64,000 nt of DNA, from NCBI RefSeq assembly GCF_014874065.1, contig NZ_JADBEE010000002.1, positions 496,001 to 560,000 on the forward strand, given 5' to 3'. The translations under genes and the position numbers were made by a program. Below the pieces are notes generated by a model, which saw only the letters and a list, made by a program, of their open reading frames with translations, searched no databases and was not told the DNA's origin. Positions 1 through 64,000 of the stretch are shown piece by piece. The DNA comes from Nesterenkonia halotolerans (GTDB lineage Bacteria > Actinomycetota > Actinomycetes > Actinomycetales > Micrococcaceae). Within the stretch, counting starts at the first letter, position 1, and every line of letters begins with the position of its first letter.

Positions 1-558
1 GGGCTTGGTCAGCATCCCACCGGCCAGGAAGATCGCGATGTTCTCCCGCGCGGCGGCGTCCTCGGTCTGCTCCCGGAGCCATTCGTTGAAGGTCACCGTG
101 TCCAGCTCGCGGGCCTTCGGGTGCGCCCACGGCTCGGCGGGGCCGATCGAGGCGGCCAGCTCATCGAGGATGCCGATGATGCGCTCCATCTCGGCCACGG
201 TGCGCTCGTGGGCGGGGAACATGTCGCCGGTGTACTCGTGGCGTTCGCCCTCGCGGTCCAGGTAGATGTTCGCGCCCTCGCGGTAGCGGGAGAAGGTGCC
301 CATGCCGAGTTCCTCGAGCAGGCCAAGGAGCTCCGTCTGATCGGGGGAGACCCACTGGCCGCCGATCTCCAGGAAGGCCCCGTCGATCTCCTTGGACCAG
401 GTGCGCCCGCCGACCCGGTCCCGCGCCTCGAGCACGATCACCGATTGTCCGGCGGCCTGCAGCGTGCGAGCCGCCATGAGCCCGGCCGGACCTGCACCGA
501 CGACGACGACGTCGGCCTCCAGCGCCTCGGCGCTGCCCACTGATCTGGTGGTCTGCAT
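1..558 (-). CDS. Flavin monoamine oxidase family protein (partial, N-terminal part)
   Basis: The reading frame runs from an ATG at 558 off the left edge of the window, giving the first 186 residues of an FAD-dependent amine oxidase. The N-terminus has the dinucleotide-binding loop VVGAGPAGLMAARTL (about residues 18-32), then EARDRVGGRTW and GGQWVSP, all typical of the MAO/putrescine oxidase family, which oxidises amines to aldehydes and makes H2O2. There is no signal peptide, so it is probably cytoplasmic. It is divergent from a TetR regulator, and an aldehyde dehydrogenase of the gamma-aminobutyraldehyde type follows, which points to putrescine or a similar amine as substrate. The substrate is inferred; the family is clear. 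The 3' part, with the C-terminal substrate and FAD-binding regions, is outside the window. Confidence 0.9.
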   Translation of the reverse strand, partial: MQTTRSVGSAEALEADVVVVGAGPAGLMAARTLQAAGQSVIVLEARDRVGGRTWSKEIDGAFLEIGGQWVSPDQTELLGLLEELGMGTFSRYREGANIYLDREGERHEYTGDMFPAHERTVAEMERIIGILDELAASIGPAEPWAHPKARELDTVTFNEWLREQTEDAAARENIAIFLAGGMLTKP

Positions 559-578
559 AGTGTTCCCCTTCACATTTA

Positions 579-595
579 AATTAACTATATTCATT
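579..595. promoter_or_regulatory. Candidate TetR operator upstream of the amine oxidase
   Basis: A 17-bp imperfect palindrome, AATTA-N7-TCATT, sits about 20 bp upstream of the amine oxidase start, in an AT-rich stretch that stands out from the GC-rich surroundings. The same pattern (AATGA-N7-TCATT) occurs next to the aldehyde dehydrogenase start at 2830-2846. Two matches beside the two enzyme genes that bracket a TetR gene suggest its binding site. This is inference from pattern and position. Confidence 0.45.
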
Positions 596-731
596 AACGG
601 GCAGTGTCGAGCTGCTGTCAAGCCCCTGGGGCGGGATTTCATCTGGGTGTTACACGGGCGGTGGAGCGACTCGCGGTAGATTGAGTCGCTGTCAGCCCAT
701 GAAGCGCAGCATCGAGCAAAGGACCTCAGCA

Positions 732-1397
732 GTGGCCGCGGAGAAGACAAGCCCTCGACGCCGAGGACGCCCCACCTCTCCGGTGCTTTCGCGCAGCATG
801 ATCGCTGGACGCGCCATGGAGCTGGTGGCCGAGCGCGGCTATGACCACCTCACCATGGCCGGGCTCGCACGGAAGCTCGGCGTCTCTGCCTCCGCGCTGT
901 ATAACCATGTGTCTTCGAAACATGACGTGTTGGTGCTGATCCAGGACCGGCTCAACGAGGAGATCGACTACAGCGCCTTCGATCACCAGGACTGGCCCCA
1001 GGGTCTGCGCCACTGGGCGCACTCCTACCGCGAGTGCTACATCGAGCACACCGAGCTGATCCCGCTGATCGCGGTGCTGCCCATCGCCGACGCGCCGCAG
1101 TCGGTGAAGATGTATGAACACGTCTTCACGGCGCTGCACTCCGCGGGGGTCGAGCAGCGTGACGCGGTGGACATCATCGTCGGGATCGAGGCGCTGGTCT
1201 TCGGTGCCGCCTTCGACGCCTCTGCCCCGGCTGACATCTTCGACCCGGGCGGCCTCCTGGAGATGGCGCCAGCCTTCGCTGAAGCGGCGGCCCTGCGCGC
1301 GGCTGATGCCCGCGGCTCCGCCGATCGCGCCTTCGAGATGGCGCTCGATGCGCTGATCGACGGACTGCGCCGGCGGGTCAGTCCAGAGCGTGCATGA
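732..1397 (+). CDS. TetR/AcrR family transcriptional regulator
   Basis: A 221-residue TetR-type repressor. The N-terminal helix-turn-helix is clear (IAGRAMELVAERGYDHLTMA, then GLARKLGVSASALYNHVSSK), followed by an all-helical ligand-binding domain that I cannot assign to a ligand. I chose the GTG at 732 because AAAGGA lies 8 nt upstream; the frame is open to an ATG at 699 and a TTG at 681, so a longer form is possible. It is divergent from the amine oxidase and its 3' end overlaps the convergent aldehyde dehydrogenase by 20 bp. Together with the shared palindromes at 579-595 and 2830-2846, this suggests it controls both catabolic genes, perhaps in response to the amine or aldehyde. Confidence 0.88.
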   Translation: MAAEKTSPRRRGRPTSPVLSRSMIAGRAMELVAERGYDHLTMAGLARKLGVSASALYNHVSSKHDVLVLIQDRLNEEIDYSAFDHQDWPQGLRHWAHSYRECYIEHTELIPLIAVLPIADAPQSVKMYEHVFTALHSAGVEQRDAVDIIVGIEALVFGAAFDASAPADIFDPGGLLEMAPAFAEAAALRAADARGSADRAFEMALDALIDGLRRRVSPERA

Positions 1398-2808
1398 TGT
1401 GCTTGACCCGGGTGTACTCCTCGACTGAGTAGTTCGAGAGGTCCTTGCCGTAGCCAGAGGACTTGAACCCGCCGTGCGGCATCTCCGCTACCAGCAGCAG
1501 GTGGGTGTTGACCCAGACGCAGCCGAAGTCGAGGTCCCGGGTGAAGCGCATCGCGCGGGTGTGATTCGTGGTCCAGACGCTGGAGGCCAGTGCGTACTCC
1601 ACCCCGTTGGAGAGCTCGATGGCCTCCTCCTCGGTGGAGAAGCGCTGCACGGTGAGCACCGGGGCGAAGGTCTCCTCCTGAACCAGCTCGTCCTCCTGGC
1701 GGACCCCGGTGATGATGGTGGGCTCGACGAAGAAGCCCGTGGCATCCTCCGACGGCGCGCCACCGGTCACCACGGTGGCGTGGGCCGGGATGTTCTTGAG
1801 CTTGGTGCAGACCGTCTCGTAGTGGCGCACGTTGTTCAGTGGGCCGAAGTCGTTCTTGGCGTCGTCGGAGTGGCCAGTGGTCACCTTGCGCGCCTCGGCG
1901 GCGAGCAGGTCCACGAACTCGTCATGGATGCTGTCCTCCACGATCACTCGGGTGACAGCCGTGCAGTCCTGCCCAGCGTTGAAGGTGCCAAAGGTGATCA
2001 GCGCCTCGGCTGCCTTGGCCAGGTCTGCGTCGGCGAAGACGACGGCGGGCGCCTTGCCACCGAGCTCGAGGTGAGTGCGCTTCACGCCCTCCGCGGCGGA
2101 GGCCGCGACATGCTGACCCGCGCGCACCGAGCCGGTGATGGCGACCATCGCGGGGGTGGGATGCTCGGTGAGCAGCTTGCCGGTGCTTCCGTCGCCGAGG
2201 ACCACGTTGAGCACGCCTGCGGGGAAGACCTCACCGGCCAGCCGAGCGAGGACCAGCGTGGACTCTGGGGTGGACTCGGCCGGCTTGAGCACGATCGTGT
2301 TGCCGGCGGCCAGTGCGGGTCCGATCTTCCAGATGGCCATCATCAGCGGGAAGTTCCAGGGGGTGATCTGCGCGACGACGCCGAGCGGTTCACGGCGCAC
2401 ATAGGAGGTGTGGCCCCCCATGTACTCCGCGGCGCCACGGCCCTCCAGCAGGCGGGCCGCGCCGGCGAAGAAGCGCAGCTGATCGGCGCCCGCGGCGACC
2501 TCCTCCTCGGCGATGATCCTCCGCGGCTGACCGGTGTTGCGGTGCTGCGCCTCGACCAGCTCGTCTGAATGCTCCTCCATCTTGTCCGCCAGGGCGAGCA
2601 GGCAGCGCTGCCGCTCCGAGGGGGTCACGGACTTCCAGGCGGCGAAGGCCTCCCGGGCCGCGGCGAAGGCGGCGTCGACATCGGCGGCCTCCGAAATGGG
2701 GGAGACGGCGACGCGTTCCCCGCTGACCGGGCTGACGACGTCCATGTCCGAGGAGCCTGTGGCCTCGACGAATGCTCCATTGATGAAATTCTCAAGCCGT
2801 GAGCTCAC
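1378..2808 (-). CDS. Aldehyde dehydrogenase, gamma-aminobutyraldehyde dehydrogenase type
   Basis: A full-length NAD(P)-dependent aldehyde dehydrogenase of 476 residues. Visible landmarks are ITPWNFPLMM, the general-base glutamate in LELGGKAP (about residue 248) and the catalytic cysteine in NAGQDCTA (about residue 280). The GQDCTA form is typical of PatD/Prr-like gamma-aminobutyraldehyde dehydrogenases. It would oxidise the aldehyde made by the neighbouring amine oxidase, for instance 4-aminobutanal to GABA. Start choice: the upstream ATG at 2823 is followed directly by GAGGAG, which looks like the ribosome binding site of the GTG at 2808 (6-nt spacing), so I prefer 2808. The exact aldehyde substrate is inferred from sequence type and context. 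Confidence 0.9.
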   Translation of the reverse strand: MSSRLENFINGAFVEATGSSDMDVVSPVSGERVAVSPISEAADVDAAFAAAREAFAAWKSVTPSERQRCLLALADKMEEHSDELVEAQHRNTGQPRRIIAEEEVAAGADQLRFFAGAARLLEGRGAAEYMGGHTSYVRREPLGVVAQITPWNFPLMMAIWKIGPALAAGNTIVLKPAESTPESTLVLARLAGEVFPAGVLNVVLGDGSTGKLLTEHPTPAMVAITGSVRAGQHVAASAAEGVKRTHLELGGKAPAVVFADADLAKAAEALITFGTFNAGQDCTAVTRVIVEDSIHDEFVDLLAAEARKVTTGHSDDAKNDFGPLNNVRHYETVCTKLKNIPAHATVVTGGAPSEDATGFFVEPTIITGVRQEDELVQEETFAPVLTVQRFSTEEEAIELSNGVEYALASSVWTTNHTRAMRFTRDLDFGCVWVNTHLLLVAEMPHGGFKSSGYGKDLSNYSVEEYTRVKHIMHALD

Positions 2809-2829
2809 AGAGATCTCCTCCATTCAGAT

Positions 2830-2846
2830 AATGATTCGTGTTCATT
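2830..2846. promoter_or_regulatory. Candidate TetR operator upstream of the aldehyde dehydrogenase
   Basis: AATGA-N7-TCATT, a palindrome with perfect 5-bp arms, lies about 20 bp upstream of the preferred GTG start of the dehydrogenase and overlaps a possible minus-strand -10 box (TTATCT). It matches the element at 579-595 in spacing and in 9 of 10 arm positions. It is probably the second site of the TetR regulator at 732-1397. Confidence 0.45.
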
Positions 2847-3172
2847 TTAGGACGGTCCCGTGTGATGCGCAACACTCGAGTGAGGATGGTGCTCGCCGCC
2901 TGGCAGTCCCCAAGGGGTTCGGGTTGAACCCGCGTGAGCATTGAAGGAATCGAGGTGGAGGGTCTGACCACACTCTCGCCGGACCAAGATGCAGTCTCCG
3001 CTAGAAGCCCGTTCTACAGAGCCTTAGGGCTGTCGATTCAGCGATCTGGGCGCTTCTTCGCAACCGGGGGTCTTGGCACTCAATACGCTCTACTGGGGCG
3101 CTGTTGGAGTCAGGGCGTGTCCTGTGACCGTGCTCGCTCCGCCCGGCGCTTCGGCGCTGTTTCGGCCGCCTA
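2847..3172. other. Intergenic region with no supported gene
   Basis: About 330 bp between the dehydrogenase promoter and a hypothetical gene. Short open frames exist on both strands but have no ribosome binding site, no recognisable protein features and no actinobacterial third-position GC bias. I see no RNA gene or clear terminator. Confidence 0.5.
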
Positions 3173-3694
3173 CTAACCCTGCTGCAACCCTGGAACACGC
3201 TGTTCATTTCGAACTTCCGCACCCACCGAAGTCAGTTCCAAGCGAGAGAGAAACTCACTCTGCGTCTTCACGGCGAGGATGTGCTCTTCCTGATGAAGCA
3301 GCCTCGCACCCCCGTGGATCTCGTCTTCACTGAAATTTCGGTTGAGAACGGGGTCGCAGTGCGAGGCGTCGAAAGCGTCATGCGCCCCGGAGAGGTGGCC
3401 ATCCTGAGGGTGGGGCAGCGCAGTGAGGATCTCGTATGCCGCGCTGTAGACAGGGTACTCGGCGTGCCAGTGGCGACCTTGCAAGTGTCCGTCCGGAGAT
3501 AGTGCCGAATGGGGGTCGCTGCGAAGTGACTCTTCATGGATGCTCAACCATCCGCGTTCATCCAATTCGCTGCGAATGAATGGTTGTTCTTTGGGAGGGA
3601 GAATCTCGTCAGGCACCAGACAGATCGGAATGCGCCGAGATTCTTGTTGGCTCATCCAAATCAAGGTCCGGTAGGCGAAGATCGTGAGAGACAT
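3173..3694 (-). CDS. Hypothetical protein, lower-GC orphan
   Basis: A 173-residue frame starting at ATG 3694, chosen because AGGAG sits 8 nt upstream. The first 14 residues are hydrophobic (MSLTIFAYRTLIWM) and could be a short membrane anchor; the rest is polar, rich in His, Glu and Ser, and includes LVPDEILPPKEQ and RNFSEDEIHGG. I recognise no domain. Codon use is less GC-biased than in neighbours, which fits a recently acquired gene or chance. An upstream in-frame extension to 3883 lacks a ribosome binding site. It stands alone between the amine-catabolism locus and the RDD gene. Confidence 0.42.
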   Translation of the reverse strand: MSLTIFAYRTLIWMSQQESRRIPICLVPDEILPPKEQPFIRSELDERGWLSIHEESLRSDPHSALSPDGHLQGRHWHAEYPVYSAAYEILTALPHPQDGHLSGAHDAFDASHCDPVLNRNFSEDEIHGGARLLHQEEHILAVKTQSEFLSRLELTSVGAEVRNEQRVPGLQQG

Positions 3695-3889
3695 CAGCAT
3701 TGCTCCTAGCCAGGCAACCCTAGTGTTGGCAGACCCGCATCGTTCAGTCAGCCTACAGATCCGCTCCGTCAGATGGAACAGTATTCTGGATAACGTAGAA
3801 CCTGAGGCGTGATCCGCGTCTGCAAAGCCGGTCAGTCCTGCGGTCCTCAGCTCACGGCGCTGGATGGATCGGCACCGCATCATGCGGCA

Positions 3890-3943
3890 GGGCCAGGCTC
3901 AGGCGTAGGGCCAGGCTCAGGCGTAGGGCCAGGCTCAGGCGTA
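3890..3943. repeat. Three tandem 18-bp units spanning the RDD gene stop codon
   Basis: The 18-bp unit gggccaggctcaggcgta occurs three times without mismatch. On the minus strand the stop codon of the RDD-family gene (3935-3937) lies in the first unit read, so the following two units repeat the codons and stop. In another minus-strand frame the array would encode PTPEPG repeats. Confidence 0.9.
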
Positions 3944-4747
3944 GGGCAGCTTATGCAGGCGCTCGCCCATCCGGTGCTGGCGGTCAGCCTGGGTGCGCAG
4001 GCGCCGGTACTCCCGGTTCCGCCGCTCGGCCATGACCGCGACCAAAAAGTCCGTGGCCGACGACGGCGGCGCCGGGGGTGCCACATAGACGGCCACCTCA
4101 TTGGCCAGCCGGTTCGCCGTGTGCTCCAGCGCCTGGGTGTTGTGCCCTTTGGGGGACTCCTGCACTGTGCGCAGCAACCGGGAGGCCCGGGCCGCCACCG
4201 GATCGGGGATCCGGCCGAGGTCTGCGATCTGAGTCCAGGAGGTCAGCTGCGGCGGCACCGGAAGCATCATCGGCTTCACCGCAGGCTGGCGGACCCGGAT
4301 CACATAGGTGCCCGCGACCATATCGCCCAGCCGCTTGGTGCGCCGGCTGAACATCCCCGCGAAGAGCGGCACCATGCCGAAGGTCAGATAGACCTCCCCG
4401 AAGCCGACCAGCGCGCGGATGGCGGCATGCCGCAGCCGGATCGCGCCGCCGTCGTCGCGCACCACCCGGGTCCCGAAGATCAGCCGACCCACCGAGCGGC
4501 CGCGAGACAGCGTCTCCACAGTCATCGGGACCACCACCAGGCAGAGGATCGCACCGCCCAGGGTCACCGCCGCCTCGAGCGCCGGATTGGAGAAGGCGAC
4601 CGCGGCTGTCAGCCCGGAGAGGATCACGAAGGCGAGCAGCGCGAACCAGTAGACGATCAGGTCCACGATCAGCGAGGCGGCCCGGGTGATCAAGGAGGCG
4701 GCTGGAAGCTCCAGCTCGACTCCCTCGCCGGTGATGACATTGCGCAT
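3935..4747 (-). CDS. RDD family membrane protein
   Basis: A 270-residue protein whose N-terminal half is an RDD domain: the segment PAASLITRAASLIVDLIVYW (about residues 15-34) carries the Arg and Asp that name the family, followed by two more hydrophobic helices (about residues 35-55 and 65-85) and a basic GRSVGRLIFGTRVV motif. The C-terminal about 130 residues are cytoplasmic and polar. RDD proteins are poorly characterised membrane proteins, some linked to ion transport. In actinobacteria they often lie near SpoIIM/DUF95 membrane genes; here one starts at 6381, two genes away. The stop codon lies in an 18-bp tandem repeat. Confidence 0.88.
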   Translation of the reverse strand: MRNVITGEGVELELPAASLITRAASLIVDLIVYWFALLAFVILSGLTAAVAFSNPALEAAVTLGGAILCLVVVPMTVETLSRGRSVGRLIFGTRVVRDDGGAIRLRHAAIRALVGFGEVYLTFGMVPLFAGMFSRRTKRLGDMVAGTYVIRVRQPAVKPMMLPVPPQLTSWTQIADLGRIPDPVAARASRLLRTVQESPKGHNTQALEHTANRLANEVAVYVAPPAPPSSATDFLVAVMAERRNREYRRLRTQADRQHRMGERLHKLPYA

Positions 4748-4813
4748 GCGCCAAGCCTAGCGTCAGCGGACCCGCCGGAACTGGAGAGTCGGCTCCGAGT
4801 CTCTCCCGCCTGA

Positions 4814-5587
4814 CTAGGAGGCTGGTGTCCAGGGCTTGAGGATCTCGTTCATGGCATCGGTGAGGCTGCGCTGCAGCAGGGGTCCAAAGGAGACACGCTT
4901 GACGCCCATGCGGGTGACCTCCTCCAGACTCATCCACTCCGGAACGGCACCGTTGACCGGGTGAGCGGTGACGTTGAGCGGGGTGGTCACGGCGTCGAGG
5001 ATCTTCTCCAGGTACTCCTTGGAAGGCACCTTCACCGGGTAGAGCGAATCCGCGCCGGCCTCCTCCAGCAGACGCAGCCGCGTCAGCGCGTTCTCCAGCT
5101 GGGCCTCCGGCGCCTCGTCCGTGGTGAAGGCGTCGGTGCGTCCGTTGATGACCAGGTGGGTGCCCGCGGCGTCGGCGGCTGCCCGGATCTGCGCGATGTA
5201 GGCGCCGTGTTCCTGCGGGGAGCGCATCTCGTCCATCGAGTGGACGGTGTCCTCGATGTTGATGCCGACCGCGCCGGATTCCAGGGTCTTTCGCACGAGC
5301 TCCTCGGCCGGGGTGTCATACCCGGACTCCAGGTCCACGGAGACCGGCAGGTCCACCACGTCGGTGATCCGGCGGACCACGGCGAGGACCTCGTCCAGGT
5401 CCATGCCCTCGCCGTCGGCCTGACCGAGGGAGTCGGCCACAGGGTGGCTGCCGATGGTCAGGGCGGAGAAGCCCGCGGCGGCGCAGGTCTCGGCGGACCA
5501 GACGTCCCAGACGGTGGGCAGGATGACCGGCTTGTCCTGGTGGTGCAGGTCGAGCAGGAGCTGGGCGCGTTCTTGTGAGGTAGTCAT
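4814..5587 (-). CDS. Isocitrate lyase/phosphoenolpyruvate mutase family protein
   Basis: A 257-residue (beta/alpha)8 enzyme of the ICL/PEP-mutase superfamily. The N-terminus DKPVILPTVWDVWSAE, the segment VDLESGYDTPAE and GINIEDTVHSM correspond to the Mg2+/substrate-binding strands, and INGRTDAF follows. The length and the lack of a typical isocitrate lyase KKCGH signature favour the small PEPM-like group (oxaloacetate decarboxylase, methylisocitrate-lyase-like or C-P bond enzymes). The reaction cannot be decided from sequence. It stands alone on the minus strand between the RDD and flavodoxin-like genes with no clear pathway partner. Confidence 0.85.
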   Translation of the reverse strand: MTTSQERAQLLLDLHHQDKPVILPTVWDVWSAETCAAAGFSALTIGSHPVADSLGQADGEGMDLDEVLAVVRRITDVVDLPVSVDLESGYDTPAEELVRKTLESGAVGINIEDTVHSMDEMRSPQEHGAYIAQIRAAADAAGTHLVINGRTDAFTTDEAPEAQLENALTRLRLLEEAGADSLYPVKVPSKEYLEKILDAVTTPLNVTAHPVNGAVPEWMSLEEVTRMGVKRVSFGPLLQRSLTDAMNEILKPWTPAS

Positions 5588-5702
5588 CTCCGAATGCTTG
5601 CACAGCTGCCACCTCGTGTGAAGTCCGAGGTCAGTGGCGTCTGCTCTGGAGAAGGGTGAGGCGCCAGGCTCCGGGAGGAATCAGTGGCGGCTCAGCGCTG
5701 AG

Positions 5703-6314
5703 TCAGTTCCCCGGGTACTGCGCCTGGCTGAGCTGACGAGCCAGGTGCACCGCATTGGTGGTGGCGGTCTTGTTCGTCGCGGCGACGGCGGCAGGGGTCT
5801 CGGTCAGGTCCTTATAGTCCTTGGGGTTCATCGCCTCGTGGTTCCAGTAGGTGCCACCCTGCGCGGGGATGGTGAACCCGATGTCGTTGAGCCCCTGGAA
5901 GGTGTCCGCGATGATCTTGTGGGCGCCGTCCTCGTTGCCGACGACGGCGACGATCGCGACCTTGCCGAACATGACCGGACGGCCCTGATCGTCGGTCTCG
6001 GAGAGTGCCGAGTCCAGACGCTCCAGCACGCGCTGCGCCACGCTGGACATGTGGCCCACCCAGGTGGGGGTGCCGAACACCAGAATGTCCGCGGCCTTGA
6101 TGCGCTCCAGGATCTCCGGGAACTGATCGCCGTTGCCCATATCTGCTTCCACACCGGGCTTGACGTCATAGTCGACCACTCGGATGGTCTCGCCGGTGAC
6201 GCCGTGAGAGTCCAGCTCGGCCAGCAGCTGGTCAGTGATGACGTCGGTGCTGGATTCACCGGGGGAGGGCTTGAGCGTGCAGTTCAGAACGAGGGCATGC
6301 AGGTCAGTGTCCAT
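5703..6314 (-). CDS. Flavodoxin-like NAD(P)H-dependent oxidoreductase
   Basis: A 203-residue flavodoxin-fold protein. It begins LHALVLNCTLKPSP, matching the phosphate-binding loop of NADPH-dependent FMN reductases, and has FGTPTWVGHMSSVAQRVLER (about residues 80-99), the flavin-contacting segment of the family. The frame continues far upstream, but the ATG at 6314 is the natural start because the extension runs antisense through the divergent SpoIIM-like gene and looks non-coding. It probably transfers electrons from NAD(P)H via FMN to a quinone or other small acceptor. The substrate is unknown. Confidence 0.85.
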   Translation of the reverse strand: MDTDLHALVLNCTLKPSPGESSTDVITDQLLAELDSHGVTGETIRVVDYDVKPGVEADMGNGDQFPEILERIKAADILVFGTPTWVGHMSSVAQRVLERLDSALSETDDQGRPVMFGKVAIVAVVGNEDGAHKIIADTFQGLNDIGFTIPAQGGTYWNHEAMNPKDYKDLTETPAAVAATNKTATTNAVHLARQLSQAQYPGN

Positions 6315-6368
6315 GCTCGGCACGCTACGGCGAGCGGGGGAGTCCCGCAAGCAGAAGGACGGTCGCGA

Positions 6369-6374
6369 TAGTCT
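6369..6374 (+). promoter_or_regulatory. -10 box of a leaderless promoter (SpoIIM-like gene)
   Basis: TAGTCT ends 6 nt before the GTG start at 6381, and no Shine-Dalgarno sequence is present. This spacing places the transcription start at or next to the start codon. Confidence 0.55.
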
Positions 6375-6380
6375 CGTGCC

Positions 6381-7370
6381 GTGGATATCGACGCCTTCAT
6401 CGCCGTGCACCAGCACGAATGGGACCGGCTCTCCAAGCTGGCCTCGCGGCGGCGGCTCAATGCGGCCGAGGCCGATGAGATGCTGCGTCTCTATGAGCGG
6501 ACCTCCACCCACCTGTCCATGATCCGTGCCGCCGAGCCGGACTCCCCGGTGGTGCCCTCGCTCTCGGCACCGTTGGGCCGGGCGCGGGCGCATCTGACCG
6601 GGGCGGGGGAGAACGTCTTCGTCTCCAGCGCCTACTTCTTCACCCAGACCTTGCCGGTGGCGTTCTATCGGATCCGCTGGCTCACCGTGATCCTCGGTGC
6701 CGCGTTCATCGCGGTGGCCGTGGGGTTTGCGCTGTGGACGGCGAATCATCCGCAGATCGACCTGCTCATTCCCGAGGGTGACCGTCAGGCCTACGCGGGT
6801 ACCGAGTTCGTGAACTATTACTCGGAGAATCCCAACTCCAGCTTCGCCGCCCAAGTGTGGACCAACAACGCCTGGATCGCCGCCCAGGAGGTGGCCTTCG
6901 GGATCAGCGGGGTCTTCGTGCCCTTCGTGCTGTTCATGAACGCCCAGGGGCTGGGCATGGCGGCCGGGATCATGGCCGAACAGGGCGAGGCCTCCACCTT
7001 CTGGCTCTACATCCTTCCCCACGGGCTCATGGAGATCACCGCGATCTTCATCGCCGGCGCCGCCGGGCTGCGGATCTTCTGGGCCTGGGTCGCTCCGGGT
7101 CAGATGCGCCGTTCCGCTGCCCTGGCTGCGGAGGGACGCAAGCTGATCACCGTGGCCTTCGGTCTGGTGCTGGTGCTGCTGATCTCCGGTGTCGTCGAGG
7201 GGTTCGTCACCCCGTCGGGCCTGCCGCACTGGCTGCGGATCGGGATCGGGGCTGCCGTGCTCGCGGCCTACTGGGTCTACACCCTGGTGCTGGGCGGACG
7301 AGCGCACCGGGCAGGGGTCACTGGGGACCTCGGAAAGTACGACGCCGGCGCGGTGGAGCTGACAGCCTGA
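6381..7370 (+). CDS. Stage II sporulation protein M (SpoIIM/DUF95)-like membrane protein
   Basis: A 329-residue membrane protein. A cytoplasmic N-terminal about 100 residues contains DAFIAVHQHEWDRLSKLASR and a helical ERTSTHLSMIRA segment, followed by at least five hydrophobic helices (around residues 110-130, 175-200, 205-225, 255-280 and 285-310). The glycine- and proline-containing loop LPHGLMEITAIFIAGAAGL is characteristic of SpoIIM/DUF95 proteins. In non-sporulating actinobacteria this family is not a sporulation factor and often occurs near RDD-family genes, as it does here. The start is GTG with a leaderless-type promoter. The function is not known. Confidence 0.87.
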   Translation: MDIDAFIAVHQHEWDRLSKLASRRRLNAAEADEMLRLYERTSTHLSMIRAAEPDSPVVPSLSAPLGRARAHLTGAGENVFVSSAYFFTQTLPVAFYRIRWLTVILGAAFIAVAVGFALWTANHPQIDLLIPEGDRQAYAGTEFVNYYSENPNSSFAAQVWTNNAWIAAQEVAFGISGVFVPFVLFMNAQGLGMAAGIMAEQGEASTFWLYILPHGLMEITAIFIAGAAGLRIFWAWVAPGQMRRSAALAAEGRKLITVAFGLVLVLLISGVVEGFVTPSGLPHWLRIGIGAAVLAAYWVYTLVLGGRAHRAGVTGDLGKYDAGAVELTA

Positions 7371-7430
7371 GGCCCGGTCAGTCCAGGATCTAATTCCGTG
7401 AAACCCCTGTTGCTCGATTTGACTCAGGAG

Positions 7431-7436
7431 TACAGT
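7431..7436 (+). promoter_or_regulatory. -10 box of a leaderless promoter (coiled-coil gene)
   Basis: TACAGT ends 7 nt before the ATG at 7444. A weak -35 candidate (TTGCTC, 7410-7415) lies 15 bp upstream. Confidence 0.5.
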
Positions 7437-7443
7437 CCGAGAT

Positions 7444-8358
7444 ATGTCACAGGACTCAGGCAGCGAGGAAGCTCAGGGCAGCGGTCCCCTGGGATGGTTC
7501 ACCCGTAAGGCGAAGGAAGGTATTGCAGATATACCGGCCAACATCGCCTGGCTCGTCAAGGGTGCCCCCAGCGGCAGCTCCGGTGATGATTCTTCGGGCC
7601 CGGGGCAGCGCGCCCGAGAGGTCATCGCCGATACCGTCCCCTTCGGCAAGGACTCGCTGGATGTCCGCATCAAGCGGGCCCAGGACGCCTTGGCAGACGC
7701 GCGGCGCAGCGAACAGCAGGCCGTAGAACTCTCCCAAGATGCCAAAGAACGCTCCGAGACCGCCAAGCAGGTGGCTGAGGAGGGCCGGCGTCGGAAGGCT
7801 CAGGCCGAGAAGGAGAACAAGGCAGAGGTCAATGCTCGGGTGAAGGAGGCGCAGAAGCGCGCGGACGAGATGGTCGCGAAGGAGCGCTCCGAGGCCGAGT
7901 CCGATGCGTCAGAGAACCTGGAACAGGTCACCTCCGAGATCCGCGACCAGAATGAGAAGGCTCAGGATGAGGCGCAGGCCGCCAAAGAGCGTGCCGAGGC
8001 CGCAGTAGAGTCCGCCATCGAAGAGATGACCGAGGCGCGCAAGCTCGCCGACGACGCCGCGGCCCAGGCACGCGAGGCCGCTGAGGAAGCGCACCGACAG
8101 GCCGAGGCGCTCGCGGATCGTGCGGGGGAGCGGGCCGAGGAAGCTGATGCCACTCTGGCCGAGACGCAGGAGATCCACGCTGGGGTCTCCAAGGAGTCCG
8201 CGACGGTGGTCCAAGAAGTCCAGACCAATGAGGTCACCGAGGACCTGGCCAGCTACACCAAGGCAGACCTGCTCAAGCTCGCCACCAACCTGGACATCCA
8301 AGGCCGCAACTCGATGCTGAAGAGTGATCTGATCACCGCGATCGAGGAGGCCCGATGA
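7444..8358 (+). CDS. Long coiled-coil protein with a Rho_N/SAP-like C-terminal domain
   Basis: A 304-residue, highly charged protein. Residues about 75-250 are an almost continuous Ala/Glu/Lys/Arg-rich coiled coil with many EAE and KER heptads. Residues about 268-304 (DLASYTKADLLKLATNLDIQ and onward) resemble the helix-extended-loop-helix of Rho N-terminal/SAP-type modules that bind nucleic acid. There is no signal peptide. The stop overlaps the ATG of a small membrane protein (ATGA), so the two are probably translationally coupled. A role in linking nucleic acid to a membrane partner is a guess. Low-complexity coils make remote homology unreliable. Confidence 0.8.
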   Translation: MSQDSGSEEAQGSGPLGWFTRKAKEGIADIPANIAWLVKGAPSGSSGDDSSGPGQRAREVIADTVPFGKDSLDVRIKRAQDALADARRSEQQAVELSQDAKERSETAKQVAEEGRRRKAQAEKENKAEVNARVKEAQKRADEMVAKERSEAESDASENLEQVTSEIRDQNEKAQDEAQAAKERAEAAVESAIEEMTEARKLADDAAAQAREAAEEAHRQAEALADRAGERAEEADATLAETQEIHAGVSKESATVVQEVQTNEVTEDLASYTKADLLKLATNLDIQGRNSMLKSDLITAIEEAR

Positions 8359-8570
8359 AACGCCATCCCGTCCAGGCCGTCCCCGAAGAAGTGGAGTCGA
8401 CCTATATCGACTATCTGCGGGATCCGGCACAGCGGGCCGCGAAGGCCGTCGCCTCATACGTGGATCCCAAGACGCTGGGCGTCACCGGAGCCGGTGTTCT
8501 CGGCGGGGTCATCGTCACGGTTGCCGCCAGTGCGGTGGTGTCCTCGCTGCGAAAGAAGGCGCAGGGGTGA
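8355..8570 (+). CDS. Small single-pass membrane protein
   Basis: A 71-residue protein beginning at the ATGA overlap with the preceding coiled-coil gene. Residues about 40-62 (LGVTGAGVLGGVIVTVAASA) form one transmembrane helix with a basic RKK tail. The N-terminal 38 residues are polar, and the protein has no known domain. Tight coupling suggests it works with the coiled-coil protein, perhaps as its membrane anchor (inference). Confidence 0.7.
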   Translation: MKRHPVQAVPEEVESTYIDYLRDPAQRAAKAVASYVDPKTLGVTGAGVLGGVIVTVAASAVVSSLRKKAQG

Positions 8571-8606
8571 GCCCGCAGAGCGACACCCGGCTCGCCGCCC
8601 AAGGCC

Positions 8607-9035
8607 ATGCGCCGTAAACACCGCGCCGCGCCCGAGCACCAGCAGCTGGGGCGCCCGGTGGAAGCGGAAAGCCGGGCAAACCTCGGCCAGGGACGGATCC
8701 TGATCGAGGCCGCCGTCCGGGCACGCCTCCTGGGCTTCCAGCTTTTGCGTCTGGATGCCGAGGTCGTGCTGACCCCGGTCCGTGCGGCACCGCCGCCCCT
8801 CGCGACTGGGCCGGTCCCCGGATCCGAACCTGGTCCACCACCTCGGCGGGTCGGTCGTGAGCGGCCGAATCCGGAGAAGAACCCAGGTTCACGGAGTAGA
8901 CGCGAACCTCCGTGGAGCCCCCTGTCCGCCGAAGAGTCGAGGCCGGGGGCCTCCATGGCGGCGGCGCGAAGGCTGCTCGAGGAAGCCGATCGCTCGCTGG
9001 AGCAGGCGAAGGACGGGAACGAGCGCCGTTTGTAG
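8607..9035 (+). CDS. Hypothetical protein, weakly supported
   Basis: A 142-residue frame downstream of the coiled-coil/membrane-protein pair. The end of the frame (AAARRLLEEADRSLEQAKDG) looks like a genuine amphipathic helix, and residues 30-55 (GRILIEAAVRARLLGFQLLR) are plausible, but the middle is Pro/Arg-rich and could be chance in GC-rich DNA. The only start signal is AAGG 5 nt before the ATG. A GTGA overlap at 8567 opens a different frame that closes after 16 codons, so this gene may be frameshifted or degraded. I recognise no domain. Confidence 0.35.
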   Translation: MRRKHRAAPEHQQLGRPVEAESRANLGQGRILIEAAVRARLLGFQLLRLDAEVVLTPVRAAPPPLATGPVPGSEPGPPPRRVGRERPNPEKNPGSRSRREPPWSPLSAEESRPGASMAAARRLLEEADRSLEQAKDGNERRL

Positions 9036-9225
9036 CCATTTCGCTTCTCGACCGTTTCGTACCGGATCGGCTAGGAGAGTGGCCTGTAGCACACTGCGGG
9101 CGCTGCGGGGCCTGACATTTCGTTCCGATGTCGAGCTCGTGTCCGACTCTCCGGGCTTCCTCCCCACATTCGGGACGGCGCACTCATAGTGTTGAGAAGA
9201 GTCAGTAATGCGTGGAGAGGCAGAC

Positions 9226-10902
9226 ATGAGCGCGAATTCCGAACGGAACGAGGCCGGCAGGCCCGCCGATGACAACGAAGATTTTGAATCCGGACTGGAT
9301 TACGGTGCCTTCGCGTCCGAAGAGCCAGATTTCCCCGAGGACAAGCTGAGCGCCGAGCGCGAGCGGCAGGCTGCGCAGCCGCGCCAGTCTGCCCCGGCAG
9401 AGCCGCAGCAGACAGAGCAGCCACAGGCCGCGCAGCACGATGATCAGGCCACCCAGGCGATGCCGGCTGCCCGTGAGCAGCAGGCCGCCCCCGGACGCCA
9501 TGACATGGCCTACGACGACGCCACCCAGAACATCCCCACCCAGCGCGCGCCGCACGGTGACTCCGCGGTCGGTTCCCCCGAGCGGAACACCGCCGCGGAG
9601 AACCCCAACGCCACCCGGTCTCTGGATGACGCGCGCCCCACCCGGGAGACCCGCTCGCTCGAGGACACCACCCGGTTCACCGGTGCAGCCGCCACAGGCA
9701 CCCCCGCTGCCGGCGGCACCGCTGGTACAGCGGCCGCGACCGGCACCGCCGGCGCAGCAGCCCCACACACCCCGAGCCCCACCCCGGCCACGCAGACCGG
9801 AGCTGACACCCATCAGCCCACGGAGAACGCCGCGGAGCTCAGCCGCCGCGAGCAGCGCCGTCGGGACCGGCATGACGCCACCAACGATGACCAGGACACC
9901 GCCGTCGTGCCCGCCACCGCCGCGGCAGGCACCGGCGCAGCCGCCGGAGCCGCAGCTGGCACAGCAGGCGCAGGTTCGGTGGATCACTCCCGCCGCCACG
10001 CCTCCAGCCCGTCCCACGCCGTCTACGGCGGGGACGAGTCCATCACCAACGAGGACCTCGATGAGGAAGTCTCGCGCTCCAAGCGCGGGATCTCCCGGTT
10101 CTTCCAGGTGCTGATCGCGATCTTCACCCCGATCCTGCTTCTGGTCGCCGCCGTGCGCCTGGTCGCCTCCCCGCTGTTCCTCTGGGTGGCGTACAAACGC
10201 CCCTGGATCCCGGACGGCACCTATAACCTCAACGCCGATGACCGGCTGACCTACGGCTCCTACGGCACCGACTTCCTGACCAACCTCGCGGACTCCCGCT
10301 ACCTGGGCGATCTCGCTCCCGGCGGCGAAGCACTGTTCACCGCCGAAGAGGTCTCCCACATGGTGGACGTGAAGTTCGTGCTGTTCTGGGTCATGATCAT
10401 CGGTCTGGCGCTGCTGGTCATCACCTTGATCCTGGCGATGCTGCTCCGAGCCTGGCGCCCCGGGGGAGTGGCCCGCGGCCTCTTCGCCGGCGCCTGGGTG
10501 ACACTGGGCATCATCATCGCGGTCGCCGTGCTGGCGATCATCGACTGGCAGTTCTTCTTCGCCGAGTTCCACCGGATCTTCTTCGCCGATGGCACCTGGA
10601 CCTTCCCTGCCGAGTCCATGCTGATCCAGCTCTACCCCGAGCAGTTCTGGATCGACGCCGGCATCGCCGTGGTCGCCCTGGCAGTGCTCTTCTCGCTGAT
10701 CCTGCTCATCGCCACCTGGCCGACCAAGCGTCGCCGGGCACGCCGTGCGGCACGCCTGGCCGAGGTGCATGAGCGCCGCAAGGCCAAGCTGGTCGATGAG
10801 CTGAACCAGAGCAACGGTGAGTACAGCGATGACTCGAACCGCACCCGTGACTACGGTCATGACCGCGATCACGACCGCCGGAACACCCAGGCGGTGGGCT
10901 AG
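9226..10902 (+). CDS. DUF1461/TIGR01906 (Lit-like) integral membrane protein with a long disordered N-terminus
   Basis: A 558-residue protein. Residues 1-285 are low-complexity (Ala, Gln, Pro, Thr, Glu) and presumably disordered. Residues about 290-530 form four hydrophobic helices with an extracytoplasmic loop (YGTDFLTNLADSRYL) and the motif AEFHRIFFADGTWTFP at about 446-461. That His-containing motif and the helix pattern fit DUF1461/TIGR01906, the family that contains the Enterococcus lipoprotein transacylase Lit. The start at 9226 has GGAGAGG 6 nt upstream. Lit activity is not established for actinobacterial members, so I assign only the family. The N-terminal extension is much longer than the membrane core needs. 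Confidence 0.75.
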   Translation: MSANSERNEAGRPADDNEDFESGLDYGAFASEEPDFPEDKLSAERERQAAQPRQSAPAEPQQTEQPQAAQHDDQATQAMPAAREQQAAPGRHDMAYDDATQNIPTQRAPHGDSAVGSPERNTAAENPNATRSLDDARPTRETRSLEDTTRFTGAAATGTPAAGGTAGTAAATGTAGAAAPHTPSPTPATQTGADTHQPTENAAELSRREQRRRDRHDATNDDQDTAVVPATAAAGTGAAAGAAAGTAGAGSVDHSRRHASSPSHAVYGGDESITNEDLDEEVSRSKRGISRFFQVLIAIFTPILLLVAAVRLVASPLFLWVAYKRPWIPDGTYNLNADDRLTYGSYGTDFLTNLADSRYLGDLAPGGEALFTAEEVSHMVDVKFVLFWVMIIGLALLVITLILAMLLRAWRPGGVARGLFAGAWVTLGIIIAVAVLAIIDWQFFFAEFHRIFFADGTWTFPAESMLIQLYPEQFWIDAGIAVVALAVLFSLILLIATWPTKRRRARRAARLAEVHERRKAKLVDELNQSNGEYSDDSNRTRDYGHDRDHDRRNTQAVG

Positions 10903-10948
10903 GGCCCACAGTACGACGACGGCGCCAGCTCACCTTCGGTGCCGCGAG

Positions 10949-10954
10949 TACACT
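10949..10954 (+). promoter_or_regulatory. -10 box of a leaderless promoter (racemase gene)
   Basis: TACACT ends 8 nt before the ATG at 10963, and there is no Shine-Dalgarno sequence. Confidence 0.5.
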
Positions 10955-10962
10955 CAACGCTG

Positions 10963-11691
10963 ATGACCAGTGACAACACTGCCGCAGACCCCTCCGCCCA
11001 GGGTCCCCTCGTGGGGATCCTGGGCGGTATGGGTCCTGCCGCCACCGTGGACTTCTATTCCAAGCTGATCGCGGCCACCCCGGCCGCCACCGATCAGCAG
11101 CACCTGCGGGTGATGATCTGGGCGGATCCCACCGTGCCCGACCGCTCACAGGCGATCGTCGGCCACGGGGAGGACCCCACCCCGAAGCTCGTGGAGGGTG
11201 CCCAGCAGCTCAAAGACGCCGGCGCGGCGTTCTACGTGGCGGCCTGCAACGGCTCGCACGCCTTTCTGCCGCGCGTGCGTGAGCAGGTGGACCTCGAGTA
11301 CGTCTCGATGATCGAGGTCACCGCAGAGCACCTCAGCGCGCTTCCCTACGTGAAGTCCGCCGGCCTGCTGGCCACCGACGCCACGCTGACCGCCGGGCTC
11401 TACCAGGGCAGCCTCTCCGAGTACGGGGTGGAGCCGGTCGTGCCGGATCCGGCGGACCAGCACACGGTCATGGAAGCCATCTACGCGGTGAAGGCCGGGA
11501 ACCTGGGACCCGAGCTGCGCGCCTCACTGGTGCGAGTGGCGCAGTCCCTGGTGGAACAGGGCGCCGACGTGATCGTGGCGGCCTGCACCGAGATCCCACT
11601 GGCCATGACCGCCGAGGAGTCCCCGCGTCCGCTGGTGGACCCTGCGGTGCTGCTGGCCAACCGTGTGGTGACCAAGGCGAACAGCTTGTGA
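10963..11691 (+). CDS. Aspartate/glutamate racemase family protein
   Basis: A 242-residue cofactor-independent racemase-fold protein. It has GILGGMGPAATVDFYSKLI near the N-terminus, the first catalytic cysteine in VAACNGSHAF (about residue 92) and the second in AACTEIPLAM (about residue 206). This is the aspartate-racemase-like branch rather than MurI, as judged by the GGMGP motif. It would interconvert D- and L-amino acids through two-base chemistry. I use the ATG at 10963 because the leaderless -10 box points to it; an upstream in-frame GTG at 10939 is less likely. The stop overlaps the next gene (GTGA). Confidence 0.87.
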   Translation: MTSDNTAADPSAQGPLVGILGGMGPAATVDFYSKLIAATPAATDQQHLRVMIWADPTVPDRSQAIVGHGEDPTPKLVEGAQQLKDAGAAFYVAACNGSHAFLPRVREQVDLEYVSMIEVTAEHLSALPYVKSAGLLATDATLTAGLYQGSLSEYGVEPVVPDPADQHTVMEAIYAVKAGNLGPELRASLVRVAQSLVEQGADVIVAACTEIPLAMTAEESPRPLVDPAVLLANRVVTKANSL

Positions 11692-12410
11692 CGAGTCCAG
11701 TGGATGTCGCCCCGGCGGTCGGGGAGCAGCCTCCCTCGTTGAAGCTGGCCGGCCGCGCGGCGCTGTGGATCATCGCCATCACGGTGCTGGTGTTCGGCGG
11801 GACCCTGGCCCTGCTGTTCATCCCGGAAAATCCGGATCAGTTGGCGGTCCCGTCGATCGTGCTGGCAGTGATCGTCCATGCCGTGCTGGTCCTGGTGGCG
11901 CTGCGGCACGTGGTCCGGCGTTCGAACTCCTCCTGGCGGTCCCTAGGCCTCGTGAGGCCATCCTGGCGGCTGCTGCACCTGCTGTGGCAGGTGCCCGTGG
12001 TGATTCTCGCTGCTCTGACCGTGCAGCTGGTGACATCGCTGCTCACCGGCGGCGCGAATGATGACGCGGGTGGATCCATGGGTGACTTCGCCGTGGGTAT
12101 CCACCCCACCTTCGCGATTCTGGCGTTCGTCGCCATTGCCGTGCTGACCCCGCTGTGGGAAGAGATGTTCTTCCGCGGTCTGCTTTTCGGCAGCATCCGC
12201 GGGAAGTGGGGAGTGGTGCTGGCGATCGTCATCACCACGGCGCTGTTCTCCGTGGTGCACGCTGTGCTGGTACTGGTGCCCTACTTCTTCACCCTCGGGC
12301 TGGGCCTGGCGCTGCTGCGCATCTTCCACCGAAACCTCTGGGGCCCGCTGGTGCTGCACGTGACGATCAACTCCATCGCCTCCGCGACGATCCTTACCGC
12401 GCTGATTTAG
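11688..12410 (+). CDS. CPBP family intramembrane metalloprotease
   Basis: A 240-residue protein with six or more hydrophobic segments and the three CPBP (CAAX protease and bacteriocin-processing) motifs: PLWEEMFFRGLLFG (about residues 152-165), FSVVHAVLV (about 188-196) and a C-terminal LHVTINSIAS with the last His/Asn. The glutamates and histidines are the presumed zinc-site residues. The gene overlaps the racemase stop by GTGA, so the two are co-translated. The substrate is unknown; family members process prenylated proteins or bacteriocins, or act as immunity factors. Confidence 0.87.
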   Translation: MTSPVDVAPAVGEQPPSLKLAGRAALWIIAITVLVFGGTLALLFIPENPDQLAVPSIVLAVIVHAVLVLVALRHVVRRSNSSWRSLGLVRPSWRLLHLLWQVPVVILAALTVQLVTSLLTGGANDDAGGSMGDFAVGIHPTFAILAFVAIAVLTPLWEEMFFRGLLFGSIRGKWGVVLAIVITTALFSVVHAVLVLVPYFFTLGLGLALLRIFHRNLWGPLVLHVTINSIASATILTALI

Positions 12411-12477
12411 GCCGCGGGGGCGGTGCCGGGTCGCGCCGCACCCTCATTGCTCAGCAGCAGTCAGGGGGAGCGGGACT

Positions 12478-13833
12478 CTACTCCGTGAGCGCGAGTTCGG
12501 CTTTGACGATCTCAGCCAGCGCTTCGGACTCCGACTGCGCCAGCTCCGCGGTCGCGGCCTCGACCATCACCCGCACCACCGGCTCGGTCCCCGACGGACG
12601 CAGCAACACCCGGCCGGTCTCCCCCAGACGCGCTTCAGCCTGCGCCACCGCAGCCTGCAGCGGCTCATGGGTCTTCGCCCGCGTCCGGTCCACACCCTTG
12701 ACGTTGATCAACACCTGCGGAAGCTTCGTCATCGCCTCCGCCGCCAACACCCGCGCCGACTTACCCGTCGCCGCGACCCGGGCCGCAAGCTGCAAACCAG
12801 TCAGCAGACCATCCCCGGTGGTGGCGTAGTCCGCAAAGATCAGATGCCCCGACTGCTCCCCACCCAGGTTGTACCCGGCCGCGCGCATCGCCGCCAACAC
12901 GTACCGGTCTCCGACCGCGGTCTCGACCAGGTGCACCCCGGCGGCGCCCATGCCCAGCTTCAACCCCAGGTTCGACATCACCGTGACCACCAGGGTGTCT
13001 TCGACCAGGGTTCCGGCGTCCTTCAGCGCGATGGCCAGGATCCCCATGATCTGGTCGCCATCGATGATCTCTCCGGTGTGATCCACCGCCAGGCACCGGT
13101 CCGCGTCCCCGTCATGGGCGATCCCCAGGTCCGCCTGGTGGGCCAGGACCGTGTCCTGCAGGGGGCCCAGGTGGGTGGAGCCGTATCCGTCGTTGATGTT
13201 CAGCCCGTCGGGGTCTGCCCCGATGACGATGACCTCGGCCCCGGCGTCGGTGAACGCTTCCGGGGAGACTCCGGCGGCGGCCCCGTGGGCGCAGTCGAGC
13301 ACGATCTTCATGCCCTTGAGGCTGACCCCGTCCAGGGAGCGCAGCAGGTGCACCAGGTAGCGGTCCTCGGCGTCCGCGAACCGGCGGACCCGTCCGACGT
13401 CGGCCCCGGTGGGACGCGGCGGGGCCAGGCCGAGCTGGGTCTCGATGGCGTCTTCGGCGGCGTCGTCGAGCTTGTGTCCGCCGCGGGCGAGGAACTTGAT
13501 CCCGTTATCCGGAGCGGGGTTATGTGAAGCGGAGATCATCACCCCGAAGTCCGCGTCGATGTCGTCCACGAGGAACGCGGCGGCAGGGGTGGGCAGCACT
13601 CCGGCGTCATAGACATCGACTCCGGCGCTGGCCAGGCCCGCGGAGACCGCGGCGGCGATGAACTCACCCGAGATGCGGGGGTCACGGGCGACGACCGCGG
13701 TGGGTCTGGTGCCGGGGGCCACCTGCTGGTGGCCCAGGACGGTCGCTGCTGACTGGGAGAGGGTGAGGGCGAGTTCCGCGGTGAGCAGCCCATTGGCCAC
13801 ACCACGCACGCCGTCAGTGCCGAAAAGTCTCAA
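12478..13833 (-). CDS. glmM: Phosphoglucosamine mutase
   Basis: A 451-residue GlmM converting glucosamine-6-phosphate to glucosamine-1-phosphate for UDP-GlcNAc and peptidoglycan synthesis. It begins [15 protein letters not shown], carries the phosphoserine loop [16 protein letters not shown] (about residues 99-114), the Mg2+ loop [12 protein letters not shown] and the phosphate-binding [15 protein letters not shown] near the C-terminus. The length is normal. The start is TTG, supported by AAGGA 8-9 nt upstream. It lies between a CPBP protease (convergent) and the glycopolymer locus, for which it supplies precursor indirectly. Confidence 0.96.
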
Positions 13834-13937
13834 AATCAGTTCCTTCCTCTGCTAAAGCACCGAGGATCAATGGAGTTCTTCCAGACAATACGGCATTGGC
13901 ATTTCGGCATTGAATCGACCCGAGGTCTCTTGAGCGG

Positions 13938-14999
13938 CTAGGAGCGCCGGATCATCTGATCGATGATCCTGACGCCACACCGCCGTGGTTCTCCGTAGGC
14001 CGGGTAGAGGAACTCGCTGATATCTGCCGTGGGCACCACGTTCGAGACCGTGGCACCTTCGGCACTGTCCAGGGAGGGAGTCTGGATGTCCACCGCGGTA
14101 CCGGTCAGTCCGGGGAAGGCCCACATGGCATCGATGGCCAGATTCTTGATGTCATCGCTCAGGTCCGCAAACACATCCACCGAGAACCCCCCACCGGCTT
14201 CGGCTTCAGGGGCTGTGCCCAGCACGCGGATCTCCCCCTCGCTCAAAGTTTGGTCCAGGCTCACGCCCATCTGTGCAAGGTGCTCTTGGCCCACGGCGAG
14301 AACTCTGGATCGAAGATACTCCGAGGACTCCCGGCGTTCCCTTTCCTTCTTCAACAGCTGGCGCACCGTGGACTGCCCATCCCCGGCGATGTAGAACGGT
14401 ACTCGCGCCACAGCTGCTACGGATTCTTCGGCCACGACGTAGACACGCAGCGCCAGGTTCGGCGAGTAGTGCTCGATGTGGATCAGCTGATTGACACTTT
14501 TCAGATGCGCCAAGGCCTCCGTCGAGCGGCTCCACTCGCGGCGTAGGTCTTCTTTGGAGGAGACGGCGAGCGAGGTCACCGGTTTGGCCCGCTCCGAGGC
14601 GGGCCGCGCGGTCACGGGAGTGCCGGATTGCTCGCGATACTTATCCGCAGCATCAAACTGAGACACGTGGAAAGACCGGCCCGCGGAGGTGCTGACTGAA
14701 GACGCACGGAGATACTCGTGGCCGAGCTCCACAGACTGTGTGGCGTCCCGAGCCTGACCGCTCACAAGCGTGGTGGTGCGGCTGTCGACGCCGCCAATGC
14801 GCCGCCCGCGATGCACGAACAAGAAGCTCGGCCCCATCTTGGTGGGTGTGACGCGGCGACGCTTCTGCGCGTCCTCCAGCAGAATCCCCTGATGCTTCAT
14901 GGTGTTCTTCCACTGGTGCATCTCATGTCGCTGAGGTTCGATGACCTCGCTGATGAACTGCGCAACGGGGGAATCGGATTGGTGCACCTCAGATGACAT
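13938..14999 (-). CDS. ATP-grasp protein resembling the cyanophycin-synthetase/D-Ala ligase-type fold
   Basis: A 353-residue protein. The C-terminal half has a segment typical of cyanophycin-synthetase-type ATP-grasp domains: LRVYVVAEESVAAVARVPFY then IAGDGQSTVRQLLKKERERR, followed by IRVLGTAPEAEAGGGFSVDV and a late D-Q-PSLDS region. The N-terminal third (KRRRVTPTKMGPSFLFVHRG) is unfamiliar. ATP-grasp enzymes join a carboxylate to an amine through an acyl-phosphate. At the edge of the glycopolymer locus it might add an amino acid to a uronic or ulosonic acid, but this is inference. The ATG at 14999 has a leaderless -10 box (TATCCT) and is divergent from the IMPase gene; the upstream in-frame extension to 15047 is unlikely. 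Confidence 0.7.
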   Translation of the reverse strand: MSSEVHQSDSPVAQFISEVIEPQRHEMHQWKNTMKHQGILLEDAQKRRRVTPTKMGPSFLFVHRGRRIGGVDSRTTTLVSGQARDATQSVELGHEYLRASSVSTSAGRSFHVSQFDAADKYREQSGTPVTARPASERAKPVTSLAVSSKEDLRREWSRSTEALAHLKSVNQLIHIEHYSPNLALRVYVVAEESVAAVARVPFYIAGDGQSTVRQLLKKERERRESSEYLRSRVLAVGQEHLAQMGVSLDQTLSEGEIRVLGTAPEAEAGGGFSVDVFADLSDDIKNLAIDAMWAFPGLTGTAVDIQTPSLDSAEGATVSNVVPTADISEFLYPAYGEPRRCGVRIIDQMIRRS

Positions 15000-15006
15000 A
15001 CCGGCC

Positions 15007-15012
15007 AGGATA
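15007..15012 (-). promoter_or_regulatory. -10 box of a leaderless promoter (ATP-grasp gene)
   Basis: On the minus strand TATCCT ends 7 nt before the ATG at 14999. It lies 9 bp from the plus-strand -10 box at 15022-15027, so the two divergent promoters overlap. Confidence 0.5.
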
Positions 15013-15021
15013 TCCCGCGCA

Positions 15022-15027
15022 TAGGAT
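15022..15027 (+). promoter_or_regulatory. -10 box of a leaderless promoter (IMPase/NeuB operon)
   Basis: TAGGAT ends 8 nt before the ATG at 15036, with no Shine-Dalgarno sequence. It is divergent from and interleaved with the promoter at 15007-15012. Confidence 0.5.
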
Positions 15028-15035
15028 GGGCAGTG

Positions 15036-15770
15036 ATGGAACAGCACACCCAGACGGCCCGCGCCGCCCTCATCGAGGCCAGTGACCTCCTGGATTCCCT
15101 GATGCCGAAGCTGGATGCCCTGCGCACTGACGTGGAGCTCAAGGCGGATGACACTCCGGTGACCGCGGCTGACCTGCTGGTGCAGCAGAAGCTCGAGACA
15201 CTCCTGCGGGCAAGGCTGCCCGATCTCACGTTTGTCGGTGAAGAAGAATCAGCCGGGTGGGAAGCGGAACCTACCGGTTGGGTGGCAGTCGTAGATCCCA
15301 TTGATGGCACGGAGAACTTTGCGTCGTCACTGGTCGAATGGGGCACTGCCATCAGCATCTTCCACACCGGGGTCCACTCCGCCAGCATGATCACGCTGCC
15401 GGAGCTTCGCCGTCGCATCATCACCGGTGACACGCTGGCCTATGCGCAGTCCCGGATCGCAGGGTTCTCCTCAGGGATGAACCAGACGCTGGTAGATCGG
15501 ATCGCGCAGGCTCCCCAAGCTCGAATCTACGGTGCCGCTGTGTACAATTTCTTCGGTGTCGTCACCGGTCGTTTGGCCTCGTTCACGAACCCGGTGGGGG
15601 CGTACTCCTGGGATGTGCTTGCTGGCCTGTCCCTAGCCCGAGAACACAACTGTGAGGTTTTTGTCGATGACGAACCGTACGACGGACGATATCTCGAGCC
15701 TGGCCGCAGATATCGCGTCGAGGTACACCACCGATACGATCGTCATCCTCGGCAAGGGTCCCTCGGCTGA
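15036..15770 (+). CDS. Inositol monophosphatase family protein
   Basis: A 244-residue Mg2+-dependent sugar-phosphate phosphatase. It shows the family metal-site motifs FVGEEES (about residues 69-75), VVDPIDGTENFASS (about 87-100) and the C-terminal GAYSWDVLAGLSLA (about 188-201). It heads the glycopolymer operon, directly before a NeuB-type synthase, so it may remove phosphate from a sugar or ulosonic-acid phosphate precursor; this is inference. The last 104 nt overlap the next gene out of frame, so its C-terminal 35 residues share DNA with the NeuB fusion's N-terminus. Confidence 0.85.
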   Translation: MEQHTQTARAALIEASDLLDSLMPKLDALRTDVELKADDTPVTAADLLVQQKLETLLRARLPDLTFVGEEESAGWEAEPTGWVAVVDPIDGTENFASSLVEWGTAISIFHTGVHSASMITLPELRRRIITGDTLAYAQSRIAGFSSGMNQTLVDRIAQAPQARIYGAAVYNFFGVVTGRLASFTNPVGAYSWDVLAGLSLAREHNCEVFVDDEPYDGRYLEPGRRYRVEVHHRYDRHPRQGSLG

Positions 15771-17238
15771 GGAAGTCCATTCCCGGGTCTTCGAGGGCAA
15801 CCTGACCATCGGCATCAACGATGCCGAGCGCATCCACCCGATGGACATCTCCATCTTCTATGAGGACTGGGTGGCCGAGTCAGTCCAGGCCGAAGGAATG
15901 CGTTCCCAGGCCTACGTCACTTCTACCGATTTGATGGCGCCGGGACGCAGAATCGTGAAGCTGCCTTTCCAGCCACTGAGCAACGATGAGGAAGACCTCA
16001 TCCTGCTGCGGTTCCAGAACCGCGAAGAGATCGCCATCGAGGAAGCCATCTTCCTCACCGCACTGGAGGTCGCCCGCACCGTCGCCGAGTCCAAGGGACG
16101 GACCCAGACCGTGTACATGGTGGGCTTCGACTTCACCCCCGCCTCCGGCCACGCCAAGTCCGCGACGACGACGTTCGCCCCGGACCTGGACAGTCGGCGG
16201 GCCGCGGGCATCGCGATGCAGGAGTATGTCCTCAGGAATGCCCTCTACACGCTGGAGGACTCCGAGCTGAGCGTGCACCACGTGGGCACCAAGGACTTCT
16301 CCAGCCTCGGACCTAAAGAGCTCAACGAACAGCACAACGTGTCCGTCACTGCGCCGGCTCAGCCAACCGTGCGCGCCGCAGCGCCCGAGACCCGTGGGGT
16401 GGAGGTCACCGCGGAGATCACGACCAACCACTTCGGGGATTTCGACCGGCTCGAGAAGCTTGTCCGCGCTGCCCATGAAGCCGGAGCAGACTGGGTGAAG
16501 GTGCAGAAACGCGATGTCGCCTCTTTCTACACCCGCGAGCAGCTGGCACAGCCCTACAGGTCCCCTTTCGGCTCCACCTTCGGCGAGTACCGCAATCAGT
16601 TGGAGCTCGACCACGAGGGATTCCGCTTCCTGGACGATCTATGTGCGGATCTCGGCATCGGCTGGTTCGCCTCAGTGCTCGACCAGCCCTCCTTTGAGTT
16701 CATGCTCGATCTCAACGTGCCGATGATCAAGCTGCCCTCCACGATCTCCGAGCACAAGCAGTACCTGAGCCACGTCGCTCAGCGATACACCGGATCACTT
16801 GTCCTCTCCACTGGCATGACCGACCACCGCTACGAGGAATGGGTCCTGGAGACCTTCAAGAAGCAGGACAAGCTCTATCTGCTGCACTGCAATTCCGCCT
16901 ATCCCACTCCCGATGAGCACACCAATGTGGGTGTGGTGCGGCATTACACCGAACTTGCCAAGGAACACCCGCAGATCGTCCCCGGATACTCGAGTCACGA
17001 TTTCGGATGGATGGCCTCAGCGCTTGCGGTCGCTGCTGGTGCGCGCATGGTCGAGAAACATGTGAAGCTCGGAAACACAGAATGGGCGCACTTCGATGCC
17101 GTCGCCGTGGACCTCAACAGCGATGATTTCACCGAGTACGTCGCCGCGATCCGCAAAGCCGAGGTGCTTGTGGGCTCCACCCAGAAACAAATCACGGACA
17201 GTGAACACCACAAGTACCAGGTGCCCTCGTCACGCTGA
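15667..17238 (+). CDS. NeuB-type nonulosonate synthase fused to an N-terminal DUF115-like domain
   Basis: A 523-residue two-domain protein. Residues about 1-215 begin with a Rossmann-like TIVILGKGPSAEEV loop, then NLTIGINDAERI and TVYMVGFDF, resembling the DUF115/MptE-like domain of glycan loci. Residues about 240-515 are a NeuB (PEP-dependent sialic acid synthase) barrel: VTAEITTNHFGDFDR, GADWVKVQKRD, IKLPSTISEHKQYL, LHCNSAYPTPDE, YSSHDFG and ARMVEKHVKL. NeuB enzymes condense PEP with a ManNAc-like sugar or sugar phosphate. The usual C-terminal antifreeze-like (SAF) domain is absent. The ATG at 15667 gives a 104-nt overlap with the IMPase gene. The sugar acceptor is unknown because no NeuC or legionaminate/pseudaminate genes are present. 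Confidence 0.85.
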   Translation: MTNRTTDDISSLAADIASRYTTDTIVILGKGPSAEEVHSRVFEGNLTIGINDAERIHPMDISIFYEDWVAESVQAEGMRSQAYVTSTDLMAPGRRIVKLPFQPLSNDEEDLILLRFQNREEIAIEEAIFLTALEVARTVAESKGRTQTVYMVGFDFTPASGHAKSATTTFAPDLDSRRAAGIAMQEYVLRNALYTLEDSELSVHHVGTKDFSSLGPKELNEQHNVSVTAPAQPTVRAAAPETRGVEVTAEITTNHFGDFDRLEKLVRAAHEAGADWVKVQKRDVASFYTREQLAQPYRSPFGSTFGEYRNQLELDHEGFRFLDDLCADLGIGWFASVLDQPSFEFMLDLNVPMIKLPSTISEHKQYLSHVAQRYTGSLVLSTGMTDHRYEEWVLETFKKQDKLYLLHCNSAYPTPDEHTNVGVVRHYTELAKEHPQIVPGYSSHDFGWMASALAVAAGARMVEKHVKLGNTEWAHFDAVAVDLNSDDFTEYVAAIRKAEVLVGSTQKQITDSEHHKYQVPSSR

Positions 17239-17315
17239 CCCTGGACCGAAAAAGGGCTTTGATAGCCTGACGCTCGGTTGTCTTACCCTCACCACGCTCA
17301 CGGGATCGCAGGTTT

Positions 17316-20300
17316 ATGAAGTTCAAGATTGTCAATTACCAGGCCCATCGAATCAGCGGCTGGGTCTATGACCCCGAGACGGATCAGGGCAATGCAGTTG
17401 TGGACCTTGTGGTCAACGGAGAGGCGGTCTCTGCGCTGACCTGCAACATCTTCCGCGATGAGCTCTCGGCTGAAGAATTCAGCACCCGGAACGTGGGCTT
17501 CCTCGGCACGCTCCCGCCCCAGTTCTGGACCGGTGAGGGACACGATGTCGCCCTCGTCCACCGTGGCTCAGGGCAGGTGCTTACTGAGACGCGGATGGAC
17601 ACCAACGACTCCCGGGTGGTCGGCGCAGACGACCTGAGTGCCGACTACAAGGTCACTGCAGAGGGGAAGGTCGCCGGGTGGGCCAGCGCCGAGAAGCAGC
17701 CGGCCTATGCACGCGTCACCGTGGATGGCACGGTCATCGATGAGGGACGGACTGATAGGCGAGAGCTCCCGTGGAAGCGTGGCTCACTGAAGTTCGATGC
17801 GCCGTTTGGGTTTATGCATGCCACCCAGATTCCGTCCACCTTCTTCGACAACCAGATGCACCGCGTGCAGGTCTTTGCAGGCAATTCGCCGCAGGCTCCC
17901 GTGCCGGTTCTGGACTACACGATCGAACTTGCGGCAGAACACAGCGACGCCGCGGCCCTAGAGGCCCAGCGGCTCCAGCAAGACGCTCCCGATACCTCTT
18001 CGACCTGGCTGAAGTCCCCCCGGATTCGTGAAGAGATCCGCGTGGAGCGCTTCGCGCTGACAGAGTGCTACGCGTCCATCACTTTGACAGGTGAGATCCA
18101 GCACCGCAGGCTCGTCCTGCGTCTGGGCGAGGCAGAAGTGATCCTGACAGCCGTGACAGAGCCTCCCGAGGGGGATCCGGAAGCTGCCGGTACCCAACGG
18201 TACGCGGGTGAGATCCCCCTTGAAGGACGGTTCTCCGAGTCTGTTCCGCTGTTCACGCCAGGTGCGGATGTCGCCAGTACCTATGACGTCCGGTTGGGGG
18301 ACACCACAGGCCGCCGACCGGCACGTCTCCCTGAGACTCTCGTGCAGGACACCACAGGTGACTTCCTGCTCTCTGAGACGGTGCTCGATGGCGGGGTCTT
18401 CACCGGCTGGGCCTTCCACACGGCGGGACTTGATTTCCCCGTAGAACTGGTCCTCCGCGAGATCACCAACACCGGGCAGACCGAGGTGCACCGCACGTCC
18501 GCCACACTGAAGAACAAGCATGCAAAGCTGCAGCATGGGATTCGAGAGGCTGGCTACGCGTTGGCGCTGCCATCCTCGGTCCTGGTTCGGCGAAGTGCCC
18601 ACCTGCAGCTCCTGGCGGTCCACGCCCGAGGCGAACGGGTCCTATGGGAAGACCGCGCCTTCTACGCCACCAACCATTTCCTGCTGGCTCAGGCCCTCCA
18701 GGCGTCCTCCTCTGCTCACGCCCTTGAGCTCCTGGGCAACGCCCGCAGGGCGGGACGTAAGAACTTCGTGGAATCATTCCTCGGAACCTATAAGCATTCT
18801 CGGGTCGGTATCACCCTCGACCAGCTGGAGACGGCGATAGCCGAGCAGAAGCAAAGTGCCGGTGCGACGCTTGAACCAGCTCACGGCGCGATCTGGTATT
18901 GGGTCCATGAGCTTCGCACCAACCCAGGCCGACTCAAGTGGTTCACCACCAATGCCATCCGCAACCGCAACGGTGGCGCCCGAGACGTGCTTGCCTACGC
19001 AGCCTCCAAGGGCCGCTACGAGTTCGGCCAGCTTCATGGGATCCTCGAGTCCTACCGCGCCGGTCTCTTCAAGGATGCGGCTGGGCAGATGCTCGTAGAC
19101 GAGCACTGGAAGTCGGGCATATTGGCCATGGCCCAGTTCCTCTTCGCTGCTCCCCGAGACGAGACGGACCAGCTCGACGCGCTGACGCTCTACTCCATGA
19201 TCGAGGAGTGGCGTGGAGTGGTAGATATCAAGGGCGCGGACCGCGCCTTCTATGGTGACCTGCTCCGCTGGCGCGGCGAATTCGAGGAATCGGCACGAGT
19301 CCTCACCGCCGAAGACCGTGACGCGCAGCATGACTACTCGCAGAACCTGTTGGCGCTCAATGCCGTGAATCCGCACGTCACAGGAATCTCCAGCTACGCC
19401 GATGCGTGGCTGGCTGGCTTCAATGAGCTTCTGGAGGAGGACGGGGTTGCCCCGATCTCAATCCGGGACGACCACATTAGCTTCTACAACGTCACCACCA
19501 ATCTGCCACCGGCGCCCACTGGCGATGACGCGCCGTTGGTCACCGTGATCATGCCGATCTACGAACCTAGCGCGGCCACCAACGTCGCAGTGGACTCCCT
19601 GCTGCGTCAGACCTGGCGAAACCTTGAGATCATCATGATCGACGATTGCTCCCCTGAGCGGGACGAACATGGCCGGCCCACGGCATACCGTCAGCAGCTG
19701 GAGGACCTCGCAGCCCGAGATCCCCGAATCCGACTGGTTCTGAATGAGGTCAACCGCGGGTCCTACTCCGTTCGCAACGAAGCACTGGACCTCGCCACGG
19801 GCGATTTGATCACCGTGGCGGACAAGGACGACTGGCACCACCCGCAGCAGATTGAGCTCCAGGTTCGAGACTTCCAGGCGTCCCCGGAGCGTGTGGCCAA
19901 CATGACCAACTGGGTCCGGGTGGATGAACAGCTCAGCTTCGTGCTCCGTTCCGCGACGGGACGGGTGGTCTACCCCTCCATGGCCTCGCTCATGTTCCGA
20001 CGCGACCCGGTGCTGACCGACCTTGGCTACTGGGACACCGTTAGAAAATCTGGGGACTCTGAGTTCAAGAGCCGCATCGAGAACTACTACGGAATCAACG
20101 TGGAGCCCATCACTAGGGCACCTCTGGCCTTCGCCTTAATGGACGGGGCAAACCTCACCCGAGATGACATGGGAGTCGGTTACCTCGCACCAGAACGCCG
20201 GGCGTACCTTCGTGGTTACAAGAGCTGGCATCGAGAGATCCGAGAGTCAGATGAGTCGCCCTACATGCCGAAGGCGCCCCAGGAGCGTCGCTTCGTCGCG

Positions 20301-21413
20301 CCTGCTCCGTATCTGCCGGGAACCCGACGGGAAGGGCCGGCGCAGTACGATGTGGTCTTCGCTTCGGAGTTCGGCTTCCTCGCCGGAAACTCCACCTCTC
20401 TCTTCAATGAGATCTCGGTCTGTCTGAACGCGGGATTGCGGGTGGGCGTGATCCCGTTCCAGAACGGACTGATCCCCTCGGCGTCCAAGCGGCAGTTCAG
20501 CCGCAAAATCGATGACCTGGTGCTCACGGGACAAGTGGATCGGTTGTCCCTGGACACCGTGGCCGAAGCTGACCTTCTTGTAGTGCGGTGGCCCACGGCT
20601 GTGCAGATGGTTCCCGATATGGTTGCCGGACTCAAGCCGCAGAGAGCGGTCATCGTGTCCAACCACCCGCCATTCGAGCCGAGCGGGGAACGGCGCAGCT
20701 ACGACATCGGAGTCGTGACTCGAAATATCGAAAGGCTATTCGGCGTGCGACCTCTCTGGGCTCCGCAGAGCGAGCAGATTGGAGCCATGATCTCCCCGCT
20801 CATGCCCGCGTCAGATATGACGAGCTTTTCCTGGAAGGGGATCATCGAGCTCAAAGAGCAGGCGACCCAGAATCGCTTCAGGGCGGGTCGGCCAACCATC
20901 GGGCGGCACGCACGCGACGACGCAGCGAAGTGGCCCTCGGATCGCAAAGTCTTCAAACAGGTGTACCCAGCCGATGGGTCAGCCAACGTCTGCATCCTCG
21001 GTGGCACCAAGGTGCCCGTGCAAAAGGGCTTCCTCTCAAAGAACCCGCCCTCCTGGGAGGTCTACGCGTTCAACGAGATCACCGTGGACGAGTACTTGGC
21101 GGAGAAGCTGGACTTCTTCGTGTATTTCCACAGTGACGGCTGGCTTGAGGCATTTGGCATGGCGATCCTGGAGGCGATGAGCTATGGCGTGGTCTGCGTG
21201 CTGCCACGGCACTTCGAACCAGTGTTTAAGGACGCGGCGATCTACGCGGGACCAGACCAAGTCACTGACGTCATCAACGAGCTGTGGGACTCGCGGCGGT
21301 ACGCAGAGCAGCAACAGCGCGCTGTGAGATTCATCGAAGAGGAATGTACTCCGGAGGCGTACCTAAGGCGCCTAGCCGGTCTAGGCGTACAGGTGAAAAA
21401 CAATGAAGGCTAA
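17316..21413 (+). CDS. Giant multidomain glycosyltransferase (GT2 plus C-terminal GT4-like)
   Basis: A 1365-residue protein. Residues 1-about 440 are beta-rich and unfamiliar, with repeated modules of the type VxGWxxxxxxxP (for example KISGW-like and TGWAFHTAG) that may bind glycan. Residues about 440-720 are helical. A GT2 domain starts near residue 741 (LVTVIMPIYEPSAATNVAVD, then IIMIDDCSPERD and TVADKDDWHHPQQIE). The end (about 1010-1360) resembles a GT-B/GT4 half, with FVYFHSDGWLEAFGMAILEA and GVVCVLPRHFEPVF. It is probably a bifunctional polymerase or sequential transferase for the surface polymer. A shorter relative lies at 36298-38796. Its stop overlaps the next gene by 11 bp. Confidence 0.85.
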   Translation: MKFKIVNYQAHRISGWVYDPETDQGNAVVDLVVNGEAVSALTCNIFRDELSAEEFSTRNVGFLGTLPPQFWTGEGHDVALVHRGSGQVLTETRMDTNDSRVVGADDLSADYKVTAEGKVAGWASAEKQPAYARVTVDGTVIDEGRTDRRELPWKRGSLKFDAPFGFMHATQIPSTFFDNQMHRVQVFAGNSPQAPVPVLDYTIELAAEHSDAAALEAQRLQQDAPDTSSTWLKSPRIREEIRVERFALTECYASITLTGEIQHRRLVLRLGEAEVILTAVTEPPEGDPEAAGTQRYAGEIPLEGRFSESVPLFTPGADVASTYDVRLGDTTGRRPARLPETLVQDTTGDFLLSETVLDGGVFTGWAFHTAGLDFPVELVLREITNTGQTEVHRTSATLKNKHAKLQHGIREAGYALALPSSVLVRRSAHLQLLAVHARGERVLWEDRAFYATNHFLLAQALQASSSAHALELLGNARRAGRKNFVESFLGTYKHSRVGITLDQLETAIAEQKQSAGATLEPAHGAIWYWVHELRTNPGRLKWFTTNAIRNRNGGARDVLAYAASKGRYEFGQLHGILESYRAGLFKDAAGQMLVDEHWKSGILAMAQFLFAAPRDETDQLDALTLYSMIEEWRGVVDIKGADRAFYGDLLRWRGEFEESARVLTAEDRDAQHDYSQNLLALNAVNPHVTGISSYADAWLAGFNELLEEDGVAPISIRDDHISFYNVTTNLPPAPTGDDAPLVTVIMPIYEPSAATNVAVDSLLRQTWRNLEIIMIDDCSPERDEHGRPTAYRQQLEDLAARDPRIRLVLNEVNRGSYSVRNEALDLATGDLITVADKDDWHHPQQIELQVRDFQASPERVANMTNWVRVDEQLSFVLRSATGRVVYPSMASLMFRRDPVLTDLGYWDTVRKSGDSEFKSRIENYYGINVEPITRAPLAFALMDGANLTRDDMGVGYLAPERRAYLRGYKSWHREIRESDESPYMPKAPQERRFVAPAPYLPGTRREGPAQYDVVFASEFGFLAGNSTSLFNEISVCLNAGLRVGVIPFQNGLIPSASKRQFSRKIDDLVLTGQVDRLSLDTVAEADLLVVRWPTAVQMVPDMVAGLKPQRAVIVSNHPPFEPSGERRSYDIGVVTRNIERLFGVRPLWAPQSEQIGAMISPLMPASDMTSFSWKGIIELKEQATQNRFRAGRPTIGRHARDDAAKWPSDRKVFKQVYPADGSANVCILGGTKVPVQKGFLSKNPPSWEVYAFNEITVDEYLAEKLDFFVYFHSDGWLEAFGMAILEAMSYGVVCVLPRHFEPVFKDAAIYAGPDQVTDVINELWDSRRYAEQQQRAVRFIEEECTPEAYLRRLAGLGVQVKNNEG

Positions 21414-22251
21414 GAAGACATCGATCAAGCACCTGGATAGCGTTCCACGCCACAGCTGGGAGGGACCTCAGGACCTCGATGTCGAGGAACGGGGTCTTTA
21501 CACAGAGCATCTCGACGGTGAGCAGTACGATTTCATCTTCGCTCCCAAGCCTGAAACGGGCCGCCTCATCGTGTTCTTCTCCGGAGATGCTCGGCGCAGC
21601 AAATTTGAGCCGCCAGTGTTCCAGCGGTGGAGCTGGGCATCGAAGTTTCCGGCAAGCTGCCTGTACTTCTCAGACCCGGCCCTTTACCACCACTCCAACC
21701 TTGGACTCGCATGGTACGCGGGGAACAACCACGGCGATTACCTAGAACACATCGCCAAGATCACCCGATCTATCGTCCAGCGAATGGGAACAGCGCATGG
21801 TCAGGTTTTTTCCTACGGCTCCAGTGGTGGCGGATTTGCTGCTCTCCGATTTGCGCGGTATTTCAAGGGCCTGCGGGTGATCGCAATCAATCCCCAGACG
21901 GACCTCTGGGCGTATCCGGTGAAGTGGACCAACCGCTTGGCCAGAGCTTGCTATGACGCGAAAACCCTTGGCGATGTCCCCGTGGATCAGCAGTACAAGT
22001 TCTCGGCCCTGGATCCAGCCGTGCTCCACGGTGCCCGCGGAATTTTCCTCGGGCAGAATGAGCAGGACCGGGATCACTACGAGAAGCACTTCGAGCCGTT
22101 CAATGACTACGTTGAGAGTCTCGGACTCCGCGACAGACTCACCAGCCGGGTCTTCTCCGACGCCTCAGGACACGCTGGCGCGGAGAACCAAGAGACGTTC
22201 GACGAAATTATCGGTTTTCTGAAAGCGCCCGAGCCTGAAGCGAAGGAGTAA
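21403..22251 (+). CDS. Alpha/beta hydrolase-like protein of the glycopolymer locus (paralogue 1)
   Basis: A 282-residue protein with a nucleophile elbow GSSGGGFAALRFARYF (about residues 140-155), a preceding LIVFFSGDARR strand and a candidate catalytic His in DASGHAGAE near the C-terminus. This fits an alpha/beta-hydrolase or acyl-transferase (Asp2-like) fold. It overlaps the giant glycosyltransferase by 11 bp, so the products are made together. A related protein at 35374-36246 shares GSSGGGFAAL and the AINPQT/AFNAQT segment. It may add or remove acyl groups on the polymer; no substrate can be read from sequence. No signal peptide is visible. Confidence 0.7.
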   Translation: MKAKKTSIKHLDSVPRHSWEGPQDLDVEERGLYTEHLDGEQYDFIFAPKPETGRLIVFFSGDARRSKFEPPVFQRWSWASKFPASCLYFSDPALYHHSNLGLAWYAGNNHGDYLEHIAKITRSIVQRMGTAHGQVFSYGSSGGGFAALRFARYFKGLRVIAINPQTDLWAYPVKWTNRLARACYDAKTLGDVPVDQQYKFSALDPAVLHGARGIFLGQNEQDRDHYEKHFEPFNDYVESLGLRDRLTSRVFSDASGHAGAENQETFDEIIGFLKAPEPEAKE

Positions 22252-22281
22252 ATCTGCGCTCGCCGTGACGGCGGGCTACAC

Positions 22282-23706
22282 CTACTCGGTACTCGAACCC
22301 AAGTAGTCGCGGAGCATTTCAAACTGGTCGGCAGGCCGGAAACCAGTGGACTCGATCTTGCTCAGATCGAACGTGGCATTGCGGGGCCGGGGCGCCGCGC
22401 TTGCTTTGTCGGCGAAAAACTCTTCCGTCGTCACCGGCTTCACATCCTGGGGGTTGTGGCCGGTCAGCGCATAAACGCTCTGCGCCACGTTGGACCAGCT
22501 GACGACATCGCCAGCGTTGGACACGTTGTAGGTTCCATACGGCGCACCCTGGTCGAGCAGATGGGCAATGGCACGTGCGATCTCGGTCGCGAAGCTCAGT
22601 CTTCCGAACTGATCGGCAACGACGGTGGGGCTGATTCCGCGTTCTGCGAGGGCTGACATGGTCCTGACGAAGTTCTTGCCATCGCCAATGACCCAGGACG
22701 TGCGCAGGATGTAGTGCTTCGGTGTGATGCTGACGGCGTAGTCACCGGCCGCTTTGGACTGCCCGTAGACCCCCAGGGGAGTGAACGGTTCATCCTCAAC
22801 GTGGAGCCGCTGGGAGCCGTCGAAGACGTAGTCGGTGGAGACATGGACGAGTGTCAGTCTGTGTTCAGAGGCGATTCGGGAAAGCAGTGTCGGACCAGCA
22901 GCGTTCGCAACCCAAGCCCGCTGACGGCCGTCTGCTGTCTCCGCGTCGTCGACCGCCGTGAATGCGGCTGCATTGACCACAGTGGTGTATTGAGACCAAT
23001 CAACCGCGTGGACAGAGTCGGGTTGGGCCAGGTCGACGACATCCCGACCTACTACTTCTACGTCAGATCGGCTCTCCCAAAGCTCAGCGAGCGCCACGCC
23101 CAGTTGGCCAGATGCACCGATCACCAGAGTCTTGCGCTGCTTCATGGGGGTCACGGCCTCGAGGCGAGGGTGCGCTAGATCCTTGGCTGACAGTTCTCCG
23201 TTCCCTAGCGACAGTGGCCAGGGGATCGCGGCAGTCTCGTCCGCCAGGTTCAGGAAGGTGTACTGGTCCTGGGCAGACGCAGACCAGTGGTCGTTGACCA
23301 GGTAGGTGTATGCCGTGTCGTCTTCCAGAGCTTGAAATGCGTTGCCCACACCTCGTGGAACGAACACGGCGACTGAAGGGTCTATCTCACACCAGTACGT
23401 GGCACCGAACGAGTCACCTTCACGCAGATCCACCCATGCGCCGAACACCCGACCAGTAGCCACAGAGATGTACTTGTCCCAGGGTTCCGCGTGGATTCCG
23501 CGCGTAACACCTCGCGAAGCGTTGAAGGAGATGTTGTTCTGGACCGGGCCGAAATCGTCGAGGCCGAGCGTCGTCATCTTCTCGCGTTGCCAGTTCTCTT
23601 TGAACCATCCACGAGCGTCACCGTGGACTGGGAGGTCGATGACTTTAAAGCCAGGGATAGGCGTCTCTCGGACGGACAGCGACTTACCGGTGTGCAGTGA
23701 GGTCAT
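22282..23706 (-). CDS. Bifunctional dTDP-4-dehydrorhamnose 3,5-epimerase/reductase (RmlC-RmlD fusion)
   Basis: A 474-residue fusion that performs the last two steps of dTDP-L-rhamnose synthesis. Residues about 1-185 are RmlC-like (GDARGWFKENWQREKM, RGVTRGIHAEPWDKYISVA, FVPRGVGNAFQAL). Residues about 188-474 are an RmlD-type short-chain reductase (TLVIGASGQLGVAL, VNAAAFTAVDDAE, VSTDYVFDG, YGQSKAAGD). This fusion is common in Micrococcaceae and relatives. The ATG at 23706 has an AGAAGG ribosome binding site. Together with rmlB just upstream and rmlA divergent, the rhamnose pathway is complete here. Confidence 0.93.
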   Translation of the reverse strand: MTSLHTGKSLSVRETPIPGFKVIDLPVHGDARGWFKENWQREKMTTLGLDDFGPVQNNISFNASRGVTRGIHAEPWDKYISVATGRVFGAWVDLREGDSFGATYWCEIDPSVAVFVPRGVGNAFQALEDDTAYTYLVNDHWSASAQDQYTFLNLADETAAIPWPLSLGNGELSAKDLAHPRLEAVTPMKQRKTLVIGASGQLGVALAELWESRSDVEVVGRDVVDLAQPDSVHAVDWSQYTTVVNAAAFTAVDDAETADGRQRAWVANAAGPTLLSRIASEHRLTLVHVSTDYVFDGSQRLHVEDEPFTPLGVYGQSKAAGDYAVSITPKHYILRTSWVIGDGKNFVRTMSALAERGISPTVVADQFGRLSFATEIARAIAHLLDQGAPYGTYNVSNAGDVVSWSNVAQSVYALTGHNPQDVKPVTTEEFFADKASAAPRPRNATFDLSKIESTGFRPADQFEMLRDYLGSSTE

Positions 23707-23734
23707 GGTCGGCCTTCTTTCGTGGAGCTGGGGG

Positions 23735-24775
<1,041 letters not shown>

Positions 24776-24857
24776 CTAGGGTCGTCGAACCTCACTGTCC
24801 CAAGTAGAGTGTGTCCGATATAAACGGTTCGGCAAGATACGGGAGAGTCCGATCGAC

Positions 24858-25736
24858 ATGGCGAGAAAAGGCATAATTTTAGCGGGAGGCTCCGGGACGA
24901 GACTCCACCCAGTGACAAGGGGCGTCTCTAAGCAGTTGCTGCCCGTATACGACAAGCCGATGATTTATCACCCCCTCTCGGTTCTGATGCTCGCAGGCAT
25001 CAAAGAGATACTGATAATTTCCACGCCTGAGGACCTGCCACAGTACCGACGGCTGCTCGGAGACGGGGAGGACTTCGGTATCAACCTTCAGTACGCCGAA
25101 CAGCCTGCGCCAGACGGTCTCGCACAAGCTTTCCTGATCGGGGAGGACTTCATCGGGGCCGATCCTGTTTGTCTGGTGTTGGGCGACAACATCTTCCATG
25201 GACAGCATTTCTCGGAACAGCTCAGTCGGGCATCCGAGCGACCCTCGGGTGCCACAGTATTCGGGTACCTAGTCAAGGACCCCGAGCGTTTCGGCGTCGT
25301 GGAGTTCGACCAGGACGGCCATGCACTATCCATCCAGGAGAAGCCTGCGCATCCGAAATCACCGTATGCGGTAACCGGTCTCTACTTCTATGACAACGAT
25401 GTGGTTGACATCGCCAAGCAGGTGAGACCATCGGCGCGGGGGGAGCTTGAGATTACCAGTGTCAACACGGTTTACCTGGAACGCGGAACTCTGACAGTCG
25501 AGAAACTCGGGCGGGGTTTCGCCTGGCTTGACACCGGGACTCACGAGAGCCTCCTCGAGGCAGGACAATACGTCGCTGCTATAGAAAAGCGTCAAGGCTT
25601 AAAGGTGGCGTGCCTAGAGGAGATCGGCTGGGAGAAGGGTTGGATATCTGATCAACACTTTGAGCAATCGGGAAGAGGGCAATCGAAAACGGATTACGGC
25701 CAATACATACTTAGGCGAGCTTTAGAAAAATTTTAA
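24858..25736 (+). CDS. rmlA: Glucose-1-phosphate thymidylyltransferase
   Basis: A full-length 292-residue RmlA. The nucleotide-binding loop [20 protein letters not shown] is followed by [29 protein letters not shown], and [18 protein letters not shown]. It makes dTDP-glucose from dTTP and glucose-1-phosphate, the first step of dTDP-rhamnose synthesis. GGGAGAG about 10 nt upstream of the ATG is the ribosome binding site. Codon use drifts towards AT near its 3' end, where the AT-richer insert begins. Confidence 0.95.
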
Positions 25737-25993
25737 ACTATTATGTACGTCGTCCTTGTAATGATTTTAGAAAGATTTGTTCAATTTTAGAAATAACTTT
25801 AGAACACCCAGCGGGTGATTACGTGCGCTCAACTTGGGATTCTCCGACCCCGATTACGCCGCCACATTGAGACAGTCCAAGCGATATCCAGCATTCTGCC
25901 GCGCGCAGACGGTCCGACGTTCAGATATGTCGTAAGCTAAGCCAGGACTCGTAAAGACAATCAATAGAGCTCATCAGAGGAGCGGGAGAGCAA
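25737..25993. other. AT-rich intergenic region at the edge of a compositional island
   Basis: About 257 bp, AT-rich over its first 60-80 bp, separating rmlA from the two AT-richer glycosyltransferase genes. I see no coding frame with a start signal. A promoter for the GT4 gene should be here but no single -35/-10 pair stands out. The ribosome binding site of that gene (GGGAGAG) is at the right edge. Confidence 0.5.
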
Positions 25994-28183
25994 ATGAAGA
26001 TGCTCGAGAACTTGCCAATTCCAGGGTTTGTCGCTGACCCCGAGTGGGGCAATCGCTGGAATATCGGCAATAACCAAGGTGTCATCGTCTATCTGGACTC
26101 CTCTGGCAACCTGGTTGTGAATAAAGACTCGAAGTTCACACTGCATACCGTGTTGAACGCGACTACGAGCGACCTGGAAAAACTCCCGAGGGGGAGGGGC
26201 GTCAGCGTGCTGTCAGGGTCCGCTTATACTGCATCTCTGAACGCGCACAGCCTTGACGGCGTCCGAGCGCAGCTTGCCATCCACGAATTCAACGTGACCG
26301 GGGCATTGGTCAATAGGACACTGGTTAGCAACCTGGACAGAGTGTTGTTTGTATCGACGTCCCAAACGACTCATCTGGCGGTTTCGGTCCGCACAGTGGG
26401 CCAAGGGTCAGTGACACTTCGAGGCCTAGAGTTCAATCCCGCCGTGACGAACAAGGCTGAGCCGGGCGTACACAAACACGGCAAAGTTGTGGAACCCGGG
26501 TACAAGTCCCGTCCCACTGCGAGAGATGCTCACGTTTGGCTGTTGCCGGTTCGTCAAGCACTTTACAACGACACGCCTCTGAGTGCCTTGATGAACAAGA
26601 AAGACGCGCTGGAAGCCTGTGCCGCTCTTCTCGAAGGGGGCCATTTCCTTGAAGTGAAAGAGATCGTACGGCGTCTAGATCTATACGGTGACCTCACAAC
26701 ATCACAACTTAGAAAAGTATTCTGGCATGCGCGCAGGACGGGGTACTTGCAGCATGCCGTGTCAACGCTGGATGAGATTGTTATAAAAAGTAGGAACAGT
26801 AAAGACGAAGTTGCACGCAATTTATTGCGAGAAGAGCTTGATTTTCAAAAGGACCCATGGAGTGTGCTCGATAAGCTCGACACTATAGATGCATACGACC
26901 CGAATGGTCCGGTATTACATATGGTCGGGAAGTCGCTCCCGGAGCGGCAAACCGGTTATACTCTCCGAACGAAGTACACTACTGAGGCATTGGCAAACGC
27001 GGGGATTAAGAGTGTTGTAGCGGTGCAAGGCGGTGGAAACTTTGATATAGATATTTTAGAAACTCAACGGCGAGAACACGCAGGAGTTTCGACAGTAATT
27101 TTTCCTGGGCTGCCTAAGAATAAGGCGCCCAGAGCTTCCTGGATGAAAGAAAATTCTAAGCACCTTTTCGACCTTGTGAAGCGAGAAAAGCCCAGCGTCA
27201 TCCATGCTCATTCCGATTTTGTGAACGGCGTGCTGGCTACATGCGTTGGAGAGGCTACCGGCGTTCCTGTCGTTTATGAGTCGCGTGGCTTCTGGGAAGA
27301 GACTTGGCTGTCGCGAATTGCCCGGGCCCAGAATTGGGAAAATACAGACCACATTATTCGAATGTACGGCGCGCCCGAGCTCTATAGTCTTCGTCGAGAC
27401 ACCGAGCGGCGAGTCCGAGAGCGTGCGGATCGAGTGATTACTTTGGCGAAGACCATGCAGGACTTTATTCTTTCTGAGAGTCCTGGCATGATCAAAAGCG
27501 ACAAAATTTCGCTTGCTAGGAATGCGGTAGATCCAAAAGAGTTTCCGGTAGAAATATCATCAAGAGGCCTCAAGAGCAATTTAGGTATAAGTTCAGAGTC
27601 TACTGTGATTGGGTATATTTCTTCTATTGTCGAGTACGAGGGAATAGAAACTCTAATAAACGCATTTTCAATGCTCTCACAAAAATCTCAAACGAGTTTA
27701 GTTATTGTCGGAGATGGCCCTCACCTCAATTCGCTCAGGCGCTATGTCGAGTCGAGGAACATAAAGGATGTTGTGTTCACGGGAAGGGTCCCGCATGAAG
27801 ACATCCTCTCCTACTACCACACGATTGATATTTTCGTGGTACCTCGTCGCCGAACGACCGTAACCGAACTAGTGACCCCGCTCAAGCCATTCGAAGCATT
27901 TTCGACTGGGAGGGCAGTGGTGATGTCGGATGTGGCAGCGTTGGCTGAAATTGCGGAAGACTCGGGTGGAGCGGCTCGCACTTTTCGTGCCGACGACGCT
28001 CAGTCGCTTAGATCTGTCTTGGAAGATCTCCTAGATGCGCCAGGAGAGAGGGCACGAATGGGAGAGCAAGGCGCGAAGTGGATCCGTTCGGAACGCTCGT
28101 GGGAATCGAATGTCGCAATCTATTCGAGTGTTTACGCGGCATTACGCAAGCCCTCCACCACAAGGGGGGCGAGCAAGTGGTAG
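25994..28183 (+). CDS. Glycosyltransferase, GT4 family, with N-terminal extension
   Basis: A 729-residue protein in visibly AT-richer DNA than its neighbours. The N-terminal about 300 residues are of unknown type (a beta-rich first 150 residues, then helices). Residues about 310-720 form a GT-B/GT4 transferase: PVVYESRGFWEETW, VITLAKTMQDFI, the phosphate-site segment RNAVDPKEFP, IGYISSIVEYEGIETLINAF, LVIVGDGPHLNSL, VVFTGRVPHEDILSYY and LVTPLKPFEAFSTGRAVVMS. It is expected to be cytoplasmic, adding a hexose to a lipid-linked polymer. The base composition suggests recent acquisition with the following GT61 gene, whose start overlaps its end by 7 bp. Confidence 0.87.
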   Translation: MKMLENLPIPGFVADPEWGNRWNIGNNQGVIVYLDSSGNLVVNKDSKFTLHTVLNATTSDLEKLPRGRGVSVLSGSAYTASLNAHSLDGVRAQLAIHEFNVTGALVNRTLVSNLDRVLFVSTSQTTHLAVSVRTVGQGSVTLRGLEFNPAVTNKAEPGVHKHGKVVEPGYKSRPTARDAHVWLLPVRQALYNDTPLSALMNKKDALEACAALLEGGHFLEVKEIVRRLDLYGDLTTSQLRKVFWHARRTGYLQHAVSTLDEIVIKSRNSKDEVARNLLREELDFQKDPWSVLDKLDTIDAYDPNGPVLHMVGKSLPERQTGYTLRTKYTTEALANAGIKSVVAVQGGGNFDIDILETQRREHAGVSTVIFPGLPKNKAPRASWMKENSKHLFDLVKREKPSVIHAHSDFVNGVLATCVGEATGVPVVYESRGFWEETWLSRIARAQNWENTDHIIRMYGAPELYSLRRDTERRVRERADRVITLAKTMQDFILSESPGMIKSDKISLARNAVDPKEFPVEISSRGLKSNLGISSESTVIGYISSIVEYEGIETLINAFSMLSQKSQTSLVIVGDGPHLNSLRRYVESRNIKDVVFTGRVPHEDILSYYHTIDIFVVPRRRTTVTELVTPLKPFEAFSTGRAVVMSDVAALAEIAEDSGGAARTFRADDAQSLRSVLEDLLDAPGERARMGEQGAKWIRSERSWESNVAIYSSVYAALRKPSTTRGASKW

Positions 28184-29877
28184 GTACAACCATCCCCAGC
28201 TCTACTGGGCATGAGTTCATACTGGACGAGACGTGGGCTGTATTGCGAGTGATACTGGCTGACACAAGTGGCCTCGGTTCCAACGAGATCCGAGTTCAGA
28301 TTAGGGATAAAAAATCGGGTGACCTGCTAGACGACCGAACCGTTGTGACGCCCAGTCGTTTGGCGATTGACCTGGGCGCCTGGGTAGGTAATGACCAGCT
28401 AGTTGTTCGGCTACTCGAGCAGAAAAGCGAAGGGGTCTGGAAGCATACTTCTGGATCAATTAGTCTGAATCGGCTAGGTTCGTTACAGACCTTCAATGTG
28501 AGACCTTCAGACTGGGGAGTGCAACAGTCATGCTACGTGAACTTTCGGAATCCGAATCCGAAGGAGGATTTCACTAGTGTGCTCGTTGAGAGGGACAGGG
28601 ACCTCACTGTTTACTACGACCAGCAGCGTGCTGATTCACTGTGGGCTACCTTCTTTGAGGCGCTACCGGGTGGAAAGCGTGGGATTAAGTTGGGGCCCTC
28701 AGTAAAGATCGCGGCATTAGAGCTACGTGGCGAGACTCCGGTGGAGGTGTTCCATCGGTCTTCTAATCTACGAGGAAGCATACGGAAGAATGTAACAATC
28801 TCGCCGCTACTCGCGGTGTCTGTCTCAGGACAGCGGATTTCTGGAAGTGGCTATATCGGAGCTTGGGAACGTGAGGCTCCTATTCCTGAGGCCATGGAAT
28901 TTTCCATGGGGAGACCTAACTACTTTTTTAGAGAGAAGCCTGTTCCTGGAACAGAGTCCCCGCACGATCGAGTCATCTACATGGGTTTCCCTCACAGTTC
29001 CTGGGGACACTTCATAACGGAAGGTCTTGCTCGTTGCTGGTATGCACTCGAGAATCCTGACATTCCAGTCGTGTGGTGTGGCAAGTCGTTCAAGCCATGG
29101 CATCGGGAAGTCCTGGAGATTATCGGACTAGCTAATCCCGAGATCATTTTGAACCAGCCCACCTTTTTCAAAGAAGTCATTTTCCCTTACCCTGGATTGT
29201 CAATCGGAGATTATTGTATTCCGGAGTACTTGGGTATTTTAGGTTCTTTTCCTCAGAGCGATATGATTGAAGGAAAGAAAGTGTTTCTTTCTCGTTCTGG
29301 TGTTGTAGACGGTGGGGATGAGGTGCTCTCTGTGGGGGGTGACTCTAGGTTGGACGCAATAGCTACTGCGCATGGTTTTGAAGTTATTCGTCCACAAGAG
29401 CTTTCCGTCCGTGAGCAACTGCACGAGCTGTCTTCCGCGGAGCATGTTCTGTCTATAGAGGGTTCCGCACTTCACACGCCGATCTTGCTGAGTGGTACGC
29501 CCAAAACTCGTTTTTGGGCGCTGGCAAGGCATAGGGGTGGTGCCGGGATTTATGACCACATCAAGACTTCCAAAGGCCTTAAATATGAAACCCTGAACAT
29601 GCTCAACGGTAAGACTCGAGGTTTTCGCGAGAAGATCGATTTTAATGTGGACCTGTTTGAGGAGCTAATGATTTCCACAAAGGGTTTCACGCAGAATTTG
29701 GAGTTTGCTGAGTCGCACAGACTTGATCCTTCGACCCCACAGACGTCTTTCGAGAATCAGATCGTCAATTGCCAGGTTCGTAGTAGCGGTCACAGGGCTC
29801 GAGAGATTAGAGCACACGTTGGGGCTTTAGAAGGAGATCGAAATGCGGTTCTAACGAATTTGGCGACTACACTTTAA
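28177..29877 (+). CDS. Glycosyltransferase family 61-like protein
   Basis: A 566-residue protein. The C-terminal half matches the GT61/DUF563 pattern: WGHFITEGLARCWYALEN, KVFLSRSG, EVIRPQELSVREQLHELSSA and the hallmark LSIEGSALHTPIL. The N-terminal about 250 residues are unassigned, probably beta-rich. The GTG at 28177 is chosen because AGGGGGG lies 7 nt upstream and it gives a 7-bp overlap with the GT4 gene; the frame is open to 28078 but the longer N-terminus is only the shifted reading of the preceding gene. It lies in the same AT-richer segment. The sugar donor is unknown. Confidence 0.82.
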   Translation: MVGTTIPSSTGHEFILDETWAVLRVILADTSGLGSNEIRVQIRDKKSGDLLDDRTVVTPSRLAIDLGAWVGNDQLVVRLLEQKSEGVWKHTSGSISLNRLGSLQTFNVRPSDWGVQQSCYVNFRNPNPKEDFTSVLVERDRDLTVYYDQQRADSLWATFFEALPGGKRGIKLGPSVKIAALELRGETPVEVFHRSSNLRGSIRKNVTISPLLAVSVSGQRISGSGYIGAWEREAPIPEAMEFSMGRPNYFFREKPVPGTESPHDRVIYMGFPHSSWGHFITEGLARCWYALENPDIPVVWCGKSFKPWHREVLEIIGLANPEIILNQPTFFKEVIFPYPGLSIGDYCIPEYLGILGSFPQSDMIEGKKVFLSRSGVVDGGDEVLSVGGDSRLDAIATAHGFEVIRPQELSVREQLHELSSAEHVLSIEGSALHTPILLSGTPKTRFWALARHRGGAGIYDHIKTSKGLKYETLNMLNGKTRGFREKIDFNVDLFEELMISTKGFTQNLEFAESHRLDPSTPQTSFENQIVNCQVRSSGHRAREIRAHVGALEGDRNAVLTNLATTL

Positions 29878-29961
29878 GTGTGTTATATTTTTGATGCCAC
29901 TTCCCTATTTCACTATTATTTGATAGACGGTAGTTTTTAATGCGATTTCGTATGTGTAAGA

Positions 29962-31218
29962 ATGACTGGGAGAAGTCTAGTTTTGATTGAGAAGACAGGT
30001 ATCGTTGGGGTAATCGGGCTCGGCTACATCGGACTGCCCACCGCGGCCATCCTGGCAGATCACGGCGTGAGAACGATCGGCATGGACGTCTCCGAACGCA
30101 ACGTCGCCGCGGTGAACAACGGCGAGGTCCCCTTCGTGGAACCCGGACTGCGCGAAGTCCTCGAACGCGCCGTGAACAGCGGCACCCTCACCGCGACCAC
30201 GCAGACCCCCACCGCCGACGCCTACATCGTCGCGGTCCCCACCCCCTTCACCGACACCCACTCGGCAGATCTGAGCTACATCGAGGCCGCCGCCGACGGG
30301 ATCGCCACGAAGCTCACCGGTGGGGAGCTGATCATCCTGGAATCCACCTCCCCTCCCGGGGCCACCGAACACATGGCAGCCCGCATCCTCAGCGCACGCC
30401 CGGACCTCACCGCCGAGGACATCCTGGTCGCGCACTGCCCCGAACGGGTGCTCCCGGGCAAGATCATGGACGAGATGATCACCAACGACCGGATCATCGG
30501 CGGACTCACCCGGCGCGCCGCCGAGGCGGCCCGTGACCTTTATTCGGCGTTCTGCACCGGGGAGTTTCTGCTCACCGACGCGCGGACCGCGGAGATGGCG
30601 AAACTCACCGAGAACAGCTTCCGCGATGTCAACATCGCCTTCGCCAATGAGCTCTCCGTGATCAGCCACAAGCTGGGCATCGACGTGTGGGAGCTCATCG
30701 AGCTGGCCAATCACCACCCGCGGGTGAACATCCTGCAGCCAGGTCCCGGTGTGGGTGGGCACTGCATCGCAGTGGATCCCTGGTTCATCGTCGACGCCGC
30801 ACCGGAGCAGGCCAACCTGATCCGCACCGCCCGGCAGACCAATGATGCCAAGCCCGAATGGGTCCTGGGCCGGATCGAACAGGCCCTCGAGGCCGCCGGG
30901 GAGAACCCGACGGTGGCGCTGCTGGGCCTGGCGTTCAAGGCCAACATCGATGACCTGCGTGAGTCGCCCTCGCTGCGCATCGCGGAGAAGCTCGCCCAGC
31001 GCGCTCCGGGTGCGGAGATCCTCGCGGTGGAGCCCCACGTCGAAGAGCTCCCCCGCGCCCTGCAAGGCTTCAGCAACGTCGCCCTGACCAGTCTGGACGC
31101 GGCCTTGGCCCAGGCAGATGTGGTGGTGCTGCTGGTAGACCATGACGACTTCAAGCGCGTGGCTCCTGAAGTGTTGGCCGGAAAGACGGTGATCGACACA
31201 CGCGGCACGTGGCGGTGA
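29962..31218 (+). CDS. wecC: UDP-N-acetyl-D-mannosamine dehydrogenase-type UDP-sugar dehydrogenase
   Basis: A 418-residue NAD+-dependent UDP-sugar dehydrogenase. It has GVIGLGYIGLPTAAILADHG, the VPTPFTDTHSADLSYI loop, ESTSPPGATEHM, AHCPERVLPGKIMDE, the Lys/Asn segment KLTENSFRDVNIAFANEL and the catalytic cysteine in GPGVGGHCIAVDPWF (about residue 270). This pattern matches WecC/Cap5O, which makes UDP-ManNAcA, rather than UDP-glucose dehydrogenase. No WecB epimerase is in the window. The first 30-40 nt are AT-rich, then composition becomes abruptly GC-rich, marking the right edge of the AT-richer island. A TTG at 29983 is an alternative start. Confidence 0.87.
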   Translation: MTGRSLVLIEKTGIVGVIGLGYIGLPTAAILADHGVRTIGMDVSERNVAAVNNGEVPFVEPGLREVLERAVNSGTLTATTQTPTADAYIVAVPTPFTDTHSADLSYIEAAADGIATKLTGGELIILESTSPPGATEHMAARILSARPDLTAEDILVAHCPERVLPGKIMDEMITNDRIIGGLTRRAAEAARDLYSAFCTGEFLLTDARTAEMAKLTENSFRDVNIAFANELSVISHKLGIDVWELIELANHHPRVNILQPGPGVGGHCIAVDPWFIVDAAPEQANLIRTARQTNDAKPEWVLGRIEQALEAAGENPTVALLGLAFKANIDDLRESPSLRIAEKLAQRAPGAEILAVEPHVEELPRALQGFSNVALTSLDAALAQADVVVLLVDHDDFKRVAPEVLAGKTVIDTRGTWR

Positions 31219-31234
31219 GCGAAGACTCTTTGGT

Positions 31235-32248
31235 TCAGAGGCGAGCTAACGCCTTGCTGCTTTCCAAGAAGGTCTTCCTCATCTTGTCGTAGCTTTGCGG
31301 ATGCTCGTTTGCGGAGACACGTAGGCATCCCCTCAGTGTCTTGTCGACGAGTGAGTCGTTGACTTCCTTGACTCTTCGGGCAATGCGCATGCTCTCGTAG
31401 GCGTTGTCGTGCACTGCCCGCAGCTCTTTAAAGTGAGCGAGGTTCTCGTCAGCGTCGCGGGCAGCCAACTTGAAGATTTGGAAACTCAACGTCGAGGTGC
31501 GTCGCGCATCGGGACGCTTTTCCGCGAGCAGCTGGAGTAGCGTGAAGAGCCTAAGCGACAAGGCGCCGTTGTAAGCAAGGTTGTAGTAGGACTCGAAAGA
31601 GTGCTCCTTGAGCAGTCCCCTGAGCGTTTGCAGTTTTCGAAGAAACTCATCTGAGTTGCCGCGCGCAAGATGGACATGGTAAAGCGCGCAGAGAACTGAG
31701 ATATGAAGATGTTCACGGTTGTTCCTGGTACTACGCTCGAGTTTCACGTTAGGTATTACGGAGAGAGAAGTCACAAGCATATTCTCTGCATCTGCCAAGT
31801 ATGAATCATCTAGGATCTCGATGGCCTTGTACGCTGCCGCCACCGCCGCAGAAATTCGGTAACCCTCTTCGCCGGTGAAGTGATTGAATATCTGGCTGGC
31901 GACAAAGTAGTCGACATAGCGATCCCCGCTTCGATCTCGGTGAGATTTGAATTGAGCCTCGAACTCTTGATCTGTTGAGGGGAAGAGGTTCTGGGCCTCG
32001 AAGAGAACTTGGTCCCCACTCGACCGCGACACGCGCAAGCTTCTAATGGGATGTACCTGCGTCGCAATGCCTAGGTGCACTGTGTTGTTCACTGCGTTCG
32101 TGGTGACCTCGTGGGCGACGTCCCTGGCGTCTGTGACTGTCACGTAGACGAGATCCTCACTGTGAAGACTCTCGACCACGCCGGGGTTGAATTCGATACG
32201 ACCGTTCCTAAGATCGCAGACTTTTACACCGCTTGATTGAATGCTCAT
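31235..32248 (-). CDS. Hypothetical protein, mostly helical, in the glycopolymer locus
   Basis: A 337-residue protein that I do not recognise. The first about 85 residues look beta-rich (VKVCDLRNGRIEFNPGVV, VYVTVTDARD). The remainder is helical with TPR-like spacing (ISAAVAAAYKAIEILDDSYL, LHISVLCALYHVHLARGN, LFTLLQLLAEKRPDAR). No signal peptide or membrane segment is visible. It is encoded against the direction of its neighbours, in DNA less GC-rich than average, 16 bp past the WecC stop and divergent from the aldolase operon. AGGAAG precedes the ATG by a good distance. A regulatory or scaffold role is possible but unsupported. Confidence 0.7.
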   Translation of the reverse strand: MSIQSSGVKVCDLRNGRIEFNPGVVESLHSEDLVYVTVTDARDVAHEVTTNAVNNTVHLGIATQVHPIRSLRVSRSSGDQVLFEAQNLFPSTDQEFEAQFKSHRDRSGDRYVDYFVASQIFNHFTGEEGYRISAAVAAAYKAIEILDDSYLADAENMLVTSLSVIPNVKLERSTRNNREHLHISVLCALYHVHLARGNSDEFLRKLQTLRGLLKEHSFESYYNLAYNGALSLRLFTLLQLLAEKRPDARRTSTLSFQIFKLAARDADENLAHFKELRAVHDNAYESMRIARRVKEVNDSLVDKTLRGCLRVSANEHPQSYDKMRKTFLESSKALARL

Positions 32249-32379
32249 ACGTCTTCCTATTTGCCGGAGATTCGCCTCGTTAACACTCTACAGGCGGACG
32301 CGAACTGACCGTGGAGTAGTCACCGTGCTAGGTTCTGTACGGATCCTTGACGTTGATGAGTGGGTTGGAGATTGCCAAA

Positions 32380-33987
32380 ATGTTCCTCGACTGTACTTTC
32401 AGAGATGGTGGCTACTACAACTTCTGGGACTTCTCCCGGGAGCTCATCCTTGACTACCTGAGCGCACTGCCAGCTGCAGGCGTGGATGTGTTGGAACTTG
32501 GATTCCGAACGCTCAAGGACTCTGGTTATCAAGGGCCCTGCGCGTTTACCACCGACGACTTCCTCCGCGGATTGCCCCTGCCTGACTCCATCATGATCGG
32601 CGTCATGGTTAACGGAGGCGAGCTGACCGGCAAAACTATGCCCCAGGTCGAAGCGCTGGAACGGCTCTTCCCCGTATCTGCCGCAGACTCTCCGGTGGAG
32701 CTCGTTCGTGTGGCTTGCCACGTCCACGAGTTTGAAGCCGCCGTCCCCGCCACGAACTGGCTGAAGGACCGTGGCTATAAGGTCGGTTTCAACCTCATGC
32801 AGGTCGCTGACCGCAGCGAAGAGGACATCAAACGTCTCGCACGCACCGCCGCCCAGCACCCACTCGACGTCCTCTACTTCGCCGACAGCTTCGGTGGCAT
32901 GTCCCCAGATCAGGCCGCTCAGATCATTCAGTGGATTCGCACCGAGTGGTCCGGTCCCATGGGTATCCACACCCACGACAATATGGGGCTGGCCCTGTCC
33001 AACTCGCTGCGAGCAATGGACGAGGGCGTCGAGTGGATAGATTCGACGGTTACCGGCATGGGCCGCGGCCCGGGCAATGCCCGCACCGAAGAGCTGGCCA
33101 TCGAAATGGCCGCCCGCCGCGACAAGTCGGCCAACTTCGTGCCGCTGATGAACCTGCTGCGCAAGCACTTCAAGCCGATGCAGGCCCACTACGGCTGGGG
33201 AACCAACCCCTTCTACTATCTGGCCGGGAAGTACAGCATCCACCCGACCTACATCCAGTTCATGCTCAATGATGCCCGGTACGACGAGGAAGATGTCCTC
33301 TCCGTGATCGAGCACCTTCGCGTTGAAGGTGGAGCCAAGTTCGATGTCCAGACCATGGATGCCGCTCGACAGTTCTACGGCGAGGAGGCGCAGGGCAGCT
33401 GGAGCCCGCAGAGTCTCTTCAAGGATCGCGACGTCCTGCTGCTCGGAACAGGCCCCGGCGTCGCGGACCACCAGCTTGCGCTCGAGTCCTTCATCAAGGA
33501 GCACAAGCCGCTCGTCGTCGCGCTCAACACGCAGACCTCAGTGTCCTCAGATCTGATCGATGTCCGGGTGGCGTCGCACCCCATCCGGCTGCTGGCCGAC
33601 GCCGAGCAGCATGTGCGGCTGCCGCAACCGCTCATTGCGCCGTATTCGATGTTGCCTCGCGATGCCAAGGACGCGTTGGGGGAGAAAGAAGTTTTGGACT
33701 TTGGACTCCGCGTCCAATCCGACACTTTCAGCTTCGGTGACACGCACTGCGTCGCGCCGACGTCGCTGGTGATGGCCTATGCGTTCGCCGTGATCGCGAG
33801 CGGCAAAGCGAAGGGCCTCTATCTCGCCGGATTCGACGGATACCCTGGGGAGGATGCCCGCAACGAGGAGATGAACCACGTGGTGCGCCGGTACACCGAG
33901 GAGGGAGGCGCTGTGCAGCTCACCTCGATCACCCCGACCAAGTATGACGTGGACGTCCAGAAGAGCGTCTACGGGATGATTTCATGA
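32380..33987 (+). CDS. DRE-TIM aldolase fused to a C-terminal DUF115-like domain
   Basis: A 535-residue protein. Residues 1-about 270 are a DRE-TIM/HMGL-like aldolase: the metal and base motif MFLDCTFRDGGYYNFWDF, LELGFRTLKDSGY, YFADSFGGMSPDQ, the His pair in GIHTHDNMGLAL and TVTGMGRGPGNARTEEL. Residues about 345-535 open with DVLLLGTGPGVADHQLALES and contain DTHCVAPTSLVMAYAFAVIA and LYLAGFDGYPGEDARNEEM, resembling the N-terminal domain of the NeuB fusion at 15667. Aldolases of this kind can condense pyruvate with an aldehyde, so a 3-deoxy-2-ulosonic acid is a reasonable product (inference). The ATG at 32380 has GGAG 9 nt upstream. Its stop overlaps the cytidylyltransferase (ATGA). Confidence 0.82.
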   Translation: MFLDCTFRDGGYYNFWDFSRELILDYLSALPAAGVDVLELGFRTLKDSGYQGPCAFTTDDFLRGLPLPDSIMIGVMVNGGELTGKTMPQVEALERLFPVSAADSPVELVRVACHVHEFEAAVPATNWLKDRGYKVGFNLMQVADRSEEDIKRLARTAAQHPLDVLYFADSFGGMSPDQAAQIIQWIRTEWSGPMGIHTHDNMGLALSNSLRAMDEGVEWIDSTVTGMGRGPGNARTEELAIEMAARRDKSANFVPLMNLLRKHFKPMQAHYGWGTNPFYYLAGKYSIHPTYIQFMLNDARYDEEDVLSVIEHLRVEGGAKFDVQTMDAARQFYGEEAQGSWSPQSLFKDRDVLLLGTGPGVADHQLALESFIKEHKPLVVALNTQTSVSSDLIDVRVASHPIRLLADAEQHVRLPQPLIAPYSMLPRDAKDALGEKEVLDFGLRVQSDTFSFGDTHCVAPTSLVMAYAFAVIASGKAKGLYLAGFDGYPGEDARNEEMNHVVRRYTEEGGAVQLTSITPTKYDVDVQKSVYGMIS

Positions 33988-34676
33988 GCGAGCGCGTCAC
34001 TGCGTTTCTCCCTTGCCGGGCCGGCAGCCAGCGGGTTCCGCGAAAGAACATCAAACCCTTCGCCGATGTGCAGCATGGGCTGATCGAGATCAAGCTCAAG
34101 CAGCTCTTCGCCAGCGAGGGTGTGGACGAGGTGGTTCTCTCCACCAACGACGAAGAGATCCTCGCTTACGCAGCCACTCTGGATGATCCCAAGCTCAGGG
34201 TGCACCGCCGTGCTGAAAAGCTCTCCTCCAGCGAGACCAGCACCGATCAGCTGGTGGCCCACGCCCTGGAGCTCATCGGGAAGGGTCATATTCTCTGGAC
34301 GCACGTCACCAGCCCGTTCATCAGTGCGGCGCAGTACGACATGATCATCGCGGCATATCAGGACCAACTCATCGCTGGATACGACTCTTTGATGACCACC
34401 ACAGAGATCCATGGCTTCCTCTGGCAGCACGAGCGTCCCATGAACTACGACAGAACCGTGGAGAAGTGGCCACGCACCCAGACACTGGAACCCGTCCACG
34501 AGGTCAACAGCGGAGTGTTCTTGGCGCCTGCCGAGGTGTACCGGGACCTGGACGACCGCATCGGGGAGCGCCCCTACCTGTACCCCCTGGACAAGCTGGT
34601 CAGCCACGACATTGACTGGAACGAAGACTTCATTGTGGGGGAGACGCTCCTGCAGAAGGGCCTTGTGCAGCTGTGA
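33984..34676 (+). CDS. Acylneuraminate cytidylyltransferase-type enzyme (CMP-ulosonate synthetase)
   Basis: A 230-residue nucleotidyltransferase. The N-terminal loop FLPCRAGSQRVPRKNIKPFA corresponds to the CTP-binding motif of NeuA/KdsB enzymes, followed by DEVVLSTNDEEIL, LWTHVTSPFISAAQYD, VNSGVFLAP and a C-terminal HDIDWNEDF that supplies metal-site Asp residues. It would activate a 3-deoxy-ulosonic acid with CMP. It overlaps the aldolase (ATGA) and the HAD phosphatase (GTGA), so the three steps are translationally coupled. A second member of the family is at 41452-42198. The exact acid cannot be told from sequence. Confidence 0.87.
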   Translation: MSERVTAFLPCRAGSQRVPRKNIKPFADVQHGLIEIKLKQLFASEGVDEVVLSTNDEEILAYAATLDDPKLRVHRRAEKLSSSETSTDQLVAHALELIGKGHILWTHVTSPFISAAQYDMIIAAYQDQLIAGYDSLMTTTEIHGFLWQHERPMNYDRTVEKWPRTQTLEPVHEVNSGVFLAPAEVYRDLDDRIGERPYLYPLDKLVSHDIDWNEDFIVGETLLQKGLVQL

Positions 34677-35329
34677 GTGCGTCGGTGGATCCCTCGCGGT
34701 ACCAGACGCTGGTCTTTGACTGCGATGGGGTCGTCCTCGACTCCAACCGGGTCAAGACGCGGGCCTTTTACGAGGCAGCGCTGCCCTACGGGGAAGCTGC
34801 GGCGCAGCGCCTGGTGGATTACCACGTGAGCCATGGTGGGATCTCGCGATACAAGAAGTTCGCGCTGTTTCTCGAGGAGATGGTGGACGGCCGCCAGGGG
34901 CCCGGACTGGATTCCCTCCTTGACGCCTACGCCACCGAGGTTCGAGCGGGCCTCATGGCCTGCGAGATCGCACCTGGGCTGGATCAACTGCGGCAGGTGA
35001 CTCGGGAGTCCCGGTGGCTCATCGTCTCCGGCGGTGATCAAGAGGAGCTCCGAGAGATCTTCCACGCTCGAGGCATCAGCAGCCATTTCGACGGGGGGAT
35101 CTTCGGCAGTCCCGATACCAAAGACGAGATCCTCGCCAGAGAGATGGGACGTGGCAACATTTCTGGTTCCGCGCTGTTCCTGGGCGACAGCACCTATGAT
35201 CACCAGGCCTCCTCGCAGGCGGGCCTTGACTTCGTCTTCGTTTCCGCGTGGACCGAGGTCCCAGGATGGGACACCTGGTGCCGGGAACAGGGCATCGCCA
35301 GCGTCGAGAGTCTTCAGCAGCTCCTCTAA
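34673..35329 (+). CDS. HAD-superfamily phosphatase
   Basis: A 218-residue HAD hydrolase with the nucleophile motif LVFDCDGVVLDSNRVK (DxD at about residues 15-17), a helical cap, motif II in LIVSGGDQEEL and motif IV in ALFLGDSTYDHQASSQAG. It is coupled to the cytidylyltransferase through GTGA. In known ulosonate pathways (Kdo8P, Kdn9P, Neu5Ac9P) a HAD phosphatase acts between synthase and CMP transferase. Its place here suggests the same role, though the substrate is inferred only from context. Confidence 0.85.
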   Translation: MSASVDPSRYQTLVFDCDGVVLDSNRVKTRAFYEAALPYGEAAAQRLVDYHVSHGGISRYKKFALFLEEMVDGRQGPGLDSLLDAYATEVRAGLMACEIAPGLDQLRQVTRESRWLIVSGGDQEELREIFHARGISSHFDGGIFGSPDTKDEILAREMGRGNISGSALFLGDSTYDHQASSQAGLDFVFVSAWTEVPGWDTWCREQGIASVESLQQLL

Positions 35330-35373
35330 CCCTGCGGCGCTGCCATTCTTCGGTGGCATACTTATCTCCGATC

Positions 35374-36246
35374 ATGAACCCTGAACCCATAGCCGCCCCA
35401 GACCGAGGCGGCATCTCCGTCCCGGTGGTGCGAGTTGAATCCGCTGATGAGCTGGTGTTCAACCCCCAACGGGGTGCTCTTCGCTACTCCGTCCCCCTGG
35501 ACGACCGCGGGAGCCTGGACGCGTTGATGCTCAACAAGGGCAGCCGCGCGCTCGTCGTCGTCTTTCACGGGGCGATGCTGAACGGACGCCACCACCTGCC
35601 CCGTTTCGAGTGGCTCCGCACGCTGGACGAGCGAGCTGAGTACTCCTGCCTGTTCTTGTCCGACCCGACCCTGAGCGTGGATTCCAAGTTGCTGCTCGGC
35701 TGGTATCTCGGGTGGGAGGGAATGGAACTCTATCCGCTACTGGGGGAGGTCATCACCAAGGCGGCGCAAGCAGCCGGTGCCGAACAGATCGTCTTGGTCG
35801 GATCCTCCGGAGGGGGCTTCGCAGCTCTTCAGGTGGCACCACATCTCCCTGGGACTCTTGCGATCGCGTTCAACGCGCAGACCGCCCTGAACAGGTACCA
35901 CTGGAAGGCGCAGGCCAACTACATTCGTCGCGTCCGGCCGGCTCTCGAAGACAGAGGAAAGTCTCGCCGCAAGTGGCTTTCTGCGCTCGGCAGCCGGGTG
36001 TCCGCCGTCCAGACCTACTCTGGGCCGGTTCGGAACCGTGCACTGGTCGTGCAGAATGTCCGCGACGAGCACCACTACGCGAAGCACTACCTCCCCTTCA
36101 AAGACTCCGTCCAGGGCGGCCCGAACGCGCAGCGAGTCAGGTTCGAGGAGTATTCCGCGGCGCCGTTCCACGAACCGCCAAGCCGGGGACGCTTCGTCGA
36201 GACCATTGACCGAGGCCTCACAATGCTGGAGGACTGGACCGCGTAG
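35374..36246 (+). CDS. Alpha/beta hydrolase-like protein of the glycopolymer locus (paralogue 2)
   Basis: A 290-residue protein with ALVVVFHGAMLNGRHHLPRF, the nucleophile elbow VLVGSSGGGFAALQVAPHLP (about residues 143-162) and a late Asp/His-rich segment VRDEHHYAKHYLPFKD. It is clearly related in layout to the hydrolase at 21403-22251 (shared GSSGGGFAAL, AFNAQT and a C-terminal KH-x-LPF/FEPF). I place the start at ATG 35374; the upstream open frame overlaps the HAD gene out of frame. It precedes a GT2 glycosyltransferase, whereas paralogue 1 follows one. A role in acylation or deacylation of the glycan is possible. No signal peptide is seen. Confidence 0.7.
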   Translation: MNPEPIAAPDRGGISVPVVRVESADELVFNPQRGALRYSVPLDDRGSLDALMLNKGSRALVVVFHGAMLNGRHHLPRFEWLRTLDERAEYSCLFLSDPTLSVDSKLLLGWYLGWEGMELYPLLGEVITKAAQAAGAEQIVLVGSSGGGFAALQVAPHLPGTLAIAFNAQTALNRYHWKAQANYIRRVRPALEDRGKSRRKWLSALGSRVSAVQTYSGPVRNRALVVQNVRDEHHYAKHYLPFKDSVQGGPNAQRVRFEEYSAAPFHEPPSRGRFVETIDRGLTMLEDWTA

Positions 36247-36297
36247 AGTGCTGCGGGACGTAACGCAGCTGTAGGGGCAGCAGATGAGAGGGCACAG

Positions 36298-38796
36298 ATG
36301 AGCAGCACCGAGGACCTCTGGCGCGCCGGCATGATCCAGGGATACATCTCCCGCGGAGCAGGGCGCATCGCGGAGCTTGAGAGCACCGCCCTGCGCGGCG
36401 CCTCGGTGCACATGCGCGAGATCCTCGCCTCGGGCGCCTCCCAAGGCACCTTGGGGTACGCGGAGATCGTTCGGAAGGTGCTCGAGGGCTCCGTCTCCAG
36501 CTACTCGCTGAGCGCGGACTGGCTCGCCCGGCTGGCTGGAGTCTGCGCACTGCAGAACACCGAACCCACCGACACAGAATTCGCCACGGCCGCGCTGCAG
36601 CTGATCAACCACCGGCGCGCTGACTGGCCGACCAACCGGCGGCAGCTGCTCAAGCTCGAGGCCGAGCTGCTCTTCGAACAGGACCGCTTCGACGAGCTCG
36701 AGAAGCTGTTCGCTGATCACCCCGAGGTGCGGTCTTTCCATTTCGACTACCTGGTCACCGACTCCCGAAGCCCCTTCCTGCGCGGCAGTCACGGACTGCC
36801 GCTCCAGCGCTGGCTGGAACGGTTCAACAGGCAGTTCGACGACTACGACCTGGCTCCGGTCTCGCTGCGCCCCGGCGACGGGATCCCCTTCAACCGGCTC
36901 ACCTCCGTCCCGGAGGCTGACGCGCACGGTGTGGGGGAGGAGCCCGGGGATCCTTTGGTCACCGTGATCATGACGGCCTTCCAGCCCGAGCGTGAGGATG
37001 TGCTGCAGTCAGCGCGGTCCATCCTGGAGCAGACCTGGCAGAACCTGGAGCTGCTCATCCTCGATGACGCCTCCCCGGCGGACTATGCGCCGATGCTCGA
37101 TGAGCTCGAGACCCTGGACCAGCGGGTGCGTGTGATCCGGTTGGAGACCAACGGCGGGACCTATGCCGCACGCAACATCGGGATCACCCAGGCGCGCGGG
37201 CAGTACGTCACCGGCCAGGACGCCGATGACTGGTCCCATCCGCAGCGAATCGAAAAGCAGGTCCGGGACCTGGTGCAGCACCCGGACCAGCCCGGCAATC
37301 AGGTCTACACGGTGAACATGACCGAGGATCTGGTGCGCATCCGCCGCGGCTACCTGCCGTATATCCCCAGCGCCCCCACGCTCATGGCGCCCACCCAGCT
37401 GCTGCGCGAGCTCGGCGGTTACCTGCCGGCCCGCAAGGCTGCTGATAACGAGCTGCGGAACCGACTGGCCGCCTACGCGCGCAAGCCTGTGGGGCTGATC
37501 AAAGAGCCGCTCATCTTCATGCGGATCCTGCCCGACTCCCTCTCCCGGGCCGATTTCCGCCCGGGTTGGCAGCACCCCGCCCGGCGCGCGTTCTGGAGCG
37601 CCTATAAGACCTGGCATGCCCGGGCCACCCCCGAGCAGCTCCGGCTCACCGGCGGGGACGTGGCCCCGGTCCATGTCCCGCCGCGCTTCACCGAACCCCC
37701 GGCGCCCGGCCCCAAGCTCGACGTCGTGATCGCTGCAGACTGGTGTGAATATGGCCCCGAGCAGATCAGCGCTCTGGAAGAGATCCACCAGCTGCTGCAG
37801 GCCGGTCTGCGCGTGGGAGTGCTCCACCTGGACAACGCCCTGCATCTTGCTCGCTACTCCAGAACGCACTGCGCCCCGATCGAGGAGCTCATCTCCACCG
37901 GACAGGTGCAGCTGGTGCTCGCGGATGAAGACTTCCACGAGGTGGGACTGCTGCTGGTGCGCAATCCCGAGCTGCTCCAATTCATGCCGGCCGGATCCAC
38001 AGCATTCACCCCGGATCGGGTGGCCGTGGTGGCCGAAGCGGCACCCCGCGACGCCAGCTCCAAGGTTAAATACCTGCCAGCCGAATGCGCCCGGCACGCC
38101 GAGACCTACTTCGGACGACGTGCCCAGTGGGTGCCGAGCAGGGCCAGGGTCCGCAGCTCGCTGGAACAGCTTCTGCCGGTTGAGGACCTCAGCGCGCTCA
38201 CCTACGCCAGTCCCTTCGTCCCCGGTGCCTCACGCAAGCGCCGTAGCCTGGCCTCTCGCCGTCCTGTCATAGGCCGCTGGGCCGGAGTCACCCGCGAAGA
38301 CTGGCCTACCCACGCCGCAGAGACGCTTCTGCGCTGGCCCGCCAATGAGGCGACCGATGTTCGCCTCTACGGGGACCCGGCAGCGGCGCAGCGTGCCCTG
38401 GGCGTGCGGCATCTCCCCGCGAACTGGGTGGTCTTCGAATCCGTCGACGCCTCCCGTTCAGGGTTCTACCGAGGGGTGGACTTCTTCGTCCACTACGCGC
38501 AGACCCCACCCAGCCAGCCCGAGCGGGCTGTCCTGGAAGCGATGGCGAGTGGCAGCGTGGTGATCCTCCCTTCGGCCTTTGAAACCACCTACCGGGGCGC
38601 CGCCCTCTACGCGGAGGCAGATGCCGTGCAGCCCCTGATTCGACGCTACAGCGCCGAGGAAGAGCTGTTTGAGGCGCAGGCCGCACGCGGGGTGGCGTTC
38701 GCCCAGAAGTACGCCTGGACGGCGTACGCAGACCTCATCGGCCAGCTGGCCGAGCAGCCCCAGACCACACCAGATCGGGAGACACTGGCTCTATGA
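36298..38796 (+). CDS. Multidomain glycosyltransferase (GT2 plus C-terminal GT4-like)
   Basis: An 832-residue protein related to the giant transferase at 17316-21413 but lacking its N-terminal about 450 residues. A helical region (1-about 200) precedes a GT2 domain (LVTVIMTAFQPEREDVLQSA, LLILDDASPADYAPM, GTYAARNIGITQARGQYVTG, QDADDWSHPQRIEKQ). The C-terminal half has NWVVFESVDASRSGFYRGVD, FFVHYAQTPPSQPERAVLEA and GSVVILPSAFE, the GT4-like donor side. It is probably a cytoplasmic transferase building the surface polymer. Its stop overlaps the next gene by ATGA. Confidence 0.85.
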   Translation: MSSTEDLWRAGMIQGYISRGAGRIAELESTALRGASVHMREILASGASQGTLGYAEIVRKVLEGSVSSYSLSADWLARLAGVCALQNTEPTDTEFATAALQLINHRRADWPTNRRQLLKLEAELLFEQDRFDELEKLFADHPEVRSFHFDYLVTDSRSPFLRGSHGLPLQRWLERFNRQFDDYDLAPVSLRPGDGIPFNRLTSVPEADAHGVGEEPGDPLVTVIMTAFQPEREDVLQSARSILEQTWQNLELLILDDASPADYAPMLDELETLDQRVRVIRLETNGGTYAARNIGITQARGQYVTGQDADDWSHPQRIEKQVRDLVQHPDQPGNQVYTVNMTEDLVRIRRGYLPYIPSAPTLMAPTQLLRELGGYLPARKAADNELRNRLAAYARKPVGLIKEPLIFMRILPDSLSRADFRPGWQHPARRAFWSAYKTWHARATPEQLRLTGGDVAPVHVPPRFTEPPAPGPKLDVVIAADWCEYGPEQISALEEIHQLLQAGLRVGVLHLDNALHLARYSRTHCAPIEELISTGQVQLVLADEDFHEVGLLLVRNPELLQFMPAGSTAFTPDRVAVVAEAAPRDASSKVKYLPAECARHAETYFGRRAQWVPSRARVRSSLEQLLPVEDLSALTYASPFVPGASRKRRSLASRRPVIGRWAGVTREDWPTHAAETLLRWPANEATDVRLYGDPAAAQRALGVRHLPANWVVFESVDASRSGFYRGVDFFVHYAQTPPSQPERAVLEAMASGSVVILPSAFETTYRGAALYAEADAVQPLIRRYSAEEELFEAQAARGVAFAQKYAWTAYADLIGQLAEQPQTTPDRETLAL

Positions 38797-39221
38797 CTCG
38801 CGGACTCTCCAAAGAACAACTCGCCCTGATTGCGCTCTACGGGGTCTCCCTGCTGGTCACGCTGATCGCCGTGCTGTTGCAGCTGTGGGTCTTCGCCGCC
38901 GTCGCCGCGATCGTGAGCTTCGGCCTCTTCTCGGCGCTGGTGATCCTGACCCTGGCCGCGATGACCCACGTTGCCTCCGGCATTCGGGGAAGACTCACGG
39001 ACTTGGAAGCAAGCGTCAGGCCCGCCCGCACCACGGCGATGTTCCGGCGCATCGACGAGCGCACCATTCAAATCAACCGCACCCTCGACGCCACCGAGGC
39101 CCGGTTACGTGCGAGCGAGGCACGCACTCTGGCGGGGTTCGAAGACCACCGTCATCACCTCGAGGACGAGATCGCTCGGCTGCGTGCGGAGTCCGCCGGC
39201 GAGGATCGCGCCCACCGGTAG
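38793..39221 (+). CDS. Small membrane protein with C-terminal coiled coil
   Basis: A 142-residue protein starting in an ATGA overlap with the GT2 gene. Two hydrophobic helices (about residues 9-30 and 33-58, LYGVSLLVTLIAVLLQLWVF onward) are followed by a charged helical tail that could form a coiled coil (IRGRLTDLEASVRPART, RIDERTIQINRTLDATEARL). I recognise no family. Tight coupling suggests it anchors or organises the transferase at the membrane (inference). Confidence 0.75.
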   Translation: MTRGLSKEQLALIALYGVSLLVTLIAVLLQLWVFAAVAAIVSFGLFSALVILTLAAMTHVASGIRGRLTDLEASVRPARTTAMFRRIDERTIQINRTLDATEARLRASEARTLAGFEDHRHHLEDEIARLRAESAGEDRAHR

Positions 39222-39267
39222 GATGCGCCGGCCTGGATCGAAGGAGGCAGCCGTCAGCTGGCAGGTG

Positions 39268-40158
39268 CTAGCTCATCTCTCCTGTCCTGCCGACGCGAGT
39301 GGCCAGCAGCACTCCGAGAATAACCACGAGCGCCCCGATGATCTTTGCGGCCGTGAGCTCGGCGCCTAGCCACAGGACTGCCCCCGCCATGGTCACCACC
39401 GGCAGGAAGTTCAGAAAGACGGACGCTCGAGCGGCCCCCAGACGCTGCACCGCCCGGTTGTAGAACAACAGCGCCACCACGCTCGGGAACACTCCCAGGT
39501 AGACCAGTCCCGGAACGTGCTCGGCCAGCGTGAGTGCGGGGACGCCCAGCACCATCCACTCCACGGCGACCAAAGGTGTCAGCACGAGAGCCCCCAGCCC
39601 CGTCATGACGAGGACGACGCTGAAGGTGGGGAACAGGTGCAGGTACCGCGTCACCGCGAGGGAGTACAACGACCAGGAGATGATGGCCCCGACCATGATG
39701 CCGTCGCCCACGTTCCACGAGAGCTCCGCAAGCCGCAGAAGCTGACCATCGGTGATGACCCAGAGAGCGCCGGAGAGGGACAGTGCGACTCCCCACCACT
39801 GGACAGAGCGAAGCCTCTCCCGGAGGAGCAGCGCGCTCAACGCCAGAGTCAGCGCGGGGATCAGGGACTCCAGGACTGAGACGTTGGTGGAGGAGGTGAA
39901 CTGCAGAGCGCCATAGATGAACGTGTTGAAGAAGGCGACACCTGTGAGGGTCAGCAGCAGCAACGGCTTCCACTGGGCACGGAAGACTTCCCGTGCCCGC
40001 CAGGCGGCCTTGCCCGCCAAGGGCGCGAGGCAGAGGAAGGCGATGACCAGACGGCAGAACGCGATGGTCAGCGGCGGAAGACTGTTGAGGGATTCCCCGA
40101 TCAGGATATTGCCGGCGTAGAAGACCACCACCAGGAGCATCATCAGGTAGGGGAGCAC
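39268..40158 (-). CDS. EamA/DMT-family transporter
   Basis: A 296-residue protein with about ten hydrophobic helices in two EamA repeats. The N-terminal repeat shows YAGNILIGESLNSLPPLTIA and FCRLVIAFLCLAPLAG; the second repeat begins near residue 150 (SWNVGDGIMVGAIISWSLYS). EamA/DMT proteins export small metabolites or carry nucleotide sugars. In this locus a role in precursor movement is possible but unproven. The start is GTG at 40158, with AGGA about 8 nt upstream. The gene is convergent with the membrane protein at 38793. Confidence 0.87.
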   Translation of the reverse strand: MLPYLMMLLVVVFYAGNILIGESLNSLPPLTIAFCRLVIAFLCLAPLAGKAAWRAREVFRAQWKPLLLLTLTGVAFFNTFIYGALQFTSSTNVSVLESLIPALTLALSALLLRERLRSVQWWGVALSLSGALWVITDGQLLRLAELSWNVGDGIMVGAIISWSLYSLAVTRYLHLFPTFSVVLVMTGLGALVLTPLVAVEWMVLGVPALTLAEHVPGLVYLGVFPSVVALLFYNRAVQRLGAARASVFLNFLPVVTMAGAVLWLGAELTAAKIIGALVVILGVLLATRVGRTGEMS

Positions 40159-40193
40159 GAGTGGTTCCTGATCCGATCAGTGGTGGACAGCCG

Positions 40194-41360
40194 TCAGGAT
40201 GATCCGCGCACGTCCGCGCGGACCTGCTGTGCTGCTGCGGCAACCGCGGCGCCATCACCGGGACCCTCGGCCTCGCGGAGGGCTCCGAGCATTCGCTGGG
40301 CCTCCTCGGCCAGCCTCGCCCTGGAGGTCTCCGCCCCGTAGAGCTCGGCGACACCCCGCGCCTGCTGAGCCAGTTCAACAATGGCGGCGTCGTCGTCGTT
40401 CTTGCGCAGCACCAGCATGGGCAGGTGCAGCTTCAGCAGACGGTTCCAATAATCGGCGCGCATCTTGCCGGCGCGGGTGCTGATCCGCCCGCCCTGACCC
40501 CGCCCGAGCGCGAGGATGCCGAAGCAGTCGTGGAGGAACTGCAGCTGCCGCTTGGCGGGGATCTCGGCGCGCGAGACGTTCACCCGGCCCTTGGCTGCTG
40601 CGCCGGCAGAACCAGACCCAGAACCGGACCCAGGCTCTGTCTCCGGCGCGTCCATGGTGAGGAAGTAGCAGTCCACGTCTTCGACCATCGCCACGCTGTG
40701 CGCGTGCAGGAAGGCGCTGATCATGAAGGGGTGATCGCTGGCGTAGATCAGTGATTCGTTGAACCGGTAGTCCAGGCCGCGGATGAAGTCAGTCCGGAGC
40801 AGCTTCTGCACATGCAGACTGTTGAGCCAGCCCGAGTGGTACTCCTTGCCGGGTTTGGCGTCGCGGGGTTCCAGCACGTTGGGAGCCGAGCGGTTCACTC
40901 CGACGTAGCGGCCCACCACGATGTCCGCCCGCTTCTTCTTGGCTGCCTGGGTCATCGCGCGCAGCGCCTCGGGGCCCAGGTAGTCATCGGCGTCCACAAA
41001 GAACACGAACTCGCCAAGGGCCTGGTCCATGATGATGTTCCGCCCCTTGGACGGACTGCCCGAGGCGCGGTGGCGCTGCACGGAGAAACATGCCCAGGAG
41101 GCGCTGTGCTCATGCCGGCGGGCGATCCCCGCGGTCTTGTCCGTGGAGCCATCGTCCACGACCAGCACCTCGATGTGTTCGGCACCCAGGGTCTGGGCCG
41201 CGATGCTCTCCAGGCAGCGGGAGATCTTCTCCGCGTCGTTGTAGCTGGTGATCCCGACCGTGACCATCGGCCCGTGGGGATCGCGGGTGTACGCGGTGTA
41301 CCGGGCAGGGGAGGAGCCAGGTCGCGGAAACCTGCGGAGCGTGCGGAGTGTGCCGAACAA
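40194..41360 (-). CDS. Glycosyltransferase family 2 protein
   Basis: A GT2 (GT-A fold) transferase: MVTVGITSYNDAEKISRCLE, VLVVDDGSTDKTAGIA, KGRNIIMDQALGEFVFFVDA with DADD as the DxD-type metal site, and RFNESLIYASDHPFMISAFL. A Gly-Ser linker (GSGSGSGSAG) lies about residue 240, before a helical C-terminal about 140 residues. The N-terminus is uncertain: the TTG at 41360 has AGGGAAG 6 nt upstream (388 residues), the ATG at 41267 starts right at the GT2 core but has no ribosome binding site, and the frame stays open to 41747 through the divergent cytidylyltransferase. The DMT transporter follows on the same strand, 35 bp away. Confidence 0.83.
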   Translation of the reverse strand: MFGTLRTLRRFPRPGSSPARYTAYTRDPHGPMVTVGITSYNDAEKISRCLESIAAQTLGAEHIEVLVVDDGSTDKTAGIARRHEHSASWACFSVQRHRASGSPSKGRNIIMDQALGEFVFFVDADDYLGPEALRAMTQAAKKKRADIVVGRYVGVNRSAPNVLEPRDAKPGKEYHSGWLNSLHVQKLLRTDFIRGLDYRFNESLIYASDHPFMISAFLHAHSVAMVEDVDCYFLTMDAPETEPGSGSGSGSAGAAAKGRVNVSRAEIPAKRQLQFLHDCFGILALGRGQGGRISTRAGKMRADYWNRLLKLHLPMLVLRKNDDDAAIVELAQQARGVAELYGAETSRARLAEEAQRMLGALREAEGPGDGAAVAAAAQQVRADVRGSS

Positions 41361-41437
41361 GTGTGTCTTCCCTGCGTCGGGGCCGGTCGGGTCTGCAGCC
41401 AATATGCCATACCGCTGGCCCGTCAACGCGCCCTGGG

Positions 41438-41443
41438 TAGACT
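41438..41443 (+). promoter_or_regulatory. -10 box of a leaderless promoter (cytidylyltransferase gene)
   Basis: TAGACT ends 8 nt before the GTG at 41452. The identical hexamer at the same spacing is found at 43585-43590. Confidence 0.55.
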
Positions 41444-41451
41444 CGACCGCT

Positions 41452-42198
41452 GTGAGCAGCTCAGAGAAGACCTCAGCAGAGACCCTCGACCCGATCACCG
41501 TGGTCATCCCCGCCCGCGCCGGCAGCGAGCGGGTGCCGCAGAAGAACACCAAACCCTTCGCGGAGATCCCCGGCGGGCTGTTGCAGCTGAAGCTGCAGCA
41601 GCTGGCCCAGGTGCAGGAGATCGACAAGATCATCGTCTCCTCGAATGACCCGCTGGTGCTCAGCGTGACCGAGGAGTTCGCCAAGACCACCGGCGGCAGC
41701 CGATTCGTCCCGCTGGAGCGCCCGGATGAGCTGGGCCGGTCCTCCACGCCGATGAGTCAGTTCATCGACTACGTGGCCACCCTGGAACCCACGGGCACCA
41801 TGTGTATGACCCACGTGACCCACCCGTTCCTGCGCGCGGACTACTTCCGGGAACTCATCCGCGCCTGGCGCGAGGCGGTCGACGCCGGCCACGACAGCCT
41901 GCTCACCGTCACCAAGCTGCAGACCTTCCTCTGGGATGAGAACGGGCCGTTCAACTACGACCCGACCGCGGAGAGGTGGCCCCGCAGCCAGGACATCAAG
42001 CCGCTCTACGAGATCAACCACGGCGCGTACTTCATCCCGTTCGCACGCATGCGGGAGGTCGGCGACCGTGTCGGCACGAACCCGAAGATGTACGAGCTTC
42101 CGGAGAACGCGGTCCTGGACATCGACTGGCCGGAGCAGTTTCAGCTGCTCGAGGACATGGCACTGGCGCGGGCGCACCGCGGCGTGAGCCTGCTCTGA
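41452..42198 (+). CDS. Acylneuraminate cytidylyltransferase-type enzyme (second copy)
   Basis: A 248-residue CMP-sugar synthetase-like protein. The CTP-binding loop VIPARAGSERVPQKNTKPFA is followed by IDKIIVSSNDPLVL, MTHVTHPFLRADYF, INHGAYFIPFARM and DIDWPEQFQLLED. It parallels the enzyme at 33984 motif by motif (THVTHPFL/THVTSPFI, NHGAYFIP/NSGVFLAP, DIDWPEQ/DIDWNED), so the two are paralogues that may activate different acids. The GTG start at 41452 matches a leaderless -10 box. The gene is divergent from a GT2 gene and convergent with an ATP-grasp gene. Confidence 0.86.
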   Translation: MSSSEKTSAETLDPITVVIPARAGSERVPQKNTKPFAEIPGGLLQLKLQQLAQVQEIDKIIVSSNDPLVLSVTEEFAKTTGGSRFVPLERPDELGRSSTPMSQFIDYVATLEPTGTMCMTHVTHPFLRADYFRELIRAWREAVDAGHDSLLTVTKLQTFLWDENGPFNYDPTAERWPRSQDIKPLYEINHGAYFIPFARMREVGDRVGTNPKMYELPENAVLDIDWPEQFQLLEDMALARAHRGVSLL

Positions 42199-42227
42199 GG
42201 TTCTGAGCCTCGAGGCCTCTAGGACTT

Positions 42228-43424
42228 CTAAGCTTCGCTGGCTCCTGCGGCCTTCTCTGCTCGTGCCTTCTGAAGCTTCCGGTACGCCTTGCGGCCGACT
42301 CTCAGCAGTGCTGGGGCCAGGGGAGCAGTCTTCGCCCTCGCCCGGCGTGCCGCCGCCAGGTGGGCGTCCCGCAGGTACGCGGTGATCGCGTCATCCTCGC
42401 CGGTGTCGTCACCGTTGACTCGCAAAGCCTTCTGCGCCTCGGCCAACCGGGCTCCGCCGAGGCTGCCGCGGTTGTAGAGGAAGTGGGCGAAGCGCTGGTA
42501 CGCCGTCAGCCCGATCAGCGGATAGGAGGCCAGCTCCTCATCCTCGGTGTCCTGCAGAGCTTTGCTCCAGCCCGTGAGCGGTTCGCTGTCCTCACCGTTG
42601 AGCCGCTTCCTCGCCTCAAGGAACAGGTGATCGAACCGGGCGAGCATCTCCTCGCTGTAGGTCACGGTTCCCCGCACCTCGGCCCCGGAGGAGAACGTGA
42701 ACTCGCCGAAGTAGGGCCCGTCCACCGTGTCGTAGAGATCCACACGGACGAACGGCGCATCGGTCATCTCTGAGAGCTCGATGGCCCAGCGGGAGAGCAT
42801 CACCGCAGAGCGCGGCACCACCGGCGCCCCGGGCTGGATGTCCCTGAGCCGGAGGAAGTAGTCGCGCCCCACGGTGAAGGGCTTCAGATCGCCGTCGAGC
42901 TTCACCATCCGCGGCGGTGACGTGTTCCTGTCGATCTGCGCGACCATCGCGATCTGGCCCTGGAACACATAGAACTTGTAGTCGAAGGGCACCGTCCCGG
43001 GCTGGGCGCCGTGGAGGAACTCCTCCACGATCCAGGCGGGGTCCTTGCGGCGGAACTTCGCTGCCACTGCCTGTTGCTTCTCTCGGATCTCCTCCAGGGT
43101 CCACTCGCGCAGGGCCATGTTGTCGAAGTAGCGGTCCTCGCCGACCCGCTCGAGCAGCATGACCCCTTTGGCGGACCAGCCGTGCGCGAACTTCAGCGCG
43201 ACCCGGTCTCCGAGCACCTCGGTGGTGATCTCCTCGGTGGAATGCAGGATGGCGTGCTGGGTGGGCAGGCCGAGCCGGGCGTCGCCCAGGGTCTTGTTCT
43301 CCAGCAGGCTGTGCACGTAGGTCTTATTGGACAGGTCCCGGCGCTGCTGCGTGCCGCGCCGCTGGTACTCGGCGTTCGCGAACCTCAGAAAGGGCGACTC
43401 GCGGGCGGATTTCTCGAGTGTCAT
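42228..43424 (-). CDS. TupA-like ATP-grasp protein
   Basis: A 398-residue protein of the TupA-like ATP-grasp family (TupA is the teichuronopeptide synthesis protein of Bacillus halodurans). Landmarks are the start region DLSNKTYVHSLLENKTLGDA, VALKFAHGWSAKGVMLLERV, WIVEEFLHGAQPGTVPFDYK, FYVFQGQIAMVAQIDRN, APFVRVDLYDTVDGPYFGEF and TFSSGAE. These provide the ATP/Mg2+ site. A basic C-terminal tail is present. It may attach an amino acid to a uronic or ulosonic acid of the polymer. The ATG at 43424 follows GGAAGA; a longer frame to 43517 exists but is poorly supported. Confidence 0.82.
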   Translation of the reverse strand: MTLEKSARESPFLRFANAEYQRRGTQQRRDLSNKTYVHSLLENKTLGDARLGLPTQHAILHSTEEITTEVLGDRVALKFAHGWSAKGVMLLERVGEDRYFDNMALREWTLEEIREKQQAVAAKFRRKDPAWIVEEFLHGAQPGTVPFDYKFYVFQGQIAMVAQIDRNTSPPRMVKLDGDLKPFTVGRDYFLRLRDIQPGAPVVPRSAVMLSRWAIELSEMTDAPFVRVDLYDTVDGPYFGEFTFSSGAEVRGTVTYSEEMLARFDHLFLEARKRLNGEDSEPLTGWSKALQDTEDEELASYPLIGLTAYQRFAHFLYNRGSLGGARLAEAQKALRVNGDDTGEDDAITAYLRDAHLAAARRARAKTAPLAPALLRVGRKAYRKLQKARAEKAAGASEA

Positions 43425-43584
43425 GGCGTCTTCCGGTCTTTCCACATCGTCATGAGTCAGCTCTGCGAGCTGGCGGGCGGGGATCGATAGCTGGCACCGG
43501 CGCTGGTGAGGACTCACCCCAGGTTACAGGGCTGTCCTCCCACGCTGACCTCCCGTGTCGCCTCGCGTGGAGCCCTGTGCTGAG

Positions 43585-43590
43585 TAGACT
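43585..43590 (+). promoter_or_regulatory. -10 box of a leaderless promoter (TPR-GT29-like operon)
   Basis: TAGACT ends 8 nt before the ATG at 43599. Confidence 0.55.
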
Positions 43591-43598
43591 CGCCAGTG

Positions 43599-45578
43599 AT
43601 GCTGAAACCACTAGTCTTCGCCGCTGAGCTTGGCCGACGCACCGTCGGTGCCGCCACCGCCGTCCCCGGAGTCGACCTCGCGCTGGCCCGAGCGGTCCTC
43701 GCCACCGGCAACTTCGGCCCCTCCCAGCTGGAAGTGGCGATGACGGGGGAGCGCTCTGCGGTGGGCAGCTTCCAGGACAAGGCCGCCACCGTGCTGCTGG
43801 AGGCCAACCCGCGCGGCGCCTCGGCGCTGCTGGCCCGGCTGGATATCGACACCGCCCAGGACGCCGAGAAGCTCGAGCGGCTCGCCGGGCAGTACTTCAA
43901 GCTGAAAAAGTACGACGCCGCGCTGGCCATGCGCCGGCGCGCGGTGCACCTGGAGCCGCAGAGCGCGCTGCGCTGGGTGGCGCTTGCCCGCTCCCTGCTG
44001 CGCGCCACCGGCGGGCACATCGTCCATGACCCGGTGGCCGGACTGGTCGAAGGACCCCTGCCACGCACCGAGGAGGCCCGGGAGGCGCTGGCACGTGCCG
44101 AGCAGCTGGACCCGGAGAACCCCTTCGTCCTGCATGAGCGCGGCGAGCTGGAGTTCGAGCACGGCGACGCCGCCGTCGGCCTGGACCTCATGGAGCGCGC
44201 GCTGGAGCGGCAGAACCGCGCCACCTGGTGGACGGACCTGGGCTCGGCCTACCGCAAGCCGCACATCGCCGACTACGACCGCTCGCTGGACGCCTATGAG
44301 AAGGCGCTGAAGCTCAAGCCCACCAGCCCCACCGCCTTCCGCGGAGTCATCATCATGGGCTGCCGCGCCGACCAGGACTGGCCGCGGCTCTGGCGCAGCG
44401 CCGAACTCTTCGAATCCGCCCGCGGCCGCAGCACCGCCGCGAAGCTGGACCTGGCACGCACCCTGCGCAAACTCTTCACCGCGGCCCCTTCCGAGCAGCA
44501 GATCGACGAGGCGCTCGCCGCGCTGGACGCCGCCCACGCCGTCGGTCTGCGGCTCTCCTGGCCGACCACCTCACTGATCGTCTACCGGCTCCAGTTCCTG
44601 CAGCGGATGCGCAGCTCCTTCGCGCTGCGCCGCGAGCTCGCCCAGCGCAGCGTGACCTGGTTGGGCACCAGCTCTGCCGGACACAGCCGGCACCGGCAGA
44701 AGCTGCTCTCCGCACTGATCTACCTCGGCCGCGAGGACGAGGCGCTGAAGCTCATCGACCCCATGCCCTGGACGCCCTACCAGCAGGTGGACCGCCAGCG
44801 GCTGGAAAAGATGGCCGCCGACACCCACCTGATCCGCGGCAACCTCACGCCCTACCAGGAGTACTCCGCGCAGCGCCGCGCCGAGCTGCCCCTGCCGGGG
44901 GAGCCCCAGATGGAGACGCTCATCCGGGACAAGCGGATCGCCGTCGTCGGCCCTGCCGATACCGGTGACCGGCTCGGCGAGATGATCGACGGCTACGACA
45001 TCATCATCCGGCCCCGGCTGATGACCGAGTTCGATGAGGAACAGCGCGCCCGGCTCGGCAGCCGCACAGACATCGCCTACTTCTCCGGACGCGACATCGA
45101 CGACTTCCGCGAGGAGGCCTCCGCCGCCGTGGAGGCGGGACGGCTGCAGATGGTGATCGGTCGCGGGCTGAGCATGGCCTCGGCCGGGGAGGACCTGCCG
45201 GACTGGCTGCGCTTCTACAGCCACGACTACTCGCTGGGCTTCCACGGCCCGCCGATGGGGATCGGGCGGATCCTCTACGACGTGCTGCAGTTCCACCCGG
45301 CGCAGGTCAGCTTGTTCAACATCGACTTCTTCAGCGGGCAGAAGGCCTTCGGCAAGGGCTACCGTCCGGCGAAGGACCAGCAGATGGGGCCGTACTCGAT
45401 CGTCAACGAGGTGGTGCTCGCCCATGATCTCGCCTTCGAGCACCGGCTCACCAAGGCCATGGCGGCCAGCGGTGTGCTCGACGCCCAGGGCGTGGCCGGC
45501 GAGGTGCTCGGACTGACCGAGGAGCAGTACATCCAGCGCCTGGAGACCTCCTCGGCGCTGACCACCCGGACCGCGTGA
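43599..45578 (+). CDS. TPR protein with C-terminal sialyltransferase (GT29)-like domain, copy 1
   Basis: A 659-residue protein. Residues about 60-420 are TPR-like helical hairpins (QYFKLKKYDAALAMRRRAVH, SLDAYEKALKLKPTSPTAFR). Residues about 445-620 carry a segment that resembles sialylmotif L of GT29 enzymes: KRIAVVGPADTGDRLGEMID, then GYDIIIRPRLM and LGSRTDIAYFSGRD. A motif-S-like stretch follows (GPPMGIGRILYDVLQFHPAQ, then VSLFNIDFFSG). GT29 enzymes transfer sialic acids from CMP, and two CMP-acid synthetases lie nearby, so I infer a ulosonate transferase. The similarity is by eye and could reflect the broader DUF115-like group. The next gene, 4 bp downstream, has the same layout. Confidence 0.75.
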   Translation: MLKPLVFAAELGRRTVGAATAVPGVDLALARAVLATGNFGPSQLEVAMTGERSAVGSFQDKAATVLLEANPRGASALLARLDIDTAQDAEKLERLAGQYFKLKKYDAALAMRRRAVHLEPQSALRWVALARSLLRATGGHIVHDPVAGLVEGPLPRTEEAREALARAEQLDPENPFVLHERGELEFEHGDAAVGLDLMERALERQNRATWWTDLGSAYRKPHIADYDRSLDAYEKALKLKPTSPTAFRGVIIMGCRADQDWPRLWRSAELFESARGRSTAAKLDLARTLRKLFTAAPSEQQIDEALAALDAAHAVGLRLSWPTTSLIVYRLQFLQRMRSSFALRRELAQRSVTWLGTSSAGHSRHRQKLLSALIYLGREDEALKLIDPMPWTPYQQVDRQRLEKMAADTHLIRGNLTPYQEYSAQRRAELPLPGEPQMETLIRDKRIAVVGPADTGDRLGEMIDGYDIIIRPRLMTEFDEEQRARLGSRTDIAYFSGRDIDDFREEASAAVEAGRLQMVIGRGLSMASAGEDLPDWLRFYSHDYSLGFHGPPMGIGRILYDVLQFHPAQVSLFNIDFFSGQKAFGKGYRPAKDQQMGPYSIVNEVVLAHDLAFEHRLTKAMAASGVLDAQGVAGEVLGLTEEQYIQRLETSSALTTRTA

Positions 45579-45582
45579 CCGC

Positions 45583-47340
45583 ATGGCGCTGAGTCTGCAT
45601 GGGCTGCGGGTGAAGATCGCCGCCGCCGCCGTGATCAAGTACGGGGCCCGCCGGGTCTCTGAGCTGCCAGGGGGCCAGCGTGCCGTGCTGGGTGCCGCCG
45701 GGCGGATCCGGCCGGGTACGCAGGACGAGGAGTCCGGGTCCTACCGCGGACTGCTGGCCCAGATGCTGGGCGAGTCCGTGAACGCCGACGACGACGGCGC
45801 CGACCACGGCCTGGTCTACGACCCGATCGCGGGACTGATCTCGGGTCCGGTCAGCTCGGCGGAGTCGCTGGCGTCCGCGGAACATCGGCACGCTGCGGAC
45901 CCGTCCGACCCTGCGGCGCAGTGGAAGCTGGGCCGCGCGCTGTTCGCCGCGGGGGAGACCACGCGCGGACTCGAGCTCATGGACGCCGCCGTGACCGCCG
46001 AGCCCACTGCGGCCAAGCTGGTCGCCCTTGCGGCGGCGTACCGGAAGCCCTATGTGGCTCAGTTCGAGACGGCCCTGGGGCTGTACCAGCAGGCGCTGGA
46101 ACTTAACCCGGCGGATCTGCGTGCCGTGGAGGGCATCATCAACGCCGGAGCGCGCTCCACCTTCGACTGGCCGCTGATCTGGGCCGGAGCGGCGCAGCTC
46201 AAGCCCGGACGTGGTCCGCTCGCGGATGCTGCGTTCTGGGCGCGAGTGGAGCCGCTGTTTGACCAGGAGCCTTCTGCGGAGAGCATCGCCGAGGCCGAGT
46301 CGGCGCTGGAGGCTGTCGCGGGGACGGCGCACCGGCTGCACCAGCTGGTGCTGGAGGTGCTGATCGTCCGGCTGCAGTTCCTACGCCGCTTCCGGGTGGC
46401 CGCGTCGTTGCGGGATGCCATGGCAAGGAACCGGATCAAGGAGCTCGGCGGCATTCCGCTGGAGTCCCCGCTGTGGTTCAAGCACCTCCTGGGCGGCTAC
46501 GCCCAGCTGGGGCAGCTGGAGAAGGCCACCCGGGCCGCAGCCCGGCCTCCAGTAGACGCCGCCACAGACCTGCGCCGACTCCAGCTCGCGAAGCTGCGCG
46601 CCGACGTCGCAGTCTTCTCCGGCGATGCGGGTCCCTTGCAGGTCCAGGCAGCCGACCGCCGTGCCGAGCTCCCGCTGCCCGGGGATGACGCCATGCTGGA
46701 CTTGGTGCAGGGCAAGCGGGTCGCCGTCGTCGGGCCCGCCGCCACCGAGGAGCAGCTCGGTGAGCCCATCGAGTCCTATGACGTCGTGGTGCGGACCCGG
46801 GCGCGCGGTGACGTCTCCGCGGAGGAGGCCCGGCGCAGCGGCACCCGCACCGACATCGCCTACTACAACGGCCGCGACCTGGGGTCCATGTGGGCGGATG
46901 CGGCAGAGGCGGTGGCAGCAGGGTCACTGAAGCTCGCCGTGGCCCGGCCGTTCTACGCGGCCCTGGTGGAGGAGCAGCCCGACTGGCTGCGCTTCACCCG
47001 CAGCGAGTTCGGGCTCTACTTCCGCGGGACCTCGCTGGGGATCCAGCGCATGGTCTATGACCTGCTCCAGTTCGCGCCTGCTGAGATCGCACTCTTCGGT
47101 GCCGACTTCTACGCCGGAGAGCGCAGCTACCCGCCGGGGTACCGCACGCACAGCGGCTTCGGTCCGCATTCCCCGCTCAATGACATCGTCATGGTCCATG
47201 ACCTGGTGTTCGAGCGCCGGCTGATGCAGGCGTTCTGCGCCACCGGGATCGTGGTGCCGCAAGGCGTCGCCGCGGAGGTGCTGGACCTGCCGGAGGCCGA
47301 GTACCTCGACCGGCTCGAACGCAGCTCCGGGCTGCACTGA
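45583..47340 (+). CDS. TPR protein with C-terminal sialyltransferase (GT29)-like domain, copy 2
   Basis: A 585-residue paralogue of the preceding protein, beginning 4 bp after its stop. TPR-like helices cover residues about 85-350 (ALGLYQQALELNPADLRAVE). The C-terminal domain has KRVAVVGPAATEEQLGEPIE, SYDVVVRTRARGD, RSGTRTDIAYYNGRDLGSMW and the motif-S-like GTSLGIQRMVYDLLQFAPAE then IALFGADFYAGERSYPPGYR. The shared order suggests tandem duplication followed by divergence, perhaps for different linkages or acceptors. No signal peptide or membrane segment is visible. Confidence 0.75.
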   Translation: MALSLHGLRVKIAAAAVIKYGARRVSELPGGQRAVLGAAGRIRPGTQDEESGSYRGLLAQMLGESVNADDDGADHGLVYDPIAGLISGPVSSAESLASAEHRHAADPSDPAAQWKLGRALFAAGETTRGLELMDAAVTAEPTAAKLVALAAAYRKPYVAQFETALGLYQQALELNPADLRAVEGIINAGARSTFDWPLIWAGAAQLKPGRGPLADAAFWARVEPLFDQEPSAESIAEAESALEAVAGTAHRLHQLVLEVLIVRLQFLRRFRVAASLRDAMARNRIKELGGIPLESPLWFKHLLGGYAQLGQLEKATRAAARPPVDAATDLRRLQLAKLRADVAVFSGDAGPLQVQAADRRAELPLPGDDAMLDLVQGKRVAVVGPAATEEQLGEPIESYDVVVRTRARGDVSAEEARRSGTRTDIAYYNGRDLGSMWADAAEAVAAGSLKLAVARPFYAALVEEQPDWLRFTRSEFGLYFRGTSLGIQRMVYDLLQFAPAEIALFGADFYAGERSYPPGYRTHSGFGPHSPLNDIVMVHDLVFERRLMQAFCATGIVVPQGVAAEVLDLPEAEYLDRLERSSGLH

Positions 47341-47428
47341 TGTGCCGCGTGAGCCTCGCGCCGCTGCTGGCTTTACCTGCGCGCCCCCACGATCTTCCCC
47401 AGTCCCTCAGTGAAAGTGACATGACACC

Positions 47429-48172
47429 GTGATTCGAATCCTGCTGGTCCGCCATGGCGAGACGGAGTGGAACAAGACCCACCGACTCCAGGGGCAGTCC
47501 TCGATCGACCTCGCCGAGACCGGCCGCGCCCAGGCTCAGGCTGCGGGGCGCTACGTGCGCTCGCAGAACCCGGCCCAGGGCTACGTCTCCACGCTGGAGC
47601 GCACGGCGCAGACCTACGCCGAGTTCGGCCTGGACCACGCTCCCGAGGTCGTGGGAGACCTCGCGGAGCAGCATCTGGGGGAGTGGGAAGGCATGAAGAC
47701 CGCTCAGGCCAAGGAGGCGTACCCGGAGCTGTACAAGGCGTGGAAGTCAGGGGAGGGAACGCCGCCCGGCGGGGAGGCTCCCGAGGCGCTGGTGGAACGG
47801 ATGAGCGCCGCCTTCTTCCGCGTGGTGCGCGCCGCCGCAGACGTCCCGGCCACGCAGTCCGCGGATGAGAAGTACCCGCTGCGCACCGCCGTCGTCGTCT
47901 CACATGGCACTTCCATCAAGGCGCTGCTGGAAGCGCTGGGGCTGATCGACCGGACCCGGGTGATCTCGGTGACGGCGGGTGCGGTCAGCGTGATCGACGT
48001 GCCGCTGCATGGCGGGCCGCTGAGCAGCTCGTTGCCCAACGGCGGGCTGGAGGAGTCAGAGCCACGGGAGGAAGAGGCGCAGCGGATCCGTGCGCTGACC
48101 GACAAACAGATCAGGGCCTACGCGAAGCTGCGGATGTTCAACCTCTCCCCAGAGGTGCTGGCACTCGTCTAA
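47429..48172 (+). CDS. Histidine phosphatase family protein
   Basis: A 247-residue phosphoglycerate-mutase-like phosphatase. The catalytic LLVRHGETEWNKTHRLQGQS (His at about residue 9) is followed by the conserved Arg in STLERTAQTYAEF, the LAEQHLGEWEGM Glu, and the second His in VVVSHGTSIKALLEALGLI. The extended length and C-terminal charged tail differ from true glycolytic mutases, so a phosphatase role is more likely. It lies between the GT29-like pair and the TagD genes; whether it serves the polymer or general metabolism is open. Confidence 0.87.
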   Translation: MIRILLVRHGETEWNKTHRLQGQSSIDLAETGRAQAQAAGRYVRSQNPAQGYVSTLERTAQTYAEFGLDHAPEVVGDLAEQHLGEWEGMKTAQAKEAYPELYKAWKSGEGTPPGGEAPEALVERMSAAFFRVVRAAADVPATQSADEKYPLRTAVVVSHGTSIKALLEALGLIDRTRVISVTAGAVSVIDVPLHGGPLSSSLPNGGLEESEPREEEAQRIRALTDKQIRAYAKLRMFNLSPEVLALV

Positions 48173-48200
48173 CCCCAGCGGGGCTTCCGGTGGCGGCGAT

Positions 48201-48722
48201 TTAACCCCGCCGTGGAGGCGGAGGGAAGTGAGGCTGATCGTCACGGATGGGCGCGAACCGGGCGGTCTCTTGACGCTTATGGCCCTGTTCCTCCGCTTCC
48301 GCCTCGGCCTTGTACTGGATCGCTTCGAAGAGCAGGTCCCGACGGATCTGGCTGGTGGAGGTGCCCTCGGTGCGGGGGAGGTAGACCAGTTCGCAGTGGT
48401 CGCGCAGGTGCTCGAACCGCGGGGAGCCTTCCCAGTCGCTGCCCATCACGACCATGTCGATGTCGAGGTCGTGGACGTCGTTGACCTTCTGCGACCAGCT
48501 GGTCTCCGGGACCACCATGTCCACGAACCGGATGGACTCGAGCATCATCTTGCGGACTTCGTAGGAGTGGTAGCTGGGCTTCTTACCGGGCTTGAGCTCG
48601 TTGAACTCATCGGTGCTCAGCGCCACGATCAGGTAGTCCCCGAGGTCCTTGGCGCGCTGGAGCAGGCGGATATGGCCCCAGTGCAGGAGATCATAGGTGC
48701 CATAGGTCAGAACGCGGCGCAT
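48201..48722 (-). CDS. TagD-like glycerol-3-phosphate cytidylyltransferase (copy 1)
   Basis: A 173-residue nucleotidyltransferase with the HxGH-type motif YGTYDLLHWGHIRLLQRAKD (about residues 7-26), VALSTDEFNELKPGKKPSYH and the C-terminal YLPRTEGTSTSQIRRDL, a close match to TagD/GCT enzymes that make CDP-glycerol from CTP and glycerol-3-phosphate. A charged C-terminal tail of about 35 residues is extra compared with the usual about 130. It lies 37 bp downstream of a second TagD-like gene on the same strand and would supply CDP-glycerol to the TagF-like enzyme at 54743. Confidence 0.9.
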   Translation of the reverse strand: MRRVLTYGTYDLLHWGHIRLLQRAKDLGDYLIVALSTDEFNELKPGKKPSYHSYEVRKMMLESIRFVDMVVPETSWSQKVNDVHDLDIDMVVMGSDWEGSPRFEHLRDHCELVYLPRTEGTSTSQIRRDLLFEAIQYKAEAEAEEQGHKRQETARFAPIRDDQPHFPPPPRRG

Positions 48723-48759
48723 TGTGCTCAGCGGACCTTCGCGGCTGGTCGGTGCACGA

Positions 48760-49218
48760 TCAGAGCGAGACCATGCGGGAGTCGTCGACGACCGTGACCT
48801 CGGCAGGGCGGTCCACGGCGTCGACCAGGAGGTCGCGGCGGATCTGGGAGGTGGAGAAGCCTGGGGTGCGCGGCAGGAACACGACGTCGCAGAACCGGCG
48901 CAGGTGTTCGAAGCGTTCGGAGCCCTGCCAGTTGTCCCCCATCACCACGGTGTCGACGCGGAAGCGGCGGATGTCTTCGACCTTCTGCTCCCAGCTCTCC
49001 TCGGGGATGACCAGGTCCACGTAGCGGACGGCCTCGAGCATGGTCTTGCGGACTTCGAACTGGTGGTAGCTGGAGCGTCGGGCGCCTTTGGCGGTGTTGA
49101 ACTCGTCGGTGCTGGCGCCGACGATCAGGTAGTCGCCCTGCGCTCGTGCGCGACGGAGCAGGTTGATGTGACCCCAATGGAGGAGGTCAAAGGTGCCGTA
49201 CGTGAGAATGCGCTTCAT
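48760..49218 (-). CDS. TagD-like glycerol-3-phosphate cytidylyltransferase (copy 2)
   Basis: A 152-residue paralogue of the neighbouring TagD-like protein. It has YGTFDLLHWGHINLLRRARA, GASTDEFNTAKGARRSSYHQ, VVMGDNWQGSERFEHL and FLPRTPGFSTSQIRRDL. Two copies in one operon may mean two different CDP-alditols (for example CDP-glycerol and another CDP-polyol) or simple duplication. A promoter with -35 TTGTTA and -10 TATAAC lies about 60 bp upstream. Confidence 0.9.
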   Translation of the reverse strand: MKRILTYGTFDLLHWGHINLLRRARAQGDYLIVGASTDEFNTAKGARRSSYHQFEVRKTMLEAVRYVDLVIPEESWEQKVEDIRRFRVDTVVMGDNWQGSERFEHLRRFCDVVFLPRTPGFSTSQIRRDLLVDAVDRPAEVTVVDDSRMVSL

Positions 49219-49276
49219 GATCGCGTCATTTCTCCTAACCTGTCAGCGCGCCGCCGGACGAATGTGGCCCGGGGCT

Positions 49277-49304
49277 GTTATACCCATCCTGCGCATAGTA
49301 ACAA
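49277..49304 (-). promoter_or_regulatory. Sigma-70-type promoter for the tagD pair
   Basis: On the minus strand TTGTTA (49299-49304) and TATAAC (49277-49282) are separated by 16 bp, in an AT-rich pocket upstream of the tagD-like gene. This is one of the few places in the window with both a -35 and a -10 box. Confidence 0.5.
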
Positions 49305-49407
49305 GCTCAGGGAAACACCAGGTTTCAAGAAGCACTTGAGGATCTTCGCATGCGGGTCAGCGTGCTGGGACGGTCCTCCGCCTTGGCTTGCGGGCCGAAC
49401 CTCGACG

Positions 49408-49413
49408 TATGCT
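49408..49413 (+). promoter_or_regulatory. -10 box of a leaderless promoter (LRV membrane protein)
   Basis: TATGCT ends 7 nt before the GTG at 49421, and no Shine-Dalgarno sequence is present. Confidence 0.5.
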
Positions 49414-49420
49414 GGGGACG

Positions 49421-51043
49421 GTGAGCACCAACACCCCTGACCCAGATGATCTCGCAGCACTCGCCTCAGACCCTCGCACCGACTGGGAGATGCTGCACTG
49501 GATCGCCGAACACCATGCCCAGCTTCGCCCCGCCGTCGCGGCGAATCCGGGCGCTTATGCCGAGCTCGTCGAGGCCCTCGGCCAGCTCGGAGACCCCGCG
49601 ATCGACGCCGCAATCGCCCAGCGCCCCGACGTGGCTTCCGACTCGTTCGTCGCCTCGCCTGCTGAGACTGATCCGCTGCACCAGATGTGGGATCCGCACA
49701 CCGATGACATCCCCGTGCACCAGGAAGAGACCGCGAACCTGCCGGCACAGCCGACGCAGGAGCCGCAGGGTGAGCAGCATGAGGAACCGGAGTTCGAGGA
49801 GCACGACTCTCACCAGGAGCCTGAGTCTCACCAGGAACCCGAGATCCTCGGTGTGCCTGCCGCCGCGTTTTCGGCCGCACCAACTTCCGCGCCCACGCCC
49901 GAACCGACGCATGAGCAGCAGTCCTACGACTATCCGGTGAACCCCGCGCCCGCCGATCACCCCACGCCGCCTCCCCTGGGAAAGTCCACGGAGGCGCAAG
50001 GCTTCGAACCCCTGGGCCGACGTCCCGAACCTACCCCGGCACCAGCACCTGCCCCGGCCTACGTTGCTGCACCAGCAGCCGCGGCTCCCACATATCCCGC
50101 CGCGCAGCCCGCCAGCCCCGTGGCCGGGTCGCCGTCCTATCCCGGCCCGCAATACGCTGCTGCGCCTCCGCGAGAGCCCCGCCCCAAGCGAAAGGGAGCC
50201 GGAGCCAAGGTGCTTGCCGGGGTCGCGCTGGCGCTGGTCGCCATCCTCGGCATCGGCGCACTGCTGTTCACCACCCTCGGCGGCGAAGACGAGCCCGTCG
50301 CCGAGCCCGCGCCCATCGCCTCCGAAGAGGCCCCGGAAGAGGAGCCGTCCGAAGAAGCGTCTGCCGAGGAGGAGCCTTCTGAGGAACCCGCAGAGGGGCC
50401 CTCCGAAGAGGCGCTCGCTGAGGCGCGGACCTCGGTGTCCACGCTCGCCGCCGACACCAGCTGCGAGTCGGAATCGGCCGATGCCTCCCGCGTGACCGAT
50501 TTCCTCGCACTGGGCGCCGAGGGTGACGCGCTCACCGGCGAGGACGCCACGATGATGGAGGAGACCTTCGCGGACCTGCAGTCCGAATGCTCCACCGTCT
50601 ACGCCGCCACCGTGTTCCAAGATGCGCGCAACGGCGCCGATTCCTCGGCATCCACCGAGACCATGGACTCCGTGGGCACGGACTGGGTCAACCGCTCGGT
50701 CTCCATCTCCGGCGCGGCGACCATGTCTTCCTTCGTCACCCCCGATGGGAACATCGCCTGCGAGTTCGGCGACGGCCTGCGCTGCACCGCCTATGAGCAC
50801 GAGTACTCAGCTCCCGCGGGCTGCGACGACGGCACCACCTACCTGATGACTGTGGACGCTGCTGCAGACCTCGACTGCGGCAACCCTGTCGATGATGAGG
50901 GCAGCGAAACCCTCGGAGTCGACCAGGCCGCGACCGACGGGTTCATGGCCTGTGTCTCCCTGGATGACCGGGTCTCCTGCTACAACGCCCTGACCGGGAA
51001 CGGCTTCGAGATCTCCGAGCGCGGCCACTACCCGACCACGTGA
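49421..51043 (+). CDS. Membrane protein with N-terminal leucine-rich-repeat-variant domain
   Basis: A 540-residue protein with three parts. Residues about 1-65 (DDLAALASDPRTDWEMLHWI, GDPAIDAAIAQRPD) match the leucine-rich repeat variant domain seen at the N-terminus of many Micrococcaceae proteins. Residues about 70-255 are Pro/Glu/Ala-rich and presumably disordered. One transmembrane helix (about 265-285, VLAGVALALVAILGIGALLF) leads to a Glu/Ser-rich extracellular stalk and a C-terminal domain with paired cysteines (NIACEFGDGLRCTAYEH, FMACVSLDDRVSCYNAL). I take the GTG at 49421 rather than the ATG at 49388 because of the leaderless -10 box. The function is unknown. Confidence 0.8.
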   Translation: MSTNTPDPDDLAALASDPRTDWEMLHWIAEHHAQLRPAVAANPGAYAELVEALGQLGDPAIDAAIAQRPDVASDSFVASPAETDPLHQMWDPHTDDIPVHQEETANLPAQPTQEPQGEQHEEPEFEEHDSHQEPESHQEPEILGVPAAAFSAAPTSAPTPEPTHEQQSYDYPVNPAPADHPTPPPLGKSTEAQGFEPLGRRPEPTPAPAPAPAYVAAPAAAAPTYPAAQPASPVAGSPSYPGPQYAAAPPREPRPKRKGAGAKVLAGVALALVAILGIGALLFTTLGGEDEPVAEPAPIASEEAPEEEPSEEASAEEEPSEEPAEGPSEEALAEARTSVSTLAADTSCESESADASRVTDFLALGAEGDALTGEDATMMEETFADLQSECSTVYAATVFQDARNGADSSASTETMDSVGTDWVNRSVSISGAATMSSFVTPDGNIACEFGDGLRCTAYEHEYSAPAGCDDGTTYLMTVDAAADLDCGNPVDDEGSETLGVDQAATDGFMACVSLDDRVSCYNALTGNGFEISERGHYPTT

Positions 51044-51050
51044 TCCCGGC

Positions 51051-51782
51051 TCAGGGCTCGAAGCTGGTGGCCGGGGCCATCTGGCCCACCGCCGTGGTGA
51101 TCTGCTCGGCGAGCTCGCGCAGCTTGATGTTTCGGTGATTCGACGCGGTCTTGAGGATCTCCACCGCCTCGTCCTGGCTGCACCGATTCTGGGCCATGAT
51201 GATGCCCACGGCGAGGTCGATCGTGGTGCGCGACTCCATGGCCACGCGGCGATCCTCGGCGTCCTCGGCGTACCGGGCGATGCGCAGCGCGATCGCCACC
51301 ATCTGTGACGCCACCTCGGTGTAGCGCTTCGCAATCGCGATCTCTGTCTCGCTGAATGCGTCGATTTCGCGGGCGTAGAAGTTCATCGCCGCCGTCGAGG
51401 TGGTTCCGACGGTCAGCGGCACGGCCAGGATGCTGCGCAGTCCATGGCCGCGGACCTCGGTCATGTAGTCCGGCCAGCGCTGTTCATAGCGCACATCCGG
51501 GACGCTGATCACGCTCTCGGTCTTCTGCGCCTCCAGGCACGGCCCTTCGTCGAACCCGGCCTGATGCTCGTCCATCTGCTGCGCCTCGGCAGAGCTGGTG
51601 GCCACCACCGTGTTGCGCTTGGCTCGCTTGAGAATGATGCCGCAGAGGATCGTCCGATCACCGGAGAGCTGCTGCGCGGCAAGCTCGGCAATGGAGGTCA
51701 GAACGGCGGGGACGTCGTGGTCCTCCAGCAGGACCTGAGTCAGTTCTGCTGCAAGATCGTGCGAGGTGTCAGGGGCGTCCAT
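51051..51782 (-). CDS. GAF and ANTAR domain-containing regulator
   Basis: A 243-residue protein. Residues about 20-165 form a GAF sensor domain (VLTSIAELAAQQLSGDRTIL, LRSILAVPLTVGTTSTAAMN). Residues about 175-240 are an ANTAR RNA-binding domain (MESRTTIDLAVGIIMAQNRC, SQDEAVEILKTASNHRNIKL). Such proteins act as transcription antiterminators, binding hairpin pairs in target leaders. GGAAGGA lies 7 nt before the ATG. Its 3' end meets the stop of the LRV protein. Targets are not evident from the window. Confidence 0.9.
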   Translation of the reverse strand: MDAPDTSHDLAAELTQVLLEDHDVPAVLTSIAELAAQQLSGDRTILCGIILKRAKRNTVVATSSAEAQQMDEHQAGFDEGPCLEAQKTESVISVPDVRYEQRWPDYMTEVRGHGLRSILAVPLTVGTTSTAAMNFYAREIDAFSETEIAIAKRYTEVASQMVAIALRIARYAEDAEDRRVAMESRTTIDLAVGIIMAQNRCSQDEAVEILKTASNHRNIKLRELAEQITTAVGQMAPATSFEP

Positions 51783-51975
51783 GTCAGGGTCCTTCCGCTA
51801 GGGGCCGGCTTCCGGTGAGAGGCGGTCACATGCCGAGGAAGTGCTACATCTCAATCTTGTCACAGGGCCGAAAAAGCGCCCAGACGAGGGGTGGTGCACA
51901 AGCTCGATTCTGTGAGGTACGCTCGGATGACAGCTCCAGCAACGGGCTCTTGTTTCTCAAACACAAGGGATACCC

Positions 51976-52512
51976 ATGGAGCATTTCTCATCTCGCACAG
52001 CCCCCACCGCAGCGTCCACAGGGCGCAGCCGAAGCGCGGGCACGGCGCACGTTCACGAACTGATGTTGCCGATCGAACGCACCATCTCTGTCACCCAGTC
52101 GTTGGATGACGCCGCACGCCTGGTCAGCGGCACCGAGACACCCGCCGTCCTTCTCGATCTCTCGCACCAGCCTGTCGGGCTGATCACGCAGTCCGCCCTG
52201 GCATCGGCCGCTGCCGAGGATCCCGAACGGTGGAAGCGCCGGCGCTGCGCAGGCCTGGCCCAGTCCCCGGTGGACTTCCTGACCCCCGAGAACTCGATCG
52301 AGAGCGTCCTGGGCCGATACCGCGACGGCGAGGCAACGCCGCTTCTCGTCGTCGACGGCGGGCAGGCTGTCGGGATCCTGCACCAGGACGATGTCTTCGC
52401 CTGGTGCCTGGAGCAGCCGGTCTCGATCTTCGACGCGCTGGGGATTGTCAGCAACGGGTCCTCTTCTGCAGAGCTGTCCAGTCCCGATGTCCCTTCTGTG
52501 GACGCGAACTAA
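51976..52512 (+). CDS. CBS domain-containing protein
   Basis: A 178-residue protein with two CBS-like modules: VTQSLDDAARLVSGTETPAV with LSHQPVGLITQSAL (about residues 38-75), and LTPENSIESVLGRYRDGEAT with LLVVDGGQAVGILHQDDVFA (about 95-140). CBS pairs usually bind adenine nucleotides and regulate a partner protein. No partner domain is fused. The AAGGGA sequence precedes the ATG. It is 11 bp upstream of the holin-X-like gene and probably co-transcribed with it. Confidence 0.72.
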   Translation: MEHFSSRTAPTAASTGRSRSAGTAHVHELMLPIERTISVTQSLDDAARLVSGTETPAVLLDLSHQPVGLITQSALASAAAEDPERWKRRRCAGLAQSPVDFLTPENSIESVLGRYRDGEATPLLVVDGGQAVGILHQDDVFAWCLEQPVSIFDALGIVSNGSSSAELSSPDVPSVDAN

Positions 52513-52523
52513 GAGGAGCCCCT

Positions 52524-52934
52524 ATGAGTCATCCCGAAAGATCCGCAGAGCCGTCCATCGCCGAGTTGATGACTCGGCTCTCGGAGCAGTCTTCCCGGCT
52601 GATCCGGGACGAGCTGAAGCTCGCCCAGGCCGAGCTCACCGCGAAGGCCAAGCGGGGCGGGATCGGCGCCGGGTATTTCGGGGCTGGCGGCGTTCTGGCG
52701 TGGTTCGGCTTCGGAGCGCTCGTCGCCACGGCAATCCTGGGACTGGCAGTGGTGCTGCCGGCCTGGGCCGCCGGGCTGATCGTCACCGTAGTCTTGTTCA
52801 TCGGTGCCGGGATTGCGGCGCTCTTGGGGAAGAAGAAGGTCAAGGACCTCTCGCCCGCCCCTGAACGGACCATCACCAACGTGAACCGAGACGTTGCCGA
52901 GCTCAAGGAGCATGCCCGCCATGACCACGCCTAA
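52524..52934 (+). CDS. Holin-X (superfamily III)/phage-holin-like membrane protein
   Basis: A 136-residue protein with the pattern of actinobacterial holin-X (PF07332) proteins: an amphipathic N-terminal helix (IAELMTRLSEQSSRLIRDEL, KLAQAELTAKAKRGGIGAG) followed by two transmembrane helices (about residues 47-72 and 78-98). AGAGGAG lies 5-6 nt before the ATG. It overlaps the DUF3618 gene by 14 bp. This pairing is a frequent chromosomal unit in actinobacteria; despite the name it is not evidence of a prophage. Confidence 0.85.
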   Translation: MSHPERSAEPSIAELMTRLSEQSSRLIRDELKLAQAELTAKAKRGGIGAGYFGAGGVLAWFGFGALVATAILGLAVVLPAWAAGLIVTVVLFIGAGIAALLGKKKVKDLSPAPERTITNVNRDVAELKEHARHDHA

Positions 52935-53349
52935 CCCCGAAGATCCGCAGCTGCGACGAGCCGCTGGAGGGCCACCTCGCCCGCGTGCTGCGAACAGCCC
53001 GAGTCCGGCCCCCGCACCGGTCCCGGCTCCGCCGGAACCCGGGAAGAACGCCTCCGTGGAGGAGCTCGAGGCTGACCTCGCGCGCACCAGACATGAACTC
53101 GGCGAGACCGTCGGCGCGCTCGCCGGAAAGCTCGACGTCAAGGCGCAGGCCCGTGAACAGGTGGAGGTCGCCAAGAGCCGCCTCGTGGAGCAGCGGGATG
53201 AGGCGCGCGAGCACGTCGCGACCTACCTCACCGAGGCCAAAGGACGCGTCACGGACGAGCGGGGGAGGCCCACGAAGAACGCCTGGCTCGGCGTGACGGC
53301 GGCAGGCGCGGTGGCGACCGTCGTCGCCATCTGCTGGCCTCGCCGCTGA
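52921..53349 (+). CDS. DUF3618 family protein
   Basis: A 142-residue protein. The N-terminal 45 residues are Pro/Ala-rich. Residues about 45-80 (SVEELEADLARTRHELGETV, GALAGKLDVKAQAREQV) are the DUF3618 signature. A charged helix follows, then one C-terminal transmembrane helix (AWLGVTAAGAVATVVAICW). It overlaps the holin-X-like gene by 14 bp, with AAGGAG 10 nt before the ATG. The function is unknown; the pair is probably a membrane-associated complex. Confidence 0.85.
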   Translation: MTTPNPEDPQLRRAAGGPPRPRAANSPSPAPAPVPAPPEPGKNASVEELEADLARTRHELGETVGALAGKLDVKAQAREQVEVAKSRLVEQRDEAREHVATYLTEAKGRVTDERGRPTKNAWLGVTAAGAVATVVAICWPRR

Positions 53350-53446
53350 CCGCTCTGCCTCGAGCTTTTACACCGCCGGAGGTGGCGGCGTCTCGACACG
53401 TGGTCATCATTGTGGTTGAGCATGCGAACCATGGCAGACTCTCCGG

Positions 53447-54697
53447 GTGAGTCGCTCCAAGTCCCCCTCCGCCTCCCCAGAGCCCGGCGACGGTCCCGGC
53501 GGCTCACAGACCCTCTTCACCCGCAGCTTTCTGCTGGCCATCGGGATCAACCTGTGCTTCGGCATGGTCTTCTTCATGCTGGTCACCGGCATGGCGGTCT
53601 ACGCAGCCAGCGAGTTCTCCGTCGGGCAGACCGCCGCAGGGTTCGCCGCCTCCGCCTTCGTGGTCGGGGCACTGGTCTCCCGCATCTTCGCCGGCAAGTA
53701 CGTCGACTTCCTCGGCCGCCGTCGGACCGTGCTGGTCACCCTCGTCTTCTTCGTGCTGGCCTCGGTGGCCTACCTCGTGGTGGACGGCTACGCAGTGCTC
53801 ATCCTGGTCCGGATGGTGCAGGGCGCGGCCTTCGGCTTCGGCCAGACGGCGCTGAACGCGGGCGTCTTCACGCTGATCCCACCCTCCCGTCGCGGGGAGG
53901 GGGCCGGCTACTACCTGGTGGCGAACTCCCTGCCGCAGGCCCTTGGACCGCTGCTCGGAATCCAGGTCAGTCAGTCCCTGGGCTTCCCCGCACTGTTCAT
54001 CACCGCCAGCGTGCTGGCGGCGCTGGCGCTGGTCCTCGCGCTGTGGATCCGGCTTCCGGAGGCGCCGGCCAACACCCAGAGCCTGCGACGACGGCTGATG
54101 CTCAAGCCCGGCGACATCTTCGAACGCCGAGCGATCCCGGTGGCGCTGGTCGGGATGATGCTCTCCGTGGGCTTCGCCTCCGTGATCACCTTCCTGGACA
54201 GCTTCACCCGCGGCGAGAACATGGACAACGTGGGCAGCCTGTACTTCGTCATCTTCGCCGCCGTCGTACTGATCACTCGGCTCTTCGTGGGGCGGCTGCA
54301 CGACTACTACGGGGACAACACCGTGATCTACCCGACGGTGGTGATGTTCTTCGGCGCCATGGCGCTGCTGGCCTGGTCGCCCAACGAGACGGTGGTGCTG
54401 CTCTCCGCGGTGCTGGCTGGGTTCGGGCACGGGTCCCTGTTGCCGGTGCTGCAGGCCACCATCGCCTCCGCCGTGCCGGCCCACCGGGTCAGCATCGGGC
54501 TCTCCACGTTCCTGATCTTCATGGACTCAGGCGTCGGGCTCTCCCCGCTGCTGCTCGGGCCATTGGCCGACCTCGGCGGCTACCGGTTCATGTATGGCGC
54601 CTGCGCGGGGCTCATCCTCGCGGCGATGATCGTCTATTGGCTGCTCCACGGCCGCTACGACGTCCGGCAGGGGACACCTCGGCGCCCACGGGATTGA
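53447..54697 (+). CDS. Major facilitator superfamily transporter
   Basis: A 416-residue MFS protein with about twelve hydrophobic helices. The loop 2-3 signature is present as GKYVDFLGRRRTVLVTL and the second-half counterpart as GRLHDYYGDNTVIY. Helix 1 is LLAIGINLCFGMVFFMLVTG. The N-terminus has a short Ser/Pro-rich tail. The start is GTG at 53447. The substrate cannot be told; family members include drug and sugar efflux pumps. Its stop codon lies in one copy of a 19-bp direct repeat shared with the 3' flank of the convergent TagF-like gene. Confidence 0.88.
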   Translation: MSRSKSPSASPEPGDGPGGSQTLFTRSFLLAIGINLCFGMVFFMLVTGMAVYAASEFSVGQTAAGFAASAFVVGALVSRIFAGKYVDFLGRRRTVLVTLVFFVLASVAYLVVDGYAVLILVRMVQGAAFGFGQTALNAGVFTLIPPSRRGEGAGYYLVANSLPQALGPLLGIQVSQSLGFPALFITASVLAALALVLALWIRLPEAPANTQSLRRRLMLKPGDIFERRAIPVALVGMMLSVGFASVITFLDSFTRGENMDNVGSLYFVIFAAVVLITRLFVGRLHDYYGDNTVIYPTVVMFFGAMALLAWSPNETVVLLSAVLAGFGHGSLLPVLQATIASAVPAHRVSIGLSTFLIFMDSGVGLSPLLLGPLADLGGYRFMYGACAGLILAAMIVYWLLHGRYDVRQGTPRRPRD

Positions 54698-54741
54698 GCC
54701 TCCGGCGTCGGCACTGTTGGGTGCCCACGGGAGTGAGCCTC
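54684..54741. repeat. Two direct repeats of 19 bp at convergent gene ends
   Basis: GCCCACGGGATTGAGCCTC (54684-54702) recurs at 54723-54741 with one mismatch, 39 bp apart. The first copy contains the MFS stop codon; the second ends next to the TagF-like stop. It looks like a local duplication. Confidence 0.85.
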
Positions 54742-54742
54742 G

Positions 54743-55885
54743 TCAGACCTGCTTCAGCTGCAGCGCGTCCACGATCCGGTCCGCGCAGCGCGGGTTCTCT
54801 TCGGGCAGCGACCCGTCCGGGTTCGTGACGAAGTCCAGGTGGCGGGAGCGGAACTCGTTGTAGTCCGTGTCCTCCAGCGCCAATGCGGTGGAGACCGCCT
54901 CGGCAGCAGAGGTGGCGATGGGGCCGGGGACCTCGGCGAAGTAATCCAGCGCGAGCCCGCGGGCCTTGAGGTAGTAGTCCATGTCGTAGGGCCAGAACAC
55001 CAGCGGGATGTCCCGCAGGGTGGCCTCATAGGTGATGGCTGAGTAGTCGGTGATGACCACGTCGGCCACGCTGAGCCAGTCCAGGATCCCGAAGTCTCCG
55101 GTGCCGATGATGACCCCGTTGGACTCCGGCACCGGGGTGCGATCCGCCGGGTGCGGCAGCATCACGAGGTTGCCGAGGTCGCCGTCGAACGCTGCTGCCA
55201 GCTCCAGGTAGGAGACCTGCTGGCCGCGGCGGAAGGTGGGCACGTAGATCACGGTCTTGCCGTGGGCCAGCTGGGGGTGGTGCTGCAGGATGCGATCCCG
55301 CCGGGCCGCACTGCCGGCGTCGTCGAGGAGGTAGTCCACTCGGGGCATGCCGAGTGGCTGGACCATCTCGGGCGGGACGCCGAAGGCCTCGGCGTAGGTC
55401 GCGGCCGTATAGCTGCCGGAGGCGCAGATGAACGAGTAGTTCTCATGCATGCGGATCGAGTTCGCGACCCGCGGGGCCAATCCCTCCCGGCGGCCCGAGG
55501 CCAGGTGGCCGAACTTCTTGATCGCGCCCAGGGCGTGCCAGATCTGGCCGATCTTCAGATCCTTTCGGTGGTTCAGGATGCTCACAGGGATGATGTAGCC
55601 GTCCACGAGGCAGCCGTCGCAGGTGGCCAGGTGGTACATCTCGCGCAGCGCGCGGCCGATGTAGCTGGGGCTGAGCTTATTGTGCTTGATCACGATCACG
55701 CGGTGCCCGGGATGCTTGCGCTTCAGCGATTCCTGCAGCAGCTTGAAATCCGCCGAGATCTGCCGCGGCTCGCGGGTGATCAGCACGACCTTCTTCTGCA
55801 CCGGCAGCAGCTTCATGCCAGCGTAGATCGCCCGCGCGCCGAACGTCAGGACGCTCAGCGCATGAGGCAAAGCCGCTTTGATCAC
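54743..55885 (-). CDS. CDP-glycerol glycerophosphotransferase family protein (TagF/TagB-like)
   Basis: A 380-residue protein of the teichoic-acid glycerophosphotransferase family. Landmarks include QIWHALGAIKKFGHLASG (the WHA-x-G-x-x-KKFG catalytic His), RMHENYSFICASGSYTAAT, PLGMPRVDYLLDD, VIYVPTFRRGQQVSYLELAA, VVITDYSAITYEATLRDIPL and FWPYDMDYYLKARGLALDY. It transfers glycerol phosphate from CDP-glycerol to a lipid-linked acceptor at the cytoplasmic membrane face. The start is GTG with GAGGAG upstream. It lies 5.5 kb from the tagD pair that would make its substrate. Length is closer to TagB-like enzymes than to long polymerases. Confidence 0.9.
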   Translation of the reverse strand: MIKAALPHALSVLTFGARAIYAGMKLLPVQKKVVLITREPRQISADFKLLQESLKRKHPGHRVIVIKHNKLSPSYIGRALREMYHLATCDGCLVDGYIIPVSILNHRKDLKIGQIWHALGAIKKFGHLASGRREGLAPRVANSIRMHENYSFICASGSYTAATYAEAFGVPPEMVQPLGMPRVDYLLDDAGSAARRDRILQHHPQLAHGKTVIYVPTFRRGQQVSYLELAAAFDGDLGNLVMLPHPADRTPVPESNGVIIGTGDFGILDWLSVADVVITDYSAITYEATLRDIPLVFWPYDMDYYLKARGLALDYFAEVPGPIATSAAEAVSTALALEDTDYNEFRSRHLDFVTNPDGSLPEENPRCADRIVDALQLKQV

Positions 55886-56043
55886 GCTGCTCCTCGTGGT
55901 GACGGGTTCATCCGCGCGGTTTCAAGATGTCTCATCTTGTTTCACAGACGAACTTATCTGCTGTTGCTGTCACCTTAGCGCACGCTCTCACGCGACCGGT
56001 CGTGGCGGCGCGGCGTCGGCGGGACGTGTGGCCACCGAGGGGC

Positions 56044-56688
56044 TCAGATGGTGACATCGCCCTTGGGGCTGTGAAAGGTCACGGACATGATCCCGGGCGT
56101 GCCGGAGGGGGCGATCCACTCCACATCCACGTCTTCGAAGGGATCCACGTTCGGGCAGGCCAGCCACTCGGTGACCCGGTCCGGGGAGCCGGCGATGCTG
56201 AGCTTGGTCAGCGAGGCCTCCGGGGGATAGGCCTGCGAGGGGTGCAGCTCACCGGTGCCTTCGTTCCAGCGCAGCAGGTAGGGCACCTGGGGGTCGGCGA
56301 TGAGCCCCTTGATGCCGATCTGCTGCCAGGTCAGCTCCTGACCGTCGGGGAACTTGCGGTTGCCGGGGACTGCCTTGCGGCCCAGTCGCTCTTCGAAGGG
56401 GGAGAGGTCATCGACGCTCACGCACCAGCCCATCCATCCGCCGCCCATCTGGGAGCGGTTGCGGACTGCCTGGCCGAAGGGGGCCTTATCGGCGCTGGGG
56501 TGGTCCAGCACCTCCACGATCTCCAGGTACTGGCGGTTGGCCAGCGGGATGATCGCGTTGCGGGTCCCGAACCGCGGATGCATGCCGCCACGGACGCGCT
56601 CCACGCCCAGAGCATCGGTGATTCGTTCCACCGTGGCTGCCATTCCATCGGGACCAACTGCATACGAGACGTGATCGAGGCGCATCAT
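56044..56688 (-). CDS. VOC/glyoxalase-like domain protein
   Basis: A 214-residue protein of the vicinal oxygen chelate type (Glyoxalase-like, PF13468 group). It starts MMRLDHVSYAVGPDG, with RFGTRNAIIPLANRQYLEIV (about residues 43-62), MGGGWMGWCVSVDDLSPFEE and a final TPGIMSVTFHSPKGDVTI. The His in DHV and Glu in YLEIVE fit metal positions. The enzymatic role is unknown. It is separated from the TagF-like gene by about 160 bp and is divergent from SURF1. Confidence 0.83.
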   Translation of the reverse strand: MMRLDHVSYAVGPDGMAATVERITDALGVERVRGGMHPRFGTRNAIIPLANRQYLEIVEVLDHPSADKAPFGQAVRNRSQMGGGWMGWCVSVDDLSPFEERLGRKAVPGNRKFPDGQELTWQQIGIKGLIADPQVPYLLRWNEGTGELHPSQAYPPEASLTKLSIAGSPDRVTEWLACPNVDPFEDVDVEWIAPSGTPGIMSVTFHSPKGDVTI

Positions 56689-56812
56689 GGCCCAATCATG
56701 GCACCAGGTGCCGTTGAGAATTAAATCCTCGGAAGAATCCATACTTTTTTGAATTTTTCTACCGAATGTAGAAATATCACGACGACGGCGCACCCGCCCG
56801 GTTCACGACGCG

Positions 56813-56818
56813 TATCCT
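56813..56818 (+). promoter_or_regulatory. -10 box of a leaderless promoter (SURF1 gene)
   Basis: TATCCT ends 6 nt before the GTG at 56825. Confidence 0.5.
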
Positions 56819-56824
56819 TGGTGG

Positions 56825-57670
56825 GTGCTCAAGACCGCCATGCAGCCCAAATGGATCGGAACCCTAGTCCTCGCGCTGGTTCTGGCCTCCGTCTTCGTGG
56901 TGCTGAGCGCCTGGCAGTTCAGCCAGTCCGAGACCGAACCGGTCCCCACTGAAGACATCACCGAGACTCCCGTTGCGCTGACCGAGGTCCATCAGCCCGA
57001 GCAGGCGATGACCGTGGCCGAGGCGGACCGGATCGTCGACTTCAGCGGTGAATTCCTCCCTGACACCCAGGTGCTCATCGAGGAGCGGCTGCAGAACGGG
57101 GAGACCGGCTACTGGGTGATCGGCGCTTTCCGTCCCGATGACGCTCCGGGGGAGAACATCATCCCGGTGGTGCGCGGCTGGGTGGCCGATCCGGCGGACG
57201 CTGACGCGCAGCCCGCAGAGCAGGAACTCACGATTCAGGGCCGGCTGCTGCCGCCCGAGGCTCCCGGCCCGGGTCCGCGGGAGTACGCCGAAGATGGCAC
57301 GCAGATCTTCCCGACGCTGTCCCCGGCGGAGCTCATCAATGTGTGGGACCAGCCCGGGTATTCCGGCTTCGTGGTGGCCTTCGACATGCTCGACGCTGCC
57401 GGAGACGAGGTGGGGGCGGCGTCGTCGTCCTCGGCTCTGGAACCGGTGGAGGTCGGACCCCAGCCCGAGGCCACGGGATTCAACTGGCTGAACCTGTTCT
57501 ATGGGGTGGAATGGACGGTCTTCGCCGGATTCGCCTTCTACCTGTGGTGGCGCCTGGTCAAGGATGCCCACGAGAAGCAGCTGGAGGAAGAGCGGCTGGA
57601 CCGCGAATGGCAGGAGCAGTGGCGGGCCGAACAGCTCGCGCTGCGCGAGCAGAACCGAACGGAAGACTGA
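56825..57670 (+). CDS. SURF1 family protein (cytochrome oxidase assembly)
   Basis: A 281-residue SURF1-like protein. One N-terminal transmembrane helix (WIGTLVLALVLASVFVVLSA, then WQF) and one near the C-terminus (LFYGVEWTVFAGFAFYLWWR) flank an extracytoplasmic domain with the expected VVDFSGEFLP-like, YWVIGAFRPDD and IPVVRGWVADPADA segments. SURF1 helps assemble the haem a centre of aa3-type oxidase. The start is a GTG supported by a leaderless promoter. A DUF3817 gene follows after 6 bp, a common actinobacterial pairing. Confidence 0.9.
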   Translation: MLKTAMQPKWIGTLVLALVLASVFVVLSAWQFSQSETEPVPTEDITETPVALTEVHQPEQAMTVAEADRIVDFSGEFLPDTQVLIEERLQNGETGYWVIGAFRPDDAPGENIIPVVRGWVADPADADAQPAEQELTIQGRLLPPEAPGPGPREYAEDGTQIFPTLSPAELINVWDQPGYSGFVVAFDMLDAAGDEVGAASSSSALEPVEVGPQPEATGFNWLNLFYGVEWTVFAGFAFYLWWRLVKDAHEKQLEEERLDREWQEQWRAEQLALREQNRTED

Positions 57671-57676
57671 CGACGC

Positions 57677-58207
57677 ATGACTGATTCCTCGACGACCGGC
57701 TCCACTGGCTCTGACCCGCGCTCTGCTGGCGCGGCCGACGACATCCCGCCCGCGCCGCCGCGTCCCAAGCAGCGCCGCTTCGCCGGCACCGCCGCGCAGA
57801 TCCAGGGCTCGCTGACCTTCTATAAGTTCTTCGCCTTCGCCACCGGCATCATGCTGCTGATCCTGGTGGCGAAGATGATCATGGACTACGGCTTCGGCTA
57901 CGAGCTCTACGCCGGTGGCACGACCGCCGCAGGGGCCGAGAACACGCTGGGCTTCTACCCGAAGGAATCCGTGGTCGACGGGACCGGGATCTCCTATTGG
58001 ACCGCGGTGGTCCACGGCTGGATCTACGTCATTTACATCATCGCCGGATTCCGACTCTGGTACCTGATGAACTGGAAGATCGGTCGGCTGATCACGATCG
58101 TGCTCGGCGGCGTCGTGCCGTTCCTGAGCTTCGTGGTGGAGCGCAAGATCGCCCGCGAGGTGCGCCTCGACATGGAATCCAACCCGGAGGCCGTGCGGCG
58201 GTACTAA
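57677..58207 (+). CDS. DUF3817 domain membrane protein
   Basis: A 176-residue protein. After a Ser/Thr/Pro-rich 35-residue N-terminus come three hydrophobic segments with the DUF3817 pattern: SLTFYKFFAFATGIMLLILV (about residues 45-65), YWTAVVHGWIYVIYIIAGFR (about 107-126) and IGRLITIVLGGVVPFLSFVV. The central HGW and C-terminal ERK are family features. It is in one operon with SURF1, 6 bp apart. The function is unknown, though membership in respiratory-gene neighbourhoods is typical. Confidence 0.87.
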   Translation: MTDSSTTGSTGSDPRSAGAADDIPPAPPRPKQRRFAGTAAQIQGSLTFYKFFAFATGIMLLILVAKMIMDYGFGYELYAGGTTAAGAENTLGFYPKESVVDGTGISYWTAVVHGWIYVIYIIAGFRLWYLMNWKIGRLITIVLGGVVPFLSFVVERKIAREVRLDMESNPEAVRRY

Positions 58208-58251
58208 GCGGGCTCCGCGCTCTGATCTCGCGGTGCTGAGGCTCCTCGGGG

Positions 58252-59457
58252 CTATCGGGCCGCGGCGGTCGCGAGGGTGCGGGTGCGCCGCGCCCAGAAC
58301 AGCACGGGGATCAGCAGCAGAGCGAGCAGTCCGCCGCCCAGCGAGAGGTACGCGAAGCTCGTCGCGGCCATCACCATCCCAGACATCGCGCCGCCGCCCG
58401 CCCCGGCCAGGGCGATCAGCACGTCGATCCCGCCCTGCGTGCGCGGACGGTTCTCCGGGACCGTCGCGTCCACGACCAGCGCGGTGCCGGCGATGAGCCC
58501 CACATTCCACCCCACCCCGAGCAGGATCAGCGCCAGGATGAGCAGGCCCAGGGAATCGCCCGGTGCGGCCGCACCGACCAGCCCCGCGGCGAGCAAGATC
58601 ACGGCCGCCGCGACGCTCATCGGGATCCGCCCGAGCTTGTCCACCAGCACGCCGGTGACCAGGGAGGGCAGCCACATGGCGCCCACATGCAGCCCGATGA
58701 CCAGACCGACCGAGCCGAGCCCGTGACCGTGCGCGAGCATGTGGATCGGGGTCATCGTCATGATCGCGACCATGGCGATCTGCGTGAGCACCATGACGGT
58801 CGCCCCGATATACGCCCCGGTGCCGGGCTTGGGGGCGGGGTCGGCGTCTGGTGCGGTGCGTGCCACGTCAGGGGAGGTCGCTGGGGTGGCTGTGTCGCTG
58901 AGGCTTGTATCTGCCGCGACTGCAGCCTCCGCGGCGGCGAGTTCTTTCGCCAGCAGAAACGGGTCCGGTCGCAGGAAGACGAACAGGATCACGCCCGCGG
59001 CGAGATACGCCGCGGCGGCCAGCAGGAACGGCCCGGCCAGCGGAGGAATGCCCATGCTCCGGGCAAGATCCCCGAGCGGCTCCACCAGATTCGGCCCCGC
59101 CACCGCGCCGAGCGTGGTGGCCACCATGGCGATGCTGATCGCGGTGGCTCGGCGGGAATCCGGCGCCAGATCGGTCCCGGCGTAGCGGGCCTGCAGATTC
59201 GTGGCCGTCCCCGCGCCGTAGACGAACAGCGCGAGAAACAGCATCGGCACCTGATCGGCGACGGCGGCGGCCACCACTCCGAGCGCTCCGAGCCCGCCCG
59301 CGCTGAACCCGATGCCCAGCCCGATCCGTCGGCCCCAGCGCTGGCTGACTCGACCCACGGTGAACGCCGCCAGCGCGGATCCCAGCGTGAACAGCGCGAT
59401 GGGCAGCCCGGCCAGGCTCGCCGAGCCCAGCATGTCCTGGGCCAGCAGCGCTCCCAC
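58252..59457 (-). CDS. Major facilitator superfamily transporter with an apparent 5' frameshift
   Basis: A 401-residue MFS-like frame with about eleven helices; GRVSQRWGRRIGLGIG and DKLGRIPMSVAAAVIL are the two loop signatures. The first helix (TLIVVVCSQILGGAGL) lies upstream of the first usable start (GTG 59457), in the same frame but with no ATG, GTG or TTG before it. An ATG at 59566, with a leaderless -10 box TATGAT 6 nt upstream, would enter this frame if the C5/G5 run at 59552-59556 were one base shorter, giving MTHRGALQRAQVQRRTLIVV. So the gene is probably frameshifted at that run, phase-variable, or affected by a sequencing error. The substrate is unknown. Confidence 0.82.
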   Translation of the reverse strand: MGALLAQDMLGSASLAGLPIALFTLGSALAAFTVGRVSQRWGRRIGLGIGFSAGGLGALGVVAAAVADQVPMLFLALFVYGAGTATNLQARYAGTDLAPDSRRATAISIAMVATTLGAVAGPNLVEPLGDLARSMGIPPLAGPFLLAAAAYLAAGVILFVFLRPDPFLLAKELAAAEAAVAADTSLSDTATPATSPDVARTAPDADPAPKPGTGAYIGATVMVLTQIAMVAIMTMTPIHMLAHGHGLGSVGLVIGLHVGAMWLPSLVTGVLVDKLGRIPMSVAAAVILLAAGLVGAAAPGDSLGLLILALILLGVGWNVGLIAGTALVVDATVPENRPRTQGGIDVLIALAGAGGGAMSGMVMAATSFAYLSLGGGLLALLLIPVLFWARRTRTLATAAAR

Positions 59458-59572
59458 GGTGACCCCCGCGGCGAGCCCGGCACCACCCAGGATCTGGCTG
59501 CAGACGACGACGATGAGCGTGCGCCGCTGAACCTGCGCCCGCTGCAGCGCACCCCCGGTGAGTCATGCACGC

Positions 59573-59578
59573 ATCATA
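59573..59578 (-). promoter_or_regulatory. -10 box of a leaderless promoter pointing at ATG 59566 (MFS gene)
   Basis: On the minus strand TATGAT ends 6 nt before the ATG at 59566. This supports 59566 as the ancestral start of the frameshifted MFS gene. Confidence 0.5.
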
Positions 59579-59640
59579 GACCGGGCCCGTCCCCGCAGCC
59601 GCGCGCGGGACCGACCCAACGTCCACCCCAGCCCGCCCCA

Positions 59641-59714
59641 CATCGATTGGGCGGAAATCGTCGGAATGAGCGACCCCGGGACGGCCCATTCCGACGATTC
59701 CTGCCCAATGGATG
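59641..59714. repeat. REP-like long stem-loop, copy 1
   Basis: Two 28-bp arms (59641-59668 and 59687-59714) pair at 25 of 28 positions around an 18-nt loop. The left arm, with core GGAAATCGTCGGAATG, is identical in all 28 positions to that of copy 2 at 60790-60817. It lies between the MFS gene and the alpha/beta hydrolase. Confidence 0.88.
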
Positions 59715-59871
59715 GGGGAGAGCTGGGGACTCTGCAACCCGAGGGCGAAAACGGGCGCTATCGGTGCCCCGGCGGGCAGGGTTATTCCACCCGTTTGTGC
59801 CCCAGGGATGTGGGGGAGCGGCGTCGTCGTCGTTCTCGGGCTGAATCGCCGGCGGGTTGCGGTGTCCCCGC

Positions 59872-60669
59872 TCAGTCTGCGGTGAAGAAGGCCCTGAGCA
59901 GGGTGGTGAACACCTCGGGCTTCTCGGCGTGGACCCAGTGGCCTGCGTCCTTGATGGTCGTCTGGCTCACCAGCGGAAAGAGCTTTCGCATCGCGGATTC
60001 GTACTCGTCCTGCACGTAGCCGGAGTTCGCTCCCGCAATCCAGAGCACGGGGCCGTCGAACTGTTCGCCGTCGAACTCCGGAAAATCCCCGATCGCCGGC
60101 AGCGACTTATGGAGCAGGTCCAGGTTGACCCTCCAGCGGAATCCGTCACCGGAGCGGACCAGGCTCTGCAGCAGGAACCCGCGGACCATCTTCTCCGGGA
60201 TCGGTTCCTGCAGAAACTCGTCAGCCTCCCCGCGTGAGGAGAGCCTGTCCAGGTCGATGCGGCTCAGGCTGCTGATCAGGTGGTCGAAATCAGCCATGGA
60301 CTCGTGAGCGACCGGGGAGATGTCGACGACGGCGAGGCGGCTGACCAGCTCTGGATGCCTCAACGCCAGCACCATGGCAACTTTGCCGCCCATCGAATGA
60401 CCCAGCAGATGCACCGGGCCGTCACTCGCCACAGTGCTCCGGAGGTGCTCCGCCACGATGTCCGCCTGCTCGACGTAGTCGAACGTCTCGGTCCACTCGG
60501 AAGCGCCGTGGTTGGGAAGATCCACCAGCTCTGATTGCAGGTCGGGCGTGAGCGCCTTGGCGATCTGCGTGAAATTCTTGCCCTGCCCGAAGAGCCCGTG
60601 CAGGAACACCACGGTCTCACCCGTCTCACCGACGTGCTGGGCGTGGAGCGGAGCTGGGTCGGCAGTCAT
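59872..60669 (-). CDS. Alpha/beta fold hydrolase (YbfF-like esterase group)
   Basis: A 265-residue alpha/beta hydrolase. It has the oxyanion-hole region VVFLHGLFGQGKNFTQIAKA, the nucleophile elbow LLGHSMGGKVAMVLALRHPE (Ser at about residue 96), VVDISPVAH, and the catalytic His in DAGHWVHAEKPE (about residue 244). The FGQGKNF form resembles YbfF/ABHD11-type acyl-thioesterase or esterase proteins. The natural substrate is unknown. AGGAAAG precedes the ATG. REP-like stem-loops flank the gene on both sides. Confidence 0.88.
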   Translation of the reverse strand: MTADPAPLHAQHVGETGETVVFLHGLFGQGKNFTQIAKALTPDLQSELVDLPNHGASEWTETFDYVEQADIVAEHLRSTVASDGPVHLLGHSMGGKVAMVLALRHPELVSRLAVVDISPVAHESMADFDHLISSLSRIDLDRLSSRGEADEFLQEPIPEKMVRGFLLQSLVRSGDGFRWRVNLDLLHKSLPAIGDFPEFDGEQFDGPVLWIAGANSGYVQDEYESAMRKLFPLVSQTTIKDAGHWVHAEKPEVFTTLLRAFFTAD

Positions 60670-60784
60670 GATGAGTCTTTCCTGTCCTGCATGGGGCGCG
60701 TGTGGTCCCGTACATCCTAGGCGGGACCGTCAGCGGGGCGGGAATGTGTGGGGGAAGTCGCATCGTCGTCGTGCCTTGGGGAAA

Positions 60785-60868
60785 CCCCGCATCGATTGGG
60801 CGGAAATCGTCGGAATGCGGGTCCTCGGTGCGGCTCATACCGACGATTTCTGCCCAACAGATGCGGGG
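60785..60868. repeat. REP-like long stem-loop, copy 2
   Basis: Arms of 33 bp (60785-60817 and 60836-60868) pair with four mismatches around an 18-nt loop; the outer 5 bp (CCCCG/CGGGG) pair perfectly. It lies between the divergent hydrolase and guaA starts, so it sits in a promoter-bearing intergenic region. Apart from the repeat, the 346 bp between the genes hold only the guaA promoter and no further gene that I can support. Confidence 0.9.
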
Positions 60869-61003
60869 AGGGTGCTGCGAGAGGCCCCGCGAGAGGGCCC
60901 GGGACGGGAGGCCTCGGGAGGAAGGCCCCGTGAAGGAAGCCTGGGAGGGAGGCGTGCCCTCGGGGACAGGTCCGCCCACGGCTACCCACCCCGCGCTGGC
61001 CGC

Positions 61004-61009
61004 TAGGAT
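61004..61009 (+). promoter_or_regulatory. -10 box of a leaderless promoter (guaA)
   Basis: TAGGAT ends 6 nt before the GTG at 61016 and 3 nt before an ATG at 61013; the spacing seen at other genes favours the GTG. Confidence 0.5.
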
Positions 61010-61015
61010 GGGATG

Positions 61016-62638
61016 GTGACTTCTCAGCCTGATTCCGCAGACGCAGCCGTGCCCGCCGTGGAGCGGTCGAACTCCGAGGCGCAGACCGTGCTCGTGGTCG
61101 ACTACGGTGCGCAGTACGCCCAGCTCATCGCCCGCCGTGTCCGTGAGGCCCGCGTGTATTCCGAGGTCGTGCCGCACACCCTCGCAGCCTCAGAGATCAT
61201 CTCGCGGAAGCCCTCCGCGGTGATCCTCTCCGGCGGTCCCTCTTCGGTCTACGCCGAGGGCGCCCCCGAGGTGGAGACTGAGCTCTTCGAGGCCGGCATC
61301 CCCGTGATGGGCATCTGCTACGGATTCCAGGCCATGGCGCACAGCCTCGGCGGCGAGGTCTCCCGCACCGGCGATCGCGAGTACGGCAAGACCGAGGTGC
61401 GAAGCGTCAACGCCCCGCACTCCCTGCTCACCGGCACCGACCAGGTCCAGTCCACGTGGATGTCACACAGCGACTCCGTGCAGAAGGCCCCCGAAGGCTT
61501 CCAGGTGCTGGCCTCCTCCGAAGGCGCCCCCGTCGCGGCCTTCGCCGATGAGGAGCGCAAGCTCTACGGCGTGCAGTGGCACCCCGAGGTGCGCCACTCG
61601 CCCCAGGGTCAGCAGGTCATCGAGAACTTCCTCTACAACGGCGCCGGCCTGACGCCCGAGTGGACCACCGGCAACATCGTGGAGGAGCAGGTCGCCGCGA
61701 TCCGCGCCCAGGTCGGAGACGCCCGCGTGATCTGCGGCCTCTCCGGCGGCGTGGACTCCGCCGTGGCCGCCGCCCTCGTGCAGAAGGCCATCGGAGACCA
61801 GCTGACCTGCGTGTTCGTCGATCACGGGCTGCTGCGCGAAGGCGAGGCCGAGCAGGTGGAACGCGATTTCGTCGCCGCCACCGGCGCCAAGCTCTATGTG
61901 GCCGACGAGCGCGAGCGCTTCCTCGCCGCACTCGAGGGCGTCACCGATCCCGAGACCAAGCGCAAGATCATCGGCCGCGAGTTCATCCGCGCCTTCGAGA
62001 GCGCCGAGAAGGCAGTCCTCGCCGAGGCAGCCTCCGACGGCGCCACGGTCGAGTTCCTGGTCCAGGGCACCCTGTACCCGGATGTCGTCGAATCCGGCGG
62101 CGGCGAGGGTGCGGCGAACATCAAGTCCCACCACAACGTCGGCGGCCTGCCCGAGGATATGGTCTTCAAGCTGGTCGAGCCGCTGCGCGCGCTGTTCAAG
62201 GACGAGGTCCGCGCCGTCGGCGCCGAGCTCGGCCTGCCCGCCGAGATCGTCCAGCGCCAGCCGTTCCCCGGCCCCGGCCTGGGCATCCGGATCATCGGCT
62301 CGATCTCCGAGGACCGGCTGCGGATCCTGCGCAAGGCCGACGCGATCGCCCGCGAGGAGCTCACCGCCTCGGGTCTGGACCAGGAAGTCTGGCAGATGCC
62401 GGTCGTGCTGCTCGCCGACGTCCGCTCCGTGGGCGTCCAGGGCGACGGCCGCACCTACGGCCACCCGATCGTGCTGCGCCCGGTCTCCTCCGAGGACGCC
62501 ATGACCGCTGACTGGTCACGGCTGCCCTATGACCTGCTCGCGAAGATCTCCAACCGCATCACCAACGAGGTCGAAGAAGTCAACCGGGTCACCCTGGACG
62601 TCACCTCGAAGCCGCCAGGCACCATCGAATGGGAGTGA
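61016..62638 (+). CDS. guaA: GMP synthase (glutamine-hydrolysing)
   Basis: A 540-residue GuaA that aminates XMP to GMP. The N-terminal glutamine amidotransferase domain has [34 protein letters not shown], the nucleophile Cys in [12 protein letters not shown] (about residue 102) and [14 protein letters not shown]. The ATP-pyrophosphatase domain has the P-loop [15 protein letters not shown] (about residue 241), [15 protein letters not shown] and the C-terminal dimer domain ends KPPGTIEWE, the usual terminus. The N-terminus has about 20 extra residues. The GTG at 61016 fits the leaderless promoter; the adjacent ATG at 61013 adds one residue. Confidence 0.96.
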
Positions 62639-62650
62639 GTCGGAAGACTC

Positions 62651-63163
62651 ATGCTCGATTCCACCGCCGCTGAGGCGATCACCACCGTCATCGCCGGACT
62701 GCTGCTGGTGGTCGGCGCGCTCGGCGTCGTGCTGCCGGTGCTCCCCGGGTCCCTGCTGATCATCCTGACCCTGCCGGTCTGGGCGTTCCTGCTGGGCGGG
62801 GCGGTGCCGTGGATCGCCGCGGTGATCGGCATCATCCTGGCCATCGCCGGATGGAGCGGCTCCACCGTGCTCACCGGTCGGTCACTGCACCAACAACAGA
62901 TCCCACGCAGGCCGATCCTGATCGGGATCGCCGCCGCCGTCGTCGGCCTGTTCCTGCTCCCGCCGCTGGGGCTGTTCATCGGCTTCGCCGCGGGGCTCTT
63001 CGGCGCCGAGTACTTCCGCCGCGGCCGCGATTGGCGCGCCGCGGGGACAGCGAGTCTGCGCGCGATGCGGGCGATGGGCCTGGGGATCCTGCTGGAATTC
63101 CTGCTCGCCGGCCTGGCGATCTCCGCGTTCGTCATCGGCGCGCTGGTCTACTTCGTCTTCTGA
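62651..63163 (+). CDS. DUF456 family membrane protein
   Basis: A 170-residue protein with four to five hydrophobic helices and the glycine-rich DUF456 pattern: GLLLVVGALGVVLPVLPGSL (about residues 17-36) followed by GLFLLPPLGLFIGFAAGLFG (about 98-117), and a C-terminal helix (LLEFLLAGLAISAFVIGALV). GGAAG precedes the ATG. It follows guaA by 12 bp and may be co-transcribed. The function is unknown. Confidence 0.85.
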   Translation: MLDSTAAEAITTVIAGLLLVVGALGVVLPVLPGSLLIILTLPVWAFLLGGAVPWIAAVIGIILAIAGWSGSTVLTGRSLHQQQIPRRPILIGIAAAVVGLFLLPPLGLFIGFAAGLFGAEYFRRGRDWRAAGTASLRAMRAMGLGILLEFLLAGLAISAFVIGALVYFVF

Positions 63164-63266
63164 GCAGGGTTCTCATCGATGCGCCACGGCAGTAGCCTGA
63201 GGCACACGGAAGACCGTATGGGCACCTGCAGAGGTGCCCGGCACGCACCGCGACGAGAGGAAGATC

Positions 63267-63674
63267 ATGTCTCACGTGAAGTCCATGCTCGAGGTTCACC
63301 CTAAGAAGGATCTGGGGGTCGATCAGGAGAAGCTTGCGGCTTGTATCGCCGCGTGCTTCGAGTGCTCGCAGACCTGCACGGCCTGTGCGGATGCCTGTCT
63401 CAGCGAGCCCATGGTGGGCGAGATGGCGACCTGCATCAGCACGGACCAGAACTGCGCGGATATCTGCCTCACCACCGGACGCATCCTCACCCGCATCACC
63501 GGACAGAACAAGGATGTGCTCCGAGCCGTGGTGCAGGCCTGCCGCGAAGCCTGCCGCGCCTGCGCCCAGGAGTGCGAGGGCCACGCAGAGATGCATGAAC
63601 ACTGCCGGCTGTGTGCGGAAGCCTGCCGGCGCTGCGAGGCCGCTTGCGACGAGCTGCTCAACGTTCTCGGATAA
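63267..63674 (+). CDS. Cysteine-rich four-helix copper-storage-like protein (Csp/DUF326)
   Basis: A 135-residue cytosolic protein with 19 cysteines in helical CxxxC and CxxC spacing: CIAACFECSQTCTACADACL, CISTDQNCADICL, CREACRACAQECEGHAEMHE, and HCRLCAEACRRCEAACDELL. This is the pattern of DUF326/Csp four-helix bundles, which hold many Cu(I) ions in their core. There is no signal peptide, as in the cytosolic Csp3 type. GAGAGGAAG precedes the ATG at 63267. The partial lipoprotein that follows may be part of the same metal response (inference). Confidence 0.9.
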   Translation: MSHVKSMLEVHPKKDLGVDQEKLAACIAACFECSQTCTACADACLSEPMVGEMATCISTDQNCADICLTTGRILTRITGQNKDVLRAVVQACREACRACAQECEGHAEMHEHCRLCAEACRRCEAACDELLNVLG

Positions 63675-63822
63675 GCCGCCAGGAAGCGGACGGTGACGGG
63701 GCCCTTGACGGAACCTTCATCGAATCTTCAGCCCAGCTGAGCCGATCTTCGGCAGGCCGAAGACTAGGGTGGAATGCCGACCTGGAAAAGGTCGGTATCC
63801 CGTAGCCCATCCGAAGGACTGT

Positions 63823-64000
63823 ATGACGACGTTCCCCCGCAGGCTTCTGCTCACCGGCGGATTGGGGCTTCTCGGTGCAGGCGCTGTCACAGCCTGCGCT
63901 GGAGCTGAACCTTCAGCAGGATCAGGGTCCGGACCTGATCCCCAGGGTGCGGAATCTTCAGCGAACACCGATGCCCTGGGCCATGTCCACGGCATCGTGC
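63823..64000 (+). CDS. Secreted lipoprotein, partial (F510_1955-type glycosylhydrolase-like)
   Basis: The first 59 residues of a protein cut by the window edge. The N-terminus is a lipoprotein signal: an Arg pair (FPRRLLLTGGLGLLGAG) and the lipobox AVTAC at about residue 25, followed by a Ser/Pro/Gly-rich linker. The last readable residues, LGHVHGIV, match the start of the beta-propeller-like F510_1955 family, where GHVHGLG is a hallmark. GAAGGA precedes the ATG. The assignment rests on a very short segment. Confidence 0.7.
   Translation, partial: MTTFPRRLLLTGGLGLLGAGAVTACAGAEPSAGSGSGPDPQGAESSANTDALGHVHGIV

Follow-up and report, generated by a model that had tools for sequence, protein, structure and literature searches.

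Among the closest described systems are the PEP-dependent nonulosonate pathway, composed of NeuB, a phosphatase and NeuA (e.g. the Kdn-9-P route), and the Kdo pathway, composed of KdsA, KdsC and KdsB. Kdn teichulosonic acids are known in actinobacteria. We studied the interval 13938..49218 of a 64,000-nt window (the whole stretch of DNA analysed) from Nesterenkonia halotolerans, ORFs of which were scanned with Pfam and NCBIfam profiles; strands are marked + or − below. We suggest, with a probability of about 0.6, that two CMP-activated 3-deoxy-2-ulosonic acids are made here by parallel routes and added to a surface glycan; we infer the substrates, reaction directions, transferase activities and final polymer. 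Pfam and NCBIfam bear out the gene inventory of the first-pass annotation, namely the NeuB, the aldolase, two CTP_transf_3 enzymes, the HAD and IMPase phosphatases, the rml set, a WecC-type dehydrogenase, the ATP-grasps and the TagD-like pair. Its reading of a locus that makes and plausibly transfers CMP-ulosonic acids, using synthases of two types and GT29-like domains, is also supported, and its single polymer scheme is refined to two separable modules, both of which include a CMP-sugar synthetase and a phosphatase of their own. The modules are distributed differently among 30 Nesterenkonia genomes: the module A NeuB fusion is present in 19 and the module B aldolase in 6. Module A is the genus core and module B is optional. 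Both synthases are fusions, which the first reading missed, and both fusions are kept in other genomes. The analysis itself shows the gene content, the fusions, their conservation and linkage, and a predicted fold for the aldolase C-terminal domain.

Module A, like the PEP-dependent nonulosonate pathway, has a NeuB-type synthase, a phosphatase and a CMP-sugar synthetase. However, its NeuB has an added N-terminal domain and no SAF domain, and its phosphatase is IMPase-like rather than HAD. The IMPase-family phosphatase (15033..15770, +; PF00459, 76 bits) opens the NeuB cassette, and in capsule loci of E. coli/Enterobacter a relative (158-164 bits) immediately precedes the NeuB fusion. The synthase domain (16405..17238, +) belongs to PF03102 (158.8-161.4 bits, 158.8 for the window copy, cut-off 22.1) and contains the NHxG, K and H motifs, as seen by eye. 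It scores 145 bits with the N-acetylneuraminate synthase equivalog TIGR03569, below the cut-off of 399.65, the match stopping at 275 of 329. The C-terminal SAF domain is absent, all 16 NeuB-fusion copies of 16 ending at most 6 residues from HHKY. In the same ORF, for which an alternative upstream start exists at 15652, about 235 additional N-terminal residues form a domain (15667..16371, +) that is supported by alignments and carries the GKGPS...NDxE...GFDF motifs. This domain possibly has a Maf/MptE/GT42-like Rossmann fold, judging from profile comparisons: hhalign pairs it with the aldolase C-terminal domain (prob 38.8, E 3.2e-4), and PF01973 matches its E. coli/Enterobacter copies weakly (E 0.05). 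The window copy has no Pfam match, the PDB profile search with this domain returned nothing relevant, and the phage search found no relative of it.

Two NeuA/PseF-type CMP-sugar synthetases are present, one in module B (33984..34676, +; 41.0 bits) and one in module A (41482..42198, +; 40.7 bits), both members of PF02348 (CTP_transf_3, cut-off 22.6). Relatives of the module A enzyme at 60% identity or more occur in 17/30 Nesterenkonia genomes, its own included, and a second copy at 38-40% identity occurs in 4/30. Genomes G004 and G013 are devoid of the module A type and have a KdsB-type gene in its place; KdsB-type and NeuA-type synthetases substitute for each other. Since the synthetase profiles derive from ORFs of these very loci, they detect those genes and give no independent classification. 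The idea that both synthetases serve one synthase was dropped because of the different distributions and the KdsB-type replacement in G004 and G013.

The candidate transferases of module A are a pair of TPR proteins whose C-terminal domains are GT29-like (43596..47340, +), identified by remote profile, PDB and motif evidence. NeuB and the cytidylyltransferases score above their Pfam cut-offs, whereas the GT29-like C-termini have only remote matches; the TPR matches of both proteins are weak and below cut-off. PF00777 matches the GT29-like domain in 13/21 relatives (best E 8.3e-5), and this profile also finds proteins over its cut-off. It gave no match for 45583-47340 at 0.001, nor for the C-terminal domain 46675-47337 at E 10; of the pair, 43596-45578 and 45583-47340, the Pfam scan covered the second. 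The PDB sequence search with the GT29-like domain returned GT29 enzymes of three families at E 0.006-0.36, ranked below two ABC-transporter sequences (E 3e-4). HxxxxE, the sialylmotif VS, is found in 18 of the 21 relatives, and HxxxxD in the other 3. A pattern resembling motif L is present in 21/21 by our own definition, and motifs S and III were inspected by eye. Strong GT29-like matches occur only in two Nesterenkonia in a class sample of 394 genomes, three others being short and weak, and the plasmid search found no relative of the domain. With hhalign, it has no link to either of the two domains fused to the synthases (prob 8.1 and 3.8), and therefore we do not claim a common origin. A TPR-GT29/synthetase fusion suspected in G013 proved to be only a long open frame. 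Bacterial GT29 sialyltransferases, 23 sequences in all, were already reported by Petit et al. 2018 (PMC5811610); these share motif-L-like and HxxxxE/D motifs with the TPR proteins, but the Nesterenkonia domain is fused to a TPR region.

Module B resembles the Kdo pathway in combining a condensing enzyme, a HAD phosphatase (34673..35329, +; PF00702, 40 bits) and, often, a KdsB-type synthetase. Unlike KdsA, the condensing enzyme (32347..33987, +; PF00682, 97.8 bits) is of the DRE-TIM aldolase type (residues ~12-320), with about 200 additional C-terminal residues that include a Maf/GT42-fold domain (343-546). It belongs to the same superfamily as DmpG (PDB 1nvm) and the 'putative aldolase' 3dxi (E 1.6e-46), and shares the RDGGYY signature with the latter. 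Residues D20, H208 and H210 align with D18, H200 and H202 of 1nvm, which we take to be metal ligands, so the divalent-metal Asp/His/His site is present; these residues are conserved in at least 95% of 53 aldolase rows, as are H411 and N394 of the C-terminal domain. In contrast to DmpG, the enzyme has a Tyr at the position of H21, the extra domain and a glycan-synthesis genomic context. This Tyr would suit an enzyme that produces no ulosonic sugar but a different CMP-activated carboxylate, perhaps through a Claisen reaction of the citramalate/homocitrate kind; acyl-CoA-dependent synthases belong to the HMGL-like superfamily and are matched below cut-off in NCBIfam. We consider this improbable, since the top NCBIfam models are 4-hydroxy-2-oxovalerate aldolases (109.9 and 94.9 bits, both below cut-off, the latter for TIGR03217, cut-off 286), the gene is linked to KdsB-type synthetases and GT29 genes, and HpcH/HpaI-type proteins co-occur with it in 7/81 cases.

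The predicted model of the C-terminal domain structurally matches Maf. Its sequence identity to Maf flagellin glycosyltransferases and GT42 sialyltransferases (Cst-I/II) is 10-13%, and here the domain is fused to a synthase. The fused domains of both synthases might instead be nucleotide- or substrate-binding or regulatory (MptE/SteA-like), with separate GT29-like or GT2 proteins doing all the transfer, which we regard as rather unlikely. Relatives of the aldolase cassette occur in Halomonas, Marinobacter, Psychrobacter, SAR11, SAR86 and Prochlorococcus; viral contigs contain no relative of the aldolase. No description of the cassette was found in the titles and abstract openings listed from the open PMC literature, and Nesterenkonia goes unmentioned among the matches listed in a separate search.

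The two-module reading would proceed as follows. In module A, the SAF-less NeuB fusion would condense PEP with an aldose, either free or phosphorylated; after removal of the phosphate by the IMPase, the 41482-42198 synthetase would make the CMP-sugar, which the TPR-GT29-like proteins may transfer. In module B, the DRE-TIM enzyme would condense pyruvate with a phosphorylated aldose; after dephosphorylation by the HAD enzyme, the 33984-34676 synthetase would make the CMP-sugar. Binding of this sugar, and probably its transfer, would fall to the Maf/GT42-fold domain of the fusion or to a GT29-like partner. We tentatively propose, at somewhat less than even odds, that module B is a widespread undescribed CMP-ulosonate route, in which a pyruvate-using DRE-TIM aldolase carrying a sialyltransferase-fold domain replaces the PEP-dependent synthase, so that synthesis of the sugar and use of its CMP form lie in one polypeptide. 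On this view, the SAF-less NeuB fusion would have evolved separately into a synthase-transferase, carrying a partner domain of the same type at its opposite end.

The other genes encode a large GT2-containing glycosyltransferase (1365 aa; 17316..21413, +; PF00535), two serine-hydrolase-like proteins without Pfam match (21403..22251, +, with a GSSGGG motif seen by eye; 35374..36246, +), the dTDP-L-rhamnose enzymes RmlC-RmlD (a fusion, −), RmlB (−) and RmlA (+) (22282..25736; Pfam/NCBIfam), glycosyltransferases of families GT4 and GT61 where the GC content is low (25994..29877, +; GC 0.50-0.51; Pfam), and, by profile match, a WecC-type UDP-sugar dehydrogenase (29962..31218, +), a GT2-containing glycosyltransferase (36298..38796, +) and a GT2 glycosyltransferase (40194..41264, −). 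There are also a TupA-like ATP-grasp (42228..43517, −; PF14305, 49 bits), a second ATP-grasp that resembles cyanophycin synthetase (63.7 bits with NCBIfam, under the cut-off, and no Pfam match) and a histidine phosphatase (47429..48172, +; PF00300, 142 bits). An EamA-family protein (39268..40158, −; PF00892, 137 bits) represents the only transporter family among the scanned interval ORFs, none of which matches an ABC exporter, Wzx/Wzy or LCP ligase.

The interval ends with two TagD-like glycerol-3-phosphate cytidylyltransferases (48201..49218, −; profile matches), 48201-48722 reaching 172.2 bits with g3p_cytidyltrns (cut-off 165.4) and 48760-49218 reaching 74.1 bits with CTP_transf_like. The CDP-glycerol glycerophosphotransferase-like (TagF/TagB) gene first noted nearby is confirmed outside the interval (54743..55885, −; PF04464, Glyphos_transf, 129.6 bits). 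These genes agree with the initial proposal of one locus for a single Kdn-type wall teichulosonic acid mixed with glycerol phosphate, as do the actinobacterial precedent, TagD-like ORFs some kilobases from the TPR pair in loci L214, L216, L220, L224 and L225, and TagF-like ORFs similarly placed in L218, L220, L222 and L225. However, module B is missing from 24/30 Nesterenkonia genomes, and therefore the two synthases are not both required for a single fixed polymer; nothing favours Kdn over another acid, the synthetase types interchange, and the scanned ORFs match no exporter or wall ligase. We consider a single such polymer unlikely: ulosonic acid synthesis is supported, whereas Kdn, wall linkage and glycerol phosphate mixing are not established.

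Last, the CMP-synthetase, IMPase and NeuB-fusion cassette of module A is present on an E. roggenkampii plasmid listed in PMC10433991, and similar E. coli loci carry it with rml genes. Unlike the present locus, the E. coli group 3 clusters of that paper belong to an ABC-transporter capsule of Gram-negatives; the paper leaves the new capsule structures unsolved, and the precursors that it considers possible include CMP-sialic acid and myo-inositol. If the proposed routes are true, this is a surface-sugar pathway of marine and halophilic bacteria, among others, with no assigned product in the literature found, and its synthase fusions are enzymes open to direct testing. The module B pathway would escape surveys based on NeuB alone, and the 'inositol' phosphatase of group 3-type capsule clusters in Enterobacteriaceae bearing the NeuB fusion would be predicted to serve an ulosonic acid pathway.

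The window lies at G000:C2:496001-560000 of the 2.97-Mb N. halotolerans genome (G000), and profile searches with Pfam and NCBIfam support the families that the first-pass annotation had named in it, the GT29-like C-termini being remote. The locus interval (13938..49218) contains rhamnose, WecC, glycosyltransferase and TagD genes; no exporter or wall ligase was found among its scanned ORFs. Teichulosonic acid, the polymer proposed at first pass, is a possible product of the locus. One ORF (22282-23784) is an RmlC-RmlD fusion. The stretch 24000-30000, with RmlA, GT4 and GT61 genes, has a GC content of 0.50-0.55 versus about 0.66 in the surroundings and is possibly a recent acquisition. Two serine-hydrolase-like proteins without a Pfam family (21403-22251 and 35374-36246), alike by eye, are possibly O-acyl-modifying.

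Two enzymes of the locus are fusions, and each is kept as one polypeptide across other genomes. The NeuB ORF carries about 235 additional residues (N-domain, 15667..16371) N-terminal to the NeuB domain (16405..17238), with no SAF domain on the C-terminal side. It has a match in 19 of 30 Nesterenkonia genomes, that in G016 being a fragment, and its termini were verified in 12 Nesterenkonia and 4 Enterobacteriaceae copies. In a class sample of 394 genomes the N-domain occurs in two, both Nesterenkonia. The aldolase ORF (32347..33987) carries about 200 additional residues (C-domain) C-terminal to its TIM barrel. The scan with it gave at least 553 relatives among at least 590 pattern matches, of which the best 80 were analyzed; 79 of these named loci align as far as residue 533 or further; L120 is truncated by a contig end, and L116 is split over two frames. 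Hosts among the best 80 include Halomonas, Marinobacter, Psychrobacter, Pseudomonas, Rhodobacterales, Bacillus, SAR11, SAR86 and Prochlorococcus. Among the matches listed in the named collection, the closest copies are from two Nesterenkonia (97% and 93% identity), and a third Nesterenkonia copy (69%) is about as close as those of Marinobacter and Halomonas (70%).

Within the 30 Nesterenkonia genomes, the NeuB fusion occurs together with the TPR-GT29-like proteins (43596..47340) in 19 genomes, the latter alone in one (G029) and neither in 10 (Fisher p 3.7e-7). With the CMP-sugar synthetase at 41482-42198 the numbers are 16 for both, three for NeuB only, one for synthetase only and 10 for neither (p 9e-5); since the genomes are related and some incomplete, both p-values are descriptive only. 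Of the three NeuB-only genomes (G004, G013 and G016), the two that were examined, G004 and G013, each encode a synthetase of the KdsB type. G002 and G019 encode a KdsB-NeuA fusion protein, flanked by two TPR-GT29-like genes, beside the NeuB fusion and IMPase; KdsB-type and NeuA-type synthetases form one polypeptide at L219:12010-13569 and L231:6060-7730. The IMPase (15033..15770 in the window) adjoins the NeuB fusion in 4 of the 9 other regions examined (L227 stops at a contig edge), thus it is not a constant neighbour.

When plasmids were searched using only the N-domain, the NeuB fusion turned up in three E. coli and Enterobacter records (E 6e-23 to 9e-22), two annotated as N-acetylneuraminate synthase family protein and the third unannotated. 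The gene row CMP-synthetase, IMPase, NeuB fusion is present in four E. coli/Enterobacter loci (L241/L245, L243, L244 and L246, where an O-acetyltransferase gene separates the first two), all of which sit in ABC-transporter capsule clusters; three of these stretches also have annotated rml genes. L241 shares with the window 58% identity in the NeuB half (156/269) and 26% in the N-domain (58/220). By blastn with one copy, the fusion is present in 15 of 5426 complete E. coli genomes. From gene content we infer that the E. coli loci belong to 'group 3'. In PMC10433991, the Enterobacter plasmid is among the group 3B-like clusters, and the possible precursors of the new clusters include CMP-sialic acid and myo-inositol, with the structures left open. 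In contrast to that myo-inositol precursor, we read the capsule-cluster IMPase as a member of the ulosonate route.

The aldolase has its own cassette, with a CMP-sugar synthetase (33984..34676) and a HAD phosphatase (34673..35329) in the window. Among 81 loci (80 named, three of them Nesterenkonia, and one Leisingera plasmid), the distance from the aldolase to a synthetase is at most 3.5 kb in 79 and at most 300 bases in 71, the synthetase being KdsB-type in 49 and NeuA/PseF-type in 30; none was found nearby in L120, cut by its contig, and L155 (Prochlorococcus). In 42 control loci of other DRE-TIM matches no synthetase was found, though these stretches average 3.6 kb. A HAD relative is present in 73 of 81 fetched stretches, mostly near the aldolase (9 kb off in L093, on the opposite strand in L084 and L142), and the three genes are consecutive on the Leisingera plasmid. 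An HpcH/HpaI-type pyruvate aldolase lies in or near the cassette in seven loci (L088, L105, L118, L121, L127, L132 and, by Pfam, L130), directly 3' of the aldolase in five. One Halomonas alkaliantarctica contig carries a pair of aldolase cassettes (L085, L087) with about 16 kb between them. The 337-aa protein adjoining the window aldolase (31235-32248) is without a Pfam family; relatives adjoin the aldolase in L080, L081 and L084.

PDB entry 3dxi ('putative aldolase') aligns with the window aldolase at E 1.6e-46, closer than the 4-hydroxy-2-oxovalerate aldolases. D18, H200 and H202 of one of the latter, 1nvm, which we take to be metal ligands, correspond to Asp20, His208 and His210, whereas His21, presumably the catalytic base, is replaced by Tyr23. 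All four columns are at least 95% identical in a 53-row alignment. Because of these alignments and conserved positions, a putative pyruvate aldol reaction is the best guess.

The two additional domains may be related. HHalign of the N-domain, Enterobacteriaceae copies included, against the C-domain gives a suggestive match over 129 collinear columns (probability 38.8, E 3.2e-4); without these copies the probability is 9.6. Weak MptE-like matches were found in 12 of 50 C-domains and all three Enterobacteriaceae N-domains scanned, and in none of 16 Nesterenkonia N-domains.

The profile of the window GT29-like domain matches genes in 8 of the 81 aldolase loci, none in Nesterenkonia: directly 3' of the aldolase in four Marinobacter loci, directly after HAD in L098, directly before the aldolase in L086, and 2-4 kb upstream in L126 and L127. 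The Pfam scan covered seven of the eight; it gave no PF00777 match for L099, L108 and L113, and the genes of L086, L098, L126 and L127 pass the cut-off of 23 with 27.0-62.6 bits. These results connect the aldolase with GT29-family genes, and the C-terminal domains of the window TPR proteins with GT29 as well.
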